Below, in pieces: positions 1-64,000 of a stretch of DNA of 64,000 nucleotides. This DNA is from Rhodospirillales bacterium BBD 1991-14. GTDB lineage: Bacteria > Pseudomonadota > Alphaproteobacteria > Kiloniellales > Kiloniellaceae. Each line of letters begins with the position of its first letter. Within the stretch, counting starts at the first letter, position 1. Under the pieces are notes generated by a model. The model did not search any database, had not been told where the DNA came from, and worked only from the letters and a program-made list of their open reading frames with translations. The position numbers were made by a program, and so were the translations under genes. Location of the stretch: positions 692,996 to 756,995 of the forward strand of contig LYSY01000003.1 of the NCBI GenBank assembly GCA_001657395.1. Direction: 5' to 3'.

Positions 1-426
1 ATCGCTCGCGCCATGCTGCAGGACCCCAAGCTGATCCTGGCCGACGAGCCGATTGCCTCCCTCGACCCGCGCAACGCGACGCGGGTGATGGATGCCCTGA
101 AGACCATCAACCAAGAGGACGGCATTACCGTCATCTGCAACCTCCATACGCTGGATACGGCGCGCAGCTATTGCGACCGCATCGTCGGCATGGCCGGCGG
201 CGCCGTCGTTTTCGACGGCCGCCCCGAGGCTCTCACCCAGGCTGCGGTGCGCGAGGTCTATGGCGCTGCCGGCGAGCACGAGGCCATCTCCGAAGCCGTG
301 ACCTCGACCGCCCTGCCGGGCCAGGACGAAGACCAGGACAAGGATCACGGCCCGATGAACGGCATCGCGGCGCAGACTTCCGGGCACAGCGACAAGGGCG
401 GCGACCGCGTCGCCCTCTCGGCCTGA
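1..426 (+). CDS. phnC: Phosphonate ABC transporter ATP-binding protein PhnC, 3' part
   Basis: This is the C-terminal part (141 codons) of the ATPase that energises phosphonate import; the Walker A region lies left of the window. The reading frame is already open at base 1 (IARAMLQDP). The Walker B and D-loop stretch [13 protein letters not shown] and the switch-loop region [15 protein letters not shown] are visible, as is usual for PhnC. It ends in a long hydrophilic acidic tail (about 50 residues, QDEDQDKDH) that short PhnC proteins do not need. It is followed by phnD and two phnE genes in the same direction, so the call rests on both motif and context. The frame is certain; the true start is not in the window. 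Confidence 0.9.
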
Positions 427-539
427 TGGCCGGCAACCGCTGCGCCGCAACGCCGTTTTCCGGCACCCAGGCCTTCCCTGCGGAAAACCGTCAGGGCCCC
501 GACTGGCATCCGACCCACATCGTAAAGGAGACTCCAACC

Positions 540-1469
540 ATGCTTCGCAGAGCCTTTTTAGGCGGCACGGCCCTCGCCGCCGCTCTCATCGCCGGCGTTA
601 CCCTGCAGACCGCTGAGGCTGCCGACTGGAAGTCCGACTTCAAGGAACTGCGCTTCGGCATCCTCTCGGGCGAGAACGAAAAGGACCGCATCCAGCGCTA
701 CGCGAAGTTCAAGGAGTACCTGGAGAAGGAAACCGGCCTACCGGTGAAGATCTACACCGCTTCGTCCTATGACGGCGTGATCCAGGCTATCGCCGCCGAC
801 CAGATCGAATTCGCCTTCTTCGGCTCCTCCTCCTACGCCGCGGCCTACACAGAGACCGAAGGCGGTGTCGAACCGCTGGTCTCGCGCAAGCAGGCCGACG
901 GCAGCACGGGCTACTACTCCATCGTCGCCGTGCGCTGCGACAGCGGCTACGAGAAGATCGAGGACCTGCAGGGCAAGACCCTGGCCTTCGCCGACCCCGA
1001 CTCCACGTCGGGCTATGCCGTGCCCTATTACAACCTTCTGAAGCAGGGCTACGATCCGGAAACCTACTTCGCCGCGACGCCGTTTTCCGGCGCCCATGAG
1101 ACCGGCGTTCTCGGCGTCACCAACGGCCAGTTCGACGCCGCGGCCACCTATATGACCAACGAGGAATCCGGCATTATCCAACGCATGGTAGGAAAGGGCA
1201 TGCTCCAGGAAGGGGTCGTCTGTCCGATCTGGAAATCGCCCGAAATCACCTCTGGCCCCTTCACCGCGCGCAAGAATCTGCCGGGCGCGATGAAGGAAGA
1301 CGTGGCGACGATGCTCATGGAGATTCCGCAGAAGGACCCGGAAGCCTTCGCCGCCATGACCGCCAATCCCAAACAGGTCGGCTGGATCCGCGTCAACCAC
1401 GAGCGCTACGACTGGATTGTCGAAATGCGTGAGGAGATTCGCAAGATTCGCCGCAACCGCGGGAGCTGA
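540..1469 (+). CDS. phnD: Phosphonate ABC transporter periplasmic binding protein PhnD
   Basis: Captures phosphonates in the periplasm and delivers them to the PhnC/PhnE transporter. The ATG at 540 opens a 309-residue protein with a classic signal peptide (MLRRAFLGGTALAAALIAG, cleavage near TAEA-ADW). AAGGAG lies about 10 bases before the start. The mature part shows the PhnD fold signatures LRFGILSGENE near residue 36, FAFFGSSSYAAAY, and the phosphonate-gripping DSTSGYAVPYY loop. An open frame continues upstream into phnC, but that extension has no signal peptide and was rejected. It sits between phnC and phnE, as in most phosphonate uptake operons. Confidence 0.93.
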   Translation: MLRRAFLGGTALAAALIAGVTLQTAEAADWKSDFKELRFGILSGENEKDRIQRYAKFKEYLEKETGLPVKIYTASSYDGVIQAIAADQIEFAFFGSSSYAAAYTETEGGVEPLVSRKQADGSTGYYSIVAVRCDSGYEKIEDLQGKTLAFADPDSTSGYAVPYYNLLKQGYDPETYFAATPFSGAHETGVLGVTNGQFDAAATYMTNEESGIIQRMVGKGMLQEGVVCPIWKSPEITSGPFTARKNLPGAMKEDVATMLMEIPQKDPEAFAAMTANPKQVGWIRVNHERYDWIVEMREEIRKIRRNRGS

Positions 1470-1492
1470 GTCACGTGCCTCTCTGACCGCCG

Positions 1493-1518
1493 GTGCGGGG
1501 GGCGGCGCCCCCAAGCAC
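1493..1518 (+). other. GC-rich hairpin between phnD and phnE
   Basis: GGGGGC and GCCCCC pair around a GGC loop, with flanking GTGC and GCAC also able to pair. It lies 24 bases after the phnD stop and before the phnE1 start, without a following T-run. It is probably an mRNA-stabilising or attenuating stem that lets the binding protein be made in excess over the permeases. The role is inferred. Confidence 0.4.
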
Positions 1519-1592
1519 TCTCCCTCGCCCCGGTGGTCACCCTTTTTCTATCTTCCTGCAGCCGGCAAGGCTGCGCTTAGCGACAGGCCGAC

Positions 1593-2486
1593 GTGACCGA
1601 CCTCACGCTTTCTGCCCCCTCAGCCTCCAGCGACGCGGTCGCACGCTTCCACGAGGCCTACGCCGCGGCACGGCGCCGCAAACGGTTGATGGACGCGCTC
1701 TTCGCGCTGGCCTTCATCACCTGCTTCTGCATCGCCGCGGTGATCGGCGACCTGGATCCGGTGAAGATCTGGAACGGCCTGCCGCGGCTCCATGAGTTCA
1801 TCGTCAAGATCCTTCCGGTCCTGCGCTGGGAGAGCTTCGGCGCCGACCTTGCCGAGTGGTTTCTGCCGGTGAAGCTTTGGCTGAAGCTGCTGGTCGAGAC
1901 CATTCTGATCGCTTTCCTGGCGACGGTCTTCGGCATCATCGGCGCCTTTGTGCTGAGCTTCCCCGCCTCACGCAACCTGATGCCTAACCGCGTCATCCTC
2001 TTTACCTGCCGGCGCCTGCTGGAAATCGCGCGCACGGTGCCGGAACTGGTCTACGCGCTGATCTTCGTGTTCTGCTTCGGCATCGGCCCCATGGCCGGTG
2101 TCCTGGCCATCGCCGTGCACACCATGGGCGCCCTCGGCAAGCTCTATTCCGAAGTCAACGAGAACATCGACATGAAAGCGCCGGAGGGGCTGCGCGCGGC
2201 CGGGGCCAACTGGGTGCAGATGATCCGCTACGCGGTCGTGCCCCAGGTCCTGCCCAACCACGTCAGCTATACCCTGCTGCGCTTCGAGATCAACGTGCGC
2301 TCCTCCTCCATCATCGGCTTCGTCGGTGCCGGCGGCCTGGGTCAGGAGATCCGCACTGCGATCTCTTTCCAGTACTACACCGACATCTCCGCGCTCTTCC
2401 TCATTATCCTGGTGACAGTCGCCAGCATCGACCTGATCTGCGAGCGCGTCCGCCACCGCTTTATCGGCCGCGAAGGCCTGGCCTAG
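1593..2486 (+). CDS. phnE: Phosphonate ABC transporter permease PhnE (first copy)
   Basis: Membrane subunit of the phosphonate importer, 297 residues, starting at GTG 1593. Hydrophobic spans include LFALAFITCFCIAAVIG, ILIAFLATVFGIIGAFVL and ALIFVFCFGIGPMAGV. The ABC-permease EAA loop that docks the ATPase is seen in EGLRAAGANWVQMI followed by VVPQVLP. The motif SSSIIGFVGAGGLG is typical of PhnE. The gap from phnD is 123 bases and holds a hairpin. The second phnE starts 9 bases downstream, so the two probably form a heterodimeric pore. Confidence 0.92.
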   Translation: MTDLTLSAPSASSDAVARFHEAYAAARRRKRLMDALFALAFITCFCIAAVIGDLDPVKIWNGLPRLHEFIVKILPVLRWESFGADLAEWFLPVKLWLKLLVETILIAFLATVFGIIGAFVLSFPASRNLMPNRVILFTCRRLLEIARTVPELVYALIFVFCFGIGPMAGVLAIAVHTMGALGKLYSEVNENIDMKAPEGLRAAGANWVQMIRYAVVPQVLPNHVSYTLLRFEINVRSSSIIGFVGAGGLGQEIRTAISFQYYTDISALFLIILVTVASIDLICERVRHRFIGREGLA

Positions 2487-2495
2487 AGGATCGAG

Positions 2496-3365
2496 ATGCG
2501 AAACCCGAGCCACGTTACGCCGCAGGAGATCGCCGCCGCCAAGGCCCGTCTGCCGCTCGCCTTCACCGAGACGCCGCGTCAGAAACTGATCAAGCTGGTC
2601 GGCTGGAGCCTTTTCTCAGCGCTGACGATCTACACCCTGATCGCCTTCAACTTCTCGCCGGAGCGCATCTGGAACGGGCTCGGCAAGCTGGGCTTCGTCT
2701 TGAGCTTCATGCTGCCGCCCTATGTCTGGCCGAGCTGGGAGCTGTTCATGGAGCCGGTCATCGCCATCGGCGAGACCCTGGCCATGGCCTTCCTCGGAAC
2801 CCTGGGGGCCAGCCTGATCGCGCTGCCGCTCGGCTTTCTGGGAGCCAAGAACATCCTGAAGGTGGAGTGGCTGCGCTTCGGCGTGCGCCGTGGGTTCGAC
2901 ACCCTGCGGGCTTTCGAGCAACTGGTGCTGGCGCTGATCTTCATCCGCGCCTTCGGCCTCGGCCCCCTCGCAGGCATCTTCGCCATCATGGTCTCCGACA
3001 TCGGCTCGCTCTCCAAGCTCTTCGCGGAGGCCATCGAGAACGTTGAAAAGAAGCAGATCGAGGGCGTGCAGGCGACCGGCGCCGGCCCCTTGCAGACGCT
3101 GCGCCTGTCGGTGCTGCCCCAGGTGCTGCCGGTCATATTGTCCAACATCCTCTACTACCTGGAGTCCAACACCCGCAGCGCCACCATCCTGGGCATCGTC
3201 GGCGCCGGCGGTGTCGGCTTCCTGCTCTACGACCGCATCAGCGCCAACAACTGGGACGAGGTGATGTCCATCGTCATCCTCATCCTGATCACGGTCTATG
3301 CCATCGACAGCCTTTCCGGCTGGCTGCGCGGCAGGATCATCGGCAAGAACGACTACAGACCCTGA
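2496..3365 (+). CDS. phnE: Phosphonate ABC transporter permease PhnE (second copy)
   Basis: Second membrane subunit, 289 residues, ATG at 2496 just after the stop of the first phnE. It shares the family layout: GETLAMAFLGTLGASLIALP, LALIFIRAFGLGPLAGIFA, the EAA loop EGVQATGAGPLQTLRLSVLP, and ATILGIVGAGGVG. Tandem phnE genes are common in alphaproteobacterial phosphonate operons. The two copies are related but clearly diverged, consistent with separate halves of one channel rather than a recent duplication. Confidence 0.92.
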   Translation: MRNPSHVTPQEIAAAKARLPLAFTETPRQKLIKLVGWSLFSALTIYTLIAFNFSPERIWNGLGKLGFVLSFMLPPYVWPSWELFMEPVIAIGETLAMAFLGTLGASLIALPLGFLGAKNILKVEWLRFGVRRGFDTLRAFEQLVLALIFIRAFGLGPLAGIFAIMVSDIGSLSKLFAEAIENVEKKQIEGVQATGAGPLQTLRLSVLPQVLPVILSNILYYLESNTRSATILGIVGAGGVGFLLYDRISANNWDEVMSIVILILITVYAIDSLSGWLRGRIIGKNDYRP

Positions 3366-3383
3366 GCGCACACGAGCCCGACC

Positions 3384-4040
3384 ATGAGCGAAGCCGCCAA
3401 ACCTTTCGACGTCCAACGTCCGCCCAAAAAGATGCTGGGCGAGGCGCCGTTGATTCACGAGACCGCCACGATCGTCGGTTCTGCGCTCGGCATCTACACC
3501 GAGGTCGGCGCGCGCAGCACCATGATGGACAGCCGCTTCGGCGATTACAGCTACATCACGTCCGACTGCCATGTGATCGGCAGTGAGATCGGCAAGTTCT
3601 GTTCCATTGCCAACCAGACCCGGATCAATCCGGGCAACCACCCGACCTGGCGGGCGAGCCAGCATCACTTCACTTACCGCAGCCGCCAGTACGGCCTGGC
3701 GGAGGAGGACGACAGCGAGGTCTTCGCCTGGCGGCAGGCCCATGCGGTCACCATCGGCCATGACGTCTGGATCGGCCACGGCGCAACGGTTCTGGCCGGG
3801 GTAGCCGTCGGGACCGGGGCGGTGATCGGCGCCGGCGCCGTGGTCAGCAAGGCGGTCGCGCCCTACAGCATCGTCGCAGGAGTGCCGGCAAGGCCGATCC
3901 GCCCGCGCTTCAACGCCCGGATCGCCGCGCGGCTGCAGGTTCTCGCCTGGTGGGACTGGGACCACGCCAAATTGCGCCAGGCCCTGCCAGACTTCCGCAG
4001 CCTCAGCATCGAGGCCTTCCTGGAAAAGTACGGCGGATAA
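3384..4040 (+). CDS. Phosphonate-operon hexapeptide-repeat acetyltransferase
   Basis: A 218-residue left-handed beta-helix acetyltransferase of the kind repeatedly found inside phosphonate operons (annotated elsewhere as DapH/DapD/GlmU-related phosphonate metabolism protein). The hexapeptide ladder is visible at AVTIGHDVWIGHGATVLAG and VAVGTGAVIGAGAVVSKAV, ending with the family tail YSIVAGVPARPIRPRF. It starts 18 bases after phnE and is probably co-transcribed. The substrate is not known from sequence; acetylation of aminoalkylphosphonates before C-P lyase is one possibility by analogy with PhnO, which is unrelated in fold. Confidence 0.85.
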   Translation: MSEAAKPFDVQRPPKKMLGEAPLIHETATIVGSALGIYTEVGARSTMMDSRFGDYSYITSDCHVIGSEIGKFCSIANQTRINPGNHPTWRASQHHFTYRSRQYGLAEEDDSEVFAWRQAHAVTIGHDVWIGHGATVLAGVAVGTGAVIGAGAVVSKAVAPYSIVAGVPARPIRPRFNARIAARLQVLAWWDWDHAKLRQALPDFRSLSIEAFLEKYGG

Positions 4041-4130
4041 CACCCGCCTGATGCAAATCGAGTCGCAGCAACAAAACTGTCATGCAAATCATGCATGGTG
4101 CGGCGGCAGCGATCAGGAGGGGGCAACGCC

Positions 4131-4520
4131 ATGGAATTCCCGGAACACAGGGACATGGACCTGACCATGCTCACCAGCATGGGGGTCAAGGTCCTGCGGT
4201 TCGATACAGGCCAGCACATCATCGAACAGGGATCGGTCGGCACTGAGATGTTCGTGCTGCAGTCGGGCCGGGCCGCCATCGTGATCAACGGGGCGACCAT
4301 CGAGGAGATCGACGCCGGCGGCTTCTTCGGCGAGATGGGCCTGGTCGACGGCGCACCGCGGAGCGCCACAGTGGTTGCGCTGGAGCCCTGCGAAGTCGTC
4401 CCGGTCGCCGAGCGCAGCTTTCTTTTCCTCGTCCATGAGACGCCGTACTTCGCCCTCGACGTCATGCGCACCATGGCGGCGCGCGTCAGGCGCATGAACG
4501 AAAAGCTGCTGACGGTCTGA
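4131..4520 (+). CDS. Cyclic nucleotide-binding domain protein
   Basis: A stand-alone Crp/Fnr-type nucleotide-binding domain, 129 residues, with no DNA-binding or enzymatic domain attached. The ATG at 4131 is chosen over one at 4095 because AGGAGGGG lies just upstream. The phosphate-binding-cassette-like region reads GGFFGEMGLVDGAPRSATVVA, preceded by EQGSVGTEMFVLQSGRAAI. Such single-domain proteins occur in many alphaproteobacteria and may act as regulatory subunits; the partner is unknown. The gene converges with the GNAT gene only 6 bases downstream. Confidence 0.8.
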   Translation: MEFPEHRDMDLTMLTSMGVKVLRFDTGQHIIEQGSVGTEMFVLQSGRAAIVINGATIEEIDAGGFFGEMGLVDGAPRSATVVALEPCEVVPVAERSFLFLVHETPYFALDVMRTMAARVRRMNEKLLTV

Positions 4521-4526
4521 AATCGA

Positions 4527-5009
4527 TCAGGACTGCTTGGGTGCGACGATCCCCGGCAGCGCCAGGGTCATGAAGACGCTGTTCGGATCCAGGCGGTAGT
4601 CGGCAAAGGGCGGACAGTACTCAAAGCCGAAGCCGCTGTAGAGCGCCCGCGCCGGGGCGAAGCCCTCCATACTGCCGGTCTCCAGACTGAGCCGCCCGTA
4701 TGCGCGCTGCCGGGCCTCCGCGATCAGGTGTTCCAGCAAGCGGCGGGCCACCCCCTTGCCGCGCGAAGCCGGTGCGGTGTGCATGGACTTCACTTCGCCG
4801 TGGTCGGGGGAGAGTTCCTTCAAGGCCGCGCAGCCGAGGAGCTGCGCATCCTCCCAAGCGGTCCAAAAGGTGATCTCCGGCGCCCGCAGACCTTCCAGAT
4901 CGAGGGCGTGGCGGCTTTCCGGCGGCGAGTGCTCGGCCATCACCTCCAGATGGGCCGTCAGAAGCGCCGCAATTTCGCGCCCGCGCAGGTCGTCTTCACG
5001 AATGATCAT
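4527..5009 (-). CDS. GNAT family N-acetyltransferase
   Basis: A 160-residue acetyl-CoA-dependent acetyltransferase. The start MIIREDDL at 5009 is favoured because the frame upstream codes basic, low-complexity residues with no family resemblance. The acetyl-CoA-binding motif A is seen in SMHTAPASRGKGVARRLLEHLI (R-x-x-G-x-G/A type), followed by GSMEGFAPARALYSGFGFEYC. It resembles the EpsN/PA2271-like GNATs that end in a D-P-N-S-V-F-M-T-L tail. The acceptor substrate cannot be told. Confidence 0.85.
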   Translation of the reverse strand: MIIREDDLRGREIAALLTAHLEVMAEHSPPESRHALDLEGLRAPEITFWTAWEDAQLLGCAALKELSPDHGEVKSMHTAPASRGKGVARRLLEHLIAEARQRAYGRLSLETGSMEGFAPARALYSGFGFEYCPPFADYRLDPNSVFMTLALPGIVAPKQS

Positions 5010-5061
5010 CGTTCGTTGCACCGAAACTCGTATGAATACGGATAGAGCGGCGGGATTCCGC

Positions 5062-6114
5062 CTAGAAAAATACTGCCTTACGCCCCTCCGGCGCGGCAAA
5101 CATTTCCGCGCCTTCGTGGCCAACGCCCGGAACCTCGACGATGCGTGTGCCGTGGCGGCCGAAGAGGCGGTCGAGATGGGCCTTGAACAGCCGGCCGCGC
5201 TCCAGGCGGTGACGGCCCTGCAGAGCAGCGGCGCACTTGCGGTTCAGGGTTTCGTGGTCGGGGTCGCTGTCGTTGCGCCCGAGGAGCAGGACCACATCGC
5301 GGTCCCGTGCCCGCGCCCTCAGGATATCCTTGCCAGCGCGCGCCATGAAGCCGTTCAACTGACCGAGCCCATACTGGTAGCGGTCGTACTTGGCGCAGTC
5401 CGCCGCCGACGGCACCCCGAAGTCGCCGTCGAAGTCCGGCCCAGGCCGCTCCGGCCCCAGGTAGAGATAGGTGCCGGGGTTGGCGACGACGTAGCGCAGC
5501 CTGACCGAGGACAGAGCGGCCAGCGGCGCATGACCCACCGCGAAGCGCTGGACGAACTGCCCGCCGGCGGAGTGGCCCGCCAGGGTGATCTTGTCAAGAT
5601 TCGGAAACAGGCTGCGGTCACCGAGATGAGACAGCAGCCGCTCGACCGCGCCAAAGGAACTCATGCGCCCCCGCGGTAGACTGACGGAGGCATCGCCGTG
5701 CCGCCAGTTGCGGTTTCCTGCCCAGTAGACCTCGCCGGGGCGGCGGTGCGGCCGGTCATCGCTTTCGATGGAGAAGCCGGGAGCGACGACAAGAGTCCGC
5801 GTGCGCTCCCCCTCGATACCCGCAGCCGCCGTGATCATCGGAAAGTACTGGTGCGCATTGCGCCTGATGCCGTGCACCACGACGACCGCGCGGCGAACCT
5901 CGGGTGCCGGCGCGTCCAGGGCATGGCTGGCGTAGATCGGAAGCTGCAGGCCGCCTCCAAGGGGAAACAGTGCCCAACAGTCCGGCCCGCCCAGGCAGGG
6001 CCCAGCGGCCTGCGCCCGCCGCAGACCCTGCTCCAACCCCACGGTCACGATGACTGCCAACACAACCACACTCACGGCAAGACCACGCCCGACGGCCCAC
6101 GGCTTCCAGTGCAC
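5062..6114 (-). CDS. Membrane-anchored or secreted alpha/beta hydrolase
   Basis: A 350-residue protein with an N-terminal hydrophobic segment (GLAVSVVVLAVIVTVGLE) that is a signal peptide or anchor. The hydrolase core begins with AVVVVHGIRRNAHQYFP (oxyanion-hole HG). The nucleophile elbow is GHSAGG. The acid is probably in LLLGRNDSDPDH and the histidine in VPGVGHEG, so the catalytic triad is complete. It is likely an extracytoplasmic esterase or related hydrolase; the substrate is not evident. The gene is not closely linked to neighbours in the same direction. Confidence 0.75.
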   Translation of the reverse strand: MHWKPWAVGRGLAVSVVVLAVIVTVGLEQGLRRAQAAGPCLGGPDCWALFPLGGGLQLPIYASHALDAPAPEVRRAVVVVHGIRRNAHQYFPMITAAAGIEGERTRTLVVAPGFSIESDDRPHRRPGEVYWAGNRNWRHGDASVSLPRGRMSSFGAVERLLSHLGDRSLFPNLDKITLAGHSAGGQFVQRFAVGHAPLAALSSVRLRYVVANPGTYLYLGPERPGPDFDGDFGVPSAADCAKYDRYQYGLGQLNGFMARAGKDILRARARDRDVVLLLGRNDSDPDHETLNRKCAAALQGRHRLERGRLFKAHLDRLFGRHGTRIVEVPGVGHEGAEMFAAPEGRKAVFF

Positions 6115-6394
6115 TCTGGCTTACCCCTTGTTATCCGCCGCTTGCAGCCTCGGCCGCGGCGGCAAACTCCCCACACACCATGGTCCGTCAGGCTGTCGCC
6201 CCACGCAAGAGCGGACTTGTGACAACATTGTTCATGTGGCTGCAGAGCCGCAGCAGCTTGTGTTTCCCGGCAACCTCATCGAAGCTCGAATTCGCCGACG
6301 CCCTATGGATGCTCCATGGATGCCCCTGGGCCTTTGTCCACAACCCCGGGCATCCGCAGCCTCAGGAAAAGCGCCGCAGCGACGAGAGAGACCC

Positions 6395-6946
6395 ATGCCG
6401 AGCGAACCGCTTCCTTCTGCCTACAAGCGCATCGTCCTGCGCCGTCTGCACCCTGGCGATCTTGCCGCCTTCCAAAGCTATCGCTGCGATCCTGAAGTAG
6501 GCCGTTTCCAGGGCTGGCAGGCGATGAGCGATGCCGAGGCGCGCGCCTTCCTGGCCGATGTGAACAGCGCCGCGCTGCTGCAGCCCGGCCGCTGGAGCCA
6601 GATCGCCATCGCGCTGGCATCGGACGACAGCCTGATCGGCGACATCGGTCTCTGCATCGCCGAAGACGGCCGCGAGGCGGAGATCGGCTTTACCCTGGCG
6701 CTTGGCGCACAGCGACAGGGCCTCGCCCGGGAGGCCGTGACGGAAGCAATACGCCTGGTCTTCGCGCAGACCGCGGTCGGGCGGATCGTCGGCATCACCG
6801 ACACCCGCAACCTGCCCTCCCTGCACCTGATGGAGCGGCTGGGGATGGAGAAGATCCGGACACAGCAGGTGGTGTTTCAGGGCGAACCCTGCACCGAGGA
6901 CGTCTTCGCGATAACGCGCGGGCAGGCGAATTCAGAGCAGGGATAG
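6395..6946 (+). CDS. RimJ/RimL-type GNAT acetyltransferase
   Basis: A 183-residue GNAT protein starting at ATG 6395 (MPSEPLPSAYKRIVLRRLH). Family features are IVLRRLHPGDLAAFQSYRCD at the N-terminus, the motif A segment ALGAQRQGLAREAVTEAIR, and the C-terminal NLPSLHLMERLGMEK, all typical of the Acetyltransf_3 group that modifies protein N-termini, amino acids or antibiotics. It converges on the C-P lyase operon end, 8 bases away. No pathway link is implied. An upstream open frame exists but lacks family similarity. Confidence 0.82.
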   Translation: MPSEPLPSAYKRIVLRRLHPGDLAAFQSYRCDPEVGRFQGWQAMSDAEARAFLADVNSAALLQPGRWSQIAIALASDDSLIGDIGLCIAEDGREAEIGFTLALGAQRQGLAREAVTEAIRLVFAQTAVGRIVGITDTRNLPSLHLMERLGMEKIRTQQVVFQGEPCTEDVFAITRGQANSEQG

Positions 6947-6954
6947 CGGCGGCT

Positions 6955-8148
6955 TTACGCCACCCGGTCGCCGGCGGCGTAGACCGTGCGCACCACCGGA
7001 TGTCCCTCCACGAGACGCAGGCGCAGCAGGTCGGCGCGCTTGCCGACGGCGATCTCGCCGCGGTCGTCCAGGCCAGCGGCTTTGGCCGGGGCGAGGCTCG
7101 ACATCTTCACTGCCTGGGGCAGAGAAAGGCCGATGTCGTCCTCGGTCAGACGCAGGGTGGCCGAGAGCATGGAGACCGGCACGTAGTCGGAGGCGAGGAT
7201 ATCGAGCAGCCCCGCCTTCACCAGCGCGACGGCCGAGACATTGCCGGTCTGGGAGCCGCCCTTGACCACATTGGGCGCCCCCATGATGGTGGCCATGCCG
7301 CATTCGCGCGCCGCCTCGGCTGCGACCAGGGTGGTGGGGAACTCGGAAAGGGCCATGCCCAGGTGAGCGGCCTCCTCCACGTGCTCCAGGGTCTCGTCGT
7401 CGTGGGCGGCGACCGGAATGCCGCGCGCGTGCGCCATGCGGCAGATGGCGGCGCGATAGGTGGGCGCGAAGGTGCGCGAGGCCTCGGCATCCCGGCGGAA
7501 GCGCTCGTCCACCTGCTCCGGCGGCACGTGGAACAGCTTGATCAGGATTTCCCGGTACTTCTCCGCATCGGGGAACTGGCGCTGGCCGACCGTGTGCTCC
7601 ATGACCGACACCAGCCGCAGCAGCGGGTGGTCCATGTGGGGTTCCACCTGGTCCAGCAGGGTCGGATCGGTCACTTCGCAGCGCAGATGCAGGAAGTGCT
7701 GGCTGCGAAAGAGGCCGAGGGTCTCTCCCTTTTCCACCGCCGCCATGATCTGGCCGAGCAGGTCGCGGCGCGTCTGGTCGGCATCGCGCAGGCCGACCAC
7801 CAGGGAGTCGAAGACCGTGGTGATGCCGGCGGCGGCGACCTGGGCGTCATGGGCGATGGCGGCCTCCAGCGGGTCCCACTGAACGCCGGGCCGCGGCACG
7901 GCGTGGCGCTCGCAGTGGTCGGTGTGGAGGTCGACAAGCCCGGGCAGCAGCAGTTCGCCCTGGCAGTCGATAGCGCCCGAGGGGACCGCGCCGCCGTCCG
8001 CCACCTCGGCGATCCTCCCGGCCTGCAGGGTGACGGCACCGCGGAAGCTGTCCGCCGCCGTCACCACCTGGGCGTTGGCCAGCACCAGTTCCGACTCCGC
8101 CTCCGCGGCCGGGCCCGCGTGTTCCTCGAGAAGATGGTCCTGCAGCAT
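6955..8148 (-). CDS. phnM: PhnM-type phosphonate triphosphate diphosphatase, distal copy
   Basis: An amidohydrolase-superfamily enzyme, 397 residues. PhnM removes pyrophosphate from alpha-D-ribose 1-methylphosphonate 5-triphosphate before C-P lyase cleavage. Metal-binding motifs are DLHTDHCERH (from residue 73), HLRCEVTD and the HDDETLEHVEEA strand, followed by GAPNVVKGGSQTGN and LASDYVP. The start codon overlaps the stop of the upstream phnM by one base (TAATG), so the pair is translationally coupled. It differs widely from its neighbour (CERHAVPRPG against [10 protein letters not shown]), so the duplication is old and both look catalytically intact. Confidence 0.9.
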   Translation of the reverse strand: MLQDHLLEEHAGPAAEAESELVLANAQVVTAADSFRGAVTLQAGRIAEVADGGAVPSGAIDCQGELLLPGLVDLHTDHCERHAVPRPGVQWDPLEAAIAHDAQVAAAGITTVFDSLVVGLRDADQTRRDLLGQIMAAVEKGETLGLFRSQHFLHLRCEVTDPTLLDQVEPHMDHPLLRLVSVMEHTVGQRQFPDAEKYREILIKLFHVPPEQVDERFRRDAEASRTFAPTYRAAICRMAHARGIPVAAHDDETLEHVEEAAHLGMALSEFPTTLVAAEAARECGMATIMGAPNVVKGGSQTGNVSAVALVKAGLLDILASDYVPVSMLSATLRLTEDDIGLSLPQAVKMSSLAPAKAAGLDDRGEIAVGKRADLLRLRLVEGHPVVRTVYAAGDRVA

Positions 8149-9293
8149 TACATTACCCGCTTTCCGTCGCGAAAGACCGTGCGAACATGGGGCCTGTCGT
8201 CAATCATGGCAACCCTCAGCAGATCCGCCTTCAGGCCCGGGGCGAGGCGCCCGCGATCCGCCAGGCCGGCGGCCCGTGCCGGATTGCTGGTCACCTTGGC
8301 CACGGCCGGCGGTAGCGCCATGTCGTGCGGCCCCCGGGTCAGGCGAAAGGCGGCCTGCAGCATGGCCGCCGGCACGTAGTCGGAAGCCAGGTTGTCCAGC
8401 AGGCCCTCCGCCGCCAATTCCCCGGCGGAGACGTTGCCGGAGTGGGAGCCGCCGCGGATCAGGTTGGGGGCGCCCATCACGATATGCATGCCGTGGTCGC
8501 GGGCATGCCGCGCCGCTGCGGCGGTGGTGGGGAACTCGGAAACCGTGATCCCCAGGTCCGCGGCCTCTTCCACATGCGCCAGCGTCTCGTCGTCGTGGCT
8601 GGCGACCGCCAGGCCGCGCTCCCGGCCGCGGGCGGCCAGGTCGGCACGGTTCTTCGGCGCCACGGTCTGCAACGCTTCGAGCAGGCGGTCGATGTGGGCA
8701 TCGGCCTCCGCCTCGGTCATCTTCTGGTTCTTCATAGTGCGCTCGCGAAAGCGCTGGACATCCGGGTACTGGCGGTGCCCGGGGGCGTGATCCATCAGCG
8801 ACATCATGCCGACGGCAGTCTGGTCGGCCACGGAGTCGAAGAGGTCCACGACCCTTTCGTCCGTCACCTCGCAGCGCAGGTGAATGATGTGATCGGCACG
8901 CAGCATCTCCTGCGCCCCGGCCTGGGTCACCGCCTCGATCATCGGCGCGAGGATCTCCACACGCTCCGGATTGCGGATGCTGACCCCGACGCAGATGCAG
9001 TCGTAGGCGGTGGTGACGCCGGCGGCGGCCATCTGGGCGTCATGGGCCATGACCGCGGTCACCGCGTTCCAGCGCGTGCCCGGTCTCGGCAGGACATGCT
9101 TCTCGAAGTGGTCGGTGTGCAGGTCGATAAGACCGGGCAGCAGAAAATCGCCATCCAGATCCTCGGCAGCGGGCAAAGCGGTGCTGCCGCTGCTGATATC
9201 GGTGATCCGGCCATCCCTCACGGCGAGGCTGCCGTGCACGACCTCGTCCTCCAGCACCAGGCGGGCGTTGGAAAAAACCTTCTCCGCCGTCAT
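8148..9293 (-). CDS. phnM: PhnM-type phosphonate triphosphate diphosphatase, proximal copy
   Basis: The first of two tandem PhnM proteins, 381 residues from the ATG at 9293, which overlaps the phnL stop in an ATGA. Metal-site motifs are [10 protein letters not shown] (from residue 57), [37 protein letters not shown] and LASDYVPAA. Position directly behind phnL is the standard place for phnM, so this is probably the canonical enzyme of the C-P lyase pathway. The longer open frame upstream runs through phnL in another frame and was not used. Confidence 0.92.
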
Positions 9294-10069
9294 GCCGCAA
9301 TCGCTCCGGTCTGCACATCGAAGATCTTGTCGGCCACCGCCGCGCGCACCTCGTCGTCGTGGAAGATGCCGACCACCGCGGCGCCGCGGGCCTTGGCCTC
9401 CCGGATCAGCTCGATGACCACGGCACGGTTGCCGGCGTCGAGAGAGGCGGTTGGTTCGTCGAGCAGCAGTATGGGATAGTCGACCGCAAAGCCGCGGGCG
9501 ATGTTCACCCGCTGCTGTTCGCCGCCGGAGAAGGTGGCGGGCGCCAGGTCCCACATCGCCCTGGGGATGTTGAGACGGGCCAGCAGGCCTTCCGCCTTTT
9601 GCCGCGCGGCCTCCAGGTCAGTCCCAAGGGCGTGCAGCGGCTCGGCCACGATGTCGCGCGCCGGAATGCGCGGAATGACCCGCAGGAACTGGCTGACGTA
9701 GCCCAGGGTGTCCCGCCGCACCGCCAGCACCCGGTGCGGGGCGGCGGTCGCCATGTCGACCCAGTCTTCACCGCGGCGCAGCCAGATATGGCCCTGGCCC
9801 GGCTTGTAGTTTGCGTAGAGCGAGCGCAGCAGGGTCGACTTGCCGGTCCCCGAAGGCCCGAAAAGCGCGACGCATTCGCCGGCCGCGACCTGCAGGCTGA
9901 GGCCGGAGAAGACCGGGATGCGCGTACCGCCCTGGACATGCAGAGTGAAGGTCTTGCCGAGGTCCTCGACGCGGATCACCGGGAGCCGCTCTTCCGTCTG
10001 GGAGGTCTCGGACACTTGGGACGTCTCGGACGCCTGGGCCGATGGTCTCTGATGGTCGTTCATGATCAT
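9290..10069 (-). CDS. phnL: C-P lyase subunit PhnL, ABC-type ATPase
   Basis: An ABC-family nucleotide-binding protein of 259 residues that works with PhnGHIJ rather than in transport; in E. coli PhnGHI(L) supports formation of the ribose-phosphonate triphosphate. Walker [10 protein letters not shown] is at residues 71-79, the signature [14 protein letters not shown] and Walker [13 protein letters not shown] follow. The start ATG at 10069 forms an ATGA overlap with the phnK stop. The first 28 residues are a Ser/Thr/Gln-rich extension ([13 protein letters not shown]) that the family does not normally carry; a second Met at residue 3 is an equally possible start. Confidence 0.93.
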
Positions 10070-10845
10070 ACCTGTAGCACGGAGGAGACCAGAAGCTGGG
10101 TATAGGGATGATGCGGGTCGTCCAGGACCTGATCGGTCAACCCTGTCTCCACCACCTTGCCATCCTTCATCACCATAAGGCGGTCGGCGAGCAAACGCGC
10201 GACCGCCAGGTCGTGGGTGACAATAATGGCGGAAAGTTTCAGTTCGCGGACAAGACCGCGCAAAAGATCAAGCAAACGCGCCTGTACGGAAACGTCGAGG
10301 CCGCCGGTCGGCTCGTCCATAAAGACAAGGCGCGGTTTGGTGACCAGGTTGCGCGCGATCTGCAGACGCTGCTGCATGCCGCCGGAGAAGTGCTTGGGCG
10401 CATCGTCGATGCGGCCCAGATCCATCTCCACTTTCTCCAGCCACTCCTCAGCCGTGCCGCGAATCTCACCATAGTGCCGCGCGCCGACCGCCATCAGCCG
10501 CTCGCCGACATTGCCGCCGGCGCTGATGCTCATGCGCAGGCCGTCCCGCGGGTTCTGCATCACCACGCCCCAGTCGGTGCGCAGCAGGAAGCGGCGTTCC
10601 GGTTCCGATAGGCTGTAGATGTCGGTGAGGCCACGGTCGCGCAGGTCGTACTCGACGATCCCGTTGGTGGGCACGAGACGCGCGGAGAGGCAGTTGAGCA
10701 GGGTCGTCTTGCCGGAGCCGGACTCCCCGACCACACCCAGCACCTCACCGCTGTGGAGCTCGAAGCTGACGTCGGAGCAGGCGAGCAGCGTGCCAAAGGC
10801 GTGCGACAGGTTGTGTACCCGCAGCAGGGGCAACATGCCGTTCAT
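10066..10845 (-). CDS. phnK: C-P lyase subunit PhnK, ABC-type ATPase
   Basis: A 259-residue ABC-type ATPase that docks on the PhnJ face of the C-P lyase core complex. Walker [10 protein letters not shown] is at residues 40-48. The signature [15 protein letters not shown] and Walker [18 protein letters not shown] follow, then the H-loop in [13 protein letters not shown]. Overlaps with phnJ upstream and phnL downstream are both ATGA, so subunit synthesis is coupled. A second Met at residue 4 (MLPLLRV) could also be the start. Confidence 0.94.
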
Positions 10846-11801
10846 GCTCCCTTCTCCGGCTGATCGGCGCCCACCGCGGCGGCATAGGCCGCCGCCGCAG
10901 AGCCGGTGAGTTTCCCGCTATGGCCCTCCGCCCGCCGCCGCGCACAGTAGTGGGAGTCGGAGCAGACATACATCTTGCCGCCGCGGTCATCCAGGATCAC
11001 CTCGTCGAGGAAGGTATCCTCGGCCCCGCAGAGGGCACAGTTCTCCTCCCACTGCTGCACCTGGAAGGGGTGGTCGTCGAAGTCCAGGCTCTTCACCTTG
11101 GTGTAAGGCGGGATGGCGTAGATCCGCTTCTCGCGCCCGGCGCCATAGAGCTGCAGCGCCGGATAGGAGTCGAGCTTCGGATTGTCGAACTTCGGGATCG
11201 GCGTCGGCGACATCAGGTAGCGGTCGTTCACCATCACCGGATAGGAATAGGACGTTGCGATCTCGCCGAAGCGGGCGATGTCCTCGTAGAGCGAGACCTG
11301 CATGAGCCCGTATTCCTTGTAGGCGTGCATCTTGCGGCACTCGATCTCCCGCGGCTCGAGACTGCGCAGCGGCTCCGGCTGAGGGACCTGCAGCACCAGG
11401 ATCTGGTCCTCGGTCATCGGGTCTTCCGGGACGCGGTGGCGGGTCTGAATGATGCTCGCCTCTGCCGTGGTCTCGGTGGTTTCCACTGCCGCGGTACGGG
11501 CGAAGAAGCGGCGGATGTTCACGGCGTTGGTGGTGTCGTCGGCGCCCTGGTCGATGACCTTCAGGGTGTCGTCGGCACCGATGATGCTGGCGGTGACCTG
11601 CATGCCGCCTGTGCCCCAGCCATAGGGCAAAGGCATTTCGCGGCCGCCGAAGGGCACCTGATAGCCGGGCACGGCCACCGCCTTCAGGATGCAGCGGCGG
11701 ATCATGCGCTTGGTCTGCTCGTCCAGATAGGCGAAGTTGTAGCCGTCCTCGGGGGCCGATCCCGCCGCTTCGGCAACCGCCACCGCCTGTTTACCGGTCA
11801 T
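10842..11801 (-). CDS. phnJ: C-P lyase radical SAM subunit PhnJ
   Basis: The enzyme that breaks the carbon-phosphorus bond using a 4Fe-4S cluster, S-adenosylmethionine, a glycyl radical and a thiyl radical. The unusual cluster motif CX2CX21C is exact here: Cys255, Cys258 and Cys280. The catalytic thiol is Cys286 (VCSDSHYC, six residues after the third ligand, as in E. coli). The glycyl-radical site is Gly46 in AVAVPGYQVPFGGREMP. At 319 residues it is about 40 longer than E. coli PhnJ, partly through an insert around residues 103-128 (ETTETTAEA) and a longer tail. It overlaps phnI and phnK by four bases each. Confidence 0.97.
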   Translation of the reverse strand: MTGKQAVAVAEAAGSAPEDGYNFAYLDEQTKRMIRRCILKAVAVPGYQVPFGGREMPLPYGWGTGGMQVTASIIGADDTLKVIDQGADDTTNAVNIRRFFARTAAVETTETTAEASIIQTRHRVPEDPMTEDQILVLQVPQPEPLRSLEPREIECRKMHAYKEYGLMQVSLYEDIARFGEIATSYSYPVMVNDRYLMSPTPIPKFDNPKLDSYPALQLYGAGREKRIYAIPPYTKVKSLDFDDHPFQVQQWEENCALCGAEDTFLDEVILDDRGGKMYVCSDSHYCARRRAEGHSGKLTGSAAAAYAAAVGADQPEKGA

Positions 11802-12895
11802 TCCGCGGCCTCCATCTGCTCTTCGTCATGGCGCCGACGCAGACTTCGGATGAGCTGCAACTCCGACTGGAAGTCGACGTAGTGCGGCAGCTTCAGGTGC
11901 TGCACGAAGCCGGAAGCCTCGACGTTGTCGGAGTGATACAGCACGAACTCCTCGTCCTGCGCCGGATAGTCGACGGTCTCGTCCAATTCGCGCGCGCGCA
12001 GCGCCCGGTCGACCAGCGCCATCGCCATGGTCTTGCGCTCGCAGTGGCCGAAGGCCAAGCCGTACCCCCGGGTGAACTGGGGCGGCCGCTCGGCAGAGCC
12101 GGCAAACTGATTGATCATCTGGCACTCACTGACGGTGATTTCGCCGATCTCAATGGGAAAGCCCAGTTCCTCCGGCTCGAATTCCACCGCGACCTCCCCC
12201 AAACGGATCTCGCCGGCAAAGGGATGGTTGCGTCCGTAGCCGCGCTGGGTCGAATAGCCGAGCGCCAGAAGAAAGCCTTCGTCGCCGCGGGCCAGGTTCT
12301 GCAGCCGCATGTCCCGCTCGGCCGGGAACTCCATGGGCTCGCGGGTCAGGTCCGCGACCGCCGCCTCGTCGTCGACCGCCACCTCTTCCTCGATCAGGCC
12401 CTCGTGGTTGAGGATGTCGGTGACGCGCGGGATGTCTTCGTCCACCGGCTCCTCCGCCGTGTCCGCCTGCGGTGCGCCGACGCCTTCCTCTGCCGCAAGG
12501 GCAAAGTCCAGCAGGCGGTGGGTGTAGTCGTAGCTCGGCCCCAGGACCTGGCCGCCGGGCAGATCCTTGTAGGCCGCGGAGATGCGCCGCCGCACCGCCA
12601 TCTTCGCGGTGTCGATCGGCAGCGTCGCACCGAAGCGGGTCAGCGTCGTGCGGTAGGCGCGGAGCAGGAAGATCGCCTCCACAAGGTCGCCCTGGGCCTG
12701 CTTGATGGCGAGCGCCGCCAGGTCCCGGTCGTAGAGAGAGCCTTCGGTCATCACGCGGTCGACGGCTAGCTGCATCTGCTCCTTGACCTGCGCCAGCGTC
12801 AACTCCGGCACGGCCGGGTCGCCGCGCCGCTCCTCGGCGATCACCTTGTGGGAGTTGAGGATCGCCTGCTCGCCCCCTTTGACTGCGACGTACAT
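11798..12895 (-). CDS. phnI: C-P lyase core subunit PhnI
   Basis: Core subunit of the C-P lyase complex, 365 residues. PhnI is a nucleosidase that displaces adenine from ATP with phosphonate to give the ribose-phosphonate triphosphate, with PhnG and PhnH. The N-terminus MYVAVKGGEQAILNSHK and the stretch IFLLRAYRTTLTRFG are diagnostic, as is YGLAFGHCERKTMAMALVDRAL near the C-terminus. The gap from phnH is three bases and the end overlaps phnJ in an ATGA. Confidence 0.96.
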   Translation of the reverse strand: MYVAVKGGEQAILNSHKVIAEERRGDPAVPELTLAQVKEQMQLAVDRVMTEGSLYDRDLAALAIKQAQGDLVEAIFLLRAYRTTLTRFGATLPIDTAKMAVRRRISAAYKDLPGGQVLGPSYDYTHRLLDFALAAEEGVGAPQADTAEEPVDEDIPRVTDILNHEGLIEEEVAVDDEAAVADLTREPMEFPAERDMRLQNLARGDEGFLLALGYSTQRGYGRNHPFAGEIRLGEVAVEFEPEELGFPIEIGEITVSECQMINQFAGSAERPPQFTRGYGLAFGHCERKTMAMALVDRALRARELDETVDYPAQDEEFVLYHSDNVEASGFVQHLKLPHYVDFQSELQLIRSLRRRHDEEQMEAAE

Positions 12896-12898
12896 AGC

Positions 12899-13567
12899 CT
12901 AGCCCTCCGCGAGAACGGTCCGGGGCAGGCCGACGATGCGGCGCCCCGATGTGAAATAGATGTCGACGCCGAGCGGGAACTGCGCTGCGTTCAAACGCCA
13001 GTCGTTCCAGAACCAGTCCGGAAGGCCGCCCGCCCGCAGGACCGCCTGCGTGGCGATGCCCGGCCCCTTCAGGACCCGCTCCGGGCCGCTCTCCAGGTCG
13101 GGCAGCTGGACCACGAGGGTCGCCGAGCGGTCCGGGTACTGGTCCAGGCCCTGGGCAAAGAGTCCGAGGCGCGGCATGTTCTCCGCATCGCTGACGAGCG
13201 CGAAGGCCGCTTCGCCCGGACGCTCCACCAGCGCGCTGCCGCAGTGGAAGCGGCAATAGCTGCGCACCGGCGGGGTATCGGCGATCCAGTCGATCCAGAG
13301 CGGCGTGTCATAGTCGCAGAGGGTGAGCACGACGGCAGCCGTCGCGGGGTCCAGCGGGGTCGGTGCGTCCAGGTCGCTCTTCAGATCGATCACCCGTCCG
13401 GGCCGCGCCATCGCGTCCAGAAGATGCCGGAAGAGTTTCTGGGAATCGTGAACCGGGTCGGCAAGACCCGGCTTCAGGTCCGCGGTATCGATGCCCGCCC
13501 GCGTATCGCCGGACAGGATCGTGGTCTTATCGACCGCGGAGCCATTCGGCGTCGAAGTGAGAGCCAT
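12899..13567 (-). CDS. phnH: C-P lyase core subunit PhnH
   Basis: A 222-residue core subunit of C-P lyase with a PLP-transferase-like fold but no cofactor. Family features are DPVHDSQKLFRHLLDAMARPG near residue 37, the VVLTLCDYDTPLWID strand, SYCRFHCGS and the final LPRTVLAEG. The start ATG at 13567 shares a base with the phnG stop (TGATG). Together with PhnG, I and J it forms the symmetric core complex in the cytoplasm. Confidence 0.95.
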   Translation of the reverse strand: MALTSTPNGSAVDKTTILSGDTRAGIDTADLKPGLADPVHDSQKLFRHLLDAMARPGRVIDLKSDLDAPTPLDPATAAVVLTLCDYDTPLWIDWIADTPPVRSYCRFHCGSALVERPGEAAFALVSDAENMPRLGLFAQGLDQYPDRSATLVVQLPDLESGPERVLKGPGIATQAVLRAGGLPDWFWNDWRLNAAQFPLGVDIYFTSGRRIVGLPRTVLAEG

Positions 13568-14133
13568 CAGTCGTTCTCCCCGCGCACCAGAGTGAAAAAG
13601 TTGACCTTGGTGGAGTTGGCCTTGCGGCTGCGCGCGTCGCGCCGGCTGTTGTAGGCCGCAGCCAGGGGCCGGATGACCTGCTCGTCCAGCGCCGCGCGGC
13701 GGCCGTCATCCTGCAGCAGGGCATCGAACACCGCGGCCAGTTCCGCATGGCGCTTCGAGCGCCCCTGGACGTACCCCAGGCCGGTGGCGCCGTTCTCGAC
13801 GCGCAGGGCGCAGCGCGTGACCGTCATCTGGCCCAGATTGAACTGGCCGCCGGTCCCGCCGCTGCGCGCGCGCACCATCACCATGCCGATCTCGGGCGGA
13901 CGCAGCCATTGAAAGGCCGGTTGCTCTTCGACCTCATCCCAGGCCTGCTCCAGTTCGGAGAGTTGGGCTTTGGCCAGAACGGACATCCACCGCTGCCGTT
14001 CGGCCTGAACCGCATCGGCAGGAGTTCCGCCGGCTCCAGGCGCTGATCCGGGCCCTGATCCGGACGCAGACGCCAAACCGGCCCCTTCAGCAGGCATCCC
14101 TGCCCCGGCGCCGTCCTCGGAACGCATTGTCAT
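13567..14133 (-). CDS. phnG: C-P lyase core subunit PhnG
   Basis: First gene of the C-P lyase operon. The conserved region runs from ERQRWMSVLAKAQLSEL to the end (FNLGQMTVTRCALRV, GYVQGRSKRHAELAAVFDAL). This matches the roughly 150-residue PhnG family, which contributes to the PhnGHI ribosylation step. The N-terminus here carries about 35 extra Gly/Ala/Ser-rich residues. No good ribosome site is seen, so the start is uncertain: ATG at 14133, 14127 or 14097 are all possible. The 14133 start directly abuts the putative PhnF operator. Confidence 0.9.
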   Translation of the reverse strand: MTMRSEDGAGAGMPAEGAGLASASGSGPGSAPGAGGTPADAVQAERQRWMSVLAKAQLSELEQAWDEVEEQPAFQWLRPPEIGMVMVRARSGGTGGQFNLGQMTVTRCALRVENGATGLGYVQGRSKRHAELAAVFDALLQDDGRRAALDEQVIRPLAAAYNSRRDARSRKANSTKVNFFTLVRGEND

Positions 14134-14159
14134 TAGACAAGTCCACAATTTGTCTAGAC
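14134..14159. promoter_or_regulatory. Putative PhnF operator
   Basis: TAGACAA (14134-14140) and TTGTCTA (14150-14156) are perfect inverted arms around nine bases. The right arm runs into the eight-base palindrome GTCTAGAC (14152-14159), which fits the GTnTAnAC core bound by HutC-type GntR regulators, the subfamily of PhnF. It lies between the divergent phnG and phnF starts, directly upstream of phnG, where repressor binding would block the operon. Confidence 0.55.
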
Positions 14160-14213
14160 GTTGATACATCTGGAGGTTAGAATACCATTCATGACCCTGT
14201 AAAGGGCTACTTG

Positions 14214-14231
14214 GTGAAACTTGCGTGACAG
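14214..14231 (-). promoter_or_regulatory. PHO-box-like site in front of phnG
   Basis: On the minus strand the sequence reads CTGTCAC-GCAA-GTTTCAC: two seven-base direct repeats with a four-base spacer. This is close to the enterobacterial and rhizobial PHO box (CTGTCAT-N4-CTGTCAT). It points toward the phnG operon and lies about 80 bases before its first ATG. Binding by PhoB is inferred. Confidence 0.55.
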
Positions 14232-14244
14232 GAGATGAGAGAGC

Positions 14245-14967
14245 ATGACACTGCAGCGCCGCGCGGGCGTCGCTCTCTGGCGACAGATCGCCGAGTCCAT
14301 CGAGTCGGACATCAAGGAAGAGGTCTTCGACCGCGGCAAAAGGCTGCCCACGGAGGCCGAACTCGCCAGCCGCTTCGGCGTCAACCGCCACACGGTGCGC
14401 CGCGGCATCGCCTTTCTGGAACAGGAGGGCATCGTGCGGGTGGAACAGGGCCGCGGCACCTTCGTCCAGGAGCGCGTCGTCGACTACAAGCTCGGCAAGC
14501 GTACCCGCTTCACCGAAAACATCCAAAAGCAGTCGCGCATTCCCTCCGGTGAATTGGTGCGGGCGCAGCTCATCCCCGCCGATGCCACCGTGGCCAAGCA
14601 GTTGCATCTGCGCAAGGGCGCGCAGGTTGCCCTGATCGAAAGCGTCGGCAAGGTGGACGGCCGGCCGATCTCCGTCGTTGCCCACCACTTCCCCGCCAAG
14701 CGATTTCCCGACATCATCGAGGCCTACAAACGCGAGCAGTCCGTGACCAGGGCTTTGGCGCAGTACGGCATCACGGACTACACCCGCAAGGAAACCCGCA
14801 TCACCGCCCGGCTGCCGACCACGGCGGAGAGCCGGCTTCTCGAATTGCCGCGCAGTCAGCCTGTCCTGGTCACCGAGTCGATCAACATCGACCCGGAGGG
14901 ACGCGTCATCGAATTCGGCTGGGGCCGCATGGCCGCCGAACGCGCCCAACTGGTCGTCCAGCCCTAA
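14245..14967 (+). CDS. phnF: GntR-family phosphonate operon repressor PhnF
   Basis: A 240-residue transcription factor with an N-terminal winged helix (VALWRQIAESIESDIKEE, LPTEAELASRFGVNRHTV, RVEQGRGTFVQERVVDY) and a C-terminal UTRA/HutC effector domain (from about residue 90). The region QYGITDYTRKETRITARLPT is typical of PhnF. AGGAGA precedes the ATG at 14245. It is divergent from phnG, as in many alphaproteobacteria, so it probably represses the C-P lyase operon and itself through the palindromes between them. The effector is likely a phosphonate or phosphate intermediate, which the sequence cannot decide. Confidence 0.92.
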   Translation: MTLQRRAGVALWRQIAESIESDIKEEVFDRGKRLPTEAELASRFGVNRHTVRRGIAFLEQEGIVRVEQGRGTFVQERVVDYKLGKRTRFTENIQKQSRIPSGELVRAQLIPADATVAKQLHLRKGAQVALIESVGKVDGRPISVVAHHFPAKRFPDIIEAYKREQSVTRALAQYGITDYTRKETRITARLPTTAESRLLELPRSQPVLVTESINIDPEGRVIEFGWGRMAAERAQLVVQP

Positions 14968-15032
14968 AACCAAGACATTCCCGCTCTACGCCCGCGCAGC
15001 GGCCTCGACCAATAACGGCCTTCGTCCAGCTT

Positions 15033-15072
15033 TTGTAACGCCAGCTTCACGACCGCATCATGCGGGCGTCAT
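15033..15072 (+). promoter_or_regulatory. Four-unit PHO-box-like array
   Basis: TTGTAAC, GCTTCAC, GCATCAT and GCGTCAT start at 15033, 15044, 15055 and 15066, an exact 11-base period (seven-base unit plus four-base spacer). This is the geometry of PhoB sites. It lies about 130 bases before the second phosphonate-binding-protein gene. The last three units match the TCA(T/C) core best. Confidence 0.5.
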
Positions 15073-15201
15073 CGCCCTTGCGTTGGAATTGAGATCAACG
15101 GTCAGGCAAAGCCCGCATTGCCGGGCTGCAAGCTCCGCCGCGTCACCGGCCTTCGGTCGAGGCGCAACCTGGCCATGTCGAAAGCAGGGGGAGTTTCCGC
15201 C

Positions 15202-16086
15202 ATGTTGAGAACATTCCTAAAGGCCACCGGTCTCGCCACCGCCATCGCCGTTTCCGCAACCTCTGCCCATGCGGCGGAGACCGTTCGCTTCGCCGTCACA
15301 GACGTCGAAGGCCTGGAGATGCTGCAGCGCGAGTATGGCCCCTTCGCCGACGTGCTGCGTGAGGCGAGCGGCATGGAGGTCGAGCTGTTTCCGGTCACCA
15401 GCCGTACCGCAGCCGCCGAAGCCATGCGGGCCGAGAAAGTCGACTTCGTCCTCACCGGCCCCGCCGAATACGTGGTCATGCGCAAGCTGACCGAGGCCTT
15501 TCCCGTCGTCGCCTTCAGCCGGCCCGACTATTTCTCGGCCATCGTTGTCATGGCCGACAGCGGTATCAACGCGCCGGCGGACCTGAAGGGCAAGTCCGTG
15601 GCCTTCAGCGACGTCGGCTCCACCTCCGGGCATCTCGGACCGATGCAGTTGCTCGCCGACTACGGCCTCGACCCGAGCAAGGAATTGAAACCCCTGCATG
15701 TCCACCGCAATGTCGGCCATGAAGCCCTCAAGCGCGGTGATGTCGCCGGCCTTGGCGTGAACTACCGCAGCTGGACCGACAAGGTGCGCGCGAAGGACCC
15801 GGACCTGCCGGCCGGCGCCTTCAAGGTGATCGCCCGCGGCCCGGACCTGCCGAACGATGTTCTCGTGGCCGGTCCCCATGTCGACGAAGCCGTGGTCGAG
15901 AAGGTGCGCACGGTTTTCGGCGAACAGTCCGATGCGCTGGTGGCGGCGATCCTGGAAGGCGAGGAAAACCAGAAGTACGCGGGCATGAAGTTCCTGCCCG
16001 GTGTCCAGGATGCCGACTACCAGTACATCCGCGATGCCTATGCCACCATCGGCTATCCGCAGTACTCCGACTTCGTGGGCAACTGA
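15202..16086 (+). CDS. Second phosphate/phosphite/phosphonate binding protein (PhnD family)
   Basis: A 294-residue periplasmic binding protein with signal peptide MLRTFLKATGLATAIAVSAT and cleavage near AHA-AET. AGGGGGA precedes the ATG at 15202; an ATG at 15175 is a weaker alternative. Family signatures are FAVTDVEGLEMLQREYGPF, DFVLTGPAEYVVM, the ligand loop SDVGSTSGHLGPMQLL and GVNYRSW. It is distinct from the phnD at 540 and heads its own transport operon, so it probably binds another reduced or organic phosphorus compound. The ligand cannot be named from sequence. Confidence 0.88.
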   Translation: MLRTFLKATGLATAIAVSATSAHAAETVRFAVTDVEGLEMLQREYGPFADVLREASGMEVELFPVTSRTAAAEAMRAEKVDFVLTGPAEYVVMRKLTEAFPVVAFSRPDYFSAIVVMADSGINAPADLKGKSVAFSDVGSTSGHLGPMQLLADYGLDPSKELKPLHVHRNVGHEALKRGDVAGLGVNYRSWTDKVRAKDPDLPAGAFKVIARGPDLPNDVLVAGPHVDEAVVEKVRTVFGEQSDALVAAILEGEENQKYAGMKFLPGVQDADYQYIRDAYATIGYPQYSDFVGN

Positions 16087-16907
16087 TGGCGCTCACCGCC
16101 GTCGATGCCGGAGAGGTCGCGGTCCGGGCGGTCCCCACGGGGACCGCTCGTCCCGGTTCGGACAAGACTGCACGCGATCTGGCCGTTCGTGGCCTCGCCA
16201 AGCGCTTTGGGGCGGCGGAGGTCTTGAAGGGCGTCGACCTCGATATCACCGCAGGCTGTTCGACGGCGCTGATCGGCGCCAACGGCTCCGGCAAGTCGAC
16301 CCTTCTGCGCTGCTGTCTGCGGCTGCTGGAGCCGAGCGAAGGCAGCGTTGCGCTGCTGGGCCAGGAGATCACGGCGCTGCGCGGTGCGCCGCTGCGGCGG
16401 CTGCGTGCGCAGGTCGGTTTCGTCTTTCAGAAGCATAACCTGGTGCCTCGGCTCTCCGCCCTGACCAACGTGCTGCACGGCGCCCAGGCGCGCCACGGCG
16501 GCCCGCGCTGCTGGTACCAGGGCCTCGCGCCCAGAGCGCTGCGGGACGAAGCTTTGCACTGCCTGGAAAGGGTCGGCCTGGCCGACCAGGCGGGCAAGCG
16601 CGCCGACCGGCTGTCCGGCGGGCAATCGCAGAGGGTGGCCATCGCGCGGGCCCTGATGCAGCGGCCGAAGATGGTTTTCGCCGACGAACCCGTCGCCAGT
16701 CTCGACCCCGCCGCCGGCGAAGAGGTCATGAAGCTGTTCAGCGACCTGATGCGCGAGAAAGACGTCACCTTGTTCTTCACCTCCCATCACCTGCGCCATG
16801 CCCTGGACTACGCCGACAATCTGATCGCGCTGCGCGGCGGCCGCAAGGTGATCGACGGCGCCAGCAGCGACCATGACATGGCGGCGCTGAAGGCGATCTA
16901 CACATGA
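16086..16907 (+). CDS. Phosphonate-type ABC transporter ATPase (second set)
   Basis: A 273-residue PhnC-like ATPase. Walker A GANGSGKST is at residues 64-72, the Q-loop is FVFQKHNLVPRLSAL, the signature is RLSGGQSQRVAIARAL and Walker B is MVFADEPVASLDP. It starts on the last base of the binding-protein stop codon (TGATG), so coupling is tight. The N-terminal 30 residues before DLAVRGLAKRFG are an extension of uncertain value. The NLVPRLSALTNVLHG segment is characteristic of PhnC ATPases. Confidence 0.9.
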   Translation: MALTAVDAGEVAVRAVPTGTARPGSDKTARDLAVRGLAKRFGAAEVLKGVDLDITAGCSTALIGANGSGKSTLLRCCLRLLEPSEGSVALLGQEITALRGAPLRRLRAQVGFVFQKHNLVPRLSALTNVLHGAQARHGGPRCWYQGLAPRALRDEALHCLERVGLADQAGKRADRLSGGQSQRVAIARALMQRPKMVFADEPVASLDPAAGEEVMKLFSDLMREKDVTLFFTSHHLRHALDYADNLIALRGGRKVIDGASSDHDMAALKAIYT

Positions 16908-16960
16908 TCGCGCGTTGCGTGAACCCCATTGGACGCTGTCAAACCGGAGCAGCGCTTTGA
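16904..16960 (+). CDS. 18-codon bridging mini-ORF
   Basis: ATG overlaps the ATPase stop as ATGA. The frame codes 18 residues (MIARCVNPIGRCQTGAAL) and its TGA overlaps the proposed TTG start of the permease as TTGA. It may be a coupling peptide or the relic of an older permease N-terminus lost by a frameshift. No function is claimed for the peptide. Confidence 0.3.
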   Translation: MIARCVNPIGRCQTGAAL

Positions 16961-17784
16961 CATCAGGCGGCCCGGTTCCGGCAGCAGCGGCGGCGCGCAC
17001 GGCAGCGGCGCTGCCGCCACGCTTCGAGCGTCCCGGGCCCTTGGCCTTTCTGGCCTACGTCGTGGCGCTGGCGTTCTTCGTGCTGGCCATAGAAGGCTCC
17101 CGGATCTCGGTCACCGGTTTCCTGGAGGGTCTGCCCTATATGGGCGACCTCTTCGTGCGCATGATCCCGCCGGATCTCACCCGCATCGAACCCATCGGAC
17201 AGGCCTTGCTGGAAACCTTCCAGATGGCTCTGGTGGGCACGGCGCTGGGCGTGGCGCTCAGCCTGCCCCTGGCGGTCCTGGCGACGCGGCGGCTCTCGCC
17301 GCACCCCGCCGTCTACTATCTGGCCCGCGGGCTGATCTCCTGGTTCCGCACGGTGCCCGACCTCGTCTGGGCGCTGTTCTTCGTGGTCACCGTCGGCCTC
17401 GGCCCCTTTGCCGGGACCCTGGCCCTCATGGTCGACACCATGGGGTTCTGCGGCAAGTTCTTCGCCGAGGCGATGGAGGAGACAGAACCGGGGCCGCAGG
17501 AAGCGCTCTCTGCCCTCGGCGCCAGCCGCAGCGGTGTGATCTGCTCTGCCGTGATTCCGGCCGCCCTGCCCTCCTTCATCAACACCGCGCTCTTCAGCCT
17601 GGAAAAGGCGACGCGATCATCGGTCGTTCTCGGACTCGTCGGCGCCGGCGGTATCGGCATCGAACTGAAAGTCGCCATGGACCTCTTCGAGTACCCGACG
17701 GCAGCCACGATCATCATCTGTATCTTTGCCCTGGTCCTGCTGGTCGAGCGCCTCAGCAGCTACCTGCGCCACCGCATCATCTAG
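16957..17784 (+). CDS. Phosphonate-type ABC transporter permease (second set)
   Basis: A single PhnE-like permease, 275 residues from the TTG at 16957, which has GGAG seven bases upstream; TTG 16915 in the same frame is an alternative. Spans include LAFLAYVVALAFFVLAI, MALVGTALGVALSLPLAVLA and LVWALFFVVTVGLGPFAG. The coupling loop is QEALSALGASRSGVI and the family end motif is SSVVLGLVGAGGIG. Unlike the first transporter this set has one permease gene, implying a homodimeric pore. Confidence 0.86.
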   Translation: MTSGGPVPAAAAARTAAALPPRFERPGPLAFLAYVVALAFFVLAIEGSRISVTGFLEGLPYMGDLFVRMIPPDLTRIEPIGQALLETFQMALVGTALGVALSLPLAVLATRRLSPHPAVYYLARGLISWFRTVPDLVWALFFVVTVGLGPFAGTLALMVDTMGFCGKFFAEAMEETEPGPQEALSALGASRSGVICSAVIPAALPSFINTALFSLEKATRSSVVLGLVGAGGIGIELKVAMDLFEYPTAATIIICIFALVLLVERLSSYLRHRII

Positions 17785-17848
17785 GCAAGGCCGCAACGAA
17801 AGGCGGCCGCCGCTCTTGCCCATCATTACCTTGGAGGAACAGCCAGCG

Positions 17849-18526
17849 ATGCCCAGCACTCTTCCCTCAGACGACTCGGCAACGGCTCACCACGCCTGGG
17901 ACAGCCGTTGGCAGAGCGAAAGCGGCCGGGCGGACTGGCTGGACCCCGATCCCGACGTCGCAGCCCTGATCCCTACGCTGAAAGCGCGCGGTCTTTTGCG
18001 GGCGCTCGACCTCGGCTGCGGCGTCGGCCGTCATGCCTGCTACCTGGCAAGCGAAGGGCTGGCCGTTCACGCCATGGACGCCAGCCCCGCCGGCCTGGAG
18101 TTCGCGGCACAGCAGGCCAAGAACCACGACCTAGCGATCGACTTTCGCGAAGGCCTGATGACCGACCTGCCTTACGAAGACGGCAGCTTCGACTATGTTC
18201 TCTCCTTCAACGTCATCTACCACGGTGACGGCGGCGTCGTGTCCCGGGCCATTGCGGAGATCCACCGCATTCTGAAACCGGGCGGGGTCTTCCAGGGCAC
18301 CATGCTGTCGAAGCGCAATGCCAATTTCCGTGTTGGTACCGAGGTCGCCCCCAACACCTTCGTCGTTTCAGATGCCGGCGACGGGGACAAGAACCATCCG
18401 CACTTCTATTGCAACGCCGCCGAGCTGCTGCGCCTGTTCGAAGACTTCGAGCTGCTCAGCCTCGCCGACAGAGAACACAGCCGCCCCGGTTCCTACCATT
18501 GGCATCTGGTGGCCGAGCGGCCCTAG
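17849..18526 (+). CDS. Class I SAM-dependent methyltransferase
   Basis: A 225-residue methyltransferase with TTGGAGGAAC before the ATG at 17849. The S-adenosylmethionine pocket is seen as ALDLGCGVGRHACYLASEG (motif I) and VHAMDASPAGLEFA (motif II), with DLPYEDGSFDYVLSFNVIYH and LKPGGVFQGTML as motifs post-II and III. The GCGVGRHA form and the NHPHFYCNAAELLRLFEDF tail resemble tellurite-resistance TehB-like or small-molecule methyltransferases. It follows the second phosphonate transporter by 64 bases; whether it is part of that operon is unclear. Confidence 0.82.
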   Translation: MPSTLPSDDSATAHHAWDSRWQSESGRADWLDPDPDVAALIPTLKARGLLRALDLGCGVGRHACYLASEGLAVHAMDASPAGLEFAAQQAKNHDLAIDFREGLMTDLPYEDGSFDYVLSFNVIYHGDGGVVSRAIAEIHRILKPGGVFQGTMLSKRNANFRVGTEVAPNTFVVSDAGDGDKNHPHFYCNAAELLRLFEDFELLSLADREHSRPGSYHWHLVAERP

Positions 18527-18533
18527 AGCTGAC

Positions 18534-19481
18534 CTAAGGCACGGGGCGTTCCGCGTAGGCAGCGGCGACGGCAGCCGCCAGACGCGCGTTGTTGCGCACC
18601 AGGGCGACGTTGGCATCGAGACTGGCGCCGTCCGTCAGCGCCTCCAACCGCTGCAGAAGGAAAGGCGTGACCGCCTTGCCCTGCACGCCCTGCGCCGCTG
18701 CTTCCTCCAACGCCTGGGTGATCTTCTCTTCCATGGTCGCGGCCGGGATCTCGTCGGCTGCCGGGATCGGGTTGGCCACGACCAGTCCGCCGCCGAGGCC
18801 GAGATCCCACTGCGCCGTCATCATCGCCGCGACGTCGGCAGCGGCATCGCAGCGCAGGGCTAGCGGCAAGCCGCTGTCGCGGCTATAGAAGGCCGGCAGG
18901 GTGTCGCAGCCGAAGCCGACGACCGGCACGCCGAGCGTTTCCAGAACCTCCAGAGTCTTCGGCAGGTCGAGAATCGCCTTGGCGCCGGCGCAGACCACCG
19001 CCACGGGGGTGCGCGACAGTTCCTGCAGGTCGGCGGAGACGTCGAAACTGCTCTCGGCGCCGCGGTGGACACCGCCGATGCCGCCGGTGGCGAAGACCCG
19101 GATCCCGGCAAGATCGGCTGCGATCATCGTTGCCGCGACGGTCGTGGAGCCGGCGCCGCCGCCGTTGAGTACCGCCGGCAGATCGGCCCGGCTGACCTTG
19201 GCGACCTCGGCCCGCTCCGCCAGTGCCTCCAGTGCCGCCTCGTCCAGCCCGACCCGAATTCGGCCCTCAAGAACCGCAATCGTGGCCGGCACGGCGCCGG
19301 CGGCACGGATGTCGTCCTCCACCGCCCGGGCCGTTTCCAGGTTGCGCGGAAAGGGCATGCCGTGGGTGATGATGGTGGATTCCAGTGCCACCACCGGCCG
19401 CCCCTCCGCCAAAGCCGAAGCGACCTCGGGAGAGATCTCGAGATACCGGGTTGGGTCGGGCCTGCCGTTGCGTTCTGTCAT
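18534..19481 (-). CDS. psuG: Pseudouridine-5'-phosphate glycosidase
   Basis: Cleaves the C-C bond of pseudouridine 5'-phosphate to uracil and ribose 5-phosphate. The protein is 315 residues from ATG 19481, which overlaps the psuK stop as ATGA. Family hallmarks are VVALESTIITHGMPFPRN near residue 30, the lysine-bearing VAKVSRADLPAVL, GGAGSTTVAATM, FATGGIGGVHRG, SFDVSADLQEL and CAGAKAILDLPKTLE. With psuK it forms a complete route for recycling pseudouridine from RNA turnover. Confidence 0.95.
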   Translation of the reverse strand: MTERNGRPDPTRYLEISPEVASALAEGRPVVALESTIITHGMPFPRNLETARAVEDDIRAAGAVPATIAVLEGRIRVGLDEAALEALAERAEVAKVSRADLPAVLNGGGAGSTTVAATMIAADLAGIRVFATGGIGGVHRGAESSFDVSADLQELSRTPVAVVCAGAKAILDLPKTLEVLETLGVPVVGFGCDTLPAFYSRDSGLPLALRCDAAADVAAMMTAQWDLGLGGGLVVANPIPAADEIPAATMEEKITQALEEAAAQGVQGKAVTPFLLQRLEALTDGASLDANVALVRNNARLAAAVAAAYAERPVP

Positions 19482-20401
19482 GACACCATCTGGTCCAGGG
19501 TTTCCGGGGTAAGACTCGCGTTTACGCTCTGCGTGCACTCGACCGTCAGGCGCGCCGCGGCGAGCGCCCGCCGCGCCGCGGCATCCAGGGAGCGGCCGCG
19601 CAGCCGCGCGTCGAGAAAGGCGGCTGCCAGAGCATCGCCCGCACCCGTCACGTCGCACAGCGGGCCGGGCAGGCTCTGAAGATGCAGGACCGCGTCCGGC
19701 GTCGCCGCCAGAAGCCCCTCGGCGCCCAGCGTCACAACAACCTCGCCGACGCCGCGGTCCAGCAGGGCGCGGGCCGCCGTTTCGGGGCCGCGGTCGCTCT
19801 CGTCTTGTCCAATCAGCGCAGCCGCCTCCGCCGCATTGACGAAGAGATGGTCGATCGCGGGCAGGATGCCGTCCGCCCGAGCCGCCTTGGCCGGCGAAAC
19901 GGCGTTGACCGCGAGACGGCGCCCAGCGCTGCGCTGCCCGGCCAGGTAAGCCAGGCTCTCGGCCGGCAGGTTGCAGTCGGCAAAGATCGCCTCCGCCGTC
20001 CAGACTCCGGCCGGCAACGCAGCCAGGCGCTGCGGCGTGAGGTCGTCGTAGATGCGCATGTCGGCGACGGAGACCAGCATCTCGCCATCGGGCTGCAGCA
20101 CGATCAGATGAAAGGCGGTCGGCCTGTCCGCAGCGATGCCGAGATGATCGAGCCGAAGCGGAAGCCGGCCCAGGGCCTCCAGGATCGCCGTTCCGTCACT
20201 GTCGGCGCCGACCCGGCTGACCAGCGTGACCGAGGCGTCCAGGCGGCAAAGGTTTTCCGCCACGTTGCGGGCGACCCCGCCGAAAGAGGTCGAGATCGAA
20301 ACCGGGTTGGAGACGGCCAGCTGCACCGCGGCGGCCGCAGAAGCCTTGCGGTCCACATGGCAGCCACCGATACAGAGAACCTGCGGAGTTGGTGCGTTCA
20401 A
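19478..20401 (-). CDS. psuK: Pseudouridine kinase (PfkB family)
   Basis: A 307-residue PfkB-type sugar kinase that phosphorylates pseudouridine for the downstream glycosidase. Features are the N-terminal CIGGCHVDRKA and STSFGGVARNVAENLCRL (substrate-binding GG), and the catalytic anion-hole motif DVTGAGDALAAAFLDARL. PfkB kinases cover several nucleoside and sugar substrates, but four-base overlap with psuG makes pseudouridine the clear choice. No transporter of the pathway is next to it. Confidence 0.93.
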   Translation of the reverse strand: MNAPTPQVLCIGGCHVDRKASAAAAVQLAVSNPVSISTSFGGVARNVAENLCRLDASVTLVSRVGADSDGTAILEALGRLPLRLDHLGIAADRPTAFHLIVLQPDGEMLVSVADMRIYDDLTPQRLAALPAGVWTAEAIFADCNLPAESLAYLAGQRSAGRRLAVNAVSPAKAARADGILPAIDHLFVNAAEAAALIGQDESDRGPETAARALLDRGVGEVVVTLGAEGLLAATPDAVLHLQSLPGPLCDVTGAGDALAAAFLDARLRGRSLDAAARRALAAARLTVECTQSVNASLTPETLDQMVS

Positions 20402-20708
20402 GGCCGGAAACCCCGCTCAATCCGAAAGCGAAACCCTTCACCGGCGGCCGCCGCACAGCACCGCTGCGGTCGTGCTAGCGCTTCAGTTGATAAAGGCGGC
20501 CGGCAAAGAAAGAAAACGTTAACCATGTCGTCCTTATGCTTTGGCCCGGTAAGACGCGAACACCGCCAAAGACCGCAGTATCCCTGAGATCCAGGTACCC
20601 GCGCCGCGGCAGCCTGTCAGCGCCCCGCAACCGGGGATTTGGCCTCTCTGGACCCGAACGTTCTCCCAAAGGTTGCCCACCGACACCTACAGCGCCCACC
20701 CGGACCCG
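20402..20708. other. Intergenic region between psuK and the 20709 gene
   Basis: About 300 bases between divergent genes. It should hold both promoters, but I see no convincing -35/-10 pair, operator palindrome or RNA gene. Open frames crossing it are compositional. Confidence 0.5.
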
Positions 20709-21752
20709 ATGATCAGCCCCCTCGCCACCCAGCAGACCAGACCAGCCCCCGCCGGAGAGAGCGCGGAAGGGGCGCAAGACAGGGACTCGCTGCATATCCT
20801 TCCCCTATCGATCGTGCCGCTTGTCACGCCCGGGCTGAGGCGGGCGCGGCTGGTCAAGAACGCCAGACTGGAAGGCATGGTCGAACTCTTCGCCGGCACC
20901 CATACCGGCAGCGGACAGATCGCCCCGACCGATCTGCCCGGGATCTTCGAGTTCGACTCGCGGAACCAGAAAGACGTGCAACTTGTAAAGATCCTCAGCC
21001 AGCTTTCAAGCTATGACGTCTATAGCCTGAGGGTCGAAATGCGCCGCCTGGGCATCGAGATCGACGCCCACAGCCACCTGCGGCTCTCGGAACCGAAAGT
21101 GCGCGAACTGGCGCCCCACATGCGCGCCTTCACCCGCCCCCTGGTGGCCGCGGTCTACGGCGGCAGCCAACAGGCCAGCGAGAACATCCGCGATCTCTTC
21201 GCGCTGTTCATGGACCCGGACGCCGAGGTGGCGCGCCGCAATCTCAACCGCATGGCGGAGAAGCTGCATATTCCGGTCACCGCGATCCCGAAGTTCCTGG
21301 AGGACTACGGAGACGTATACCTTTCGCTTGCCTACTACCAATGGTGCCTGGACGAAAACATGGCCCGGGTATCCGACTTTCTGGCCAGCCTGGAAGACCT
21401 GAGGCGCGAAACCTCCGTGCGCCAGGACCGCCCGCTCCTGGAGATCCTGAAGGAGCTCGATGACAAGCTGCGCGGCATCATCTACGACGTCAGCAACATC
21501 CTGGAGATGTTCCGTCTGCGCACGGCCGACATGTGGGACGACATGTCCGGCGACTCCTTCCACGAGATGGAAGACATGGTTATCGGCTACCAGACGAAGG
21601 TCGGTGGCGCCCTCTGTGCGGTAACCGTAAAAATGGACGCCTGGACCCGGCGCTTTCCCAACCGCCGCAGCTGCGGCCCCAGCCGCCAGGTGGAGTTCAT
21701 CCTCAGCGACCTTCGCCACGGCCTGCAGGGAATCCAGGACCTTCACTGTTGA
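20709..21752 (+). CDS. Conserved protein of unknown function
   Basis: A soluble protein of 347 residues from ATG 20709; a TTG at 20673 in frame would add 12 residues. I do not recognise a domain. It has no signal peptide or membrane span and is rich in charged helices (QLSSYDVYSLRVEMRRLGIE, LLEILKELDDKLRGIIYDVS). There is a well-ordered C-terminal part with two Cys (SCGPSRQVEFIL, final HC). It looks like a helical cytoplasmic scaffold or regulatory protein. It stands alone between psuK and the DUF4129 operon. Confidence 0.75.
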   Translation: MISPLATQQTRPAPAGESAEGAQDRDSLHILPLSIVPLVTPGLRRARLVKNARLEGMVELFAGTHTGSGQIAPTDLPGIFEFDSRNQKDVQLVKILSQLSSYDVYSLRVEMRRLGIEIDAHSHLRLSEPKVRELAPHMRAFTRPLVAAVYGGSQQASENIRDLFALFMDPDAEVARRNLNRMAEKLHIPVTAIPKFLEDYGDVYLSLAYYQWCLDENMARVSDFLASLEDLRRETSVRQDRPLLEILKELDDKLRGIIYDVSNILEMFRLRTADMWDDMSGDSFHEMEDMVIGYQTKVGGALCAVTVKMDAWTRRFPNRRSCGPSRQVEFILSDLRHGLQGIQDLHC

Positions 21753-21791
21753 ATACGGCCACTGCTGAAGTCGGCCACCGCTGAAGACTGC
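21744..21791 (+). repeat. 16-bp tandem repeat x3 across a stop codon
   Basis: Three near-identical units (CACTGYTGAANNCGGC) begin inside the last codons of the preceding gene, whose TGA lies in unit 1. Units 2 and 3 are intergenic. It looks like slippage duplication at the gene end. Confidence 0.7.
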
Positions 21792-21877
21792 TGTGCGCCG
21801 CTCCCCGGCCCCCGGGCGGCCAAGGGCCGAACTTCGCGATAGCCTGCCGCGGCGCGCCGGGTTATATCCGACAGTCG

Positions 21878-22630
21878 ATGAACTATGAGTTGAACACCCC
21901 GCCTGACCGGAGCCGCGCCGGGCCCCGCAAAGGGTTCGGCTGGAGACGGGCCGCCGCGATGGCGCTTCTGCTTGTCTGCCCGGCCCTGTTCGGCGCGCCC
22001 CTGTTCGGCACGTCGGCGGCCGCCCAGGTCCTGCAAGAGCCGGAGGCGGTCGAGGAGACCCGGGACCGGGTGCTGGACGCCGGGCGCTATCAGACCGAAC
22101 GCCCGACGCCGCCGGAGACGGAGCCGGCCCGCACGCCTATGACAATACCCGGGTGGCTGATCGAGGCGATCCTCTGGATCGTGGCCGCAATCGTGGCCGT
22201 CATGATCGCCGTTTTCCTCTACAACGCGCTGCAGAACCGCTCCGGCCTCAGGCTCAACCGCGACCGGCGCAGCGAAGACGCCGTGACGGTGGAAACGCCG
22301 GTGAGCGCGCGCCAAAAGGCGATCGACAGCCGAACTCTGGAGGAAGCGGACAAGCTGGCGGCAGAGGGGCGCTTCGCGGAAGCCATTCATTTGCTCCTTC
22401 TGGTCGCAATGGATCGCCTGCGCCGCGAGTTGGGTGGCCGGGTTCCACCCGCTCTGACCAGCCGGGAAGTCCTGAGGCTGGCGCCGGTCCCGGCCCCTGC
22501 GGCGGTCCCGCTGGAGCGCATGGTCTCGCTGTCGGAGATCAAGCATTTCGGCGGCCGGGATGCCGCGGCACCCGACTATGATCAGTGCCGGGCGGATTTT
22601 CTCCGCTTCAGCGGGCAGGCGCCGCAATGA
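21878..22630 (+). CDS. DUF4129 domain membrane protein
   Basis: A 250-residue protein with an N-terminal hydrophobic segment (AAAMALLLVCPALFGAPLFG), a second membrane span (LIEAILWIVAAIVAVMIAVF) and a cytoplasmic C-terminal DUF4129 region (ADKLAAEGRFAEAIHLLLLVAMDRLRRE, then PPALTSREVLR). DUF4129 proteins regularly sit beside MoxR ATPases and DUF58 proteins, as here. The stop overlaps the next gene in an ATGA. The role is unknown; it may be a membrane scaffold for the MoxR system. Confidence 0.85.
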   Translation: MNYELNTPPDRSRAGPRKGFGWRRAAAMALLLVCPALFGAPLFGTSAAAQVLQEPEAVEETRDRVLDAGRYQTERPTPPETEPARTPMTIPGWLIEAILWIVAAIVAVMIAVFLYNALQNRSGLRLNRDRRSEDAVTVETPVSARQKAIDSRTLEEADKLAAEGRFAEAIHLLLLVAMDRLRRELGGRVPPALTSREVLRLAPVPAPAAVPLERMVSLSEIKHFGGRDAAAPDYDQCRADFLRFSGQAPQ

Positions 22631-23919
22631 ACGAGGGCGTGGGGACGTTTTCGTTCCGGGCGGTGGCGATCCTGGTGATCGTCGGCATTCTCTCGTTCAC
22701 GGCAGCGGCGCTCATCTCCGTGTTCTCCGACCCGCAGAGCGAAAACAGCTACGGCGCCAACGTCTATTCCCGCTCCGCCATCGGCCACAAGGCCTGGGCC
22801 GAAATTCTGCGGGGCTCCGATCTGCCGGTCGTCATCAGCCGCAAGGACTCTGCACTCAGGGCGGGCCGCGACAACCTCCTGGTGGTCGCCCAGCCGCACG
22901 ACAGCGCAGAGGCGATCGAGGTGATGGAGGAAATGCCGGAAGCCTGGACCGTGCTGCTGGTCCTGCCCAAGTGGGAGGGCCTGCCGGACTTCCGCAGGCG
23001 GCAATGGCTTGCGGACATGCGCCTCATCGAGACCTCGGCGGTCGAGCGCATCCTGGAGCAGGTTCTGGACGAGGCGGTGGTGGTGCGCAGCGAAGATCCG
23101 CAGGACTGGCGCGGTTCCGACTGGGACATCATGCCCGAGATCGCCGACCCTCAACTGGTCCTCTCCGCCGCCCTGACCCCGGTCATCGAGGGCAAGGACG
23201 GTATCCTCCTGGGGGAGTTTTGGAGCGAAGGGACGACCTACTGGATCCTCTCGGATCCCGACGTGATCTCCAACAGCGGCATCGACGAGGGTGACAATGC
23301 CCTGCTGGCGGTCGCCCTGGCCCAGACTCTCACCCCCGCCGGCGGAACCGTGATCTTCGACGAGGCGATCCATGGCTTCACCTCGGCGCCGGACCTCTGG
23401 CGGGCGCTGCTGACCTTTCCGCTGAATCTCGCCGCCCTCCAGATGCTGGCCGCCGTCGCCATTCTGGTCTGGGCGGCCGCCGGACGCTTCGGCGCGCCGA
23501 GGCCGACAGCGCAGCGGCTCGAGGCGGGTAAGCGCGGCCTGATCGAGAATACGGCAAGCCTGTTCGAGTATGCCGGCGACCTGCCGGACATCCTGCGCCG
23601 CTACCACGACGCCTGCCTGCGCGATCTGAGCCGCCATATGAACATTCCGCGCGACCTGGACCCACCGGGGCGGAGCCGCTGGCTGGACAGGATCGGTGAA
23701 GCGCGCGGCACAAACCTGCGCTACAGCGAGGTCAACAGCGAGGCCGCCGCCTCGCAGCAGCAGTTGAACCCGCCGTTGCCACACTTTCTACGCGCCGCGC
23801 GGCGCCTTTACCGATGGAAACAGGAGATGATTCATGGACATCGCGCCGATTCAGACGGTTTGCGCTCAGATCCGCGAGCAGGTCCGCAAAACCGTGGTCG
23901 GCCAGGACGCCGCGCTTGA
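22627..23919 (+). CDS. DUF4350 domain membrane protein
   Basis: A 430-residue protein with one N-terminal span ([20 protein letters not shown]), a DUF4350 region on the outer side ([21 protein letters not shown] near residue 39, typical of these GldG-like ABC-accessory folds) and a second span ([19 protein letters not shown]) leading to a cytoplasmic tail. It is the usual partner of DUF4129, MoxR and DUF58 genes. The last 28 codons overlap the start of moxR by 86 bases, much longer than the four-base overlaps elsewhere in this operon. Confidence 0.82.
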
Positions 23920-24790
23920 CCTCATGATCGCCGCCCTTCTTTCCGAAGGGCATGTTCTGCTGGAAGGGGTGCCGGGCACGGCGAAAACCCTTCTGGCACA
24001 GTCCTTTTCCGCCGCCGTCTCACTGAGCTTCGGCCGTATCCAGTTCACCCCCGACCTGATGCCGGGCGACGTCCTGGGCACCAATATCTTCAACTTTCAG
24101 ACCAGCGGCTTCGTCCTGACCAAGGGTCCGATCTTCACCCAGATCCTGCTGGCCGACGAGATCAACCGGACACCGCCGAAAACCCAGGCCGCGTTGCTGC
24201 AGGCCATGCACGAGCGTGCCGTCACCATCGATGGCGAGACCCATACCCTGGGCGACAACTTCATGGTCATCGCAACGCAGAACCCGATCGAACAGCAGGG
24301 CACCTATCCGCTGCCGGAAGCGCAGCTCGACCGCTTTCTCTTCAAGCACATTCTCGACTATCCGGCGCGCGACGAGGAACGCGCCATCGTGACCCGCCAC
24401 GGACACCGCAGCGTGATGCCGGAGGTTGCCAGCTTCGGGCTGGAGCCGGTGGCGGACCCGGCGGCGCTTGCCGGTATGCGCGCGACCATTGCCGGGCTGC
24501 GGCTGTCGGACGACATCATCGACTACATCGTCGACATCGTCCGGGCGACCCGCGAGCACGAGTCGCTGGAGTTCGGGGCCTCCCCGCGTTCGGCCAACAT
24601 GATCGCCACCGCATCGCGGGCCTATGCCGCGATGAACGGGCGCGACTACGTGATCCCCGATGACGTGAAGTTCATCGCCCTGCCGGCCCTGCGTCACCGC
24701 ATCGTCCTGGCCCCCGGCGCGGAGATCGAGGGTCTGCAGGCGGACGTTCTGACCCGGCAGGTCCTGGACCAGGTGCCGGCGCCCAGATGA
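23834..24790 (+). CDS. MoxR-family AAA+ ATPase
   Basis: A 318-residue AAA+ chaperone-like ATPase. Walker A is GVPGTAKT (residues 45-52), Walker B is [22 protein letters not shown], and sensor 1 is [35 protein letters not shown] precedes the ATG at 23834 and fixes the start inside the upstream gene. MoxR proteins pair with DUF58 and often VWA proteins to mature or regulate membrane or secreted complexes. The next gene is DUF58, joined by an ATGA overlap. Confidence 0.94.
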
Positions 24791-26097
24791 TCCGCCCCAC
24801 CTTCCGCGCCGTCGCAGTCTTTGCTGCGAGCATTCCGGTCGGCTTTGCCATCCTGCTGACGGACGAGACGCTTTGGCCCTTCACCATTGCGCTTCTGTTT
24901 CTCTGCGGCTTTGCGCTGCTGACCGACCTTCTGCTGATGCTCTCGCCGGCCCGGATGACGATCGATGCCAAGGCGCCGAAGGTTCTCTACATCGGCGAGG
25001 AGGATGTGCTGCTGGTTCGGATCGCGGCACGTTCTCAGCGTCGCACCGTTCTGGAAGCCGCCTGCGATCTCGGCGATCTTCTGGAACGCCCGCCGCGGCT
25101 GCGCGCCGCGCTGAACGCCGAGGGCGAGGCCCTGCTGCCCATCCCCTTGCGGCCGTTGCGCCGCGGCGTCGCCCAGGTCGAGCGGCTGTGGCTGCGCTGG
25201 CGCGGGCCCATGGGCCTGATGAGCCGCGTCCACATCGTCCCGGTCGGGGAGCCGATCTCCGTGACGGCCAACATCCGCGCCGTGCGTCAGACCGCAGTCA
25301 CCTTTTCCGACCCCAACGCCATGCACGGGGTCAAGCCGCAGCGCCAGCAGGGTGAGGGCTCGGAGTTCGAAGCGCTGCGCGACTACGTTCCGGGGCTCGA
25401 TCACCGCTCGATCGACTGGAAACACTCGGCCCGGCACCGCAGCCTTGTCTGCAAGGAGTATCACAGCGAGCGAAACCACCAGATCATCCTGGCTTTCGAT
25501 ACCGGCTATCTGATGAAGGAGCCGCTCCAGGGAATCACCAAGCTGGATCTGGCGGTCAACGCCGGGCTGCAGCTCGGCTACGTCTCCCTGCGCGCCGGCG
25601 ATCGCATCGGGGTCTTCGGTTTCGATTCGCGCGTGCGGCTCTTCAGCCGCCCGAGCGGCGGCGTCGGCACCTTCTGGCGCCTTCAGAAGGCGGCCGCCGA
25701 GCTGGACTACAGCGACGACGAGACAAACTTCACCCTCGGCCTGTCCGAGCTTGCGGGCCGGCTGGACCGGCGCTCCCTGGTGGTGCTGCAGACCGAGTTC
25801 GTCGACACCATTACCGCAGAGCTGATGGTCGAGAACGTGCAACGCCTCGCGTCACGCCACCTGGTGCTCTTCGTCTGCCTGCAGGACCCCGGCCTGCTGG
25901 CCACCGTCGATGCGGAGCCCTTCACGGTGAATGCCATGTCGCAGTCGGTCATCGCCGACGAGTTTCTGCGGGAGCGGCGGCTGGTGATGGAGCGGCTGCG
26001 GCGCATGGGCGTGCTCTGCCTGGATGTGACCGCCGAGCAGATGGGGCCCGAGATCATCAACCGCTATCTCGAGATCAAGCGGCGGGAGCTGATCTGA
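24787..26097 (+). CDS. DUF58 domain protein
   Basis: A 436-residue protein with two N-terminal membrane spans ([36 protein letters not shown]) and the DUF58 signature [20 protein letters not shown], followed by a VWA-like region ([24 protein letters not shown]). It is the standard partner of MoxR. The order DUF4129-DUF4350-MoxR-DUF58 is conserved in many bacteria, but the substrate complex remains undefined. It starts in an ATGA overlap with moxR. Confidence 0.92.
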
Positions 26098-26149
26098 TGA
26101 CAGCAGGGACCGCAGTCCTGCAGCAGCGCCTTCGGCAAGGAGGGATACC

Positions 26150-27178
26150 ATGTCCGCTCCCCTGAAGAGCTACGAGTTCCGCCGCGAACGCGAGGCGAGC
26201 TGGCGCGAACTCGAGACGCTGATCGCCAAGGCCGAAAAGAGCGGTCTGAAGTCGCTGCCGGCTGAACAGCTCCTGCGGCTGCCCAGCCTTTACCGGGCCG
26301 CGCTCTCGTCGCTGTCGGTCGCCCGCAGTATCTCGCTCGACCAGAACGTGGTCGGTTACCTGGAGAGCCTCTGTGCGCGCGCCTATTTTCAGGTCTATGG
26401 CTCGCGTGCCAGCTTCTTCGAAGCGGTCGGCGGCTTCTTCTCGCACAGCTTCCCTGCCGCCGTGCGCGCCGCCTTCTGGCCCATCGTGATTGCCGGTTTC
26501 TGGATGGTGCTGGGGTCCGCTGTCGGGTTCTTCCTTGTGCAGGCCTCCGGCGAGTGGTTCTACAGCTTCGTTCCCGGTGATCTGGCCAGCGGCCGCACGC
26601 CGGCCAGCTCCACAGAAAGCCTGCAGGGCGCGCTCTACGACGGGGCGGACACGGCCGAGCGGCTGTACACCTTCGCGACCTACCTCTTCACCCACAACTC
26701 CCGCGTCGCCCTTATGGCCTTCGCCCTGGGGTTTGCGCTTGGCGTGCCGACTATCCTGCTGATGTTCTACAACGGCCTGATCCTTGGCGCCTTTCTGGCG
26801 CTCTATGACGACCGGGGGCTGGTGTGGGAACTGGCAGCCTGGCTGTCGGTGCACGGCACCACGGAGTTGCTGGCCATCATCCTCTGTGGCGGGGGCGGGC
26901 TGGTGCTGGCCCGCGCCATCGTCTTTCCGGACCAGCACAGCCGCCTGGACAGCCTGGCCCGGCGGGGCCGCGCCGCCGGCACCCTGGCGGTGGGCGCCGT
27001 GGTGATGCTGCTGGTCGCCGGCCTGCTGGAGGGCTTCGCCCGCCAACTGGTCACCGACGTCACGATGCGTTACGCGATCGGCGGCACCTTCCTGGTGTTC
27101 TGGATCACCTACTTCACGCTGGCCGGCCGCGGACGGCACGAGGGACGGCACGAGGGCGGTTATCATGGCGACGACTAG
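26150..27178 (+). CDS. SpoIIM-like (stage II sporulation protein M family) membrane protein
   Basis: A 342-residue multi-pass membrane protein. The SpoIIM-type region covers about residues 100-310 with spans VIAGFWMVLGSAVGFFLV, FALGFALGVPTILLMFYNG and TLAVGAVVMLLVAGLLEGF and the family phrase LFTHNSRVALMAFALG. The organism is not expected to sporulate; SpoIIM homologues in Proteobacteria travel with MoxR/DUF58/RDD genes, as here. AAGGAGGG precedes the start. Its end overlaps the RDD gene by 14 bases. Confidence 0.88.
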   Translation: MSAPLKSYEFRREREASWRELETLIAKAEKSGLKSLPAEQLLRLPSLYRAALSSLSVARSISLDQNVVGYLESLCARAYFQVYGSRASFFEAVGGFFSHSFPAAVRAAFWPIVIAGFWMVLGSAVGFFLVQASGEWFYSFVPGDLASGRTPASSTESLQGALYDGADTAERLYTFATYLFTHNSRVALMAFALGFALGVPTILLMFYNGLILGAFLALYDDRGLVWELAAWLSVHGTTELLAIILCGGGGLVLARAIVFPDQHSRLDSLARRGRAAGTLAVGAVVMLLVAGLLEGFARQLVTDVTMRYAIGGTFLVFWITYFTLAGRGRHEGRHEGGYHGDD

Positions 27179-28172
27179 CACGGCACCGCCCGCCAGTTCC
27201 GGCGCCGCCCCGGATCCCAAGAACCCGGGTCCCAAGAAGAAGACGCCCAAGGGAAAGGCGCCCAATACGGCAGCCTCGCGCAGCGAACGGCGCATCGTCA
27301 CGCCGGAAGGGGTGCCGCTGACCTTTCAGCTTGCCGAGCGCGGCGAGCGCGCTGCGGCGGTGCTGATCGACCTGGTGATCATGGCGGTCGCCATAACCCT
27401 TCTGGTGCTGGCGATCGTCTTCATCTTCAATGAGATCGGCATTACCGAGATCGCCGTTGCGGTGATCCTGCTGACGTTTTTCCTGATCAGGACCTTCTAC
27501 TTCATCTACTTCGAACTGCGCTGGCAGGGTGCGACCCCGGGCAAGCGGGCGCTGGGCTTGCGCGTGATCGACCGCAAAGGCGGCTACCTGCGGCCGGACT
27601 CCGTCTTCGCCCGCAACATCATGCGCGAGGTCGAACTCTTCCTGCCTGCGCTTCTGCTGCTCGCGGGGCCGGGGGGCGGCAGTGCCGGCTGGGTCCACCT
27701 GCTGACGCTCGGCTGGCTGGGGGTCTTCGTCCTGCTGCCGTTCTTCAACAAGGACCGCCTCAGGGCCGGCGACATCGTCGCCGGAACCTGGGTCGTGTCA
27801 GCGCCGAAAAACGTTCTTCTGACCGATGTCGCCGCCAAGGCCGAGACCCAGGCCGGCAGCCGTGAGGCGGCCGACCCGGAGTTCGCCTTCAGCCGCAGCC
27901 AGCTGGAGATCTACGGCATTTACGAACTGCAGACCCTGGAAGAGGTGCTGCGCCAGAAGGGGCCGCAGACCGAGGAGACGCTGCGGGAGGTCACCAAACG
28001 CATTCAGCGCAAGATCGGCTGGACCGGCGTGGAGGAGCCGTCGCCGCGGCGTTTCCTCGAGGCCTTCTATGCTGCGCTGCGCGCGCACCTGGAATCGCGC
28101 ATGCTGTTCGGCGAGCGGCGCGAGAGCCAGCATGACCGCAAGGCCCCGCCGGCGGGCGGCGGTGAAAGCTAG
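27165..28172 (+). CDS. RDD family membrane protein
   Basis: A 335-residue protein with the RDD motif region GERAAAVLIDLVIMAVAITLLV (arginine and Asp-bearing first span), then ATPGKRALGLRVIDRKGG, which defines the family, and further spans LPALLLLAGPGG and WLGVFVLLPFF. The N-terminus is Pro/Lys-rich (KNPGPKKKTPKGK) and the C-terminal 110 residues are cytoplasmic and helical. It closes the MoxR operon. RDD proteins have been linked to ion transport in some bacteria, but here the role is unknown. Confidence 0.88.
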   Translation: MATTSTAPPASSGAAPDPKNPGPKKKTPKGKAPNTAASRSERRIVTPEGVPLTFQLAERGERAAAVLIDLVIMAVAITLLVLAIVFIFNEIGITEIAVAVILLTFFLIRTFYFIYFELRWQGATPGKRALGLRVIDRKGGYLRPDSVFARNIMREVELFLPALLLLAGPGGGSAGWVHLLTLGWLGVFVLLPFFNKDRLRAGDIVAGTWVVSAPKNVLLTDVAAKAETQAGSREAADPEFAFSRSQLEIYGIYELQTLEEVLRQKGPQTEETLREVTKRIQRKIGWTGVEEPSPRRFLEAFYAALRAHLESRMLFGERRESQHDRKAPPAGGGES

Positions 28173-28349
28173 TCGAAGACGGACACCACCAGCCTGTCGA
28201 ACAGGCCCTGGCCGACCCAGCACCTGGGGGGAGGCGCCGAGCAGGGCCCCGATTCCAAGCGACTCCCCCGGCACAGTGGCAGTCATTCCAGCCACCGGCC
28301 GGGACAGGTCGCCGGCAAAGCGCCCTGCCCGGCGTCCACTGCATCCCGG
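28169..28349 (-). other. Possible gene-tail remnant between RDD and membrane protein genes
   Basis: On the minus strand a short open stretch ends in VVSVFD-stop at 28169 with the bases CTAGTCGAAGACGG (plus strand). The same 14 bases end the intact gene at 28350. Upstream of it the frame closes after about 35 codons. It may be the last codons of a decayed copy of the neighbouring gene; the match is too short to be sure. Confidence 0.3.
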
Positions 28350-29111
28350 CTAGTCGAAGACGGCCGCGATTTGGTCGGTGCTCACCCCTTCCTTGGCAAT
28401 CCGAAGGTCGTGGTAAAGCACCGCCGCCGCAACCGCGCCGACGGCCGTCGTAAGGGCCGAAACGATGTAGTTCGCAATGACGCCAAAGGTCACCCCAAGA
28501 CCGATTGCGGCAAGGATGTTCGTGACGAAGGAGACCACAAAGCCAATGACCGCAAAGATGACAACGAGCACCACCAAAACGCCGAGAACCCGCCAGCGAT
28601 TCCCCTTCGTCAGCTCTATGCTTCTTCTGAAGCTGTTGACGATACCCGGTCGCTCGACGACGTAGGCAGGGATGGTCACAGAAAGAACGACGATCAGGAA
28701 GATGCCGGGAACGATCAAAAGCACGAAGCCAATGAGCGTGGCCACAACGGTTGCAACGGCAATGACGACGAGCGGGAGAAGCGACGCCAGCCCCCGGGAG
28801 ACAATCAGTCCCATACTGGCTGGCTGACCGCGCATTTGCGCCACCGTCCCATAGACCAAGGTTCCCATCAGCAAGTAGTAGAGAACCAGGTAGAGGCCGA
28901 TGTAGATGAGAATCTGTACACCGCCAATGCCAACGCCCACAGGACTTAACAGGGCAAAATTGAAAAACAGGTTCGGCAGAAGAAGAATAAGCGCCAGGAC
29001 TCCGAAGGGTACAAGATTGGCGAAGAAGATGGCGAAGCTGCGCTTCACCACGGCGCCAATAGAAATGGCGAGGGCGGGATCGCCGCCACCGGCGGCTGTC
29101 GAATCACTCAT
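28350..29111 (-). CDS. Multi-pass membrane protein, paralogue group member 1
   Basis: A 253-residue protein with about six membrane spans (SFAIFFANLVPFGVLALILL, ILIYIGLYLVLYYLLMGTLV, VVIAVATVVATLIGFVLL and others). The start MSDSTAAGG at 29111 follows GGGGGATT; upstream sequence is not family-like. A cytoplasmic loop reads SIELTKGNRWRVLGV, also present in the proteins at 30434 and 31429. It resembles the YciC/DUF975-like and glycerophosphoryl-phosphodiesterase membrane-domain families. It ends in AAVFD. The role is unknown. Confidence 0.75.
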   Translation of the reverse strand: MSDSTAAGGGDPALAISIGAVVKRSFAIFFANLVPFGVLALILLLPNLFFNFALLSPVGVGIGGVQILIYIGLYLVLYYLLMGTLVYGTVAQMRGQPASMGLIVSRGLASLLPLVVIAVATVVATLIGFVLLIVPGIFLIVVLSVTIPAYVVERPGIVNSFRRSIELTKGNRWRVLGVLVVLVVIFAVIGFVVSFVTNILAAIGLGVTFGVIANYIVSALTTAVGAVAAAVLYHDLRIAKEGVSTDQIAAVFD

Positions 29112-29297
29112 GAAATGAATCCCCCAAAAGACGTTGGTTGCTTTCAGATCACCAGCGGATTGCCTGCTTGTCCCCCCGGAACCCGCGCGCGAGACCGCCT
29201 CGGCGGCCGCATCAATTATAGCGGGAGTGCAATCTCGGGTCGATCCCTCGGCGGCTGATCGACCGGGCACCATTAAGAGGTGCCGGGCCCAGCCGAC

Positions 29298-30359
29298 TCA
29301 CCCGTCGAGCGACCCGGCGATGGCGGCGGCAAAGGCCCGGGTCCCGAGCGCTCCGCCAAGATCGGCAGTGCGGGTCTCGGGCCGCGCCAGGGTCTGGTCC
29401 ACCACCCGGTCGATGGCCGCCGCCGCCTCGCCGAAGGCCGGCAGCCCGTGCCGGCGCGCCAGCCAGTCGAGCAGCATGGCGGCGGAGAGGATGAGCGAGG
29501 TGGGGTTGGCCCGGTCCTGCCCGGCGATGTCAGGCGCCGAGCCATGCTGGGCCTGGGCACAGCAGAGATCGTCGCCGGCGTTGACCGAGCCGGCAAGGCC
29601 GAGACCGCCGGAGAGCTCCGAGGCCAGGTCGGAGAGAATGTCGCCGTGGAAGTTGGTGGCGCAGACCACATCGAAGCGCTGCGGTTCGCGCACCAGCAGC
29701 GCGGCCATGGCATCGACGATGACCTCGTCAAGCTCGATTGAGGGAAAGTCTGTGGCGACCGCTCTTACCGCCTCCAGGAAGAGCCCATCGGTGAGGCGAA
29801 AGGTGTTGGCCTTGTGGATCGCGGTCACCTTGCCGCGCCGCTTGGCAGCCAGTTCGAAGGACCGGCGGGCAATGCGCTCGGAGGCGCGGCGGGTGACCTT
29901 GCGCAGCGAAAGGGCGATGTCCGGATCGGGCATGAACTCGCCGTTGCCGGCATACATGTTGCGGTCGGGATAGAAGCCCTCGGTCGCCTCGCGCATGATC
30001 ACGAGGTCGAAGTCGCCGGCTTTGTTGGGCAGGCCGGGCCGGGTGCGCGCCGGGCGCACGTTGGCGTAGAGATCGAGCTGGACCCGCACCACACCGGAGA
30101 TATTGACGCCGCCCTCCGCCGCCGGGGGATAGTCGAGATGGGAGATGGGGCCAAGCAGGATGCCGTCACTGGCGCGGGCCCGCTCGAGAACGCCCTCCGG
30201 CAGGGTGGTGCCATGACGGGCCAGGGCTTTGAGGCCGATCTCCGCCTCCTCGAAAACCAGCCCCAACCCGAAGCATCGGTCGGCAGCCTCCAGCACCGTC
30301 AGAGTCGCCCGGGTGATCTCCTCGCCGATCCCATCGCCCGGCATAACCAGAATCTTCAC
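29298..30359 (-). CDS. Isocitrate/isopropylmalate dehydrogenase family enzyme
   Basis: An NAD(P)-dependent decarboxylating dehydrogenase of 353 residues, starting at GTG 30359 with AGGGAG upstream. Key features are KILVMPGDGIGEEI at the N-terminus, the substrate loop LDLYANVRPAR, the Tyr-bearing MREATEGFYPDRN, the Lys helix KVTAIHKANTFRLTDGLF, and the metal site NFHGDILSDLASELSGGLGLAGSVN. It differs from core leuB and icd sequences and lies alone among membrane protein genes. It may be a homoisocitrate, tartrate or 3-isopropylmalate-like dehydrogenase; the substrate cannot be fixed. Confidence 0.85.
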   Translation of the reverse strand: MKILVMPGDGIGEEITRATLTVLEAADRCFGLGLVFEEAEIGLKALARHGTTLPEGVLERARASDGILLGPISHLDYPPAAEGGVNISGVVRVQLDLYANVRPARTRPGLPNKAGDFDLVIMREATEGFYPDRNMYAGNGEFMPDPDIALSLRKVTRRASERIARRSFELAAKRRGKVTAIHKANTFRLTDGLFLEAVRAVATDFPSIELDEVIVDAMAALLVREPQRFDVVCATNFHGDILSDLASELSGGLGLAGSVNAGDDLCCAQAQHGSAPDIAGQDRANPTSLILSAAMLLDWLARRHGLPAFGEAAAAIDRVVDQTLARPETRTADLGGALGTRAFAAAIAGSLDG

Positions 30360-30433
30360 CGCCGCTCCCTCTCCCCTGGTTTGTCCCCTGTCTTGCGATC
30401 GGCCCGCACTATAGGAGGCGGCGAGCGGCAGCC

Positions 30434-31252
30434 CTAGTTGAAAACCTCCGCGCTGGCACGCGGGTTCGGCCCTTCTTTCAACGCAACCAGAGTTTCGTGA
30501 ATGACGGCGATCAGTGGCAGGAAGTAGACGGCAAACAGGGCACCGCCGACCAGGCGCCAATGCGGCGCAATGTCGAGACTTCTCAAGTCGAACGCAGATC
30601 TAAGGATGAAAACCGTCACAAAAACGGCACCGAAGATCGGCAGGAAACTGAGCGCGAAGACCGCGACGATGCGCCAGCGCGATCCCTTGCTCAGCTCAGC
30701 GCTGTACTCGATGCAGTCTGCCATCCCGTAGTTCTCGACAGCCGCGCAGGGAATCACGACGCAGAAAACAACGCACAGGAAAAGCGCGAAAAGCCCGAGC
30801 GGGAGGGCGGCATAGGGGATGACAGCGCTCAGGTAGTTGGCGGTAGCCAAAACAAGGGCGCAAATCAGGCTGACGCCCAGCACCGTCGGCAGGTGCCGCA
30901 GCACGCCGCCCAGCGCTGAAAACACCGCCCAGGCCGCGCCGCGCCGGTCACCGGCCAGGGTCTGCACGACCACCGCCAGGGCAATCCCGAAAAGAAAAGT
31001 CTCGGCCAGCGGGACGGCGAACTCCGTCTCCCATTCCGGGCGTCGCAGGAGGAAGCTGCGCATGCCCTCCGGAAAGGTCTGCCCCTGGGGCCAGACCTCC
31101 TGCAACCGCGGGCCGAGATCTTCCCGCGGCAGGAAGCTGTGCAGGTACTTCGGCAGTCCCGGCAAAAGGCCTAACACGAAGAAAGCTACGACATGACGCA
31201 GGCCAAAGCCGAGCGCCCCGACGATCGAATTCGAGATTTCGAGCCGCCTCAT
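30434..31252 (-). CDS. Multi-pass membrane protein, paralogue group member 2
   Basis: A 272-residue membrane protein. The start MRRLEIS at 31252 is chosen because it aligns with the start of the paralogue at 31429 (both continue to FGLRH..AFF/AFY..L..VP/LPKYL). ATGs at 31288 and 31318 would add short hydrophilic leaders. About six spans are present (FGIALAVVVQTLAG, VLGVSLICALVLATANYL, LGLFALFLCVVFCVVIPCA). The shared loop is AELSKGSRWRIVAVFALSF and it ends in SAEVFN. The function is unknown. Confidence 0.72.
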   Translation of the reverse strand: MRRLEISNSIVGALGFGLRHVVAFFVLGLLPGLPKYLHSFLPREDLGPRLQEVWPQGQTFPEGMRSFLLRRPEWETEFAVPLAETFLFGIALAVVVQTLAGDRRGAAWAVFSALGGVLRHLPTVLGVSLICALVLATANYLSAVIPYAALPLGLFALFLCVVFCVVIPCAAVENYGMADCIEYSAELSKGSRWRIVAVFALSFLPIFGAVFVTVFILRSAFDLRSLDIAPHWRLVGGALFAVYFLPLIAVIHETLVALKEGPNPRASAEVFN

Positions 31253-31428
31253 TCCTTGGCTGCTTCCGCCCCTCTGTCCATGAGCCATGCTGCGTGTTCC
31301 CGCCCGGTCCGGGACCAATCAACCGGAAAATGAAAAATCAGCGCAATGGAACAACATAAGCGCTATCGATACAAGAACGAATTAGCAACATCTATGGCTT
31401 TCAGAGCTGGGCAAGTGCTCCAAAGCGC

Positions 31429-32193
31429 CTAGTCGAAAACCGCCGCGGTCTCCGCAAGCGCGACACCGCCGTCCGGTTCGGCCAGGGCGTTGTGGATCGC
31501 TACCGGAGTGGCATAGAGGAAGACATTCAGCGCGGCCATCCCCAGGAAAGCCCACTCCGCGGTCAATTGGCCGGTCCGGGCGTCGGGCTGCAGGATCACG
31601 AGCGCCAGAAAGCTCACGACGACCAGGGGAATCGAGACCAAGACATAGAGCATCAGGATGCGCAGGCGCGATCCGGCCGTCAGCTCCGCGCTTTCCGCAA
31701 AGCATTCCAGGATGCCGGAGTCGCTGACGGCGGCGCAGGGCAGCAACACGGCGAAGACCAGCGCCAGAACGGCAATCAGCAGCGCAGGCACGATGATCGC
31801 GAGCGGCGCCAGGGCAAGTGCGAGATCGAACATCACCGAAAGCAGCATGGAGACCAGAGCCACGCAGCCGCCGACGCCGAGGATCATGGGCAGGTGCTCG
31901 AAAACGTCCCGAAAAGCCGGGATCACCGTCCAGCGCCCGCCGCCCTGATCGCGGATCAGCGTCCAGACCATCACCGCCGTCACCAGTCCGGCGAGGAGCA
32001 CCTCCACCGCGGTCAGAAGATCGTCGCCCCAGGTTGCCGGGGTCACGAGCTGATCTTCGAGGCTCCGGCCGGAGAGGGCGCCATAGAGATAGCGCGGAAC
32101 GCTGGTCAGCAGACACAGCAGGTAGAAGGCCGGGAAGTGCCGCAGGCCGAAGATGAAGGTCGTGGCCAGCGTCCCGAAGACGGCAAGTTTCAT
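31429..32193 (-). CDS. Multi-pass membrane protein, paralogue group member 3
   Basis: A 254-residue membrane protein closely related to the one at 30434. Both open with a short N-terminus leading to FGLRHFPAFYLLCLLTSVPRYL and carry the phrase LPCAAVSDSGILECFAESAEL followed by AGSRLRILMLYVLV. It ends in AETAAVFD. The two lie in tandem with a 176-base AT-richer gap, so they derive from local duplication. No enzymatic motif is visible. Confidence 0.75.
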   Translation of the reverse strand: MKLAVFGTLATTFIFGLRHFPAFYLLCLLTSVPRYLYGALSGRSLEDQLVTPATWGDDLLTAVEVLLAGLVTAVMVWTLIRDQGGGRWTVIPAFRDVFEHLPMILGVGGCVALVSMLLSVMFDLALALAPLAIIVPALLIAVLALVFAVLLPCAAVSDSGILECFAESAELTAGSRLRILMLYVLVSIPLVVVSFLALVILQPDARTGQLTAEWAFLGMAALNVFLYATPVAIHNALAEPDGGVALAETAAVFD

Positions 32194-32351
32194 TGCGGCT
32201 TCTCCTTCCCCACGCCGGCGCCGGGAGGGTCTGCCGCAACGGACCCGCCCTCCGGCTCAGCCGAATGGAGCCGGAGTCTGCGCCCGGAGGCGTTAACAAA
32301 CCGCAATCAACGGTAGATAAAACTTTCCCAGAATTCTCTTTTACTGACGCC

Positions 32352-33725
32352 TCAGACCGCCTGGCTGTGGCGCTGGGTGCCGCCGGCCTTGGCGGCGCCG
32401 AGATAGGCATCGAAGCAGGCGGCGATGAGGCGCACGACCCGCCGGCCCTCGGCGCTGACCTCTACGCAGGCGCCCTCGACCCTGGCAAGGCCCTCGGCGG
32501 CCAGGGGCCGCAGGCGCGCCAGATCCTCCGAGAAATCGAAACCCGGCAGACCGTGGAGGGCGGCCTGGCGCTCCAGATCGACGGTGAAATCGCACATCAG
32601 CGCCTGGATGATGTCGCGGCGCAGGCGGTCTTCCGGCGAAAGGGCGACGCCGCGGACCACCGGCAGGCGCCCGGCCCGCAAGGCCTTGGCGTAGGCGACG
32701 AGATCCTTTTCGTTCTGGGCGTAACCCCGCGGCAGGGTGCCGATGGAAGAAGCGCCGAGCCCCAGCAGCACCTCGGCCTGATCGGTCGTGTAGCCCTGGA
32801 AGTTGCGGCGCAGTTCGCCCTCGCCGGCGGCCCGGAACAGCGGGTCGCCCGGCAGGGCGAAGTGGTCGAGGCCGACGGCGCGGTAGCCGCGCAGCAGCAG
32901 CACCCGCTCGGCCATATCCGCCTGAGCCAGCCGCTCTTCAACACCCGGCAGGGCCGCCGTGTCGATCATGCGCTGATGCTTCTTCATCCAGGGCACATGG
33001 GCGTAACCGAAGACCGAGACCCGGTCGGGCCGGATGTCGGCAGTCAGGGAGGCCGTCTGCTTCACGTCGTTCAGCCCCTGATACGGCAGGCCGTACATGA
33101 GATCGACGTTGAGCGCCTCGATCCCGGCCGCGCGCAGCCGGCGCGCCGCATCCACGGTGGTCTGGAAGGACTGCTCCCGGTTGATGGCCTCCTGGACGTG
33201 CGGGTTGAAGTCCTGCACGCCGAGGCTTGCCCGGTTGATCCCCGCCGCGGCCAGCGCCGCGGCCTTCTCGGCGGTGAGGTGGCGCGGGTCGATCTCGATG
33301 GCCAGTTCCGCCCCCGGCTGGAAATCGAAGACCTGCTTCAGGTGGTCCATCACCGCCGCGAAGTCTTCAGCCGAGAGGATGGAGGGTGTGCCACCGCCCC
33401 AGTGCAGCGCCGTCACCGGGCGGCGCGGTGTTCCCTTTTGGCCCAGGGCGCTGGCCAGCAGCCCGATCTCCTGCTGCAGCAGATCGACGTAGGCGGCCAC
33501 GCGCTTGTAGTCGTTGGCGACCCCCGTATGGCAGCCGCAATACCAGCAGAGCTGATGGCAGAAGGGCACATGGAGATAGAGCGACAGCGGCGCCTCCGGC
33601 GGCAGGGCCGCCAGCCAGCGCCGGTAGGCCGCGCCGTCGACGGCCTCGCTGAAGTGCGGAGCCGTGGGATAGCTGGTGTAGCGCGGGGCCTGGGCCTCGG
33701 CCAGGCGGGTCGGAATGCTGGTCAT
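32352..33725 (-). CDS. hemN: Oxygen-independent coproporphyrinogen III oxidase
   Basis: A radical SAM enzyme that decarboxylates coproporphyrinogen III to protoporphyrinogen IX without oxygen, 457 residues. The cluster motif is C56-x3-C60-x2-C63 (CHQLCWYCGC), preceded by YTSYPTAPHF and SLYLHVPFC. Further features are HWGGGTPS, EIDPRHL, ASLGVQDFNPHVQEAINREQ and GLDHFALPGD, which separate true HemN from HemW. There is no ribosome site before the ATG, and an FNR-type box sits at a distance that predicts a leaderless message. Confidence 0.96.
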   Translation of the reverse strand: MTSIPTRLAEAQAPRYTSYPTAPHFSEAVDGAAYRRWLAALPPEAPLSLYLHVPFCHQLCWYCGCHTGVANDYKRVAAYVDLLQQEIGLLASALGQKGTPRRPVTALHWGGGTPSILSAEDFAAVMDHLKQVFDFQPGAELAIEIDPRHLTAEKAAALAAAGINRASLGVQDFNPHVQEAINREQSFQTTVDAARRLRAAGIEALNVDLMYGLPYQGLNDVKQTASLTADIRPDRVSVFGYAHVPWMKKHQRMIDTAALPGVEERLAQADMAERVLLLRGYRAVGLDHFALPGDPLFRAAGEGELRRNFQGYTTDQAEVLLGLGASSIGTLPRGYAQNEKDLVAYAKALRAGRLPVVRGVALSPEDRLRRDIIQALMCDFTVDLERQAALHGLPGFDFSEDLARLRPLAAEGLARVEGACVEVSAEGRRVVRLIAACFDAYLGAAKAGGTQRHSQAV

Positions 33726-33731
33726 TGCGGC

Positions 33732-33773
33732 ACACTAGGGCCCCAGAAGGCCCGCGCCATTGACCTCGATCAA
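33732..33773 (-). promoter_or_regulatory. FNR-type anaerobic promoter of hemN
   Basis: On the minus strand TTGAC-CTCG-ATCAA (33773-33760) differs at one base from the FNR box TTGAT-N4-ATCAA. Its centre is 41.5 bases from the A of the hemN ATG, and TAGTGT (33737-33732) fits a -10 element (TAnnnT) at -12 to -7. This is class II FNR geometry with the start site on the ATG itself. Confidence 0.65.
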
Positions 33774-33821
33774 GACCAGCCGGCGAAGGGCAGTTCCGGC
33801 CGGGAGCCGAGACGGCGCCAA

Positions 33822-33940
33822 GCGTCCCATTCGTCGAGGCTACGCTTCGCTCCGCACCTCAGGATGAGGCCGGAATCCCTTGCCTGCTCACCGCCTCATG
33901 CTGAGGAGGGCCGGCAGGCCCGTCTCGAAACATGGGACGC
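33822..33940. repeat. REP-like long inverted element
   Basis: GCGTCCCAT (33822-33830) and ATGGGACGC (33932-33940) are perfect nine-base ends of a 119-base element. Inside it TCGTCGAGGC faces GTCTCGAAA, and CCTCAGGATGAGG faces CCTCATGCTGAGG. It resembles intergenic palindromic repeats common in alphaproteobacteria (CCTCATGCTGAGGAG core). It lies between the hemN promoter and the end of the GMC oxidoreductase gene. Confidence 0.65.
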
Positions 33941-33966
33941 CGGAGGTTCCAGGATCCCCGCTACGA

Positions 33967-35610
33967 TCAGGCCGCCGAGGCGGTGGCGGCCCGCCGGTCC
34001 TCGCGGACCATGTCGGCGGCCTTCTCGGCGATCATAATGGTGGGGGAGTTGGTGTTGCCCGAGGTGATCGTCGGCATGACCGAGGCGTCTGCGATCCTGA
34101 GGCCCTGGAGGCCCCGGACCCTCAGCCTGGCATCGACGACGGCCCGGTCGTCACCGCCCATCCGGCAGGTCCCGACGGGGTGGAAGATGGTGGTGCCGAT
34201 GTCCCCGGCGGCGCGCGCCAGGTCCTCGTCGCCCTCGATCTCCGGCCCGGGCATGTATTCGCGCGGGCGAAAACGCTCCAGTGCCGGGGCCGCACAGATG
34301 CGCCGGGTCAGGCGGATGGCCGCCGCCGCTACGGCGCGGTCGCCCGGTGCGGTCAGGTAGTTCGGCTTAATGACCGGCGCCGCGCGGTAGTCATCGCTGC
34401 GGATGTGGATGCTGCCGCGGCTTTCGGGGCGCAGGTTGCAGACCGAGGCGGTGAAGGCCGGAAAGTCGTGCAGCGGCTCGCCGAACTTGTCGAGGCTGAG
34501 CGGCTGGACGTGGTACTGCAGATCCGGCGTCTCCCGCGCCGCATCGGACCTGACGAAAGCCCCCAACTGACTGGGCGCCATGGCGAGCGGCCCGCGGCGG
34601 AACAGCATGTATTCGACGCCCATCAGCGCCTTGCCGAAGAGGCTGCCGGCGCGCTGGTTCAGGGTGACGGTGTTCTCGACCTGGAAGATCATGCGCATCT
34701 GCAAATGGTCCTGCAGGTTCTCGCCGACATCCGGCATGTCGTGGGCAACCGCGATACCCTGGGCCTGCAGCAGCGCGCCCTGGCCGATGCCCGAAAGCTC
34801 CAGGAGCTGCGGCGAGCCGACGGCGCCGGCGGCCAGGATCACCTCACCGCGGGCGGTGGCGCGCCGCGGCTGCCCGGCCTGGTCGAAGTCGATGCCGGTG
34901 ACCTGACGGCCCTCCAGCACCAGCCGCTCGGCCTGGGCGTGGGTCAGGATCGTGAGATTCGGACGGCCGGCGACCGGATGCAGAAAGGCCTTGGCGGTGT
35001 TCCAGCGCACGCCCTTCTTCTGGTTGACCTGGAAGTAGCCGCAGCCCTCGTTGTCCCCGCGGTTGAAGTCCTCGGTCGGTGGGATGCCGGACTGCGCCGC
35101 CGCCGCGCGAAAGGCGTCCAGGATCTCCCAGGAGAGGCGTTGCTCCTCCACCCGCCATTCCCCTTCGCCGCCATGGTGGTCGTCGCCGCCCTGAAAGTGA
35201 TCCTCGGAGCGCTTGAAGTAGGGCAGCACCTCGTCCCAGGACCAGCCGACATTGCCGGCCTGGCGCCAGGTGTCGTAGTCGCGCGCCTGGCCGCGCATGT
35301 AGATCATGCCGTTGATCGACGAGCATCCACCCAGCACGCGCCCGCGCGGATAGGCCAGCGCGCGCCCGTTCAGCCCCGCCTCCGCCTCGGTCTTGAAACA
35401 CCAGTCCGTGCGCGGCGTGTTCATGGTGTAGAGATAGCCGACGGGAATGTGGATCCAGTGCCAGGAGTCCTTGCCGCCGGCCTCCAGCAGCAGCACCGAG
35501 ACGTCGGGATCGGCCGAGAGCCGGTTGGCCAGGCAGCAGCCGGCCGAACCCGCCCCGACGATCACATAGTCAAAGGTTCCGGCGTCCTGCCGCCCCGTCT
35601 CCACCGCCAT
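33967..35610 (-). CDS. GMC-family FAD-dependent oxidoreductase
   Basis: A 547-residue flavoenzyme of the choline/alcohol dehydrogenase family. The FAD-binding DYVIVGAGSAGCCLANRLS is at residues 14-32. GMC signature 1 reads YPRGRVLGGCSSINGMIYMRG and signature 2 GAVGSPQLLELSGIG. The catalytic pair is in FHPVGTCRMG and GNTNSPTIMIAEKAADM. It is most like the broad choline dehydrogenase-like group that oxidises primary alcohols or polyethylene glycol. With no betaine genes nearby, a choline role should not be assumed. Confidence 0.88.
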   Translation of the reverse strand: MAVETGRQDAGTFDYVIVGAGSAGCCLANRLSADPDVSVLLLEAGGKDSWHWIHIPVGYLYTMNTPRTDWCFKTEAEAGLNGRALAYPRGRVLGGCSSINGMIYMRGQARDYDTWRQAGNVGWSWDEVLPYFKRSEDHFQGGDDHHGGEGEWRVEEQRLSWEILDAFRAAAAQSGIPPTEDFNRGDNEGCGYFQVNQKKGVRWNTAKAFLHPVAGRPNLTILTHAQAERLVLEGRQVTGIDFDQAGQPRRATARGEVILAAGAVGSPQLLELSGIGQGALLQAQGIAVAHDMPDVGENLQDHLQMRMIFQVENTVTLNQRAGSLFGKALMGVEYMLFRRGPLAMAPSQLGAFVRSDAARETPDLQYHVQPLSLDKFGEPLHDFPAFTASVCNLRPESRGSIHIRSDDYRAAPVIKPNYLTAPGDRAVAAAAIRLTRRICAAPALERFRPREYMPGPEIEGDEDLARAAGDIGTTIFHPVGTCRMGGDDRAVVDARLRVRGLQGLRIADASVMPTITSGNTNSPTIMIAEKAADMVREDRRAATASAA

Positions 35611-35681
35611 AAGCCAGCCCTGCCCCTGTGAAGTCTCTTAACTGTTGCGGCGGGACTATAGCACCGCGGAACGGGCCCCCG

Positions 35682-37220
35682 TCAGCCCCCCTCGCCTGCG
35701 GTTTCCCGGCGGCGGGCCAGGGCGGCGGTGATCTTGGGGCCGATCATCGGCACGAAGAGCACCAGGGCGGCGATGATAAGGATGGAGAGGGTCAGGCCGC
35801 GCTCCCAGAGGAAGGACCAGCTGTCGTTGTAGATGGACAGCGCCCGGCGCAGGTTCTCCTCCATCATCCCGCCCAGAATGAAGCCCAGCAGCATCGGTGC
35901 CATGGGAAAGTCGAGCAGCCGCAGCGCCACCGCCACCACGGCGAAGAGCACCATCAGGTGGATGTCGAAGGTGTTGAAGGAGACGAAGTAGACGCCGATG
36001 AGCGAGAAGAACACGATCATCGGCAGCAGCACCGTCGAGGGCACGGCCAGGACCCGGGCGATGTAGGGAATCAGCGGCAGGTTCAGCACCAGCAGGATCA
36101 CGTTGCCGATGTACATCGAGATGATGACCGACCAGAAGACCTCCGGATTGCGCTCGAAGAGCTGCGGGCCCGGCTGAATGCCGTAGGAGATCAGCGCCCC
36201 CAGCATAATGGCCGTGGTGCCGGAGCCCGGGATGCCGAGGGTCAGCAGCGGCACGAAGGAGCCGGAGCAGGCCGCGTTGTTCGCCGTCTCCGGCGCCGAA
36301 AGCCCGCGCACGGAGCCCTTGCCGAAGAGCGCGCCCTTCTTGGGCCCGGCGAGGCGCTGCTCGATGCCGTAGGCGAGGAAGGAGGCAATGGTGGCACCGG
36401 CCCCCGGCAGCACGCCGACGAAAAAGCCGAGCACGGAGGAACGGCCGATCACCGGCGCCATTTCCTTGATCTCGGATTTCTCCACCTTCATGGAGCCGAG
36501 GTTCTTCTGGGCCTCCATCTCCCGCAGGCGGTCGGCGTCCGACTTGGGCCGGATGATGCCCATCAGAGCCTCGGAGAGGGCGAAGGTCGCCATCGCCAGG
36601 AGCAGGAAGGAGATGCCGTCGGTCAGATCGATCATACCGAAGGTAAAGCGCGGCAGACCCAAGGCCGGATCGCTGCCCACCGTCGCCAGCATCAGGCCGA
36701 CCACGGTCATCAGGAGGGCTTTGATGACGTTGCCCTTGCCGGCAAAGGCAGCGACTGCCGTCAGCCCGAGCACCATCAGGGCGAAGTAATCGGTCGACTG
36801 AAAGGCGCGTGACACCACCGCCAGCGACGGGGCGGCGATGAGCAGCAGGACGGCGGCGATGGTGCCGCCGGAGAAGGAGGAATAGGCGGCGATGGCCAGC
36901 GCCTTGCCGGCCATGCCCTGGCGCGCCAGGGGATAGCCGTCGAAGGCCGTGGCGACCGTGCCGGCGACGCCCGGCGCGTTGATCAGGATCGAGGAGGTCG
37001 AGCCGCCGAAGATGGCGCCGTAGTAGACCCCGGCCATCAGGATCAGCCCGGTGGCAGGATCGAAGCCGTAGGTGATGGGGATCATCAGCGCGATGGCCGA
37101 GATCGGCCCCAGCCCCGGCAGCATGCCGATGAAGGTGCCGACGAAGCAGCCGACCGCCACCATCAGCAGGTTGATGGGCGAAGCGGCGGTGGTCAGGCCG
37201 GACCAGATGCCTTCGAGCAT
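35682..37220 (-). CDS. tctA: Tripartite tricarboxylate transporter large permease TctA
   Basis: A 512-residue membrane protein with about 11-12 spans. Family signatures are LMVAVGCFVGTFIGMLPGLGPISAIALMIP near the N-terminus, YYGAIFGGSTSSILINAPG, and the second repeat GVLPGAGATIASFLAYG with FVPLLTLGIPGSGTTAIMLGAL. It forms the translocation pore for carboxylates such as citrate, driven by an ion gradient. It follows tctB by four bases. A Lys-rich cytoplasmic loop (EMEAQKNLGSMKVEKSEIKE) separates the two repeats. Confidence 0.94.
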   Translation of the reverse strand: MLEGIWSGLTTAASPINLLMVAVGCFVGTFIGMLPGLGPISAIALMIPITYGFDPATGLILMAGVYYGAIFGGSTSSILINAPGVAGTVATAFDGYPLARQGMAGKALAIAAYSSFSGGTIAAVLLLIAAPSLAVVSRAFQSTDYFALMVLGLTAVAAFAGKGNVIKALLMTVVGLMLATVGSDPALGLPRFTFGMIDLTDGISFLLLAMATFALSEALMGIIRPKSDADRLREMEAQKNLGSMKVEKSEIKEMAPVIGRSSVLGFFVGVLPGAGATIASFLAYGIEQRLAGPKKGALFGKGSVRGLSAPETANNAACSGSFVPLLTLGIPGSGTTAIMLGALISYGIQPGPQLFERNPEVFWSVIISMYIGNVILLVLNLPLIPYIARVLAVPSTVLLPMIVFFSLIGVYFVSFNTFDIHLMVLFAVVAVALRLLDFPMAPMLLGFILGGMMEENLRRALSIYNDSWSFLWERGLTLSILIIAALVLFVPMIGPKITAALARRRETAGEGG

Positions 37221-37224
37221 GGCC

Positions 37225-37680
37225 TTACTCCCCCAGGAACTCGGGCCAGGGCTCGATGAAGACCCCCAGCACCTGGGTCATCAGGGCCCAGAACAGAATG
37301 ACCAGCGGCACCGAGGCCACCAGGATGACCCAGAGCCGGCGCTCGCCCAGCACCACGATGCTGCCGATCAGAAAGAGGCTCGCGGAAATGAGAAAACCGA
37401 CCGGCCGGACGGTGAAGCCATAGGCGATCATCAGCAGGCAGATCAGCGCGGCGCGGCGCCACTGAAACCCCGTGAGGACCAGCTTCTCGTTGCTGGACGG
37501 GCGCAGCAGCGCCAGCAGCGAAAGGCCGACGCCGAGGGCGGCCAGGATCTCGGGAATCGTGCGCCCTGTCATGGCGGACGAGGCCTGAAACGCCAGAATC
37601 TTGATGTCGTCGATTTGCAGCCAGTAGAAGAGGCTGAAGACGAGCATCAGCAGAGCGCCGATGCGGTCGCGGGTCAACAT
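37225..37680 (-). CDS. tctB: Tripartite tricarboxylate transporter small subunit TctB
   Basis: A 151-residue protein with four membrane spans (IGALLMLVFSLFYWLQI, IPEILAALGVGLSLLALL, ALICLLMIAYGFTVRPVGF, ILVASVPLVILFWALMTQVLGV). The phrase GFTVRPVGFLISASLFL is characteristic of TctB. It starts with MLTRDRIG at 37680 and lies between the binding protein and the large permease, as in the standard tctCBA order. Confidence 0.9.
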   Translation of the reverse strand: MLTRDRIGALLMLVFSLFYWLQIDDIKILAFQASSAMTGRTIPEILAALGVGLSLLALLRPSSNEKLVLTGFQWRRAALICLLMIAYGFTVRPVGFLISASLFLIGSIVVLGERRLWVILVASVPLVILFWALMTQVLGVFIEPWPEFLGE

Positions 37681-37752
37681 GTCCAGATCCCCCTAAACCG
37701 GCTCATGCGCCGGAGAACGGTGCCGGGCAGCCCCGGCCTGCGGCAAGGACGA

Positions 37753-37783
37753 AAGGGGGAGCCGGGGTCGGGGGCTCCCCCTT
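37753..37783 (-). other. Strong hairpin between tctC and tctB
   Basis: AAGGGGGAGCC (37753-37763) and GGCTCCCCCTT (37773-37783) form a perfect 11-base stem with a nine-base loop. It follows the tctC stop by about 30 bases in the direction of transcription. It is likely to protect the tctC message or attenuate read-through into tctBA. Confidence 0.55.
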
Positions 37784-37814
37784 CTCGGATACTTCCGGAA
37801 CGCCCCTCGGGCGC

Positions 37815-38804
37815 TTACAGGAAGCCCAGTTCCTTCATCAGATCGCCGATCTGCTTTTCCTGGGTTTCCAGGAAGCCGACGAACTCTGCATCGGGATTGT
37901 AGATGTTGACCCAGCCGTTGCGGGCACGGACGGTCTCCCACTCCGGCGTGTCGTACATCTTCTTCAGCGCATCGACGTAAGCCGCCTTCTTTTCCTCCGA
38001 GAGTCCGGGGGCGGCGAAGAAGCCGCGCCAGTTCACGAACTGGGTACCCTTGGAGCCGGCTTCGTCGCAGGTCGGTACGTCGGGAGCCGCATCCAGGCGG
38101 TCCATCGCGGTCACGCAGAGGATGCGCACCTCGCCCTGCTTGGCCAGTTCGATGGCCTCGCCGAAGCCGGTGGACAGCGCCTTAATCTCGCCGGAGAGCA
38201 GGCCCGCCATGGCCTTGCCGCCGGCATCGTAGGGAATGTACTTGACCGCGGTCGGCTCGGCGCCGGTGCCCTTCATGACCAGGGCGGCGACCAGGTGGTC
38301 CATGCCGCCGGCCACCGAACCGCCGCCGATAGCGACGTTCGTGGGATCGGCATTATAGGCCGCAACGAGGCCGGAGAAGTCCTGGATCGAAGAGTCCTTG
38401 TTCACCACCATCGCCGCGTAGTCGCCGATTGTGGAGGCGATGGGCGTCAGATCGCGGAAGGACTGCGGGAACACGCCCTGAAGCGAGCGGATGACGATCG
38501 GCGTGGAATTCACCATCAGGGTGCCTTCCTGCTTTTCCGCCGTCTCGATCAGGTGGGCGATGGCCTTGCCGCCACCGCCGCCGGACATGTTCTCATAAGA
38601 TGCCGAGCCGACCAGCCCGGCCTTGGTCAGGGCCTCGCCGGTACCACGCGCGGTGCCGTCCCAGCCGCCGCCGGCGCCGCCGGGGATCAGAAAGTGCAGC
38701 TTGTCGATTTCTTGTGCCTGGGCCGAAGCCAGCCCAAGAGATGCGGCCAGAGCAGCACCGGCCGCCGCCGCAAAGGCGCGGCGGGTCATGGGAAACTTTC
38801 GCAT
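37815..38804 (-). CDS. tctC: Tripartite tricarboxylate transporter substrate-binding protein TctC
   Basis: A 329-residue periplasmic binding protein of the Bug/TctC family. The signal region has a twin-arginine-like MTRRAFAAAAGAALAASLG. GGGAGGAAAG precedes the ATG at 38804. Binding-site features are HFLIPGGAGGGWDGTARGTGEALTK and GGSVAGGMDHLVAALVM. The glycine-rich GGAGGGWD loop groups with tricarboxylate (citrate)-type members. It heads the tctCBA operon, divergent from tctDE. Confidence 0.93.
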   Translation of the reverse strand: MRKFPMTRRAFAAAAGAALAASLGLASAQAQEIDKLHFLIPGGAGGGWDGTARGTGEALTKAGLVGSASYENMSGGGGGKAIAHLIETAEKQEGTLMVNSTPIVIRSLQGVFPQSFRDLTPIASTIGDYAAMVVNKDSSIQDFSGLVAAYNADPTNVAIGGGSVAGGMDHLVAALVMKGTGAEPTAVKYIPYDAGGKAMAGLLSGEIKALSTGFGEAIELAKQGEVRILCVTAMDRLDAAPDVPTCDEAGSKGTQFVNWRGFFAAPGLSEEKKAAYVDALKKMYDTPEWETVRARNGWVNIYNPDAEFVGFLETQEKQIGDLMKELGFL

Positions 38805-38916
38805 TCTTTCCTCCCAATGCATTATTGACGGGTTGATTGCCCGCCTTACCCAAAGAGGACCATAGCGCGGGAACCTGACGCCAACCTGTCGCGATCCTGC
38901 CAGGCAAATACGCCTA

Positions 38917-38936
38917 ATCGGCCAGGAGATCGGCCA
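38917..38936. promoter_or_regulatory. Direct repeats in the tctC-tctD intergenic region
   Basis: ATCGGCCA occurs at 38917-38924 and 38929-38936, a 12-base step, between the divergent tctC and tctD genes. OmpR-type regulators such as TctD bind direct repeats with roughly one-turn spacing, so this is a candidate site. It is weak evidence by itself. Confidence 0.35.
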
Positions 38937-38984
38937 AGGCATAGACCTGGGGCGCGGCGGCAAAAAGAACGAAGGAGCCCGCTT

Positions 38985-39698
38985 TTGAGGCTGCTCTTGG
39001 TGGAGGATAACGAGGACCTGGGCGACGCCCTGGACCGCCATTTCCGCGGCGGCCGCCATGCGGTCGACTGGGCCCGCAGCGCCCCGGAGGCCGAAGACTA
39101 CCTGCGCGCCGAGGCCGGCGGCTACGACCTGGTGATCCTGGACATCATGCTGCCCGGCGGCGACGGCCGCGAGATCCTGCAGCAGATCCGCGCCCGTGAG
39201 GATGACCTGCCGGTGCTGATCCTGACCGCACGATCCCAGGTCACCGACCGGGTTCATCTGCTCGATCTCGGGGCCGACGACTACATGACCAAGCCCTTCG
39301 ATGTGGCCGAACTGGACGCGCGCTGCCGCGCCGTGGTCCGCCGCCGCCACGGGCAGTCTCAGAGCCTGGTTCAGGTCGGCGCCCTGGAACTGGACGCCGC
39401 CGCCTCGCGGGTGACCGCCGGCGGTCAGCCGCTGGACCTGCGCAGCCGCGAACTGCGTCTGCTGGAGGTGCTGATCGCCCAGCCCGGCCAGGTCTTCAGC
39501 AAGAGCCAGCTGATGGACAAGCTCTTCGGTCTGGCCGACGACGCCAGCGAGAACGCGATCGAGGTCTACATCGGGCGCCTGCGCAAAAAGATCCAGGACA
39601 GCGGCGTGGTCATCGAGACGGTGCGCGGCCTCGGCTACCGCCTGCGCGAGTCCGCGCAAGGAGAGGCCCGCGAGACGACGCAGAGGCCGCAGCCGTGA
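38985..39698 (+). CDS. tctD: OmpR-family response regulator TctD
   Basis: A 237-residue regulator with a receiver domain (phospho-acceptor Asp53 in LVILDIMLPGGDG, conserved Lys in DDYMTKPFD) and a C-terminal winged helix (LRSRELRLLEVLI, VYIGRLRKKIQ, VRGLGYRLRE). The start is TTG at 38985 with AAGGAG upstream. It is divergent from tctCBA and probably activates it when its kinase senses the carboxylate. It overlaps tctE by four bases (GTGA). Confidence 0.93.
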   Translation: MRLLLVEDNEDLGDALDRHFRGGRHAVDWARSAPEAEDYLRAEAGGYDLVILDIMLPGGDGREILQQIRAREDDLPVLILTARSQVTDRVHLLDLGADDYMTKPFDVAELDARCRAVVRRRHGQSQSLVQVGALELDAAASRVTAGGQPLDLRSRELRLLEVLIAQPGQVFSKSQLMDKLFGLADDASENAIEVYIGRLRKKIQDSGVVIETVRGLGYRLRESAQGEARETTQRPQP

Positions 39699-41158
39699 CC
39701 TCGATCGGCTCGCCTTCCCCATCAAAGCCGGTCTCATCAAAGCTGGCCGGAGCAGGCGCCACCTGGTCGCTGCGCCGCCGCCTGCTGGGCCAGCTGCTGC
39801 TGGTGTTCTCAGGCCTGGCTGTCCTGCTTTACCTCTCAGTCCAGGCGGTCGCAGGGCGGGCGGCGGACGCGACACAGGACAACATCCTGGGCGCCTCGGC
39901 CATTGCCATCGCCGAGCAGGTGCGTGTTGCCGAGGGAGAGATCATCGTCGACCTGCCCTACGCGGCGCTGGAGATGCTGGGCCTGGCGGGCGAAGACCGG
40001 GTCTTCTACCGCATCGCCGACGGCCGCGGGCAGGTCATCACCGGTTATGACGACCTTCCCGGCGGCACAGCGCTGCCGCTCAGCGAAGAGGCTCCGGTCT
40101 TCTTCACGCAGCAGTATCGCGGCGATACGGTACGGACTGCGACGGCGCGCCGTTCGATCCTCACCGGCAGCGGGCGCGAGACCGTGCTGATCACCGTCGC
40201 CCAGACCCGCGAAGCCCACGGCGCGCTGACCACCAGCATCGCGCTCTCGGCCGCGGCGGTGGGCGGCGGCTTCCTGGCCCTGGCGGGCCTGCTGGCCTGG
40301 ATCGCCATCGCCCGGGCCCTGAAACCGGTGCAGGAGATCGAGCGCGCCATCGCCGCCCGGGCCTCCGACGACTTCTCGCCGCTCGAAACCGCCGCCCCGC
40401 GCGAGATCCTGCCGCTGGTCGATGCCATCAACGCCTTCGTCGAGCGCCTGCGCCTGACCCTTGATACAAGCCAGCAGTTCATCGCCGAGGCGGCGCACCG
40501 CATCCGCACGCCTCTGGCCGCCCTGAAGGCCCAGGCCGAGGTCAGCCTGAAGGCGGGCGCGGGGGCGGCCAGCGACGAAAGCCTGCGCCGCATGGTCCGC
40601 GCCGCCGACGAGACCTCGCAGTTGACCACCCAGTTGCTGACCCAGGCCATGGTGGCCTACCGGGCCGAGCGGGTGCAGCGCCAGAACCTGTCCCTGGCGG
40701 CGCTGGCCCGCACCGCCGCCCGCGACCTGGAGGTGGCCGCCGAGATGCGCGGCATCGATTTCCGCATGGACCTTGACGACGGCGCCCGGATCGAAGGCGA
40801 CGAGATCGCCCTGCTGGAAGCGATCCGCAACCTCCTGGACAACGCCATCAAGTACGGGCCACCGGACGACTTCGTGGAAGTCACCGTCGTGGCCGGCCCG
40901 GCGCCGGAGATCTGCATTGCCGACCATGGGCCCGGCGTGCCGCGCAGGGACCGCGACCTGGTCTTCGAGCGCTTCCGCCGCGGCAGCGTCGGGGCGGAGA
41001 CCCTGGGCTCCGGGCTCGGACTTTCCATCGTGCGCCAGGTGATGCGCGCGCACCGCGGCCGGGTGCGGCTGGAGGAGAACGCCCCGCAGGGCCTGAAAGC
41101 GCGCCTGGTCTTCCCGCCGGCCCGATCCCGCAACCCTTCCACAGAAGGCAGGCTTTGA
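39695..41158 (+). CDS. tctE: Sensor histidine kinase TctE
   Basis: A 487-residue membrane kinase beginning at GTG 39695. Two spans (LLGQLLLVFSGLAVLLYLSV and ALSAAAVGGGFLALAGLLAWI) flank a periplasmic sensor of about 140 residues. HAMP follows, then the H-box FIAEAAHRIRTPLAALKAQ, the N-box RNLLDNAIKYG, and G-boxes DHGPGVPRRD and GSGLGLSIV. It is the partner of TctD. The sensor resembles the 2CSK-N domain of tricarboxylate kinases. Confidence 0.92.
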   Translation: MTSIGSPSPSKPVSSKLAGAGATWSLRRRLLGQLLLVFSGLAVLLYLSVQAVAGRAADATQDNILGASAIAIAEQVRVAEGEIIVDLPYAALEMLGLAGEDRVFYRIADGRGQVITGYDDLPGGTALPLSEEAPVFFTQQYRGDTVRTATARRSILTGSGRETVLITVAQTREAHGALTTSIALSAAAVGGGFLALAGLLAWIAIARALKPVQEIERAIAARASDDFSPLETAAPREILPLVDAINAFVERLRLTLDTSQQFIAEAAHRIRTPLAALKAQAEVSLKAGAGAASDESLRRMVRAADETSQLTTQLLTQAMVAYRAERVQRQNLSLAALARTAARDLEVAAEMRGIDFRMDLDDGARIEGDEIALLEAIRNLLDNAIKYGPPDDFVEVTVVAGPAPEICIADHGPGVPRRDRDLVFERFRRGSVGAETLGSGLGLSIVRQVMRAHRGRVRLEENAPQGLKARLVFPPARSRNPSTEGRL

Positions 41159-42207
41159 TGCGCTGTGCGGTTCTCATGGTGCTCCTCGTGCTCCTCGCCA
41201 TTCCGCAAGCAGCACAGGCGATCGAGATCGAGCAGGTCCGCATCTATCCGGCCCTCCGGGAAGACACGCCGCGCAGCCTGCTGCATGTCGTCGGCACCAC
41301 CGATGCCGATGCCATGGACGGACTGGTGCTCGCCTTTCGTACCCAGCAGCCGGACATCGCCATCGTCTACCACCAGGCCACCAGCGTCGACGTCTATCAG
41401 GCCGTGACCGAGGCCGAAACCGCTGACGGTGAGCCCTACGACCTTGCCATCTCCTCCGCCATGGACCTGCAGATCAAGCTGGTGAACGATGGCCATGCCC
41501 GGCTGCACCGCTCCGCCGCCACCGCCCGGCTGCCGCGCTGGGCGAGTTGGCGCGAGCGCATCTTCGGCTTCACCAGGGAGCCGGCGGTGATCGCCTATGA
41601 CAGCCGCGCCTTCAGCGCCGCCCCGCCGCAGTCGCGCTTCGAGCTCCTCAGCCTCCTGCGCAGCGAAGAACGGCGCTTCGCCGGACGCATCGCCACCTAC
41701 GACCCGAAAGTCAGCGGGCTCGGCTATCTCTTCGCCACCCAGGACAGTCTGCAATCGGAGACCTACTGGCGGCTTATGGAGGTCTTCGGCAACCTCTCCG
41801 CCCGGCTGTCCTGCTGCTCGGGCGAAATGTTGGACCTGCTGGAGGCCGGCGAGATCACGGTCGCCTACAACGTCCTGGGCTCCTACGCCCAGGCGCGACG
41901 CGACGCCGGGGCGCCGATCGCCATTGTCTATCCGGAGGACTACACCCTCCTGATGGTGCGCACGGCCCTCATTCCCACCACCAGCGATAACCCCGGCGAC
42001 GCCGGCAGCTTCATCGACTTCCTCGTCTCGCCGGAGGGCCAGCGGGTCATTGCCGGCGAGGTCAGCCTGGCCCCGGCCCTGCCGGAGGGCGACGACGGCG
42101 CGCTGATTCCGGTGCGCCTCGGCCCCGGCCTGCTGGTCTTCCTCGACGGCATGAAGCGGCGCGCCTTTCTCTCGGAGTGGGAAAGCGCGGTGACGGAGCG
42201 GCGGTGA
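41158..42207 (+). CDS. Orphan periplasmic binding protein linked to TctDE
   Basis: A 349-residue extracellular solute-binding protein (Fe3+/putrescine ABC-type fold) with signal peptide MRCAVLMVLLVLLAIPQAAQA. The ATG lies on the last base of the tctE stop (TGATG). Features include LHVVGTTDADAMDGLVLAFR, YDLAISSAMDLQIKLVNDGHA, TREPAVIAYDSRAF and FIDFLVSPEGQRVIAG. No permease or ATPase is nearby, so it probably serves as a sensing partner of TctE rather than a transporter subunit. That role is inferred from coupling and the missing transporter. Confidence 0.78.
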   Translation: MRCAVLMVLLVLLAIPQAAQAIEIEQVRIYPALREDTPRSLLHVVGTTDADAMDGLVLAFRTQQPDIAIVYHQATSVDVYQAVTEAETADGEPYDLAISSAMDLQIKLVNDGHARLHRSAATARLPRWASWRERIFGFTREPAVIAYDSRAFSAAPPQSRFELLSLLRSEERRFAGRIATYDPKVSGLGYLFATQDSLQSETYWRLMEVFGNLSARLSCCSGEMLDLLEAGEITVAYNVLGSYAQARRDAGAPIAIVYPEDYTLLMVRTALIPTTSDNPGDAGSFIDFLVSPEGQRVIAGEVSLAPALPEGDDGALIPVRLGPGLLVFLDGMKRRAFLSEWESAVTERR

Positions 42208-42242
42208 GCGAAGAGTCCCATGATCTCGAGTTGGAGCCCTTG

Positions 42243-43670
42243 ATGCCTTCTCCCTTGTCCCCCGTTACCCGACGCCGCGCCCTCCTTGGCGGCCTTGCCC
42301 TCTCGGCCATCGGGATTGGCGCGCCTCTGTCCCGGAGCTTCGCGGCGGCGCCGCGCAGCCTGACCGCCGGTCCCGGCGAGGCGCTGCTCCTGGAAAAGGG
42401 GCAGCCGAAAACGCGGATCTGGCTTTATGACGGCACATCACCCGGCCCGATCCTGCGCGCCCGCCAGGGCGAGGAGGTCTTCGTCCGGCTGAAGAACGAC
42501 CTGCCGCAGCCGACCACGGTCCACTGGCATGGCATCCGCATCGACAATGCCATGGACGGCGTCGCCGGACTGACCCAGGACCCGGTGCCGCAGGGAGAGA
42601 CCTTCGACTACCGCTTCACCGTGCCCGATGCGGGCACCTTCTGGTACCACCCCCACAACCGCTCCTGGGAGCAGGTGGCCCGCGGCCTCTATGGCCTGCT
42701 GATCGTCGAGGAGGCGCAAGGCGGAGCTCAGCACGACAGGGATATCGCCATCGTCGCCGACGACTGGCGGCTGGGCGAGGACGGGCAGCTCGACGAGGCC
42801 TCCTTCGGCCACATGCGCGACTGGAGCCATGCCGGACGCCTCGGCAACACCCTCACGCTCAACGGCCAGGACCGGCTCGACATTCCGGTCAATCACAACG
42901 AATACCTACGCTTACGCCTCTGCAACACCTGCAACGCCCGCATCCTGGAGCTGCGGATCGAACACCCCGGTATCCGGCTCGTCGCCGAGGACGGACAACC
43001 GGTGCCGCCCCGCGACCTCATCGACGGCTACATTCGCCTGGCCCCGGGTGAGCGCGCCGATCTCTTCATGCACATGGGCCTTGATCCGGGCAGCACGGCG
43101 GCCATCACCGAAGTCAGCGGCGATCAGCGCCTGGAGGCGGGACGCTTCGTCTATCATCCGACGAACCGCCTGGCCTATCGCGCGCCGCCCGTTCTCGGCC
43201 TGCCCGCCAATCCGCTCCCGTCCAGGCTCGACCTCGGCTCGGCTCTGGCCGTCGATCTGCTGATGGAGGGCGGTGCCATGGGCACCCTCGCCGAAGCCGT
43301 CCACAAAGGCGAGACGAAAGGCATCCGCGAACTGGTGCGACAGGGCCTGGTCTGGTCCTTCAACGGTACCGCCGGCATGGCGGAGGCGCCGCTCTTCGCC
43401 GCTGCGCTGGGCCGCACCGTCACGGTCGACCTGCGCAACGACACCCGCTGGCCCCATGCCATGCATTTCCACGGCCACCACGTGAAGGTGCTGGAGCGCA
43501 ACGGCCAACCGAGCGGATCAGATGCCTGGAAGGACACGGTTCTGGTCGACCCCCTGGAATCCGCCAAGGTCGCCTTCGTCGCTGACAATCCCGGCAAGTG
43601 GATGCTCCACTGCCACATGCTGGAGCACCAGGCCGCCGGCATGGCGACCTGGTTCACTGTGGGGATCTAG
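42243..43670 (+). CDS. Periplasmic multicopper oxidase
   Basis: A 475-residue three-domain copper oxidase exported by the Tat route (TRRRALLGGLALSAIGIG). All four copper-binding clusters are present: TTVHWHGI, FWYHPHNRS, WPHAMHFHGHH and the type 1 site HCHMLEHQAAGM with a Met axial ligand. The ATG at 42243 has GGAG six bases before it; a GTG at 42204 overlapping the previous stop (GTGA) is an alternative. It resembles CueO/CopA-like or FtsP-type oxidases. Its stop codon lies inside repeat copy 1. Confidence 0.88.
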   Translation: MPSPLSPVTRRRALLGGLALSAIGIGAPLSRSFAAAPRSLTAGPGEALLLEKGQPKTRIWLYDGTSPGPILRARQGEEVFVRLKNDLPQPTTVHWHGIRIDNAMDGVAGLTQDPVPQGETFDYRFTVPDAGTFWYHPHNRSWEQVARGLYGLLIVEEAQGGAQHDRDIAIVADDWRLGEDGQLDEASFGHMRDWSHAGRLGNTLTLNGQDRLDIPVNHNEYLRLRLCNTCNARILELRIEHPGIRLVAEDGQPVPPRDLIDGYIRLAPGERADLFMHMGLDPGSTAAITEVSGDQRLEAGRFVYHPTNRLAYRAPPVLGLPANPLPSRLDLGSALAVDLLMEGGAMGTLAEAVHKGETKGIRELVRQGLVWSFNGTAGMAEAPLFAAALGRTVTVDLRNDTRWPHAMHFHGHHVKVLERNGQPSGSDAWKDTVLVDPLESAKVAFVADNPGKWMLHCHMLEHQAAGMATWFTVGI

Positions 43671-43807
43671 CGCGTTTTCGACTGACGTCGAATTCGGTTC
43701 CAGCCCGCTCCCCTCCCGGCCACCCATAGGATACTGGCCCCTGGAGTACTGGGGGTGGCCGGGAGGGGGAGCGGGCCGGTGCCGTCAAACCCAGAAAGAC
43801 TCTAGCG
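43667..43807. repeat. Hairpin repeat family, copy 1
   Basis: An intergenic element of about 140 bases beginning and ending with CTAGCG. The core arms are 43703-43725 and 43753-43776 (GCCCGCTCC..GGCCACCC and its complement, one base bulged) around a loop starting ATAGGATACTGGCCCC. It fills the gap between two convergent genes, and the CTAGCG at each end supplies the TAG stop of each gene. It could act as a bidirectional terminator. Copies 2 and 3 are at 50257 and 62371. Confidence 0.85.
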
Positions 43808-44545
43808 GTACTCGGGATTGGGATAGTCAAAGCGGCAGCCGGCGTCCCAGAGGGAGCGCTGGTTTCCGTGGACGGGGAAGCCGCCGGCGTCCTTCAGCAG
43901 GCGTGCCAGGTGCATCACGTTCCAGGTGAGGAAGGTGGTGTTGCGGTTGGTGAAGTCGTTCTCCGGGCCGCCGGAACCTTCGTCCATGTAGGAGGGGCCC
44001 GGTCCCGCCTCGCCCAGCCAGGCGGCATCGGCCTGGGGCGGGATGGAGTAGCCCAGGTGCTGCAGCGAATAGAGGATGTTCATGGAGCAGTGCTTGGCGC
44101 CGTCCTCGTTGCCGGTCACCAGGCAGCCCCCCACCTTGCCGTAGTAGGCGTACTGGCCGGCTTCGTTGAGGTCGCTGGAGGAGGCGTAGAGACGCTCGAT
44201 CACCTTGGTGCAGACGGAGGACTTCTCGCCCAGCCAGATCGGCGTGGTCAGCACCAGGATGTCGGCGGCCTCGACCTTGGCATAGATCTCCGGCCAGGCG
44301 TCCTTCTCCCAGCCGTGCTCGGTCATGTCCGGATAGACGCCGTAGGCGATGTCATAGTCGACCGGGCGCAGCACCTCGACGCCGACGCCGCTCTTTTCCA
44401 TGATCGCCCGCGAGATGTCGATCAGCCCCTGGGTGTGCGAAAGACCCGGGCTGGGCTTCAATGTGCAGTTCAGGAACAGCGCCTTCAAACCGCTGAAATC
44501 CCATGTCTTTTGATCACACCAGCTTTCTTGAAGGTCGTTCAGCAT
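43802..44545 (-). CDS. Flavodoxin-like NAD(P)H-dependent reductase
   Basis: A 247-residue protein of the NADPH-dependent FMN reductase/flavodoxin superfamily, start ATG 44545. The FMN phosphate loop region reads LFLNCTLKPSPGLSHTQGLI and the flavin-binding ADILVLTTPIWLGEKSSVCTKVIERL follows, then YYGKVGGCLVTGNEDGAKHC. Such proteins reduce quinones, azo compounds or flavins. It is divergent from an ECF sigma gene 226 bases away, so it could be a target of that sigma; this is inference. Confidence 0.82.
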   Translation of the reverse strand: MLNDLQESWCDQKTWDFSGLKALFLNCTLKPSPGLSHTQGLIDISRAIMEKSGVGVEVLRPVDYDIAYGVYPDMTEHGWEKDAWPEIYAKVEAADILVLTTPIWLGEKSSVCTKVIERLYASSSDLNEAGQYAYYGKVGGCLVTGNEDGAKHCSMNILYSLQHLGYSIPPQADAAWLGEAGPGPSYMDEGSGGPENDFTNRNTTFLTWNVMHLARLLKDAGGFPVHGNQRSLWDAGCRFDYPNPEYR

Positions 44546-44620
44546 GGTCCGCCGTCCCTTTCCCAGTCGATCTGATGAATGCGGGGGAATCCCCGGCTTG
44601 ATGCACCGGCTCCGTCGGCG

Positions 44621-44631
44621 GTTACAGTAAC
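44621..44631. promoter_or_regulatory. Palindrome GTTACAGTAAC between reductase and ECF sigma genes
   Basis: A perfect 11-base palindrome (arms GTTAC/GTAAC) in the divergent intergenic region, 76 bases before the reductase start. It is a candidate operator for an unidentified regulator. Confidence 0.3.
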
Positions 44632-44771
44632 ATCGCACCCCTGCAGCATCGCAACACTTCAACCTTGAGCGGCGAACGACGACGCCCGCGGATCCCGGCC
44701 ATGGCCCGACGCGGCTAATCAGCCTGGGCTGTTTTCTCCGTCAGCCTTGCGGGCTAGGCTGTCCGGCGGGG

Positions 44772-45425
44772 TTGGCTAATGAGCCGAGACGGCGGACCGG
44801 GGTGGTGTTGCAGAAAGAGCCGGGGGGCTGCGGGCCTTTCAACGACGAGGAAGAGCTCCTGGCGGGCCTGAAACGCGGGGAGCGCGGTGCGGTTTCCCGT
44901 TTCGTCGCCGACAACATCGGCCGCATGCGGGCGGTGGCGGCGCGCTTGGTCAAGGACGAGGATCTGGCCGAGGACTGCGTCCAGGAGGCTTTCATCAAGG
45001 CGCTGAAGAACATCGATCGCTTCGAGGGTCGCGCCAAGCTGAGGACCTGGCTGCACCGCATTACGGTCAACGAGGCGCTGATGGTGCTGCGCAGCCGCAA
45101 GCGCCTTGCGGAAGACCTCATCGATCCTCTGCTGCCCGACTTCGACGAGAATGCCTGCCGGCTGGAAGCGCCCTGGACCAAGCGTCTGTCAGCGGAGGAT
45201 ATTCTCAGCCAGGCGGAACAGCGGGCCCTGGTGCTGTCGAAGATCGACGAACTGCCCGAGAGCTACCGTATCGTGCTGATGCTGCGCGACATCGAAGAGC
45301 TTGACACGGCAGAGGTGGCCGATGCTCTCGGCATTACGGAGGGCAACGTGAAGGTGCGCCTGCACCGCGCCCGCTCCGCGCTGAAGAAGCTCCTCGAGCC
45401 CCTCCTGCGGGGAGAAGCGCCATGA
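44772..45425 (+). CDS. ECF-type RNA polymerase sigma factor
   Basis: A 217-residue extracytoplasmic-function sigma factor. Region 2 reads LVKDEDLAEDCVQEAFIKALKNIDRF with RTWLHRITVNEALMVLRSRKR; region 4 is LPESYRIVLMLRDIEELDTAEVADALGITEGNVKVRLHRARSALKK. The start is uncertain: TTG 44772 or GTG 44802 fit, and no strong ribosome site is seen. Its stop overlaps the anti-sigma start in an ATGA, so the two are a coupled pair. Confidence 0.9.
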   Translation: MANEPRRRTGVVLQKEPGGCGPFNDEEELLAGLKRGERGAVSRFVADNIGRMRAVAARLVKDEDLAEDCVQEAFIKALKNIDRFEGRAKLRTWLHRITVNEALMVLRSRKRLAEDLIDPLLPDFDENACRLEAPWTKRLSAEDILSQAEQRALVLSKIDELPESYRIVLMLRDIEELDTAEVADALGITEGNVKVRLHRARSALKKLLEPLLRGEAP

Positions 45426-45745
45426 CACCGAGCTACGGAAGCAGGGCCTGGCGCTTCATGAAGGGGCTCATGCTGCGCAATCTGCCCCTGATGATCACCT
45501 GCCGGGAGTTCGAGGACTTCCTTCTCGACTACCTGGAGGGCAACCTGCCGCGCGGGCAGCGCAGGATCTTCGATCTCCACCTGGCGATCTGCCGCGAGTG
45601 CCGCGACTACCTGGCCGCCTACAAGGAAACCATGGCGCTCGGCAAGCGGGCCTTCGACGATCCGGAAGCAGCCCTGCCGGAGAACGTGCCTGAGGACCTG
45701 GTCACGGCGGTTCTGGAGGCGCGGCGCCCGGATTCCGAAAAGTAG
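45422..45745 (+). CDS. Soluble zinc-binding anti-sigma factor
   Basis: A 107-residue protein with the zinc anti-sigma signature H-x3-C-x2-C (HLAICREC) and an upstream Cys (ITCREFEDFLLDYLEG). There is no membrane span, so the signal must be sensed in the cytoplasm, as in RsrA- or ChrR-type redox switches. It overlaps the sigma gene by four bases and probably holds it inactive. Zinc release or disulfide formation is the expected trigger. Confidence 0.87.
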   Translation: MTPSYGSRAWRFMKGLMLRNLPLMITCREFEDFLLDYLEGNLPRGQRRIFDLHLAICRECRDYLAAYKETMALGKRAFDDPEAALPENVPEDLVTAVLEARRPDSEK

Positions 45746-46012
45746 TCGCGAAGCCGGTGTCATCCGACCGTCATTGAAGCCAATCCTTCGCCCCGCGGGC
45801 CGGAAGCCGTTGTGCCGGGCGTTCCGGCAGGCTTGAATACCGGCTGTAACCCGGCGCGCGGCTCTGCCATCTGACTTGCCGCCGGCACAAGCCATCAGAA
45901 GCCCGCAGCCGCAAGGTGGGCCACAGAAAGAGGATCTTGCCCTTTGGTGCGCCTGCGGAGGTTCCGCGGGAGCTTGACGTTCGACCTGATGCGCCTGTTA
46001 TGGGAGATCCCG

Positions 46013-46756
46013 ATGACGCCCGATGAGATCCTGGCCCTGCCGTCGATGCCACCCGGCAATCCGAGCTACCCAACCGGCCCCTACCGCTTTGTCTCGCGCG
46101 AATACTTCGTCATCATCTACGAAAGCGACCCTGAAGCGATCCGCCGGCTGGTGCCGGAGCCGCTGGAGCCGGACGGCTCCGGCCAGGTCTACTACGAATG
46201 GATCAACATGCCCGACAGCTCGGGCTTCGGCTCCTACGTGGAGTCCGGCGTGGTGATCCCCTGCCGTTTTCAGGGCGAGGCGGTCAACTACACCGCCATG
46301 ATGTTCTTGAACGACGAGCCGCCGATTTCGGCCGGCCGCGAGATCTGGGGATTTCCAAAGCGCTGGGGCGAGCCGCACCTGCGCGTCGAAACCGACACCC
46401 TGACCGGCAGCCTGCACTACGCCGGCCAACTGGTCGCCCTCGGCACCATGGGCTACAAGCACGAGAACCTCATCAAGGACCCGGCCAAACGCAACGAGGC
46501 CCTGAAGAAGACTCAGGTCAATCTGAAGCTGCTGCCCTGCGTGACCGGCAAGCCACTGGTCGCCCAGCTCGTCGCATACAATCTGGAAGACATCGACGTG
46601 AAGTTTCACTACGGCGGGCCGGCGCGCCTGCATCTGGTTCCCCATGTGAACGCCCCGGTGGCGGACCTGCCGGTCCGCAAGATCGTCGGCGGACGACACT
46701 ATAAGGCGGACCTGACGCTGCCCTTCGGCCGCGTTGTCCATGACTACCTCGCCTGA
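46013..46756 (+). CDS. adc: Acetoacetate decarboxylase
   Basis: A 247-residue enzyme converting acetoacetate to acetone and CO2. The Schiff-base lysine is Lys116 in REIWGFPKRWGEP, and the adjacent glutamate-bearing VYYEWINMP and MMFLNDEPPISAGRE are family motifs. The start ATG 46013 has GGGAGA upstream. It is followed 40 bases later by a 3-hydroxybutyrate dehydrogenase, so it may drain acetoacetate formed by that enzyme. Some family members instead act in hydration or aldol reactions, so activity should be read with care. Confidence 0.87.
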   Translation: MTPDEILALPSMPPGNPSYPTGPYRFVSREYFVIIYESDPEAIRRLVPEPLEPDGSGQVYYEWINMPDSSGFGSYVESGVVIPCRFQGEAVNYTAMMFLNDEPPISAGREIWGFPKRWGEPHLRVETDTLTGSLHYAGQLVALGTMGYKHENLIKDPAKRNEALKKTQVNLKLLPCVTGKPLVAQLVAYNLEDIDVKFHYGGPARLHLVPHVNAPVADLPVRKIVGGRHYKADLTLPFGRVVHDYLA

Positions 46757-46796
46757 GCACTGCTCCGGCGCCCTTACCTTTCAGGAGCAAGCATCC

Positions 46797-47579
46797 ATGA
46801 CCCAAGGCAAAAACGCCATCATCACAGGATCCACCAGCGGCATCGGCCTCGGCATTGCCGAGGCCATGGCGGCGGCCGGCATGAACGTCATGCTGAACGG
46901 CTTCGGCGACGCCGGTGAGATCGAGGCCCTGCGCAGCCGCCTTGCCGAGAGCCACGGCGTAAAGGTCGCCTACAACGGGGCCGATATGACCAAGCCGGAG
47001 GAGATCGAGGCCCTGGTGACGGAGACCGTCAGCACCTTTGGCCAGGTCGACGTGGTGGTGAACAACGCCGGCATTCAGAATGTCCAGCCGATCGAGGAGT
47101 TTCCGACCGCGAAGTGGGACGCCATCCTGGCCATCAACCTGACCAGTGCCTTTCACACCATCCGTCTGACACTGGGCGACATGAAGGCGCGCGGCTGGGG
47201 CCGCGTGATCAACCTTGCCTCCGCCCACGGGCTTGTGGCCTCGCCCTTCAAGTCGGCTTACGTCGCCGCCAAGCACGGCATGCTGGGGCTCACCAAGACG
47301 GTGGCGCTGGAAGCGGCCGAACACGGCGTCACGGTGAACGCCATCTGCCCCGGCTACGTGCTGACGCCCCTGGTCGAAAAGCAGATCCCGGACACCGCCA
47401 AGGCGCGGGGGATCAGCGAGGAGGCCGTTGTGAAGGACGTCATTCTCGGCGGCCAGCCGACCAAGGAATTCGTCACCACCGAGCAGCTCGGCGGCCTGGC
47501 GGTGTTCCTTTGCACGGATGCTGCCGCGTCGATCACCGGTGCTGCCCTGCCGGTGGACGGCGGCTGGACGGCGCAATGA
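46797..47579 (+). CDS. bdhA: 3-hydroxybutyrate dehydrogenase
   Basis: A 260-residue short-chain dehydrogenase interconverting 3-hydroxybutyrate and acetoacetate with NAD. Features are the nucleotide loop ITGSTSGIGLGIAEAM, NNAGIQNVQPIEEFP, the catalytic Ser-Tyr-Lys with SAYVAAKHGMLGLTK, and the family-specific tail YVLTPLVEKQIPDTAKARGI and LPVDGGWTAQ. AGGAGCAA precedes the ATG. The stop overlaps the patatin gene in an ATGA. Confidence 0.95.
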   Translation: MTQGKNAIITGSTSGIGLGIAEAMAAAGMNVMLNGFGDAGEIEALRSRLAESHGVKVAYNGADMTKPEEIEALVTETVSTFGQVDVVVNNAGIQNVQPIEEFPTAKWDAILAINLTSAFHTIRLTLGDMKARGWGRVINLASAHGLVASPFKSAYVAAKHGMLGLTKTVALEAAEHGVTVNAICPGYVLTPLVEKQIPDTAKARGISEEAVVKDVILGGQPTKEFVTTEQLGGLAVFLCTDAAASITGAALPVDGGWTAQ

Positions 47580-48616
47580 ACGCCGCCGCCGGGAAAGGGC
47601 GGCGATCGATCAACCTGGCGCTCCAGGGCGGCGGCGCCCACGGCGCCTTTACCTGGGGCGTGCTGGACCGCGTTCTGGAGGACGACCGCCTGCAGATCGA
47701 GGCGATCTCCGGTACCAGCGCCGGCGCCATGAATGCCGCCGTCGTCGCCGACGGCATCATGGCGGGGGGCCCCGAGGGTGCCCGCCGCTGTCTGCGCCGT
47801 TTCTGGAAAGCGGTCAGCGATGCCGGGCGTTCAAGCCCGATCCAGCGCAACCCGGTCGACGTCTTCATGGGCAACTGGAGCCTCGACACCTCGCCCAGCT
47901 ACCTTTTCTTCGACCTGCTGGGCCGCCTGGCATCGCCCTATGAACTGAACCCGCTCAACCTCAACCCGCTGCAGGATCTGATCGACGAGACGGTGGACTT
48001 CGCGCGGGTGCGCAGCTGCGACCGCATGAAGATCTTCATCTCCGCCACCAACGTGGAGACCGGGCGGGTCAAGGTGTTCGACCGCAAGCAGCTGACCGCG
48101 GAGATGGTGATGGCCTCCGCCTGCCTGCCCTTCCTCTTCCAGGCGGTGGAAATCGACGGCGTGCCTTACTGGGACGGCGGCTACATGGGCAATCCCGTCC
48201 TCTTCCCGTTCTTCAACGACTGCCTTTCCAGCGATGTCGTCATCGTTCAGCTCAACCCGGTCATGCGCAAGGGGGCGCCCCGCTCGGCCCGGGAGATTCT
48301 CAACCGCGTGAACGAGATCACCTTCAACTCCAGCCTGCTGCGGGAGTTTCGCGCCATCAACTTCGTCTCGCGTCTGCTGGACGAGGGCAAGCTGGACCCG
48401 GCGGACTACAAGCACGTCCTCGTGCACCGCATCGAGGGCGAAGACGAAATCAAGCCGCTTGGCGCATCCAGCAAGCTGAACGCCGAGTGGGTGTTCCTGC
48501 AGCACCTTTTCGAGATCGGCTATCGCCGCGCCGATGCCTGGCTGGAGGAGAACTTCGATCATCTCGGGGAGCGCGCCACCGTCGACCTGCCTGCCATGTA
48601 CCAGGGGGAGACCTGA
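47576..48616 (+). CDS. Patatin-like phospholipase/esterase
   Basis: A 346-residue serine hydrolase. The oxyanion loop is LALQGGGAHGAF (residues 14-25), the nucleophile is Ser48 in SGTSAG, and the catalytic Asp is in YWDGGYMG, so the Ser-Asp dyad is intact. There is no signal peptide. Patatins next to bdhA are found in several polyhydroxybutyrate-storing alphaproteobacteria, suggesting action on granule lipid or polymer, but this is not shown by sequence. Confidence 0.86.
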   Translation: MNAAAGKGRRSINLALQGGGAHGAFTWGVLDRVLEDDRLQIEAISGTSAGAMNAAVVADGIMAGGPEGARRCLRRFWKAVSDAGRSSPIQRNPVDVFMGNWSLDTSPSYLFFDLLGRLASPYELNPLNLNPLQDLIDETVDFARVRSCDRMKIFISATNVETGRVKVFDRKQLTAEMVMASACLPFLFQAVEIDGVPYWDGGYMGNPVLFPFFNDCLSSDVVIVQLNPVMRKGAPRSAREILNRVNEITFNSSLLREFRAINFVSRLLDEGKLDPADYKHVLVHRIEGEDEIKPLGASSKLNAEWVFLQHLFEIGYRRADAWLEENFDHLGERATVDLPAMYQGET

Positions 48617-48653
48617 AGCGCGCGCGATGGCAGGAGCCGGAAACAGAGGCGGC

Positions 48654-48689
48654 GACGCCACGCTGTCTAAGGGGAAACAGCGTGGCGTC
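48654..48689. terminator. Bidirectional hairpin between convergent genes
   Basis: GACGCCACGCTGT (48654-48666) and ACAGCGTGGCGTC (48677-48689) form a perfect 13-base stem with a ten-base loop between the patatin gene and the convergent EF-hand gene. There is no T-run on either side, so termination strength is uncertain. Confidence 0.55.
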
Positions 48690-48756
48690 CGGCGCCAGAG
48701 AGCTCTTGGGGGAAGGGGGGGCAGCCCTCGGACGCATCCAAACCGGTCTTGCCGCC

Positions 48757-49290
48757 TTACGAACGATCGTCTTCGTCGTAGTCGTCGTCATCCTGCCAAC
48801 GGCCGCGGCGAAAGTCGGAGCGGTCGATGACGCCGTCCTCGTTACGATCCATCCGCTGCATGGCTCTGTCCAAGGGCCGGTTCACCTCGGCCAGGGTGAT
48901 CTGCCCGTCGCCGTCGGCATCGAAACGCTGAAAGCCGTCGACCATGCGCTCGCGCATGAAGTCGAGCCAGAGGCTTTCGAACTCCGCCAGGCTGAGCGCC
49001 TGATTGTTGTCGGCATCGAAGCTCGCGAAGCTGTTGTCGCGCACCTGCTCGATCTCGGCGCGGCTGACAGCCCCGTCGTTGTTGCTGTCGAAATAGTTCA
49101 GCATCATGCGCATGCCGCCGCCGCGCCGGCCGTGCCCGCCGAAGCCGTGGCCGCCGCCGTAGGCCTGCTGACTGAACTGCGCCGGACCGCCGTGGCCGCG
49201 CCAGCCGTCGGAAGCCTTGGCAACGACACCCGCGGCACCGAGCGAAAGAACAACAGCACTGGCAACGGCGATCTTGGTAGCCTTTTTCAT
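48757..49290 (-). CDS. Exported EF-hand calcium-binding protein
   Basis: A 177-residue protein with a signal peptide (MKKATKIAVASAVVLSLGAAG), a Gly/His-rich linker (GGGHGFGGHGRRGGG) and four EF-hand loops: 68-79 DSNNDGAVSRAE, 92-103 DADNNQALSLAE, 124-135 DADGDGQITLAE and 148-159 DRNEDGVIDRSD. Loops 1, 3 and 4 keep the calcium ligands; loop 2 has Asn/Gln replacements. The tail is strongly acidic (DDDDYDEDD). An ATG at 49299 is an alternative start. It is divergent from a two-component system. Confidence 0.88.
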   Translation of the reverse strand: MKKATKIAVASAVVLSLGAAGVVAKASDGWRGHGGPAQFSQQAYGGGHGFGGHGRRGGGMRMMLNYFDSNNDGAVSRAEIEQVRDNSFASFDADNNQALSLAEFESLWLDFMRERMVDGFQRFDADGDGQITLAEVNRPLDRAMQRMDRNEDGVIDRSDFRRGRWQDDDDYDEDDRS

Positions 49291-49510
49291 CGAGAACATC
49301 CTCACTTCTGGTCTTTCGGGATCACTGGGCTGCTCTCTAGATAGGCCCAGGATGTCGCAAAAGTTCGTCAGGCCCACGGCCTGTCTGTCGCAAGCAGTGT
49401 CAGAAGCGGTCCCTGACACATTTGGTTACACTTTTTCCGGGCCCCGGACGCCGTGCCGCCCTATAGGTATTCGTGAAACTGTTGCAAACCCGGGCAGCGA
49501 TCAGGAACCG

Positions 49511-50233
49511 ATGGAGCCAACGCCGCACATCCTGGTGGTCGACGACCACCGCGACATCCGCGACCTGCTGGGCAAGTACCTGGCCAAGAACGGGCTGCGG
49601 GTGAGCCTCGCCGAGAACGCAGCCGCGGCCCGGCGCCTGATGAAGGCCGCGGCCATCGACCTGGTGGTTCTGGACATCATGATGCCCGGGGAGGACGGCC
49701 TGGCGCTCTGCCGCGACCTGCGCGCCACCTCCACCGTGCCGGTGATCCTGGTAACCGCCATGACCGAGGAGATGGACCGGGTGGTCGGCCTTGAGATCGG
49801 CGCCGACGACTACGTCACCAAGCCGTTCAATCCGCGCGAGCTGCTGGCACGGATCAAGGCTGTGCTCCGGCGCAGCAACGCCGTGCCCCAGGCGCGCGAT
49901 AACCTGCCGGAGGGGCGCCTGCGCTTCGACCGCTGGCGGCTGGACTCGGAGCGGCGCGAACTGCTCGATGAGGACGGCCTTGCCGTCGCCCTCAGCACGG
50001 CGGAGTTCAACCTGCTTTCCGCCTTTTTGAAACGCCCGGGCGTAGTGCTGTCCCGCGAGCAGCTGCTCGATCTGACCAGCGGCCGGGCAGCGCAGGTCTT
50101 CGACCGCAGCATCGACAACCAGGTCAGCCGCCTGCGCAGGAAGATCGAGGCCGACCCCAAGCAGCCCCGGCTGATCAAGACGGTCTGGGGCGGTGGCTAT
50201 CTCTTCGCCGCTTCGGTGGGGGAGGAAAGTTAG
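49511..50233 (+). CDS. OmpR-family response regulator
   Basis: A 240-residue regulator with receiver (acidic pair VVDDHRD, Asp55 in VVLDIMMPGEDG, Lys in DDYVTKPFNP) and winged-helix output (LSTAEFNLLSAFLKRPG, VSRLRRKIE, KTVWGGGYLF). The start ATG 49511 follows CAGGAA. It resembles OmpR itself in the GGGYLFAASV end. Its kinase gene lies 123 bases downstream, separated by repeat copy 2. Confidence 0.92.
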   Translation: MEPTPHILVVDDHRDIRDLLGKYLAKNGLRVSLAENAAAARRLMKAAAIDLVVLDIMMPGEDGLALCRDLRATSTVPVILVTAMTEEMDRVVGLEIGADDYVTKPFNPRELLARIKAVLRRSNAVPQARDNLPEGRLRFDRWRLDSERRELLDEDGLAVALSTAEFNLLSAFLKRPGVVLSREQLLDLTSGRAAQVFDRSIDNQVSRLRRKIEADPKQPRLIKTVWGGGYLFAASVGEES

Positions 50234-50256
50234 TATGGTCTTGCTGCGCATACCTC

Positions 50257-50336
50257 CGGTTCCAGCCCGCTCCCCCACCCGGCCACCCATAGGATACTCG
50301 TGTTGGGTGGCCGGGTGGGGGAGCGGGCCGGTGCCG
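50257..50336 (+). repeat. Hairpin repeat family, copy 2
   Basis: Core only (80 bases). Perfect 24-base arms at 50265-50288 and 50305-50328 (GCCCGCTCCCCCACCC.. and complement) enclose the loop ATAGGATACTCGTGTT. Relative to copies 1 and 3 the T-A pair in the arm is replaced by A-T on both sides, a compensatory change. It lies between the co-directional response regulator and kinase genes. Confidence 0.85.
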
Positions 50337-50356
50337 CTTCGCGAGAGGCAACGCTG

Positions 50357-51859
50357 ATGCGCCTGGTGCCCCGCAGCCTCGCCGGGCAGCTCATCGCGCT
50401 GCTGCTGATCGCCCTGGTCCTGTCCCAGGTGGCGACCCTGCTGATCCTGGCCGACGAACGGCACTTCGCGCTGCGCGCCGCCAGCCGCGATCAGGTCCTG
50501 GCGCGCACCGCCGTTCTCGTGCGGCTGCTGGAGCAGACACCGCCGCACCTGCATGACGGGCTGCTCGCCGCGGCCTCATCGCGCCGCCTCTTCTACAGTG
50601 TCTCGACCGAAAGTGCCGTGGCGCCGGACCCCGGCGGCAGGGTGGAACGGCGTCTTGCCCAGCGCATGGGCGATCTCATCGGCGACGGACGCGACGCCCG
50701 CGTACGCCTGGTCGCCCGCGAACCCTGGTCGCTCCGGGACTGGCAGGAACACCGCCGCTGGGGCCGCGGCGACGACGGCCGGCGGGGATCGGCCGGCTAT
50801 GAGAGAGGAGACGACGAGGATGATGACGAGGACGACGACGATCACCACCGGCACGCGCAGCGCCTGGCTCTGCCCATAAGCTTTCTGGCTTCGGTGCCCC
50901 TGGCGGACGGGCGCTGGCTGAATGCGGAGACCGCTCTGCCGCAGCCGCCGCGGGGCTGGGCCTGGTTCCCCCTCCTTTCCATGGGCATCATGGCTTTGGC
51001 CATCCTGGCCATCGTCATCTTTTCCGTCAGGCGGATCACGCGGCCGCTGCGCGCGCTTTCCGGCGCCGCCGAACGCCTGGGCCGCGGTGAGACCCTGGAG
51101 CCTCTGGCAGAGACGGGACCGCAGGATGTGCGCCGCACCACGCGGGCCTTCAACGCCATGCAAGAGCGTCTGACCCGTTTCGTCAGGGACCGCACGCGCA
51201 TGCTGGCCGCCATCAGTCACGACCTGCGCACGCCCATCACCGCGCTGCGGCTGCGCGCCGAGTTCGTGGAGGACGCGGAAACCCGGCAGAAGATTCTGGA
51301 AACCCTGGAAGAGATGAGCAGCATGATCGAAGCCGTCATCGGCTTCGCCCGTGACGAAGCCACGGCGGAGGCTACGCGGCGCGTCGATCTGGCTGCCCTG
51401 ATCCAGAGCCAGATCGACGACCTGGCCGACCAGGGCGAAAACGTGACCTTCCGGGCTGCCGGCATCGACGGCACGCTCAGCTACGACTGCCGCCCCACTG
51501 CCTTGAAGCGCCTGCTCCACAACCTCATCGGCAATGCGCTGCGCTATGCCGGTGCGGCCAGGGTCTCGCTGATCCGTGACGACCAGGCACTGTGCGTCCT
51601 GGTAGAGGACGAAGGACCGGGCATCCCGGCGGAGCAGCTGGAGCAGGTCTTCGATCCCTTCTTCCGGGTCGAGGGATCGCGCAGTCAGGACACCGGCGGT
51701 GTCGGACTGGGTCTTGCCATCGCCCGCTCCATCGCCCACGCTCACGGCGGCGACCTTGTCCTGGAGAACCGGCCGGAGGGTGGTTTACGCGCGCGCCTGA
51801 CTCTGCCCGCCGAACCGCCCGGGAAAAGACACAATACAGGACCCGGATATACGCCCTGA
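50357..51859 (+). CDS. Sensor histidine kinase with acidic His-rich periplasmic patch
   Basis: A 500-residue kinase starting at ATG 50357. Membrane spans LIALLLIALVLSQVATLLIL and WFPLLSMGIMALAILAIVIF flank a periplasmic domain. In that domain residues 151-167 are almost all Asp/Glu/His (GDDEDDDEDDDDHHRH), a likely divalent-metal-binding patch. HAMP follows, then the H-box LAAISHDLRTPITALRLRAE, NLIGNALRYAG, DEGPGIP and GVGLGLAIARSI. It is the partner of the OmpR-type regulator upstream. The neighbouring EF-hand protein hints at calcium or another divalent cation as the signal. Confidence 0.9.
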   Translation: MRLVPRSLAGQLIALLLIALVLSQVATLLILADERHFALRAASRDQVLARTAVLVRLLEQTPPHLHDGLLAAASSRRLFYSVSTESAVAPDPGGRVERRLAQRMGDLIGDGRDARVRLVAREPWSLRDWQEHRRWGRGDDGRRGSAGYERGDDEDDDEDDDDHHRHAQRLALPISFLASVPLADGRWLNAETALPQPPRGWAWFPLLSMGIMALAILAIVIFSVRRITRPLRALSGAAERLGRGETLEPLAETGPQDVRRTTRAFNAMQERLTRFVRDRTRMLAAISHDLRTPITALRLRAEFVEDAETRQKILETLEEMSSMIEAVIGFARDEATAEATRRVDLAALIQSQIDDLADQGENVTFRAAGIDGTLSYDCRPTALKRLLHNLIGNALRYAGAARVSLIRDDQALCVLVEDEGPGIPAEQLEQVFDPFFRVEGSRSQDTGGVGLGLAIARSIAHAHGGDLVLENRPEGGLRARLTLPAEPPGKRHNTGPGYTP

Positions 51860-51946
51860 CGCGGCGGAGCTGTCACAAAACAGCCGCCGATCGGCGCTAG
51901 TGTTTCAGCTTTGTCTTTGTTTCCGCGAGAGGGAGTCGTTTCTGTG

Positions 51947-53527
51947 ATGGGTAAGTCTGTTCTTTTGATTGTTGTCGATCAGTGGCGCGGCGATGCCCTG
52001 GCCCATCTGGGCCATCCCCATGTGAAGACTCCCAACATCAGCCGCCTGGCGGCCCGCGGCATCACCTTCCGCAACCACTACTGCCAGGGCGTGCCCTGCG
52101 GCCCGGCGCGGGCCTCGCTGCTGACCGGGACCTACCTGATGACGCACCGGGTGGTGCGCAACGGCGCGCCGCTGGATGCCATGCTGACCACCCTGCCCCG
52201 CGAACTGCGCCGGGCGGGCTACGACCCGGCCCTGACCGGTTACACCACGACGACCCCGGACCCGCGCTTCACCGCCGCCACCGACCCGCGCTATCAGGCC
52301 AACGGCGACCTGATGGACGACTGGCGCGTGCTGCGCTCGCTGACACCCAACAAGGACCCCTACTTCTCCTGGCTGCGGCAGCTGGGCTATGCCATTCCGG
52401 AGAACCAGGAAGACCTCTGGAGCCCGGAACTGCGTGCCGAGTCCGCGCAGGGCCGCCTCGACCTGCCCTCCCTCATCATGAGCGAGCACAGCGACACCGC
52501 CTGGATGACCGATGGTGCGCTCGACTATCTGCGCCATGCCCGCGGCCGCCCCTGGTTTCTCCACTACGGCCTCTATCGGCCGCACCCGCCCTTCTGCGCG
52601 TCCGAGGAATACTTGAAGCTCTATGACGCGGCGTCGCTGGACGGACCGGTCCGCGCCGGCGACCGCGCCGCCGAGGCGCAGCAGCATCCGCTTTTGAGCA
52701 TGCTGTTGGACCGGATCAATCAGAAGAAGTTCATGCAGAACAGAGAAGGGCCTGCCGCCGAGCTGGACGAAAGCGAGATCCGCCAGGTCCGCGCCCACTA
52801 CTACGGCCTCATCACCGAGGCAGATCACAACATCGGCCGCGTCCTGGACGAACTGGAGGAGAGCGGCGAGATCGACAACACCCTGATCGTCTTCACCTGC
52901 GATCACGGCGAACAGCTCGGCGATCATCACCTGCTCGGCAAGACGGGCTACTTCCGCGAGAGCTATCACATCCCGCTGGTCATCTGCGATCCGGCGGGCG
53001 ACCCGGCCCGGCGTGGAGCGGTGGTCGAAGCCTTCACCGAGTCCGTCGACGTGATGCCGACGATCCTTGAATGGCTGGGCCAACCGCTTCCGCGGCAATG
53101 CGACGGCCGCTCCCTGCTGCCGTTCTGCGAAGGCGAGCAGCCGGAGCGCTGGCGTGACGGCGTGCTCTACGAGTTCGACTTCCGCGACGTTCTTGACCCA
53201 AGCGTGGAACAGCGGCTCGGCATCGAGATGGACTCCTGCAACCTGGCGGTCTACCAGACCGAGCGTTGGAAGTACGTCCACTTCGCCGCTCTGCCGCCCT
53301 TGCTCTTCGACCTGGAAAACGATCCTCACGAACTCGACAACCTGGCCGACGATCCGGCCTTCGCGGAGTTCGTCGCAGAGATGGCGCAACGCATGCTGTC
53401 GCGCCGCCTGGCCCATGCCAACCGCAGCCTGACCGGCTACTTCGCCGAGGGTGGCCTGCACCACAGGGTCGGCGGCGTTGCGGTGCCGGTTGGCGAACGA
53501 GAGCACCTCCCCCGCGCCGCAGAGTAG
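51947..53527 (+). CDS. Phosphonate monoester hydrolase / arylsulfatase-like enzyme
   Basis: A 526-residue alkaline phosphatase superfamily enzyme very like the Rhizobium and Burkholderia phosphonate monoester hydrolases. The nucleophile is Cys51, converted to formylglycine in this family, within the CxPxR box GVPCGPARASLLTG. Metal ligands are in LLIVVDQWRGD and CDHGEQLGDHHLLGKTGY. Other shared stretches are YDPALTGYTTTTPDPR, GLYRPHPPF and the final YVHFAALPPLLFDLENDPHE. Members hydrolyse phosphonate and phosphate mono- and diesters and sulfates. There is no signal peptide. GAGGGAG lies upstream of the ATG. Confidence 0.9.
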   Translation: MGKSVLLIVVDQWRGDALAHLGHPHVKTPNISRLAARGITFRNHYCQGVPCGPARASLLTGTYLMTHRVVRNGAPLDAMLTTLPRELRRAGYDPALTGYTTTTPDPRFTAATDPRYQANGDLMDDWRVLRSLTPNKDPYFSWLRQLGYAIPENQEDLWSPELRAESAQGRLDLPSLIMSEHSDTAWMTDGALDYLRHARGRPWFLHYGLYRPHPPFCASEEYLKLYDAASLDGPVRAGDRAAEAQQHPLLSMLLDRINQKKFMQNREGPAAELDESEIRQVRAHYYGLITEADHNIGRVLDELEESGEIDNTLIVFTCDHGEQLGDHHLLGKTGYFRESYHIPLVICDPAGDPARRGAVVEAFTESVDVMPTILEWLGQPLPRQCDGRSLLPFCEGEQPERWRDGVLYEFDFRDVLDPSVEQRLGIEMDSCNLAVYQTERWKYVHFAALPPLLFDLENDPHELDNLADDPAFAEFVAEMAQRMLSRRLAHANRSLTGYFAEGGLHHRVGGVAVPVGEREHLPRAAE

Positions 53528-53567
53528 AAGGCTGCATAGTAGAAGGCTGCAGAGTAGAAGGCCGCAA
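53523..53567 (+). repeat. 15-bp tandem repeat x3 starting at a stop codon
   Basis: Three units of AGTAGAAGGCYGCAN in a row; the TAG stop of the hydrolase gene is part of unit 1. Units 2 and 3 are intergenic. Confidence 0.75.
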
Positions 53568-53594
53568 TCGACGACGGTTCAAGGAAGGCGCAGG

Positions 53595-54305
53595 TCAGGG
53601 AACGCGCAGGCCGGCGGAAAGGATCACCGGGCCGCTCGGCCCCGCGCCGGGCGATCCGCCCAGCGGCTCCCGGCTCACGGCCAGGGTCGCACCGGGCTGT
53701 AAGCTTTCCAGTGCCGGGGCATCCAGCGCAAGGGCGGCCTCCACCGCGGGGGGCAGCAAGCCCAGCGAGCGGACACTTCCCTCTGCGGAGATCAGCCAAA
53801 GTTCCAGCGACTGATCCGGCGCCGCCGGCCAGGCGCCGCGCCGTTGCAACGTCAGCCTGCCTTCTGTCCGATCCACAGCCACCTCCACGACGAAACCGGC
53901 ATCGGCAGCCGCGAGGCTGGCGACAAGGTCCTGGCGCGGCGGTTCGACAGACAGGGGCGTCAGCAGGAACAGGGCGAGAGCGGCGGCGAGCGCAGCGCTG
54001 CCCCATCCCCAAAGGGCAAGCGAAGAGGCACGGCGCGGCGCGGCAACGCTTTGTGCTGCAGCCCCGGCGGCAGGCTGTCCGTTTACCTTAGCTTCGACGC
54101 CGGTCCAGACAGCGTTCCCCGGTGTTTCCGGAGGCAGGGCCTCAACCAGAGGAAACAGTCTTTCGGACCAGCGGTCCACGCGGTCGGCAAAGTCGCGGTC
54201 CTCTTCGTAACGGCGGGCGGCTGCCAGGCGGGCGGCACGGTCGAGACTGCCCAGCACGAATTCGGCCGCCAACAGATCGGCACGATCTCGAGATACGCTT
54301 ACCAT
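53595..54305 (-). CDS. RskA-type anti-sigma factor
   Basis: A 236-residue protein with an N-terminal cytoplasmic anti-sigma domain (ADLLAAEFVLGSLD), one membrane span (ALWGWGSAALAAALALFLL, around residue 100) and a C-terminal extracytoplasmic RskA domain (RGAWPAAPDQSLELWLISAEGSVRSLGLL, PGATLAVSREPLGGSPG). It lies 73 bases behind a cupin anti-sigma gene and in the same direction as the ECF sigma at 54945. The N-terminal domain is similar to that of the cupin protein, so both may bind the same sigma factor. Confidence 0.85.
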   Translation of the reverse strand: MVSVSRDRADLLAAEFVLGSLDRAARLAAARRYEEDRDFADRVDRWSERLFPLVEALPPETPGNAVWTGVEAKVNGQPAAGAAAQSVAAPRRASSLALWGWGSAALAAALALFLLTPLSVEPPRQDLVASLAAADAGFVVEVAVDRTEGRLTLQRRGAWPAAPDQSLELWLISAEGSVRSLGLLPPAVEAALALDAPALESLQPGATLAVSREPLGGSPGAGPSGPVILSAGLRVP

Positions 54306-54378
54306 AACGTCCTGAATGCCCTTCCTGGTCTCACCTCACCGGCTGCGCATCCGTCGACCGCTCCCTTGCTTGAACGCT

Positions 54379-54945
54379 CTAGCCGGTTTTGCGCAGCTCC
54401 CCGCGCACATAGAAAAGACCGCCGTTCTCACTGGAAATCGCGGGATGCGGCAGGCCGCCGGAGATCACGTGATAGTCGCCTGCCGTCAGCCGCAGACCGC
54501 CGATCTCCACGTCCCCTTCCAGCACGATGCACTCCTCGGTCACGCGGTGCGGGTGCGGCGCCAGAACCGCGCCCGGCGCGAAGCGCAGCAGAAAGGCCTC
54601 GAAGCCCTCTTCCCGGTTGACGAAGAGCGACTTCTTTTCGATCCCCTCGGCGTGCGGCTTCCACTCCCCTTCGGAGGCGCGCACGGAGAGGGAGAAAGGC
54701 TCGGGCGCCGCCTCGTCTATGGCCGCCTCTATGCCGTCCCAGACTGCAGCCGGCGGTTCCTCCGCCGCCGTGTCGCCGGCAAGGGGTGCCAGCCGGCGCT
54801 GCCATCGCTCCACCGCGTCCTGCAGGGCAAAGTCCCGGCTCAGGGCCTTGCGGACGCGCCGGCGCTCCTCCGGGTCCAGGGTACCCAGAACGTATTCCGC
54901 CGCCAGCAGATCCCTCTCGTCCTTGCTCGTCGGTCCCGAAGCCAT
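54379..54945 (-). CDS. ChrR-like cupin anti-sigma factor
   Basis: A 188-residue cytoplasmic protein: N-terminal anti-sigma domain (RDLLAAEYVLGTLDPEERRRVRKAL) and a C-terminal cupin (FAPGAVLAPHPHRVTEECIVLEGDVEIGG, ISGGLPHPAI) whose His/Glu set (H-x-H, E, H) could bind zinc, as in ChrR. The N-terminal H-x3-C-x2-C zinc site of typical ChrR is absent. Its ATG shares one base with the sigma stop (TGATG). It probably inhibits the adjacent sigma until a redox or peroxide signal reaches the cupin. Confidence 0.87.
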   Translation of the reverse strand: MASGPTSKDERDLLAAEYVLGTLDPEERRRVRKALSRDFALQDAVERWQRRLAPLAGDTAAEEPPAAVWDGIEAAIDEAAPEPFSLSVRASEGEWKPHAEGIEKKSLFVNREEGFEAFLLRFAPGAVLAPHPHRVTEECIVLEGDVEIGGLRLTAGDYHVISGGLPHPAISSENGGLFYVRGELRKTG

Positions 54946-55544
54946 CAATCCAGACAGTCCCGCAGTTGCAACAGACCGCGCCGCACCCAGCTTTTCACGG
55001 TTCCCAAAGGCACCTGCATGTGCGCCGCAAGCTCTTCATGAGTCATGCCATGATAGTAGGCCAGCAGAATGGCATCACGCTGCTTTTCCGGCAGCTTCGC
55101 CAGGCATTTCCGCAGGCCCGGGTCGACCCGCTCCAACGGACTCTCCGGCCGCGCGGCGGGGTCCGCCCTGGCCTCTGCCGCCTCGTCCCAGGGTTCGATA
55201 TGGCGCGGCTCGCGGGCCTCGCTACGCAGCCGGTCGATGGCGCAGTTGCGCGCGATGGTGGCCATCCAGGCCATGGGGCGCCCTTTTTCGGTACGGTACT
55301 GCGTGGCCTTGCGCCAGATCAGCACATAGGCTTCCTGGAGCACCTCGTCCGCGGCCTCCCGCGCGACCAGAAGACGCCGCACGATCGGATACAGCCGTGG
55401 CGCAGACAGCGTGTAGAGCCTCTGGAAGGCAGCCTTGTCACCCCGTGCCGTTGCCGCCAGCAGGTCCTCGAGCGGATCGAGATCCGCGATGTCAGACAGC
55501 CCTTTCATCCCGCGTGCCGGGCTCTCCCCCAGATATGCGATCAT
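54945..55544 (-). CDS. ECF-type RNA polymerase sigma factor
   Basis: A 199-residue sigma factor. Region 2 reads LVAREAADEVLQEAYVLIWRKA with RPMAWMATIARNCAIDRLR; region 4 is LPEKQRDAILLAYYHGMTHEELAAHMQVPLGTVKSWVRRGLLQLR. Starts at 55544 (MIAYLGES, GGGG four to five bases upstream) or 55508 are possible. It is coupled to the cupin anti-sigma and follows cytochrome c and ferritin-like genes in the same direction, which may be its own targets. The GTVKSWVRRGL form resembles SigK/RpoE-type sigmas. Confidence 0.9.
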   Translation of the reverse strand: MIAYLGESPARGMKGLSDIADLDPLEDLLAATARGDKAAFQRLYTLSAPRLYPIVRRLLVAREAADEVLQEAYVLIWRKATQYRTEKGRPMAWMATIARNCAIDRLRSEAREPRHIEPWDEAAEARADPAARPESPLERVDPGLRKCLAKLPEKQRDAILLAYYHGMTHEELAAHMQVPLGTVKSWVRRGLLQLRDCLD

Positions 55545-55597
55545 TATGCCCCATACCCCGCCTGTCAGTCTCTGGCCTTGCACAACGGATCGCACCC

Positions 55598-56071
55598 CTA
55601 ACCGCCGGAGGTAGAGTCGCCGGGCCGGTCGCTACCCTGGCCACTACCCTGGCTTCTACCCTGGGCCGTGCGCATCAGGAAGGCGATCAGGTCGCGGCGG
55701 TCTTCCGGCACCTCCACCATGAAGTTCATGCGCTGGCCCGGCAGGAAGCCCTCGGGATCGGCAAGCCAGCGGTCCAGGCTCTCGGCGTCCCACAGGAGCC
55801 TGGATTGCTTCAGCGCCGGCGAATAGTCGTAGTCGTCGAGCGACCCGACCTCGCGCCCGAAGACGTCGTCGTGGCGCGGGCCGATGCGGTTGGCCCCCAG
55901 CGAGTGGCAGCCGATGCAGCGGCTGTCGTAGAGCAGGGCGCCACGTTCGGCATCGCCACCGAGGGCGCCGTCAGCCGGCTCCATCCCGCCGAAACTGCGT
56001 CCGGGCAGCAGCGCCAGGGCCGACAGACCGAGCACCATGACAATGGCGAGCTGCGTTTCAGTCTTGAGCAT
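55598..56071 (-). CDS. Small periplasmic c-type cytochrome
   Basis: A 157-residue protein with signal peptide (LAIVMVLGLSALALLPGRSFGG) and one heme site CIGCHSLG in a class I fold (GALLYDSRCIGCH near the mature N-terminus, axial Met in QRMNFMVEVPEDRRDLIAFL). The C-terminus has a Gln-Gly-Ser repeat (QGRSQGSGQGS) from a 12-base DNA repeat. GGGAGGGAAC precedes the ATG. It lies between the ferritin-like and sigma genes and may carry electrons for peroxide or iron redox handling. Confidence 0.88.
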   Translation of the reverse strand: MLKTETQLAIVMVLGLSALALLPGRSFGGMEPADGALGGDAERGALLYDSRCIGCHSLGANRIGPRHDDVFGREVGSLDDYDYSPALKQSRLLWDAESLDRWLADPEGFLPGQRMNFMVEVPEDRRDLIAFLMRTAQGRSQGSGQGSDRPGDSTSGG

Positions 56072-56156
56072 TGTTCCCTCCCACGGATCGCGCCGCACAG
56101 AACCGGTGCCGGCCGTTATGGTGGCCGGCACCGCTTCTGCGCAGCCACTCGACAGA

Positions 56157-56768
56157 TCAAACGCCGAAGCTGAGTGCTTTCTCGGGCACCGGCTGACCGA
56201 GGGCCGAGGCCAGCAACGACCAGTGCATGGTCTCGTCGGCGGCGAGACGGCCGGAGACCTTGGCCAGGGCGGGGTCGACAAAGGCCGGAATGACACCGAG
56301 GTAGGCGTTCGCCGCGCCGCGCTCCAAACGCGCGGCCAGAGTGAGGACATCGCCCTGGCTCTTCAGGCTGCCCGCGTTCAGCGCCTTGGCGTACTCGCCG
56401 ATGCTTTTCTCTTCGACGGGCGTACCGCCCAGTTTCTTGATGGTCGCCATCAGGGCATCGCGGTGCTCCTTGTGATGGCTCTGGAAGAGCACGGCCACCG
56501 GCAGCACGTCCTGGGACAGCAGGCCGCTTTCGGCGCCAAGCTGATAGGCGTTGATGGCCTCATGCTCCAGGCCGAGGGCAACGTTCAGGATCGACACGTC
56601 CTTCTTCGGGTCGGCCGCGCCCTGGCGGCTGGCCGAGCTGGCCATGGTTTCACAGCCGATCAGCAGCGCGACGGCGGTGGCCGAGAGGCTGGCCTTGCCG
56701 GCGCCCTGAAGGAAACGGCGGCGCGCCGGGACAATTTCCGGCAGGGTTCTGGTATCGATGGATGACAT
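56157..56768 (-). CDS. Tat-exported ferritin-like protein
   Basis: A 203-residue ferritin-like four-helix protein with a twin-arginine signal (PARRRFLQGAGKASLSATAV) and a lipobox-like GCETM after it, so it may be a lipoprotein. Glu and His residues of a possible di-metal site are in LGLEHEAINAYQLG and SHHKEHRDALMATI, then RLAADETMHWSLLASALG. It heads the operon with cytochrome c and the ECF sigma. AGGAGAG precedes the start. It may be a periplasmic oxidative-stress protein; enzymatic activity is unproven. Confidence 0.85.
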   Translation of the reverse strand: MSSIDTRTLPEIVPARRRFLQGAGKASLSATAVALLIGCETMASSASRQGAADPKKDVSILNVALGLEHEAINAYQLGAESGLLSQDVLPVAVLFQSHHKEHRDALMATIKKLGGTPVEEKSIGEYAKALNAGSLKSQGDVLTLAARLERGAANAYLGVIPAFVDPALAKVSGRLAADETMHWSLLASALGQPVPEKALSFGV

Positions 56769-57078
56769 GAAATCTCTCCTAGGCCTTCAATGCAGTTCGG
56801 ATGAACGGGTGAAGGCAACGACCGGCGGAGCAGACCCAGGCGGTCGGAATGGAACCGGCCCCGCGCGATCGCGCCTTCTGATAGCCCTAACGGCCCGCCC
56901 GTCCGATCCGGATGCAGGTACGGAAAATTATTTTTGAGGAGGAAGGTTTTCGGCGGCGCCTTTCCAGGCGCCACGCTGCAGCGGCGGTCAGCGATGCGCT
57001 TCCGTTTCGCCACGGACATGCCGCGGCTGCAGTCTCAAACGCGCCGTTGAATGGTCGCAGGGTTGCCCCGGTCCGGCG
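56769..57078. other. Intergenic region upstream of the ferritin-like gene
   Basis: About 310 bases that must hold the promoter of the ferritin-cytochrome-sigma operon and the end of the mscS transcript. One stem, GGCGCCT and AGGCGCC around TTCC, lies near 56955. No clear ECF -35/-10 pair can be assigned and no further gene is seen. Confidence 0.45.
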
Positions 57079-58404
57079 TCAGGTTCCGGCAGGCTGCACC
57101 CTGGTCTCCACCGGGACGGCGTCCTTGATGATGAGATGGCGGTGCGGATAGGGAATCTCGATGCCGTGCTGCTTGAACGCATCCCAGACCGCCAGAAGCA
57201 CCTGGCCCTTGATGTTGGCCACACCGTCCTGAGGATCGGTGATCCAGAAACGCAGCACGAAGTCCAGCGAGCTGTCGCCGAAGCCCGTCAGATGGCAGAC
57301 TGGCGGCTGATCGCGCGCCACCCGCTCCGGCGCTGCCGCCGCTTCGCGGGCAATCCGGCGAACCTCGTGCGGATCACAACCGTAAGAAACGCCGAAGGTG
57401 ATCTCCATGCGCACAAGTTCGTCGGTGAAGGACCAGTTCACCACGTGCTGGGTGATCAGGTCCTCGTTGGGGATCAGGTACTCCTTGCCGTCGCGGGTTA
57501 CGACCGAGACATAGCGTGCGCCCAGGGAAGAGATCCAGCCGAAGGTCGGTCCCAGTTCGATGACATCGCCCGGCTTGATCGACTTGTCGAGCAGCAGGAT
57601 GACCCCGCTGATCAGGTTGGAGACCACCTTCTGGAGGCCGAAGCCGATGCCGACGCCGACGGCGCCGGAGAACAGCGCCAGAGCCGTCAGATCGATGCCC
57701 ACCGAGTTGAGAGCGATGACGACCGCCAGGGTGATCAGGGTGATTTTCAGCAGCTTGCCGAGCAGAACCTGCACCGATGGGGTGAGGTCCGAGACGCGGT
57801 TGATCCGCTTCTCCAGGAAGCGCGACAGCGCCGCGGCGCCCCAAAGAAAGACGGCCAACGTCAGCACGCCCTTGACGACCGTCAGCAACGAGACCCGCAA
57901 CTCGCCAAAGGTGATCGCGAGCGAATCGAGCAGGGCTACGGTCGGATCGAGCAGTTCGGTGATGTTGAGGGCCGCGATGGTCCAGGCGCAGACCGCGAGG
58001 GTTTTTGCCAATGCGGGATTGCGCACGAAGGTCGTGAAAAGGCGGATGACAACCCAGGCCGTCAGCAGGCTGGCGACGACACTCAGCAGATAGCTGCGGC
58101 TCGGCCAGGTGCTCTGCTGCATGATCCCGATGGCCAGCCACAGCATCAACAGGTAGGTCAGCGGAGTCAGGACCGCCGGCAGCACTCTCACCTGCGCGGC
58201 AAAACGCGGAGGAATGGCCGTGCGCTCAAGCCATGCTGCCACCACCGGGCGCAGGCGGCGCCCGAGAATGGCGGCGATACCAAACAGGATCAGGAGGACC
58301 ACCACCTGGAGCAGCGACCAGAAGTTGGCAACGTTCTGCAGAAACCAGTCGGCAAGCGCCTGAAGTTCGGCGGCGATCCGCCCGGGGTCGAAAAACTGTT
58401 CCAT
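57079..58404 (-). CDS. MscS-family mechanosensitive channel
   Basis: A 441-residue membrane protein. Several N-terminal spans precede the pore-lining TM3 of the MscS family (ALALFSGAVGVGIGFGLQKVVSNLISGVILLLDKSIKPGDVIEL), followed by the beta domain (RYVSVVTRDGKEYLIPNEDLI) and the alpha/beta C-domain. With extra N-terminal helices it belongs to the larger YbdG/YnaI-like group. It opens under membrane tension to release solutes during osmotic downshock. Its leader carries three tandem CAGGAG-containing units. Confidence 0.92.
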   Translation of the reverse strand: MEQFFDPGRIAAELQALADWFLQNVANFWSLLQVVVLLILFGIAAILGRRLRPVVAAWLERTAIPPRFAAQVRVLPAVLTPLTYLLMLWLAIGIMQQSTWPSRSYLLSVVASLLTAWVVIRLFTTFVRNPALAKTLAVCAWTIAALNITELLDPTVALLDSLAITFGELRVSLLTVVKGVLTLAVFLWGAAALSRFLEKRINRVSDLTPSVQVLLGKLLKITLITLAVVIALNSVGIDLTALALFSGAVGVGIGFGLQKVVSNLISGVILLLDKSIKPGDVIELGPTFGWISSLGARYVSVVTRDGKEYLIPNEDLITQHVVNWSFTDELVRMEITFGVSYGCDPHEVRRIAREAAAAPERVARDQPPVCHLTGFGDSSLDFVLRFWITDPQDGVANIKGQVLLAVWDAFKQHGIEIPYPHRHLIIKDAVPVETRVQPAGT

Positions 58405-58417
58405 TGGCAGTGTCCTT

Positions 58418-58462
58418 CTCCTGAAACCCGGCCTCCTGCAACCCGGCCTCCTGCAACCCGGT
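58418..58462 (-). repeat. 15-bp tandem repeat x3 in the mscS leader
   Basis: Three units of CTCCTGMAACCCGGY directly upstream of the mscS start. On the coding strand each contains CAGGAG, a Shine-Dalgarno-like core; the nearest ends 13 bases before the ATG. Unit-number change could tune expression. Confidence 0.7.
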
Positions 58463-58807
58463 CATCATAACCGGTGCCGGACCACGCAAGTCCAGGCGCA
58501 GGCTGCCGCCGAAGTCTGGAAAAAGCAGATGGCGAAAGCGAAGGCGTCGCCGGGATGAAACCAGACCCCACTGCCGAAGTGCCTCGCGTGACCCCGCTCT
58601 CCATTATGACAGAAGGGGCAGCCAACCGGTCCGAATAGAAGCGCCGGGAGACTGCTGAACCAGGACGTTCCCGGGAAGGCTGTTCTGGGCGCTGTGCTCT
58701 GCCGGCTGCCCGCAGGAACCCAGGAGCCTGAAACAGAGGCCCCTAATATTCATGAAATATAATTAAAATCAATAACTTATAAGTCTCAATGCACTCGAAA
58801 GATTTTT
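58463..58807. other. Intergenic region with AT-rich block
   Basis: Upstream region shared by the divergent mscS and acyltransferase genes. The stretch 58741-58807 is strikingly AT-rich against the genome background and includes TATAAT (58758-58763) and the palindrome ACTTATAAGT. No matching -35 is evident. No gene is seen. Confidence 0.45.
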
Positions 58808-58854
58808 ATTGAACATCGTTCATTTCGACCCCAAATAAATGAACGATGTTCAAT
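58808..58854. promoter_or_regulatory. Twin palindromic operator upstream of the Aas-type gene
   Basis: Two 13-base palindromes, TGAACATCGTTCA (58810-58822) and TGAACGATGTTCA (58840-58852), lie 30 bases centre to centre. Together they form an 18-base perfect inverted repeat with an 11-base spacer. The form TGAAC-N3-GTTCA fits a dimeric TetR-like repressor. No such regulator gene is in the window. Confidence 0.65.
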
Positions 58855-58931
58855 TATCCGTTTGGCCCAGGGGGGTTTCAGCGGTTCCGGCTGGAAGGCC
58901 GGCGCCGCATCAACACAACAGGGGAACTGTC

Positions 58932-61900
58932 ATGGTCGCGTCGATTCTGCAGAGCCGCAATTTCCTGCCGCTGTTCTGCGTCCAGGCTTTCGGGGCTTTC
59001 ACCGACAACCTGCTGAAGAGTGCCTTTGCCTTCCTGGTCGCATTCCAGGGGCTCTCCCTCTTCGGCACGCCACCGGCCATCTCCCTGATGATCGGCACCG
59101 CAGCCTATGTGGTGCCGCTGCTGCTGTTCTCCGGCAGCGCCGGCAGGCTGGCCGATGCCTGCGACAAGGCGACGATCGTGCGCGCCACGCGGCTTGCCGA
59201 GATTCCTCTGGCACTGCTGGCCGGCGCCGCCCTCTTCACCGGCAACTCCGCCCTGGTGCTGCTGGCCATGTTCGCCTACGCCAGCCAGTCGGCCTTCTTC
59301 AGCCCGGCGAAGTACGCGATTCTGCCGCAGCACCTGCCCGAGGACCGGCTGGTCAAGGCCAACGCGCTGGTCGAGGCCTCGACCTTCGTGGCGATCCTCA
59401 GCGGCACCCTCTTCGGCGGCTTCCTGGCCGCCAAAGGCCTGATCGAGGTGGTCGTCGCCTGTCTGCTGGCCATCGCGATTGCCGCTTCCGTCATTGCCCG
59501 CTTCGTGCCGAGCGCGCGCCCGGCGCCGGACGCCGCGCCTTACCGCTTCGCCCCGCTGCAGAACACCCTCTCGGCGCTGCGCACCGTGCGCGCGCGGCTG
59601 ACCCTCTTCCGCTCGGCCATCGGCATCTCCTGGTTCTGGGCGGTCGGCCTGATCGTGATCTCGATCTTTCCGGATATCGCGCGCCGCGACCTCAACGTCT
59701 CGGCCCATGTCGCCAACACCCTGATCGGCGGTTTCGTGGTCGGCATCGCCGCCGGCGCCGCGGTGGTCACCCGCCTTCTGAACGGCGAGGTTTCGGCCCG
59801 CCATGTCCCGCTCGGCGCCCTGGGCATGGCGCTCTGCCTGATCGACCTCTCCTTTGCGGTGGAGGCCTTCAGCCTGGCCGTGACCACCCCCGGAGAAGTC
59901 GGTTTCGCCGCCTTCTTCTCGTCCTGGGCGGGTCTGCGCATCGCGCTCGACATGGCGGCGCTGGCGGCCTTCGGCGGCGTCTTCACGGTACCGCTCTACA
60001 CGCTGCTCCAGGCCCGCGCGCGTCAGCAGACCCGCTCCTCCGCCATCGCCGGCAACAACATCCTGAACGGCCTCATCATGGTCGCCCTCTTGGGGCTGAC
60101 GACCCTGCTGCTGGCGCTGGGGGTGAAGGTGCAGACGCTGTTGCTGATGCTGGGCATCGCCAATCTCTGCGTCACCCTCTACGTGATCCGCCTGATCCCC
60201 GGCGAGATCATGAAGGCCCTGGGCGCCACCGTGCTGCGCTGGCTCTTCGGCGCAAGGATCGCCGGCCTGGAGCATTACGGCGATGGGCGCAGCCCGGCGG
60301 TCGTGATCGCCAACCACACCTCCTACCTCGACGCGATCCTGCTGGCCTGCCTGCTGCCCGGCAGACCGGCCTTCGCCATCAACGCTTTCGTCGCCAAACG
60401 CTGGTGGGTGCGCCCGGCCTTCCTCTTCGCCGACCTGATCCCGGTCGACCCGGCCAGCCCCTTGAGCGTGCGGGCCATGGTGAAGCTGGTGCGCGATCAG
60501 AAACGCCGCCTGGTGATCTTTCCCGAAGGCCGCCTGACCGTGACCGGGGCGCTGATGAAGATCTACGACGGACCGGCGCTGATCGCCGACCGCAGCAACG
60601 CGCCCGTCATCCCGCTGCGCATCGACGGCGCCCAGTACACGCTGTTCTCGCGCCTTAAAGGCAAACTGCGCCGCCGCCTGCTTCCGAAGATCACGCTCTC
60701 GGTGCTGCCGCCGCGCCGCATCGACGTACCGGAGGCCCTGCGCGGACGCGCCCGCCGCGCCCATGCCGGCGCCCGGCTGCACGACATCATGACCGAGATG
60801 GTTTTCGAAACGAGCCCGCGCGAGAAGACCCTGCTGCAGAGCCTGATCGACGCCAAGGAGCTGCACGGCAAGCTCGCGGTGCTGGAGGATATCGAGCGCC
60901 GGCCCCTCGGCTACCGGCGCATCCTGGCCGGTGCCTTTGCCCTCGGCGCCCGCTTCAGGAAGGCTTTTCCGGAGAGCGAGCGCCTGGGCCTGCTGCTGCC
61001 CAACGCCAATGCCGCCGTGATCAGCTTCTTTGCCTGTCACGCCAGCGGCAAGACGCCGGCCATGCTGAACTTCACCGCCGGGGCCGCCGGCATCCGTGCC
61101 GCCCTCGAAGCCGCGCAGATCCGCGCGGTAGTGACCTCCCGGCGCTTCATCGAGAAGGCGCGGCTGGAAGGCCTGGCCGAGGAGATCGCCAAGCTGGCCG
61201 AGGTCGTCTATCTGGAGGATATCCGCCCGGCCATCGGCCCGCTGGCGCGGCTGACCGCCCTGGCCAAAGCCACCTTCCCGCGTCTGGCCCTGCGTCTGGC
61301 CGGCCTGCACAAGACGACGGCCGATGACGAGGCGGTGGTGCTTTTCACCTCAGGCTCGGAGGGGCTGCCGAAAGGCGTGGTGCTCAGTCATGCCAACATC
61401 CAGGCCAACCGCCACCAGGTCTCGGCCATGGTCGACTTCAGCCAGGAGGACCGGGTGCTGAACGTGCTGCCGATGTTCCACTCCTTCGGCCTGACCGCCG
61501 GCACGCTCCTGCCCCTGCTCTCCGGCGTGAAGACCTTCCTCTACCCCTCGCCGCTGCACTACCGCATCGTGCCGGAGGTGGCCTATGACACCAACGCCAC
61601 CATCCTCTTCGGCACCGACACCTTCCTCAGCGGCTACGCGCGCCTGGCACACGCCTACGACTTCTACAGCCTGCGTCTCGTCTTTGCCGGCGCCGAGCGG
61701 CTGCGCCCGGAGACCCGGCGCACCTGGTCGGAGAAGTTCGGCGTGCGCCTGCTGGAGGGCTACGGCGTCACCGAGACGGCGCCGGTCCTGGCCGTCAACA
61801 CGCCGATGAAGAACCGGCCGGGGGCGGCCGGGCGCCTGCTGCCGGGCATGGAGCTGCGCATCGTCCCGGTGCCCGGGATCGAGGACGGCGGGCGTCTGCA

Positions 61901-62363
61901 GGTCCGCGGCCCGAACGTCATGCTGGGCTACCTGCGCGCCGAGGCGCCCGGCGTGCTGGAGCCGCCGGCGGAGGGCTGGCACGACACCGGCGACATCGTC
62001 ACCCTGGACGACGACGGTTTCATCACCATCCGCGGCCGCGCCAAGCGCTTCGCCAAGGTGGGCGGGGAGATGGTCTCCCTGGCCGCGGTCGAGGCGCTGG
62101 CCGCGGAGGTCTGGCCGGAGGCGCGGCTGGTGGCGCTGGCCATCCCGCACCCGCGCAAGGGCGAGCAGGTCGTCCTGCTGGTGGAAAGCGACGGCACCGA
62201 ACGTCCGCTCGCGGCCCTCAGCGCCCATGCCAGGCAGAAGGGCTTCGCCGAGATCGCCCTGCCGCGCGAACTGCGTCCGGTCGAGGCCATCCCGCTGCTG
62301 GGCAGCGGCAAGGTCGACTACGCGGGCGCCCAGAAGCTCTTGGCGCCGGCCATGGCGGCGTGA
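58932..62363 (+). CDS. aas: LplT-PlsC-Aas fusion: lysophospholipid transporter and acyl-ACP-phospholipid acyltransferase
   Basis: A 1143-residue inner-membrane protein with three parts. Residues 1-400 are an MFS flippase like LplT (FAFLVAFQGLSLFGTPPA, LLFSGSAGRLADACDKATIV). About 430-640 is a PlsC-type acyltransferase (NHTSYLDAI and FPEGRLTVTGALMKIYDG). About 650-1143 is an acyl-ACP synthetase (FTSGSEGLPKGVVLSH, EGYGVTETAPVLAVN, WHDTGDIVTLDDDGF). It imports and re-acylates lysophospholipids to repair the membrane. GGGGAA precedes ATG 58932; an earlier ATG at 58839 lies inside the operator and was rejected. Confidence 0.93.
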   Translation: MVASILQSRNFLPLFCVQAFGAFTDNLLKSAFAFLVAFQGLSLFGTPPAISLMIGTAAYVVPLLLFSGSAGRLADACDKATIVRATRLAEIPLALLAGAALFTGNSALVLLAMFAYASQSAFFSPAKYAILPQHLPEDRLVKANALVEASTFVAILSGTLFGGFLAAKGLIEVVVACLLAIAIAASVIARFVPSARPAPDAAPYRFAPLQNTLSALRTVRARLTLFRSAIGISWFWAVGLIVISIFPDIARRDLNVSAHVANTLIGGFVVGIAAGAAVVTRLLNGEVSARHVPLGALGMALCLIDLSFAVEAFSLAVTTPGEVGFAAFFSSWAGLRIALDMAALAAFGGVFTVPLYTLLQARARQQTRSSAIAGNNILNGLIMVALLGLTTLLLALGVKVQTLLLMLGIANLCVTLYVIRLIPGEIMKALGATVLRWLFGARIAGLEHYGDGRSPAVVIANHTSYLDAILLACLLPGRPAFAINAFVAKRWWVRPAFLFADLIPVDPASPLSVRAMVKLVRDQKRRLVIFPEGRLTVTGALMKIYDGPALIADRSNAPVIPLRIDGAQYTLFSRLKGKLRRRLLPKITLSVLPPRRIDVPEALRGRARRAHAGARLHDIMTEMVFETSPREKTLLQSLIDAKELHGKLAVLEDIERRPLGYRRILAGAFALGARFRKAFPESERLGLLLPNANAAVISFFACHASGKTPAMLNFTAGAAGIRAALEAAQIRAVVTSRRFIEKARLEGLAEEIAKLAEVVYLEDIRPAIGPLARLTALAKATFPRLALRLAGLHKTTADDEAVVLFTSGSEGLPKGVVLSHANIQANRHQVSAMVDFSQEDRVLNVLPMFHSFGLTAGTLLPLLSGVKTFLYPSPLHYRIVPEVAYDTNATILFGTDTFLSGYARLAHAYDFYSLRLVFAGAERLRPETRRTWSEKFGVRLLEGYGVTETAPVLAVNTPMKNRPGAAGRLLPGMELRIVPVPGIEDGGRLQVRGPNVMLGYLRAEAPGVLEPPAEGWHDTGDIVTLDDDGFITIRGRAKRFAKVGGEMVSLAAVEALAAEVWPEARLVALAIPHPRKGEQVVLLVESDGTERPLAALSAHARQKGFAEIALPRELRPVEAIPLLGSGKVDYAGAQKLLAPAMAA

Positions 62364-62370
62364 GGATCTC

Positions 62371-62512
62371 CTAGCGCGTTCTCGACTTACGTCGACTCGG
62401 TTCCAGCCCGCTCCCCCTCCCGGCCACCCATAGGATACTGGCCCCTTAAGACAATGGGGGTGGCCGGGAGGGGGAGCGGGCCGGTGCCGTTAAACCAGGA
62501 AAACGCCTAGCG
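62371..62512. repeat. Hairpin repeat family, copy 3
   Basis: A 142-base element bounded by CTAGCG at both ends, like copy 1. Perfect 24-base arms lie at 62406-62429 and 62458-62481 around a loop starting ATAGGATACTGGCCCC. The flanks TAGCGCGTTCTCGACTTACG and GGTGCCGTTAAACC match copy 1. It separates two convergent genes and its right CTAG provides the stop of the IclR gene. Confidence 0.87.
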
Positions 62513-63187
62513 CAGCGCGGCCTCCAGGTCCGCCGCCGCGGCGGTGAGGAGGTCGCGGCAGCGCCGCTGGTGCCCCAAGCCGAACTGGGCGGCGAGGCCG
62601 GAGAGGCAGAGCGCCCCCAGCAGGCGGCCGCCGTCGTCGCCCAGCGGCACGGCAACGGCGGCGAGATGGGGATCGCGTTCTCCGAGCGAGAGCGCATAGC
62701 CGTCCCGCCGCACCCGCTGCAGCGCCGGGTCGTCCTCGCCGCCATAGGCGCGCAGCACCTTGCCCGCCGCCCCCAGGGTGAGCGGCAGGCGCGCGCCCTC
62801 CTCCAGATGGTGGCGCAGCTCGCGCAGGGAGTTTTCCCGGTAAAGGCAGGTGCGGGTCAGGCCGCTGCGCACATAGAAGGACGCCGTCTCCCCGCTGTCG
62901 TCGCGCAGGCGCCGCAGCACCGGGCGCAGCAGCGCCTCCAGGTCGCTCTCGTCCCGGTAGAGTCCGCCGAGGCGGGCCAGGCTGGCACCCAGGCGGTAGC
63001 GGCCGTCGGCGCCGCGCGTCAGATAGCCGAAGCGCTCCAGCGAGCCGTTGAGGCGCAGGATCGTGCTCTTGTAGAAGCCGGTGCGCTCGGCGAGGGCGGC
63101 GAGGCTCAGAGCCGCCTCCCCCTCGGCAAAGGCCTCCAGGATCGTCAGCGCCCGCTCCACGGCCTCCACACGGTCCTGGGCCGCCAC
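62507..63187 (-). CDS. IclR-family transcriptional regulator
   Basis: A 226-residue regulator. The N-terminal winged helix reads VEAVERALTILEAFAEGE, LSLAALAERTGFYKSTILRLNGSLERFGYL; the IclR effector domain follows (ETASFYVRSGLTRTCLYREN, LTLGAAGKVLRAYGG, AVAVPLGDDGGRLLGALCLSG). GTG 63187 is chosen with GGGGG upstream; the open frame continues further but loses family likeness. It is divergent from a CoA-transferase gene and probably controls it through the palindromes between. The effector is unknown. Confidence 0.87.
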   Translation of the reverse strand: MAAQDRVEAVERALTILEAFAEGEAALSLAALAERTGFYKSTILRLNGSLERFGYLTRGADGRYRLGASLARLGGLYRDESDLEALLRPVLRRLRDDSGETASFYVRSGLTRTCLYRENSLRELRHHLEEGARLPLTLGAAGKVLRAYGGEDDPALQRVRRDGYALSLGERDPHLAAVAVPLGDDGGRLLGALCLSGLAAQFGLGHQRRCRDLLTAAAADLEAALR

Positions 63188-63203
63188 GCCACATACCCCC
63201 AAA

Positions 63204-63277
63204 ATTCTGTCTAGCAGAATGCTATGGGCACACTTTAGCACGTTTTGTTGTGTTGGACAGAATATCTGACACAACAA
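63204..63277. promoter_or_regulatory. Palindromes between IclR and CoA-transferase genes
   Basis: ATTCTG-TCTAG-CAGAAT (63204-63220) and TTGTTGTGT/ACACAACAA (63245-63253 and 63269-63277), with CAGA-ATA-TCTG inside the second. ATTCTGTC recurs inverted as GACAGAAT in the second element. They lie in the divergent promoter region and are candidate IclR operators. Confidence 0.5.
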
Positions 63278-63314
63278 TCCCATCTCGAAAGCTGCCGAAG
63301 AAAGGCCGGAAGCG

Positions 63315-64000
63315 ATGACCCCCTGTTTGCACGGCGTCCGGGTGCTGGACCTCACCAACGTGCTGGCCGGGCCGTTCTGCTGCCACCAGTTGGCCCATCT
63401 GGGCGCCGAGGTGATCAAGGTGGAGGTGCCGGGCAGCGGCGATCTGGCCCGTCAATTGGGCGCCGATGCGGAGTTGAACGCCCGGCACATGGGCGTCTCC
63501 TTCCTGGCGCAGAACGCCGGCAAGCGCTCCCTCACGCTCAACCTGAAGCATGCGGAGGGCAAGGCGCTGTTCCGGCGCCTGGCCGCCACCGCCGACGTGG
63601 TGGTGGAGAACTTCCGTCCCGGCGTCATGGAGCGTCTGGGGCTCGGCTTCGAGACTCTGAAGCAGGATCGCCCCAACCTGATCTACTGCGCGATCTCCGG
63701 TTTCGGCCAGGAGGGGCCGCTGCGCAACCTGCCGGCCTACGACCAGATCATCCAGGGCATGTCCGGCGTCATGTCCATCACCGGCGATGCGGAAACCGCG
63801 CCCTACCGGGTGGGCTACCCCATCGCCGATACCATCGGCGGCATGACCGCGGCCTTTGCCATCGCCGCGGCCCTGGCGCGACGCGGCACCGGCGCCCAGG
63901 AGCCCTGCTTCATCGACGTGTCCATGCTGGAGGCAACTCTGGCCACCATGGGCTGGGTGGTGTCCAACTTCCTCATCGCCGGGCGGCCACCTGAACCCCT
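63315..64000 (+). CDS. Family III CoA-transferase (CaiB/BaiF), 5' part
   Basis: The first 228 codons of a CoA-transferase that runs off the right edge. Features are LHGVRVLDLTNVLAGPFCCHQLAHLGAEVIKVE at the N-terminus, VVVENFRPGVMERLGLGFE, CAISGFGQEGPLRNLPAYDQIIQGMSG and the catalytic Asp in CFIDVSMLEATLA. Family members move CoA between acids such as oxalate, carnitine or succinate and the substrate. Control by the divergent IclR regulator suggests an inducible catabolic operon continuing beyond the window. The start ATG 63315 follows AGGCCGGAAGCG. Confidence 0.92.
   Translation, partial: MTPCLHGVRVLDLTNVLAGPFCCHQLAHLGAEVIKVEVPGSGDLARQLGADAELNARHMGVSFLAQNAGKRSLTLNLKHAEGKALFRRLAATADVVVENFRPGVMERLGLGFETLKQDRPNLIYCAISGFGQEGPLRNLPAYDQIIQGMSGVMSITGDAETAPYRVGYPIADTIGGMTAAFAIAAALARRGTGAQEPCFIDVSMLEATLATMGWVVSNFLIAGRPPEP

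Follow-up and report, generated by a model that had tools for sequence, protein, structure and literature searches.

The question raised by this locus is whether a long hairpin, whose arms change on both sides, is kept paired by selection on a transcript or by the way in which its DNA is copied and moved. When both arms of a hairpin change together, this is commonly taken as proof of RNA function. The window analyzed here is a stretch of 64,000 nucleotides from Rhodospirillales bacterium BBD 1991-14, in which a first-pass annotation had placed three copies of the hairpin. All three are present there, with the features listed below.

Three copies of the hairpin and their gene neighbors

43667..43805, + strand: copy 1 (locus L009), full element from CTAG to CTAG; top match of the search of its own genome; right end agreeing at 11/16 with an insertion sequence (IS) end
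43667..43670, no strand: left CTAG of copy 1; TAG at 43668-43670 ends the multicopper oxidase gene 42177-43670
43677..43692, + strand: small left hairpin of copy 1, TTCGAC-TGAC-GTCGAA, in the outer module (sequence, fold)
43695..43784, + strand: core hairpin of copy 1 (sequence, alignment A1, fold)
43802..43805, no strand: right CTAG of copy 1; CTA at 43802-43804 ends the FMN-reductase-like gene on the minus strand (43802-44662)
50257..50336, + strand: copy 2 (locus L025), core hairpin without recognizable outer ends, with a response regulator on one side and its histidine kinase on the other
50289..50304, + strand: loop of copy 2, ATAGGATACTCGTGTT (sequence, alignment A1)
62371..62510, + strand: copy 3 (locus L011), full element from CTAG to CTAG; right end agreeing at 11/16 with the IS end
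62371-62374: left CTAG of copy 3 (sequence)
62382..62395, + strand: small left hairpin of copy 3, TCGAC-TTAC-GTCGA, in the outer module (sequence, fold)
62398..62489, + strand: core hairpin of copy 3 (sequence, alignment A1, fold)
62507..62510, no strand: right CTAG of copy 3; CTA at 62507-62509 ends the IclR-type gene on the minus strand (62507-63418)

The fold z-scores of copies 1, 2, and 3 on the + strand were -5.87, -10.15, and -7.59, respectively, and 0 of 200 shuffles were equally good. Copy 2 had been described as a core-only version, and no clear terminal repeats were found around it; the arm change reported for this copy, from CTCCC/GGGAG to CACCC/GGGTG, is real. The proposal that TAG codons in copies 1 and 3 stop the genes on both sides holds for copy 1, in which both convergent genes stop in its CTAGs. 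At copy 3, it holds for the minus-strand gene but not for the plus-strand gene, whose stop is a TGA (62361-62363).

Family size and presence or absence among relatives

The three copies do belong to a repeat family, but the number was an undercount, as the genome holds 18 long copies and eight truncated or core-deleted ones that were picked by eye (L069 to L075 and L077). In the fullest copies, an outer module encloses a GC-rich hairpin, and the whole, about 130 bases from CTAG to CTAG, contains no gene. Sampling of 289 genomes of the class found the family in 18, and because few candidates were scored per genome, the copy counts there are lower bounds. Among 72,556 plasmid records, 3 matched the element, all from sphingomonads; the phage records searched gave no match. 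A literature search on this hairpin family found no paper, and this widespread family is apparently unnamed. By a heuristic gene caller, 61 of 172 cores lie between convergent genes, 84 between tandem genes, and 19 between divergent genes, with 8 undecided. A fixed orientation relative to transcription was also considered and rejected: the tandem copies of the own genome are all co-oriented (by eye), but other loci were 8 co-oriented versus 13 opposed.

The possibility raised at the outset of only three copies with no empty sites is contradicted by the relatives as well as by the 18 long copies. When 24 sites were compared with a genus-mate (G001) that has about 95% identity in the flanks that were checked, the element was absent from 11, some form of it was common to both genomes at 10, and 3 were undecided. 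The copy 3 site is without the element in G001, G002, G003, and G006, and the copy 2 site in G001, G002, G005, and G006. By presence and absence, copy 2 is a recent gain, yet it has no IS-like ends, which counts against the derivation from an IS630-family element discussed below.

Four of the sites without the element in G001 have an own copy with a left end in TA (L010, L012, L014, and L077); all four show TA at the G001 junction, and at two of them G001 has TAA where the own genome has TAG (frames read by eye). A clean target duplication was not seen at the empty sites, where the right flanks are too changed. We propose that the responsible transposase would target TA, mostly within CTAG, and would duplicate the TA. 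The element begins with G, so TA plus G would restore or create a TAG stop; insertions at gene stop codons would thus be harmless and could persist, and the neighboring genes would end in TAG.

Ends resembling those of an IS630-family insertion sequence

A second genus-mate (G003) carries an IS of 1054 bases from CTAG to CTAG with DDE_3 and HTH_Tnp_IS630 domains, a relative of ISRel6 from Rhizobium. Where the right end of the element is recognizable, it matches the end of this IS at a fixed spacing. Over 21 distinct right ends, which were selected by TTT[G/A]ACGG-type motifs and of which one is a chance match inside L069, a mean of 10.5 of the 16 preceding bases agreed with the IS ends (4.6 in shuffles); 16 of the 21 scored at least 10, compared with 0.4% of shuffles. 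The right end of the IS, CTAGAGCGTTTCATGTTTTGACGG, is common to G003 and Sinorhizobium fredii and differs by one base in Rhizobium etli, and the right end of the element at L174 is CTAGAGTGTTTCACGTTTTGACGG. Relatives of this IS are found in 413 plasmid records, 59 of which cover at least 80% of its length, and the best-ranked ones are annotated IS630 or ISRel6. The element thus shares CTAG at both ends and a similar right end with ISRel6-like IS630 insertion sequences, from which it differs in being short and gene-less and in having a long internal hairpin.

The suggestion of a small nonautonomous mobile element is supported by the presence and absence of the element between close relatives and by its IS630-like ends, which link the repeats, within this genus, to a definite family of transposons. 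The full copies are probably miniature, gene-less (MITE-like) derivatives of an IS630 insertion sequence of the ISRel6 kind, mobilized in trans, with a hairpin that was homogenized and flipped by template switching. An IS630 transposase would move, or would have moved, the element in trans.

Several observations count against this origin. The right-end motif is recognizable in only 5 of the 18 long copies of the own genome, and the left end agrees with the IS for only about 13 bases. Under a strict pattern, of the 189 distinct cores from all fetched loci, 7 have two IS-like ends, 26 have one, and 156 have none. Taken by itself, the end motif shows no enrichment in the own genome, where it was used to look for a parent IS and none was found (8 matches, of which 5 belong to this element, versus 12 for the reversed pattern). 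A search for DDE_3 gave 0 matches in the own genome, G001, and G002, though G001 and G002 carry the element; among 8 genomes, only G003 and G006 had DDE_3, and the G006 locus is without matching ends. The genome has no current mobilizer, with which past mobilization remains compatible.

Most hairpins in other genomes lie in other outer modules, for which descent from an IS630 miniature element does not account. The core hairpin could instead be a separate module, mobile or hitch-hiking, found in different outer elements by lineage, with the IS630-like module as only one carrier. Across 45 cores drawn from many families, the arms are nearly identical but the outer flanks vary by genus, cores without IS630-like ends are the majority by the strict pattern, and core-only copies such as copy 2 are found. 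We consider this reading unlikely, as the cores were found by core similarity, so that the conservation of the arms in part reflects ascertainment; full elements that have decayed may account for some core-only copies (e.g. L022); and no transposase or target rule was found for core-only insertion. It is possible, if doubtful, that the hairpin is an independent module that spread through the Alphaproteobacteria inside several unrelated miniature elements, its arms being kept alike by flip-prone recopying of folded DNA and not by RNA selection.

The first-pass annotation had also suggested a REP-type element, to be checked by looking for a cognate TnpA-REP transposase. The element is palindromic, multicopy, and intergenic, as would be expected of a REP moved by a RAYT transposase, but PF01797 gave 0 matches in the own genome and in two other carriers of the element (G002 and G003), versus 5 in G004, where no element was found. 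RAYT (Y1) counts were 0 in the own genome (G000), G002, and G003, 1 each in G001 and G006, and 5, 1, and 1 in three genomes without an element match (G004, G005, and G007, respectively). The stem and loop sizes are likewise unlike those of published REPs: in the sections of PMC3733652 that concern them, the CGTC REPs, which are class-wide in Alphaproteobacteria and apparently without a transposase, have stems of 8-9 pairs and loops of 4-5, whereas the element has a stem of >20 pairs and a loop of 15-31. What the element has in common with the CGTC and GTAG REPs described there is that it is palindromic and intergenic. We therefore regard movement by a RAYT transposase as extremely improbable.

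Loop inversion and one-sided arm changes

The loop had been called invariant, but the canonical sequence ATAGGATACT is found in 10 of the 18 long copies in alignment A1; it is inverted in 4 (L014, L021, L024, and L029), and 4 others (L017, L018, L020, and L023) differ in or beside the motif. Loop direction could be determined in 47 of 170 cores and was canonical in 29 and inverted in 18. The loop is flipped in place at 3 of 8 orthologous pairs, a count drawn from 57 rows from which we left out one-side flank matches, self or overlapping pairs, and hits of the pattern to sequences other than this hairpin. Also left out were L023/L267, with a copy at both loci, the outer module reversed, and loop direction equal, and pairs with different cores in similar places (L091/L094, L132/L192, L133/L196, and L191/L211). 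The automatic tag INVERTED also fell on several one-sided rows, and those rows were not used. In L029/L261, a mismatch at arm position 5 flipped along with the 16-base loop while position 0 was unmoved, which puts the break points in the outer arm; the part inverted in place is the loop together with most of the arms. The existence of both loop directions would also fit an inverton, turned by a site-specific recombinase, which we consider very unlikely given break points inside long arms, spacers of 15-31 bases, and the ability of template switching to account already for homogenized arms and inverted spacers.

A structured RNA (a terminator, RNase III site, or mRNA stabilizer) kept by selection for pairing would be consistent with the very stable predicted fold, with both-sided change in 13 of 32 pairs (94.1% of cells paired, a value reached by 0 of 500 shuffles), and with the position of the element mostly between convergent or tandem genes (61 + 84 of the 172 cores). 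However, the arm differences over 8 orthologous sites were 8 one-sided and 0 compensatory, and in tandem contexts the transcript strand showed no excess of G-U relative to A-C (15 versus 13). Loop direction varies among copies, and presence or absence of the element is frequent. A T-run was sought after the stems of copies 1-3 on both strands and none was found, the sequences that follow being GCCGTCAAACC, GCCGCTTCGCG, and GCCGTTAAACC, respectively. An Rfam search of window positions 43000-63000 gave 5 matches with E values up to 1, and none of them reached a gathering score. A terminator and promoter scan, to which loops over 8 are invisible, gave 9 and 2 sites (10.9 and 1.7 in shuffles), none at the copies. 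An RNA element is thus improbable, and the one-sided arm differences and G-U counts speak against the earlier view that selection on a folded form caused the covariation.

The other cause offered, copying through a folded form, agrees with the data, since arm homogenization and loop inversion are the expected product of template switching between inverted repeats. Template switching homogenizes inverted-repeat arms and inverts spacers (PMC8604942, PMC8794818), both of which are seen in this hairpin. In the parts of those papers concerned with such mutations, they are described in yeast coding sequences and RNA genes, whereas here they affect a dispersed bacterial repeat in which an arm mismatch moves with the loop. 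Strand exchange at the arms, by replication template switching or otherwise, would make the arms alike and turn the hairpin round in place, and would account for the covariation without RNA selection. Because template switching can yield matching arms, such arms alone are no proof of RNA function, and we infer that the hairpin lacks one. Its arms covary between copies, decay one-sidedly at fixed sites, and enclose loops that flip, which suggests a natural bacterial case in which DNA-level copying accounts for covariation.

Relation to other repeats with CTAG targets or palindromes

Rhizobial RIME and Brucella Bru-RS are intergenic palindromes, about 100 bases long, of Alphaproteobacteria, a general description that also fits the element. 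IS870 is a member of the IS630 family. To go by the title of a 1993 report from Fournier et al., its CTAG target reportedly supplies the stop codon for ORF1; a CTAG target that gives a stop is thus common to IS870 and the element, but the IS870 stop, on the wording of that title, serves its own ORF1, whereas here the flanking genes are served. MITEPsy1 of Pseudomonas syringae, as outlined in PMC3189936, is about 100 bases long with terminal inverted repeats and no gene, inserts after CTAG or YTAA, and is tied by its ends to a parent, ISPsy2, listed as IS5?. The element differs in its parent and in its long flipping hairpin, a feature that the outline of MITEPsy1 in that source does not include; the two are alike in size, terminal inverted repeats, insertion at CTAG, absence of genes, and the link to a parent IS by their ends.

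Structure and copy number of the hairpin repeat

The hairpin repeat is probably a MITE-like element whose hairpin is prone to flip and homogenises itself. Three places in the window contain such repeats, with the sequence and folding described in the first-pass annotation:

43667-43805, copy 1 (locus L009)
50257-50336, copy 2 (L025), core only
62371-62510, copy 3 (L011)

That annotation counted three copies, but when copy 1 was used to search the genome (5.51 Mb, 21 contigs), 18 long copies were recovered, and 8 further places were judged by eye to hold truncated or core-deleted pieces. In an alignment of the long copies (A1), a full copy starts with CTAG and about GCGTTTTC; next come a small hairpin around TCGACTTRCGTCGA and the core hairpin, with arms of 24-32 bases and a loop of 15-31, and the copy finishes with GCCGTCAAACC, about GAAAACG, and CTAG. 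The long copies lie on contigs C9 (4), C10 (1), C15 (8), and C19 (5, the contig of the window), and C1 (1.13 Mb) has none and two degraded pieces; this uneven distribution possibly reflects a difference between replicons. By our own reading of the sequence, the G-rich strand of the core arms, including those of copy 2, is GGGTGGCCGGGWGGGGGAGCGGG, whose runs are compatible with a G-quadruplex pattern.

Occupied and empty sites

An empty-site comparison, proposed in the first-pass annotation, was made for 24 sites (18 long, 6 short) against the relative G001; around copies 2 and 3 its flanks show 94-95% identity to ours. The element is absent from G001 at 11 sites (L010, L011, L012, L014, L016, L017, L020, L022, L025, L071, and L077), present there in some form at 10 (L013, L015, L018, L021, L023, L024, L029, L069, L073, and L074), and without a clear call at 3 (L009, L019, and L075). 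Copy 2 is missing from G001, G002, G005, and G006, copy 3 from G001, G002, G003, and G006, and copy 1 from G002, its sole informative relative. At L073 and L074 the G001 copy is the fuller one, so deletion has produced some of the short forms. G001 has another repeat at the empty L011 and L017 sites; at the copy 3 site (G001 locus L235) it is ∼150 bases long and has CCTTCGAGACG-type sequence, and the one at L017 is similar.

At the four empty sites where our genome has a TA left end (L010, L012, L014, and L077), G001 has TA in every case. At L014 and L077, TAA in G001 corresponds to TAG in our genome, as predicted for an element starting with G that inserts after TA. The right junctions at empty sites are too altered for any duplication to be visible. 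TA followed by the initial G of the element would create TAG at both ends, which would explain why TAG stop codons adjoin it. CTAG is scarce in the window (26 observed vs. 74 expected from trinucleotides).

Similarity to IS630-family ends

In the genus-mate G003, HTH_Tnp_IS630 and DDE_3 transposase domains are encoded in two frames of a 1054-base unit that starts and finishes with CTAG (ends CTAGAGCGTTTCCTGATTTGATAG and CTAGAGCGTTTCATGTTTTGACGG). Relatives of this unit are abundant on rhizobial plasmids (413 matching plasmid records, 59 of them covering 80% or more of the unit), and the best plasmid matches are annotated as IS630 family or ISRel6. Its right end recurs in two inspected plasmid relatives, with a single change in one. 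The right end of the element resembles this one, with equal spacing: 21 right ends, selected with a TTTGACGG-type motif and including one chance match, agreed with the insertion sequence end at a mean of 10.5 of the 16 preceding bases, compared with 4.6 for shuffles, the selecting motif being left out of the score. The element resembles the IS630-family unit in right-end sequence, spacing, and CTAG ends, whereas the left ends agree over only about 13 bases. The right end is recognisable in only 5 of our 18 long copies, and this genome shows no enrichment of that motif (8 matches vs. 12 for the reversed pattern).

The first-pass annotation had raised a cognate REP-type transposase as a check; neither a Y1 nor a DDE_3 transposase was found in this genome. 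Past activity may have left the copies as relics, or a transposase since lost may have moved them.

Distribution of the core

With few candidates scored per genome in either search, a DNA search found the element in 35 of 190 relatives, and the covariance model suggested in the first-pass annotation found the core in 18 of 289 genomes sampled from the class (14 families). The exact core pattern occurs in at least 113 stretches of named genomes, mainly, among the matches listed, in Sphingomonas, Hephaestia, Altererythrobacter, Erythrobacter, Pelagibius, and Roseospira; one match among those listed, in Shewanella, lacks the hairpin. Among the matches listed, the closest named relatives are Pelagibius records, which would make this genome probably a Pelagibius (Rhodovibrionaceae, Rhodospirillales). 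Outer flanks vary by genus, and a strict pattern finds no IS630-like ends in 156 of 189 cores, which limits the IS630 reading to the full copies of this genus and some others. Three Altererythrobacter loci (L120, L148, and L204) have a variant core with arms TTCCACCC (GGGTGGAA) instead of GGCCACCC.

Inversion of the loop in place

The loop ATAGGATACT had been called invariant. Scored relative to the asymmetric outer arms in A1, it is canonical in only 10 of 18 copies, inverted in 4, and different in or beside the motif in 4. Direction could be determined in 47 of 170 distinct cores from fetched loci (29 canonical, 18 inverted; 17 vs. 15 outside our genome) by a script that recovered 16 of our 18 copies (12 canonical, 3 inverted, 1 without assignable direction). 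Loop drift is much larger in BLAST-found relatives.

Eight orthologous pairs, with matching flanks on both sides and the same kind of core, were usable. Loop direction is kept in five (L015/L266, L018/L262, L024/L124, L119/L147, and L121/L189) and reversed between unmoved flanks in three (L021/L276, L029/L261, and L302/L321, the last from another family). In the L029/L261 pair, the mismatch at arm position 5 reads A-C in one copy and G-T in the other, having flipped with the loop, and the position 0 mismatch is unchanged, which places the break points between those positions, in the outer arms. At L023/L267, left out of the eight, both genomes have a copy at the orthologous site, with opposite outer modules and the same loop direction.

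Covariation between copies, with no compensatory change at the orthologous pairs

In a set of 45 cores drawn from our genome and numerous relatives, pairing reaches 94.1% of arm cells and 13 of 32 arm pairs show two-sided change; pairing and covariation exceed those of 500/500 shuffles. The two-sided change between copies noted in the first-pass annotation stands, but selection on the folded form, one of the two readings offered there, is not supported: the eight orthologous pairs (192 arm positions) contain no compensatory differences. They show eight one-sided differences, each creating or destroying a Watson-Crick pair (two leave G-T), and the only two two-sided differences are the position 0 mismatches of two flipped pairs. 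For the 84 cores that lie between tandem genes, the transcript strand has 15 G-U and 13 A-C cells, and hence no surplus of wobbles that RNA would tolerate. According to published work (PMC8604942, PMC8794818), template switching between the arms of inverted repeats homogenises the arms and inverts spacers. This process accounts for both the covariation and the loop inversion without selection on RNA. The orthologous-pair test is small (8 pairs), and single copies may still have an RNA role.

Gene setting

A heuristic gene caller placed 172 cores in 61 convergent, 84 tandem, and 19 divergent settings, with 8 unassigned. This convergent/tandem preference resembles that in the published account of REPs (PMC3733652); harmless placement would equally yield it. 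L076 (about 480-700), L225, and L265 (own genome, G001, and G004) contain another GC-rich hairpin repeat, this one of the CCCTCCCCCATC...GGGGGAGGG type.
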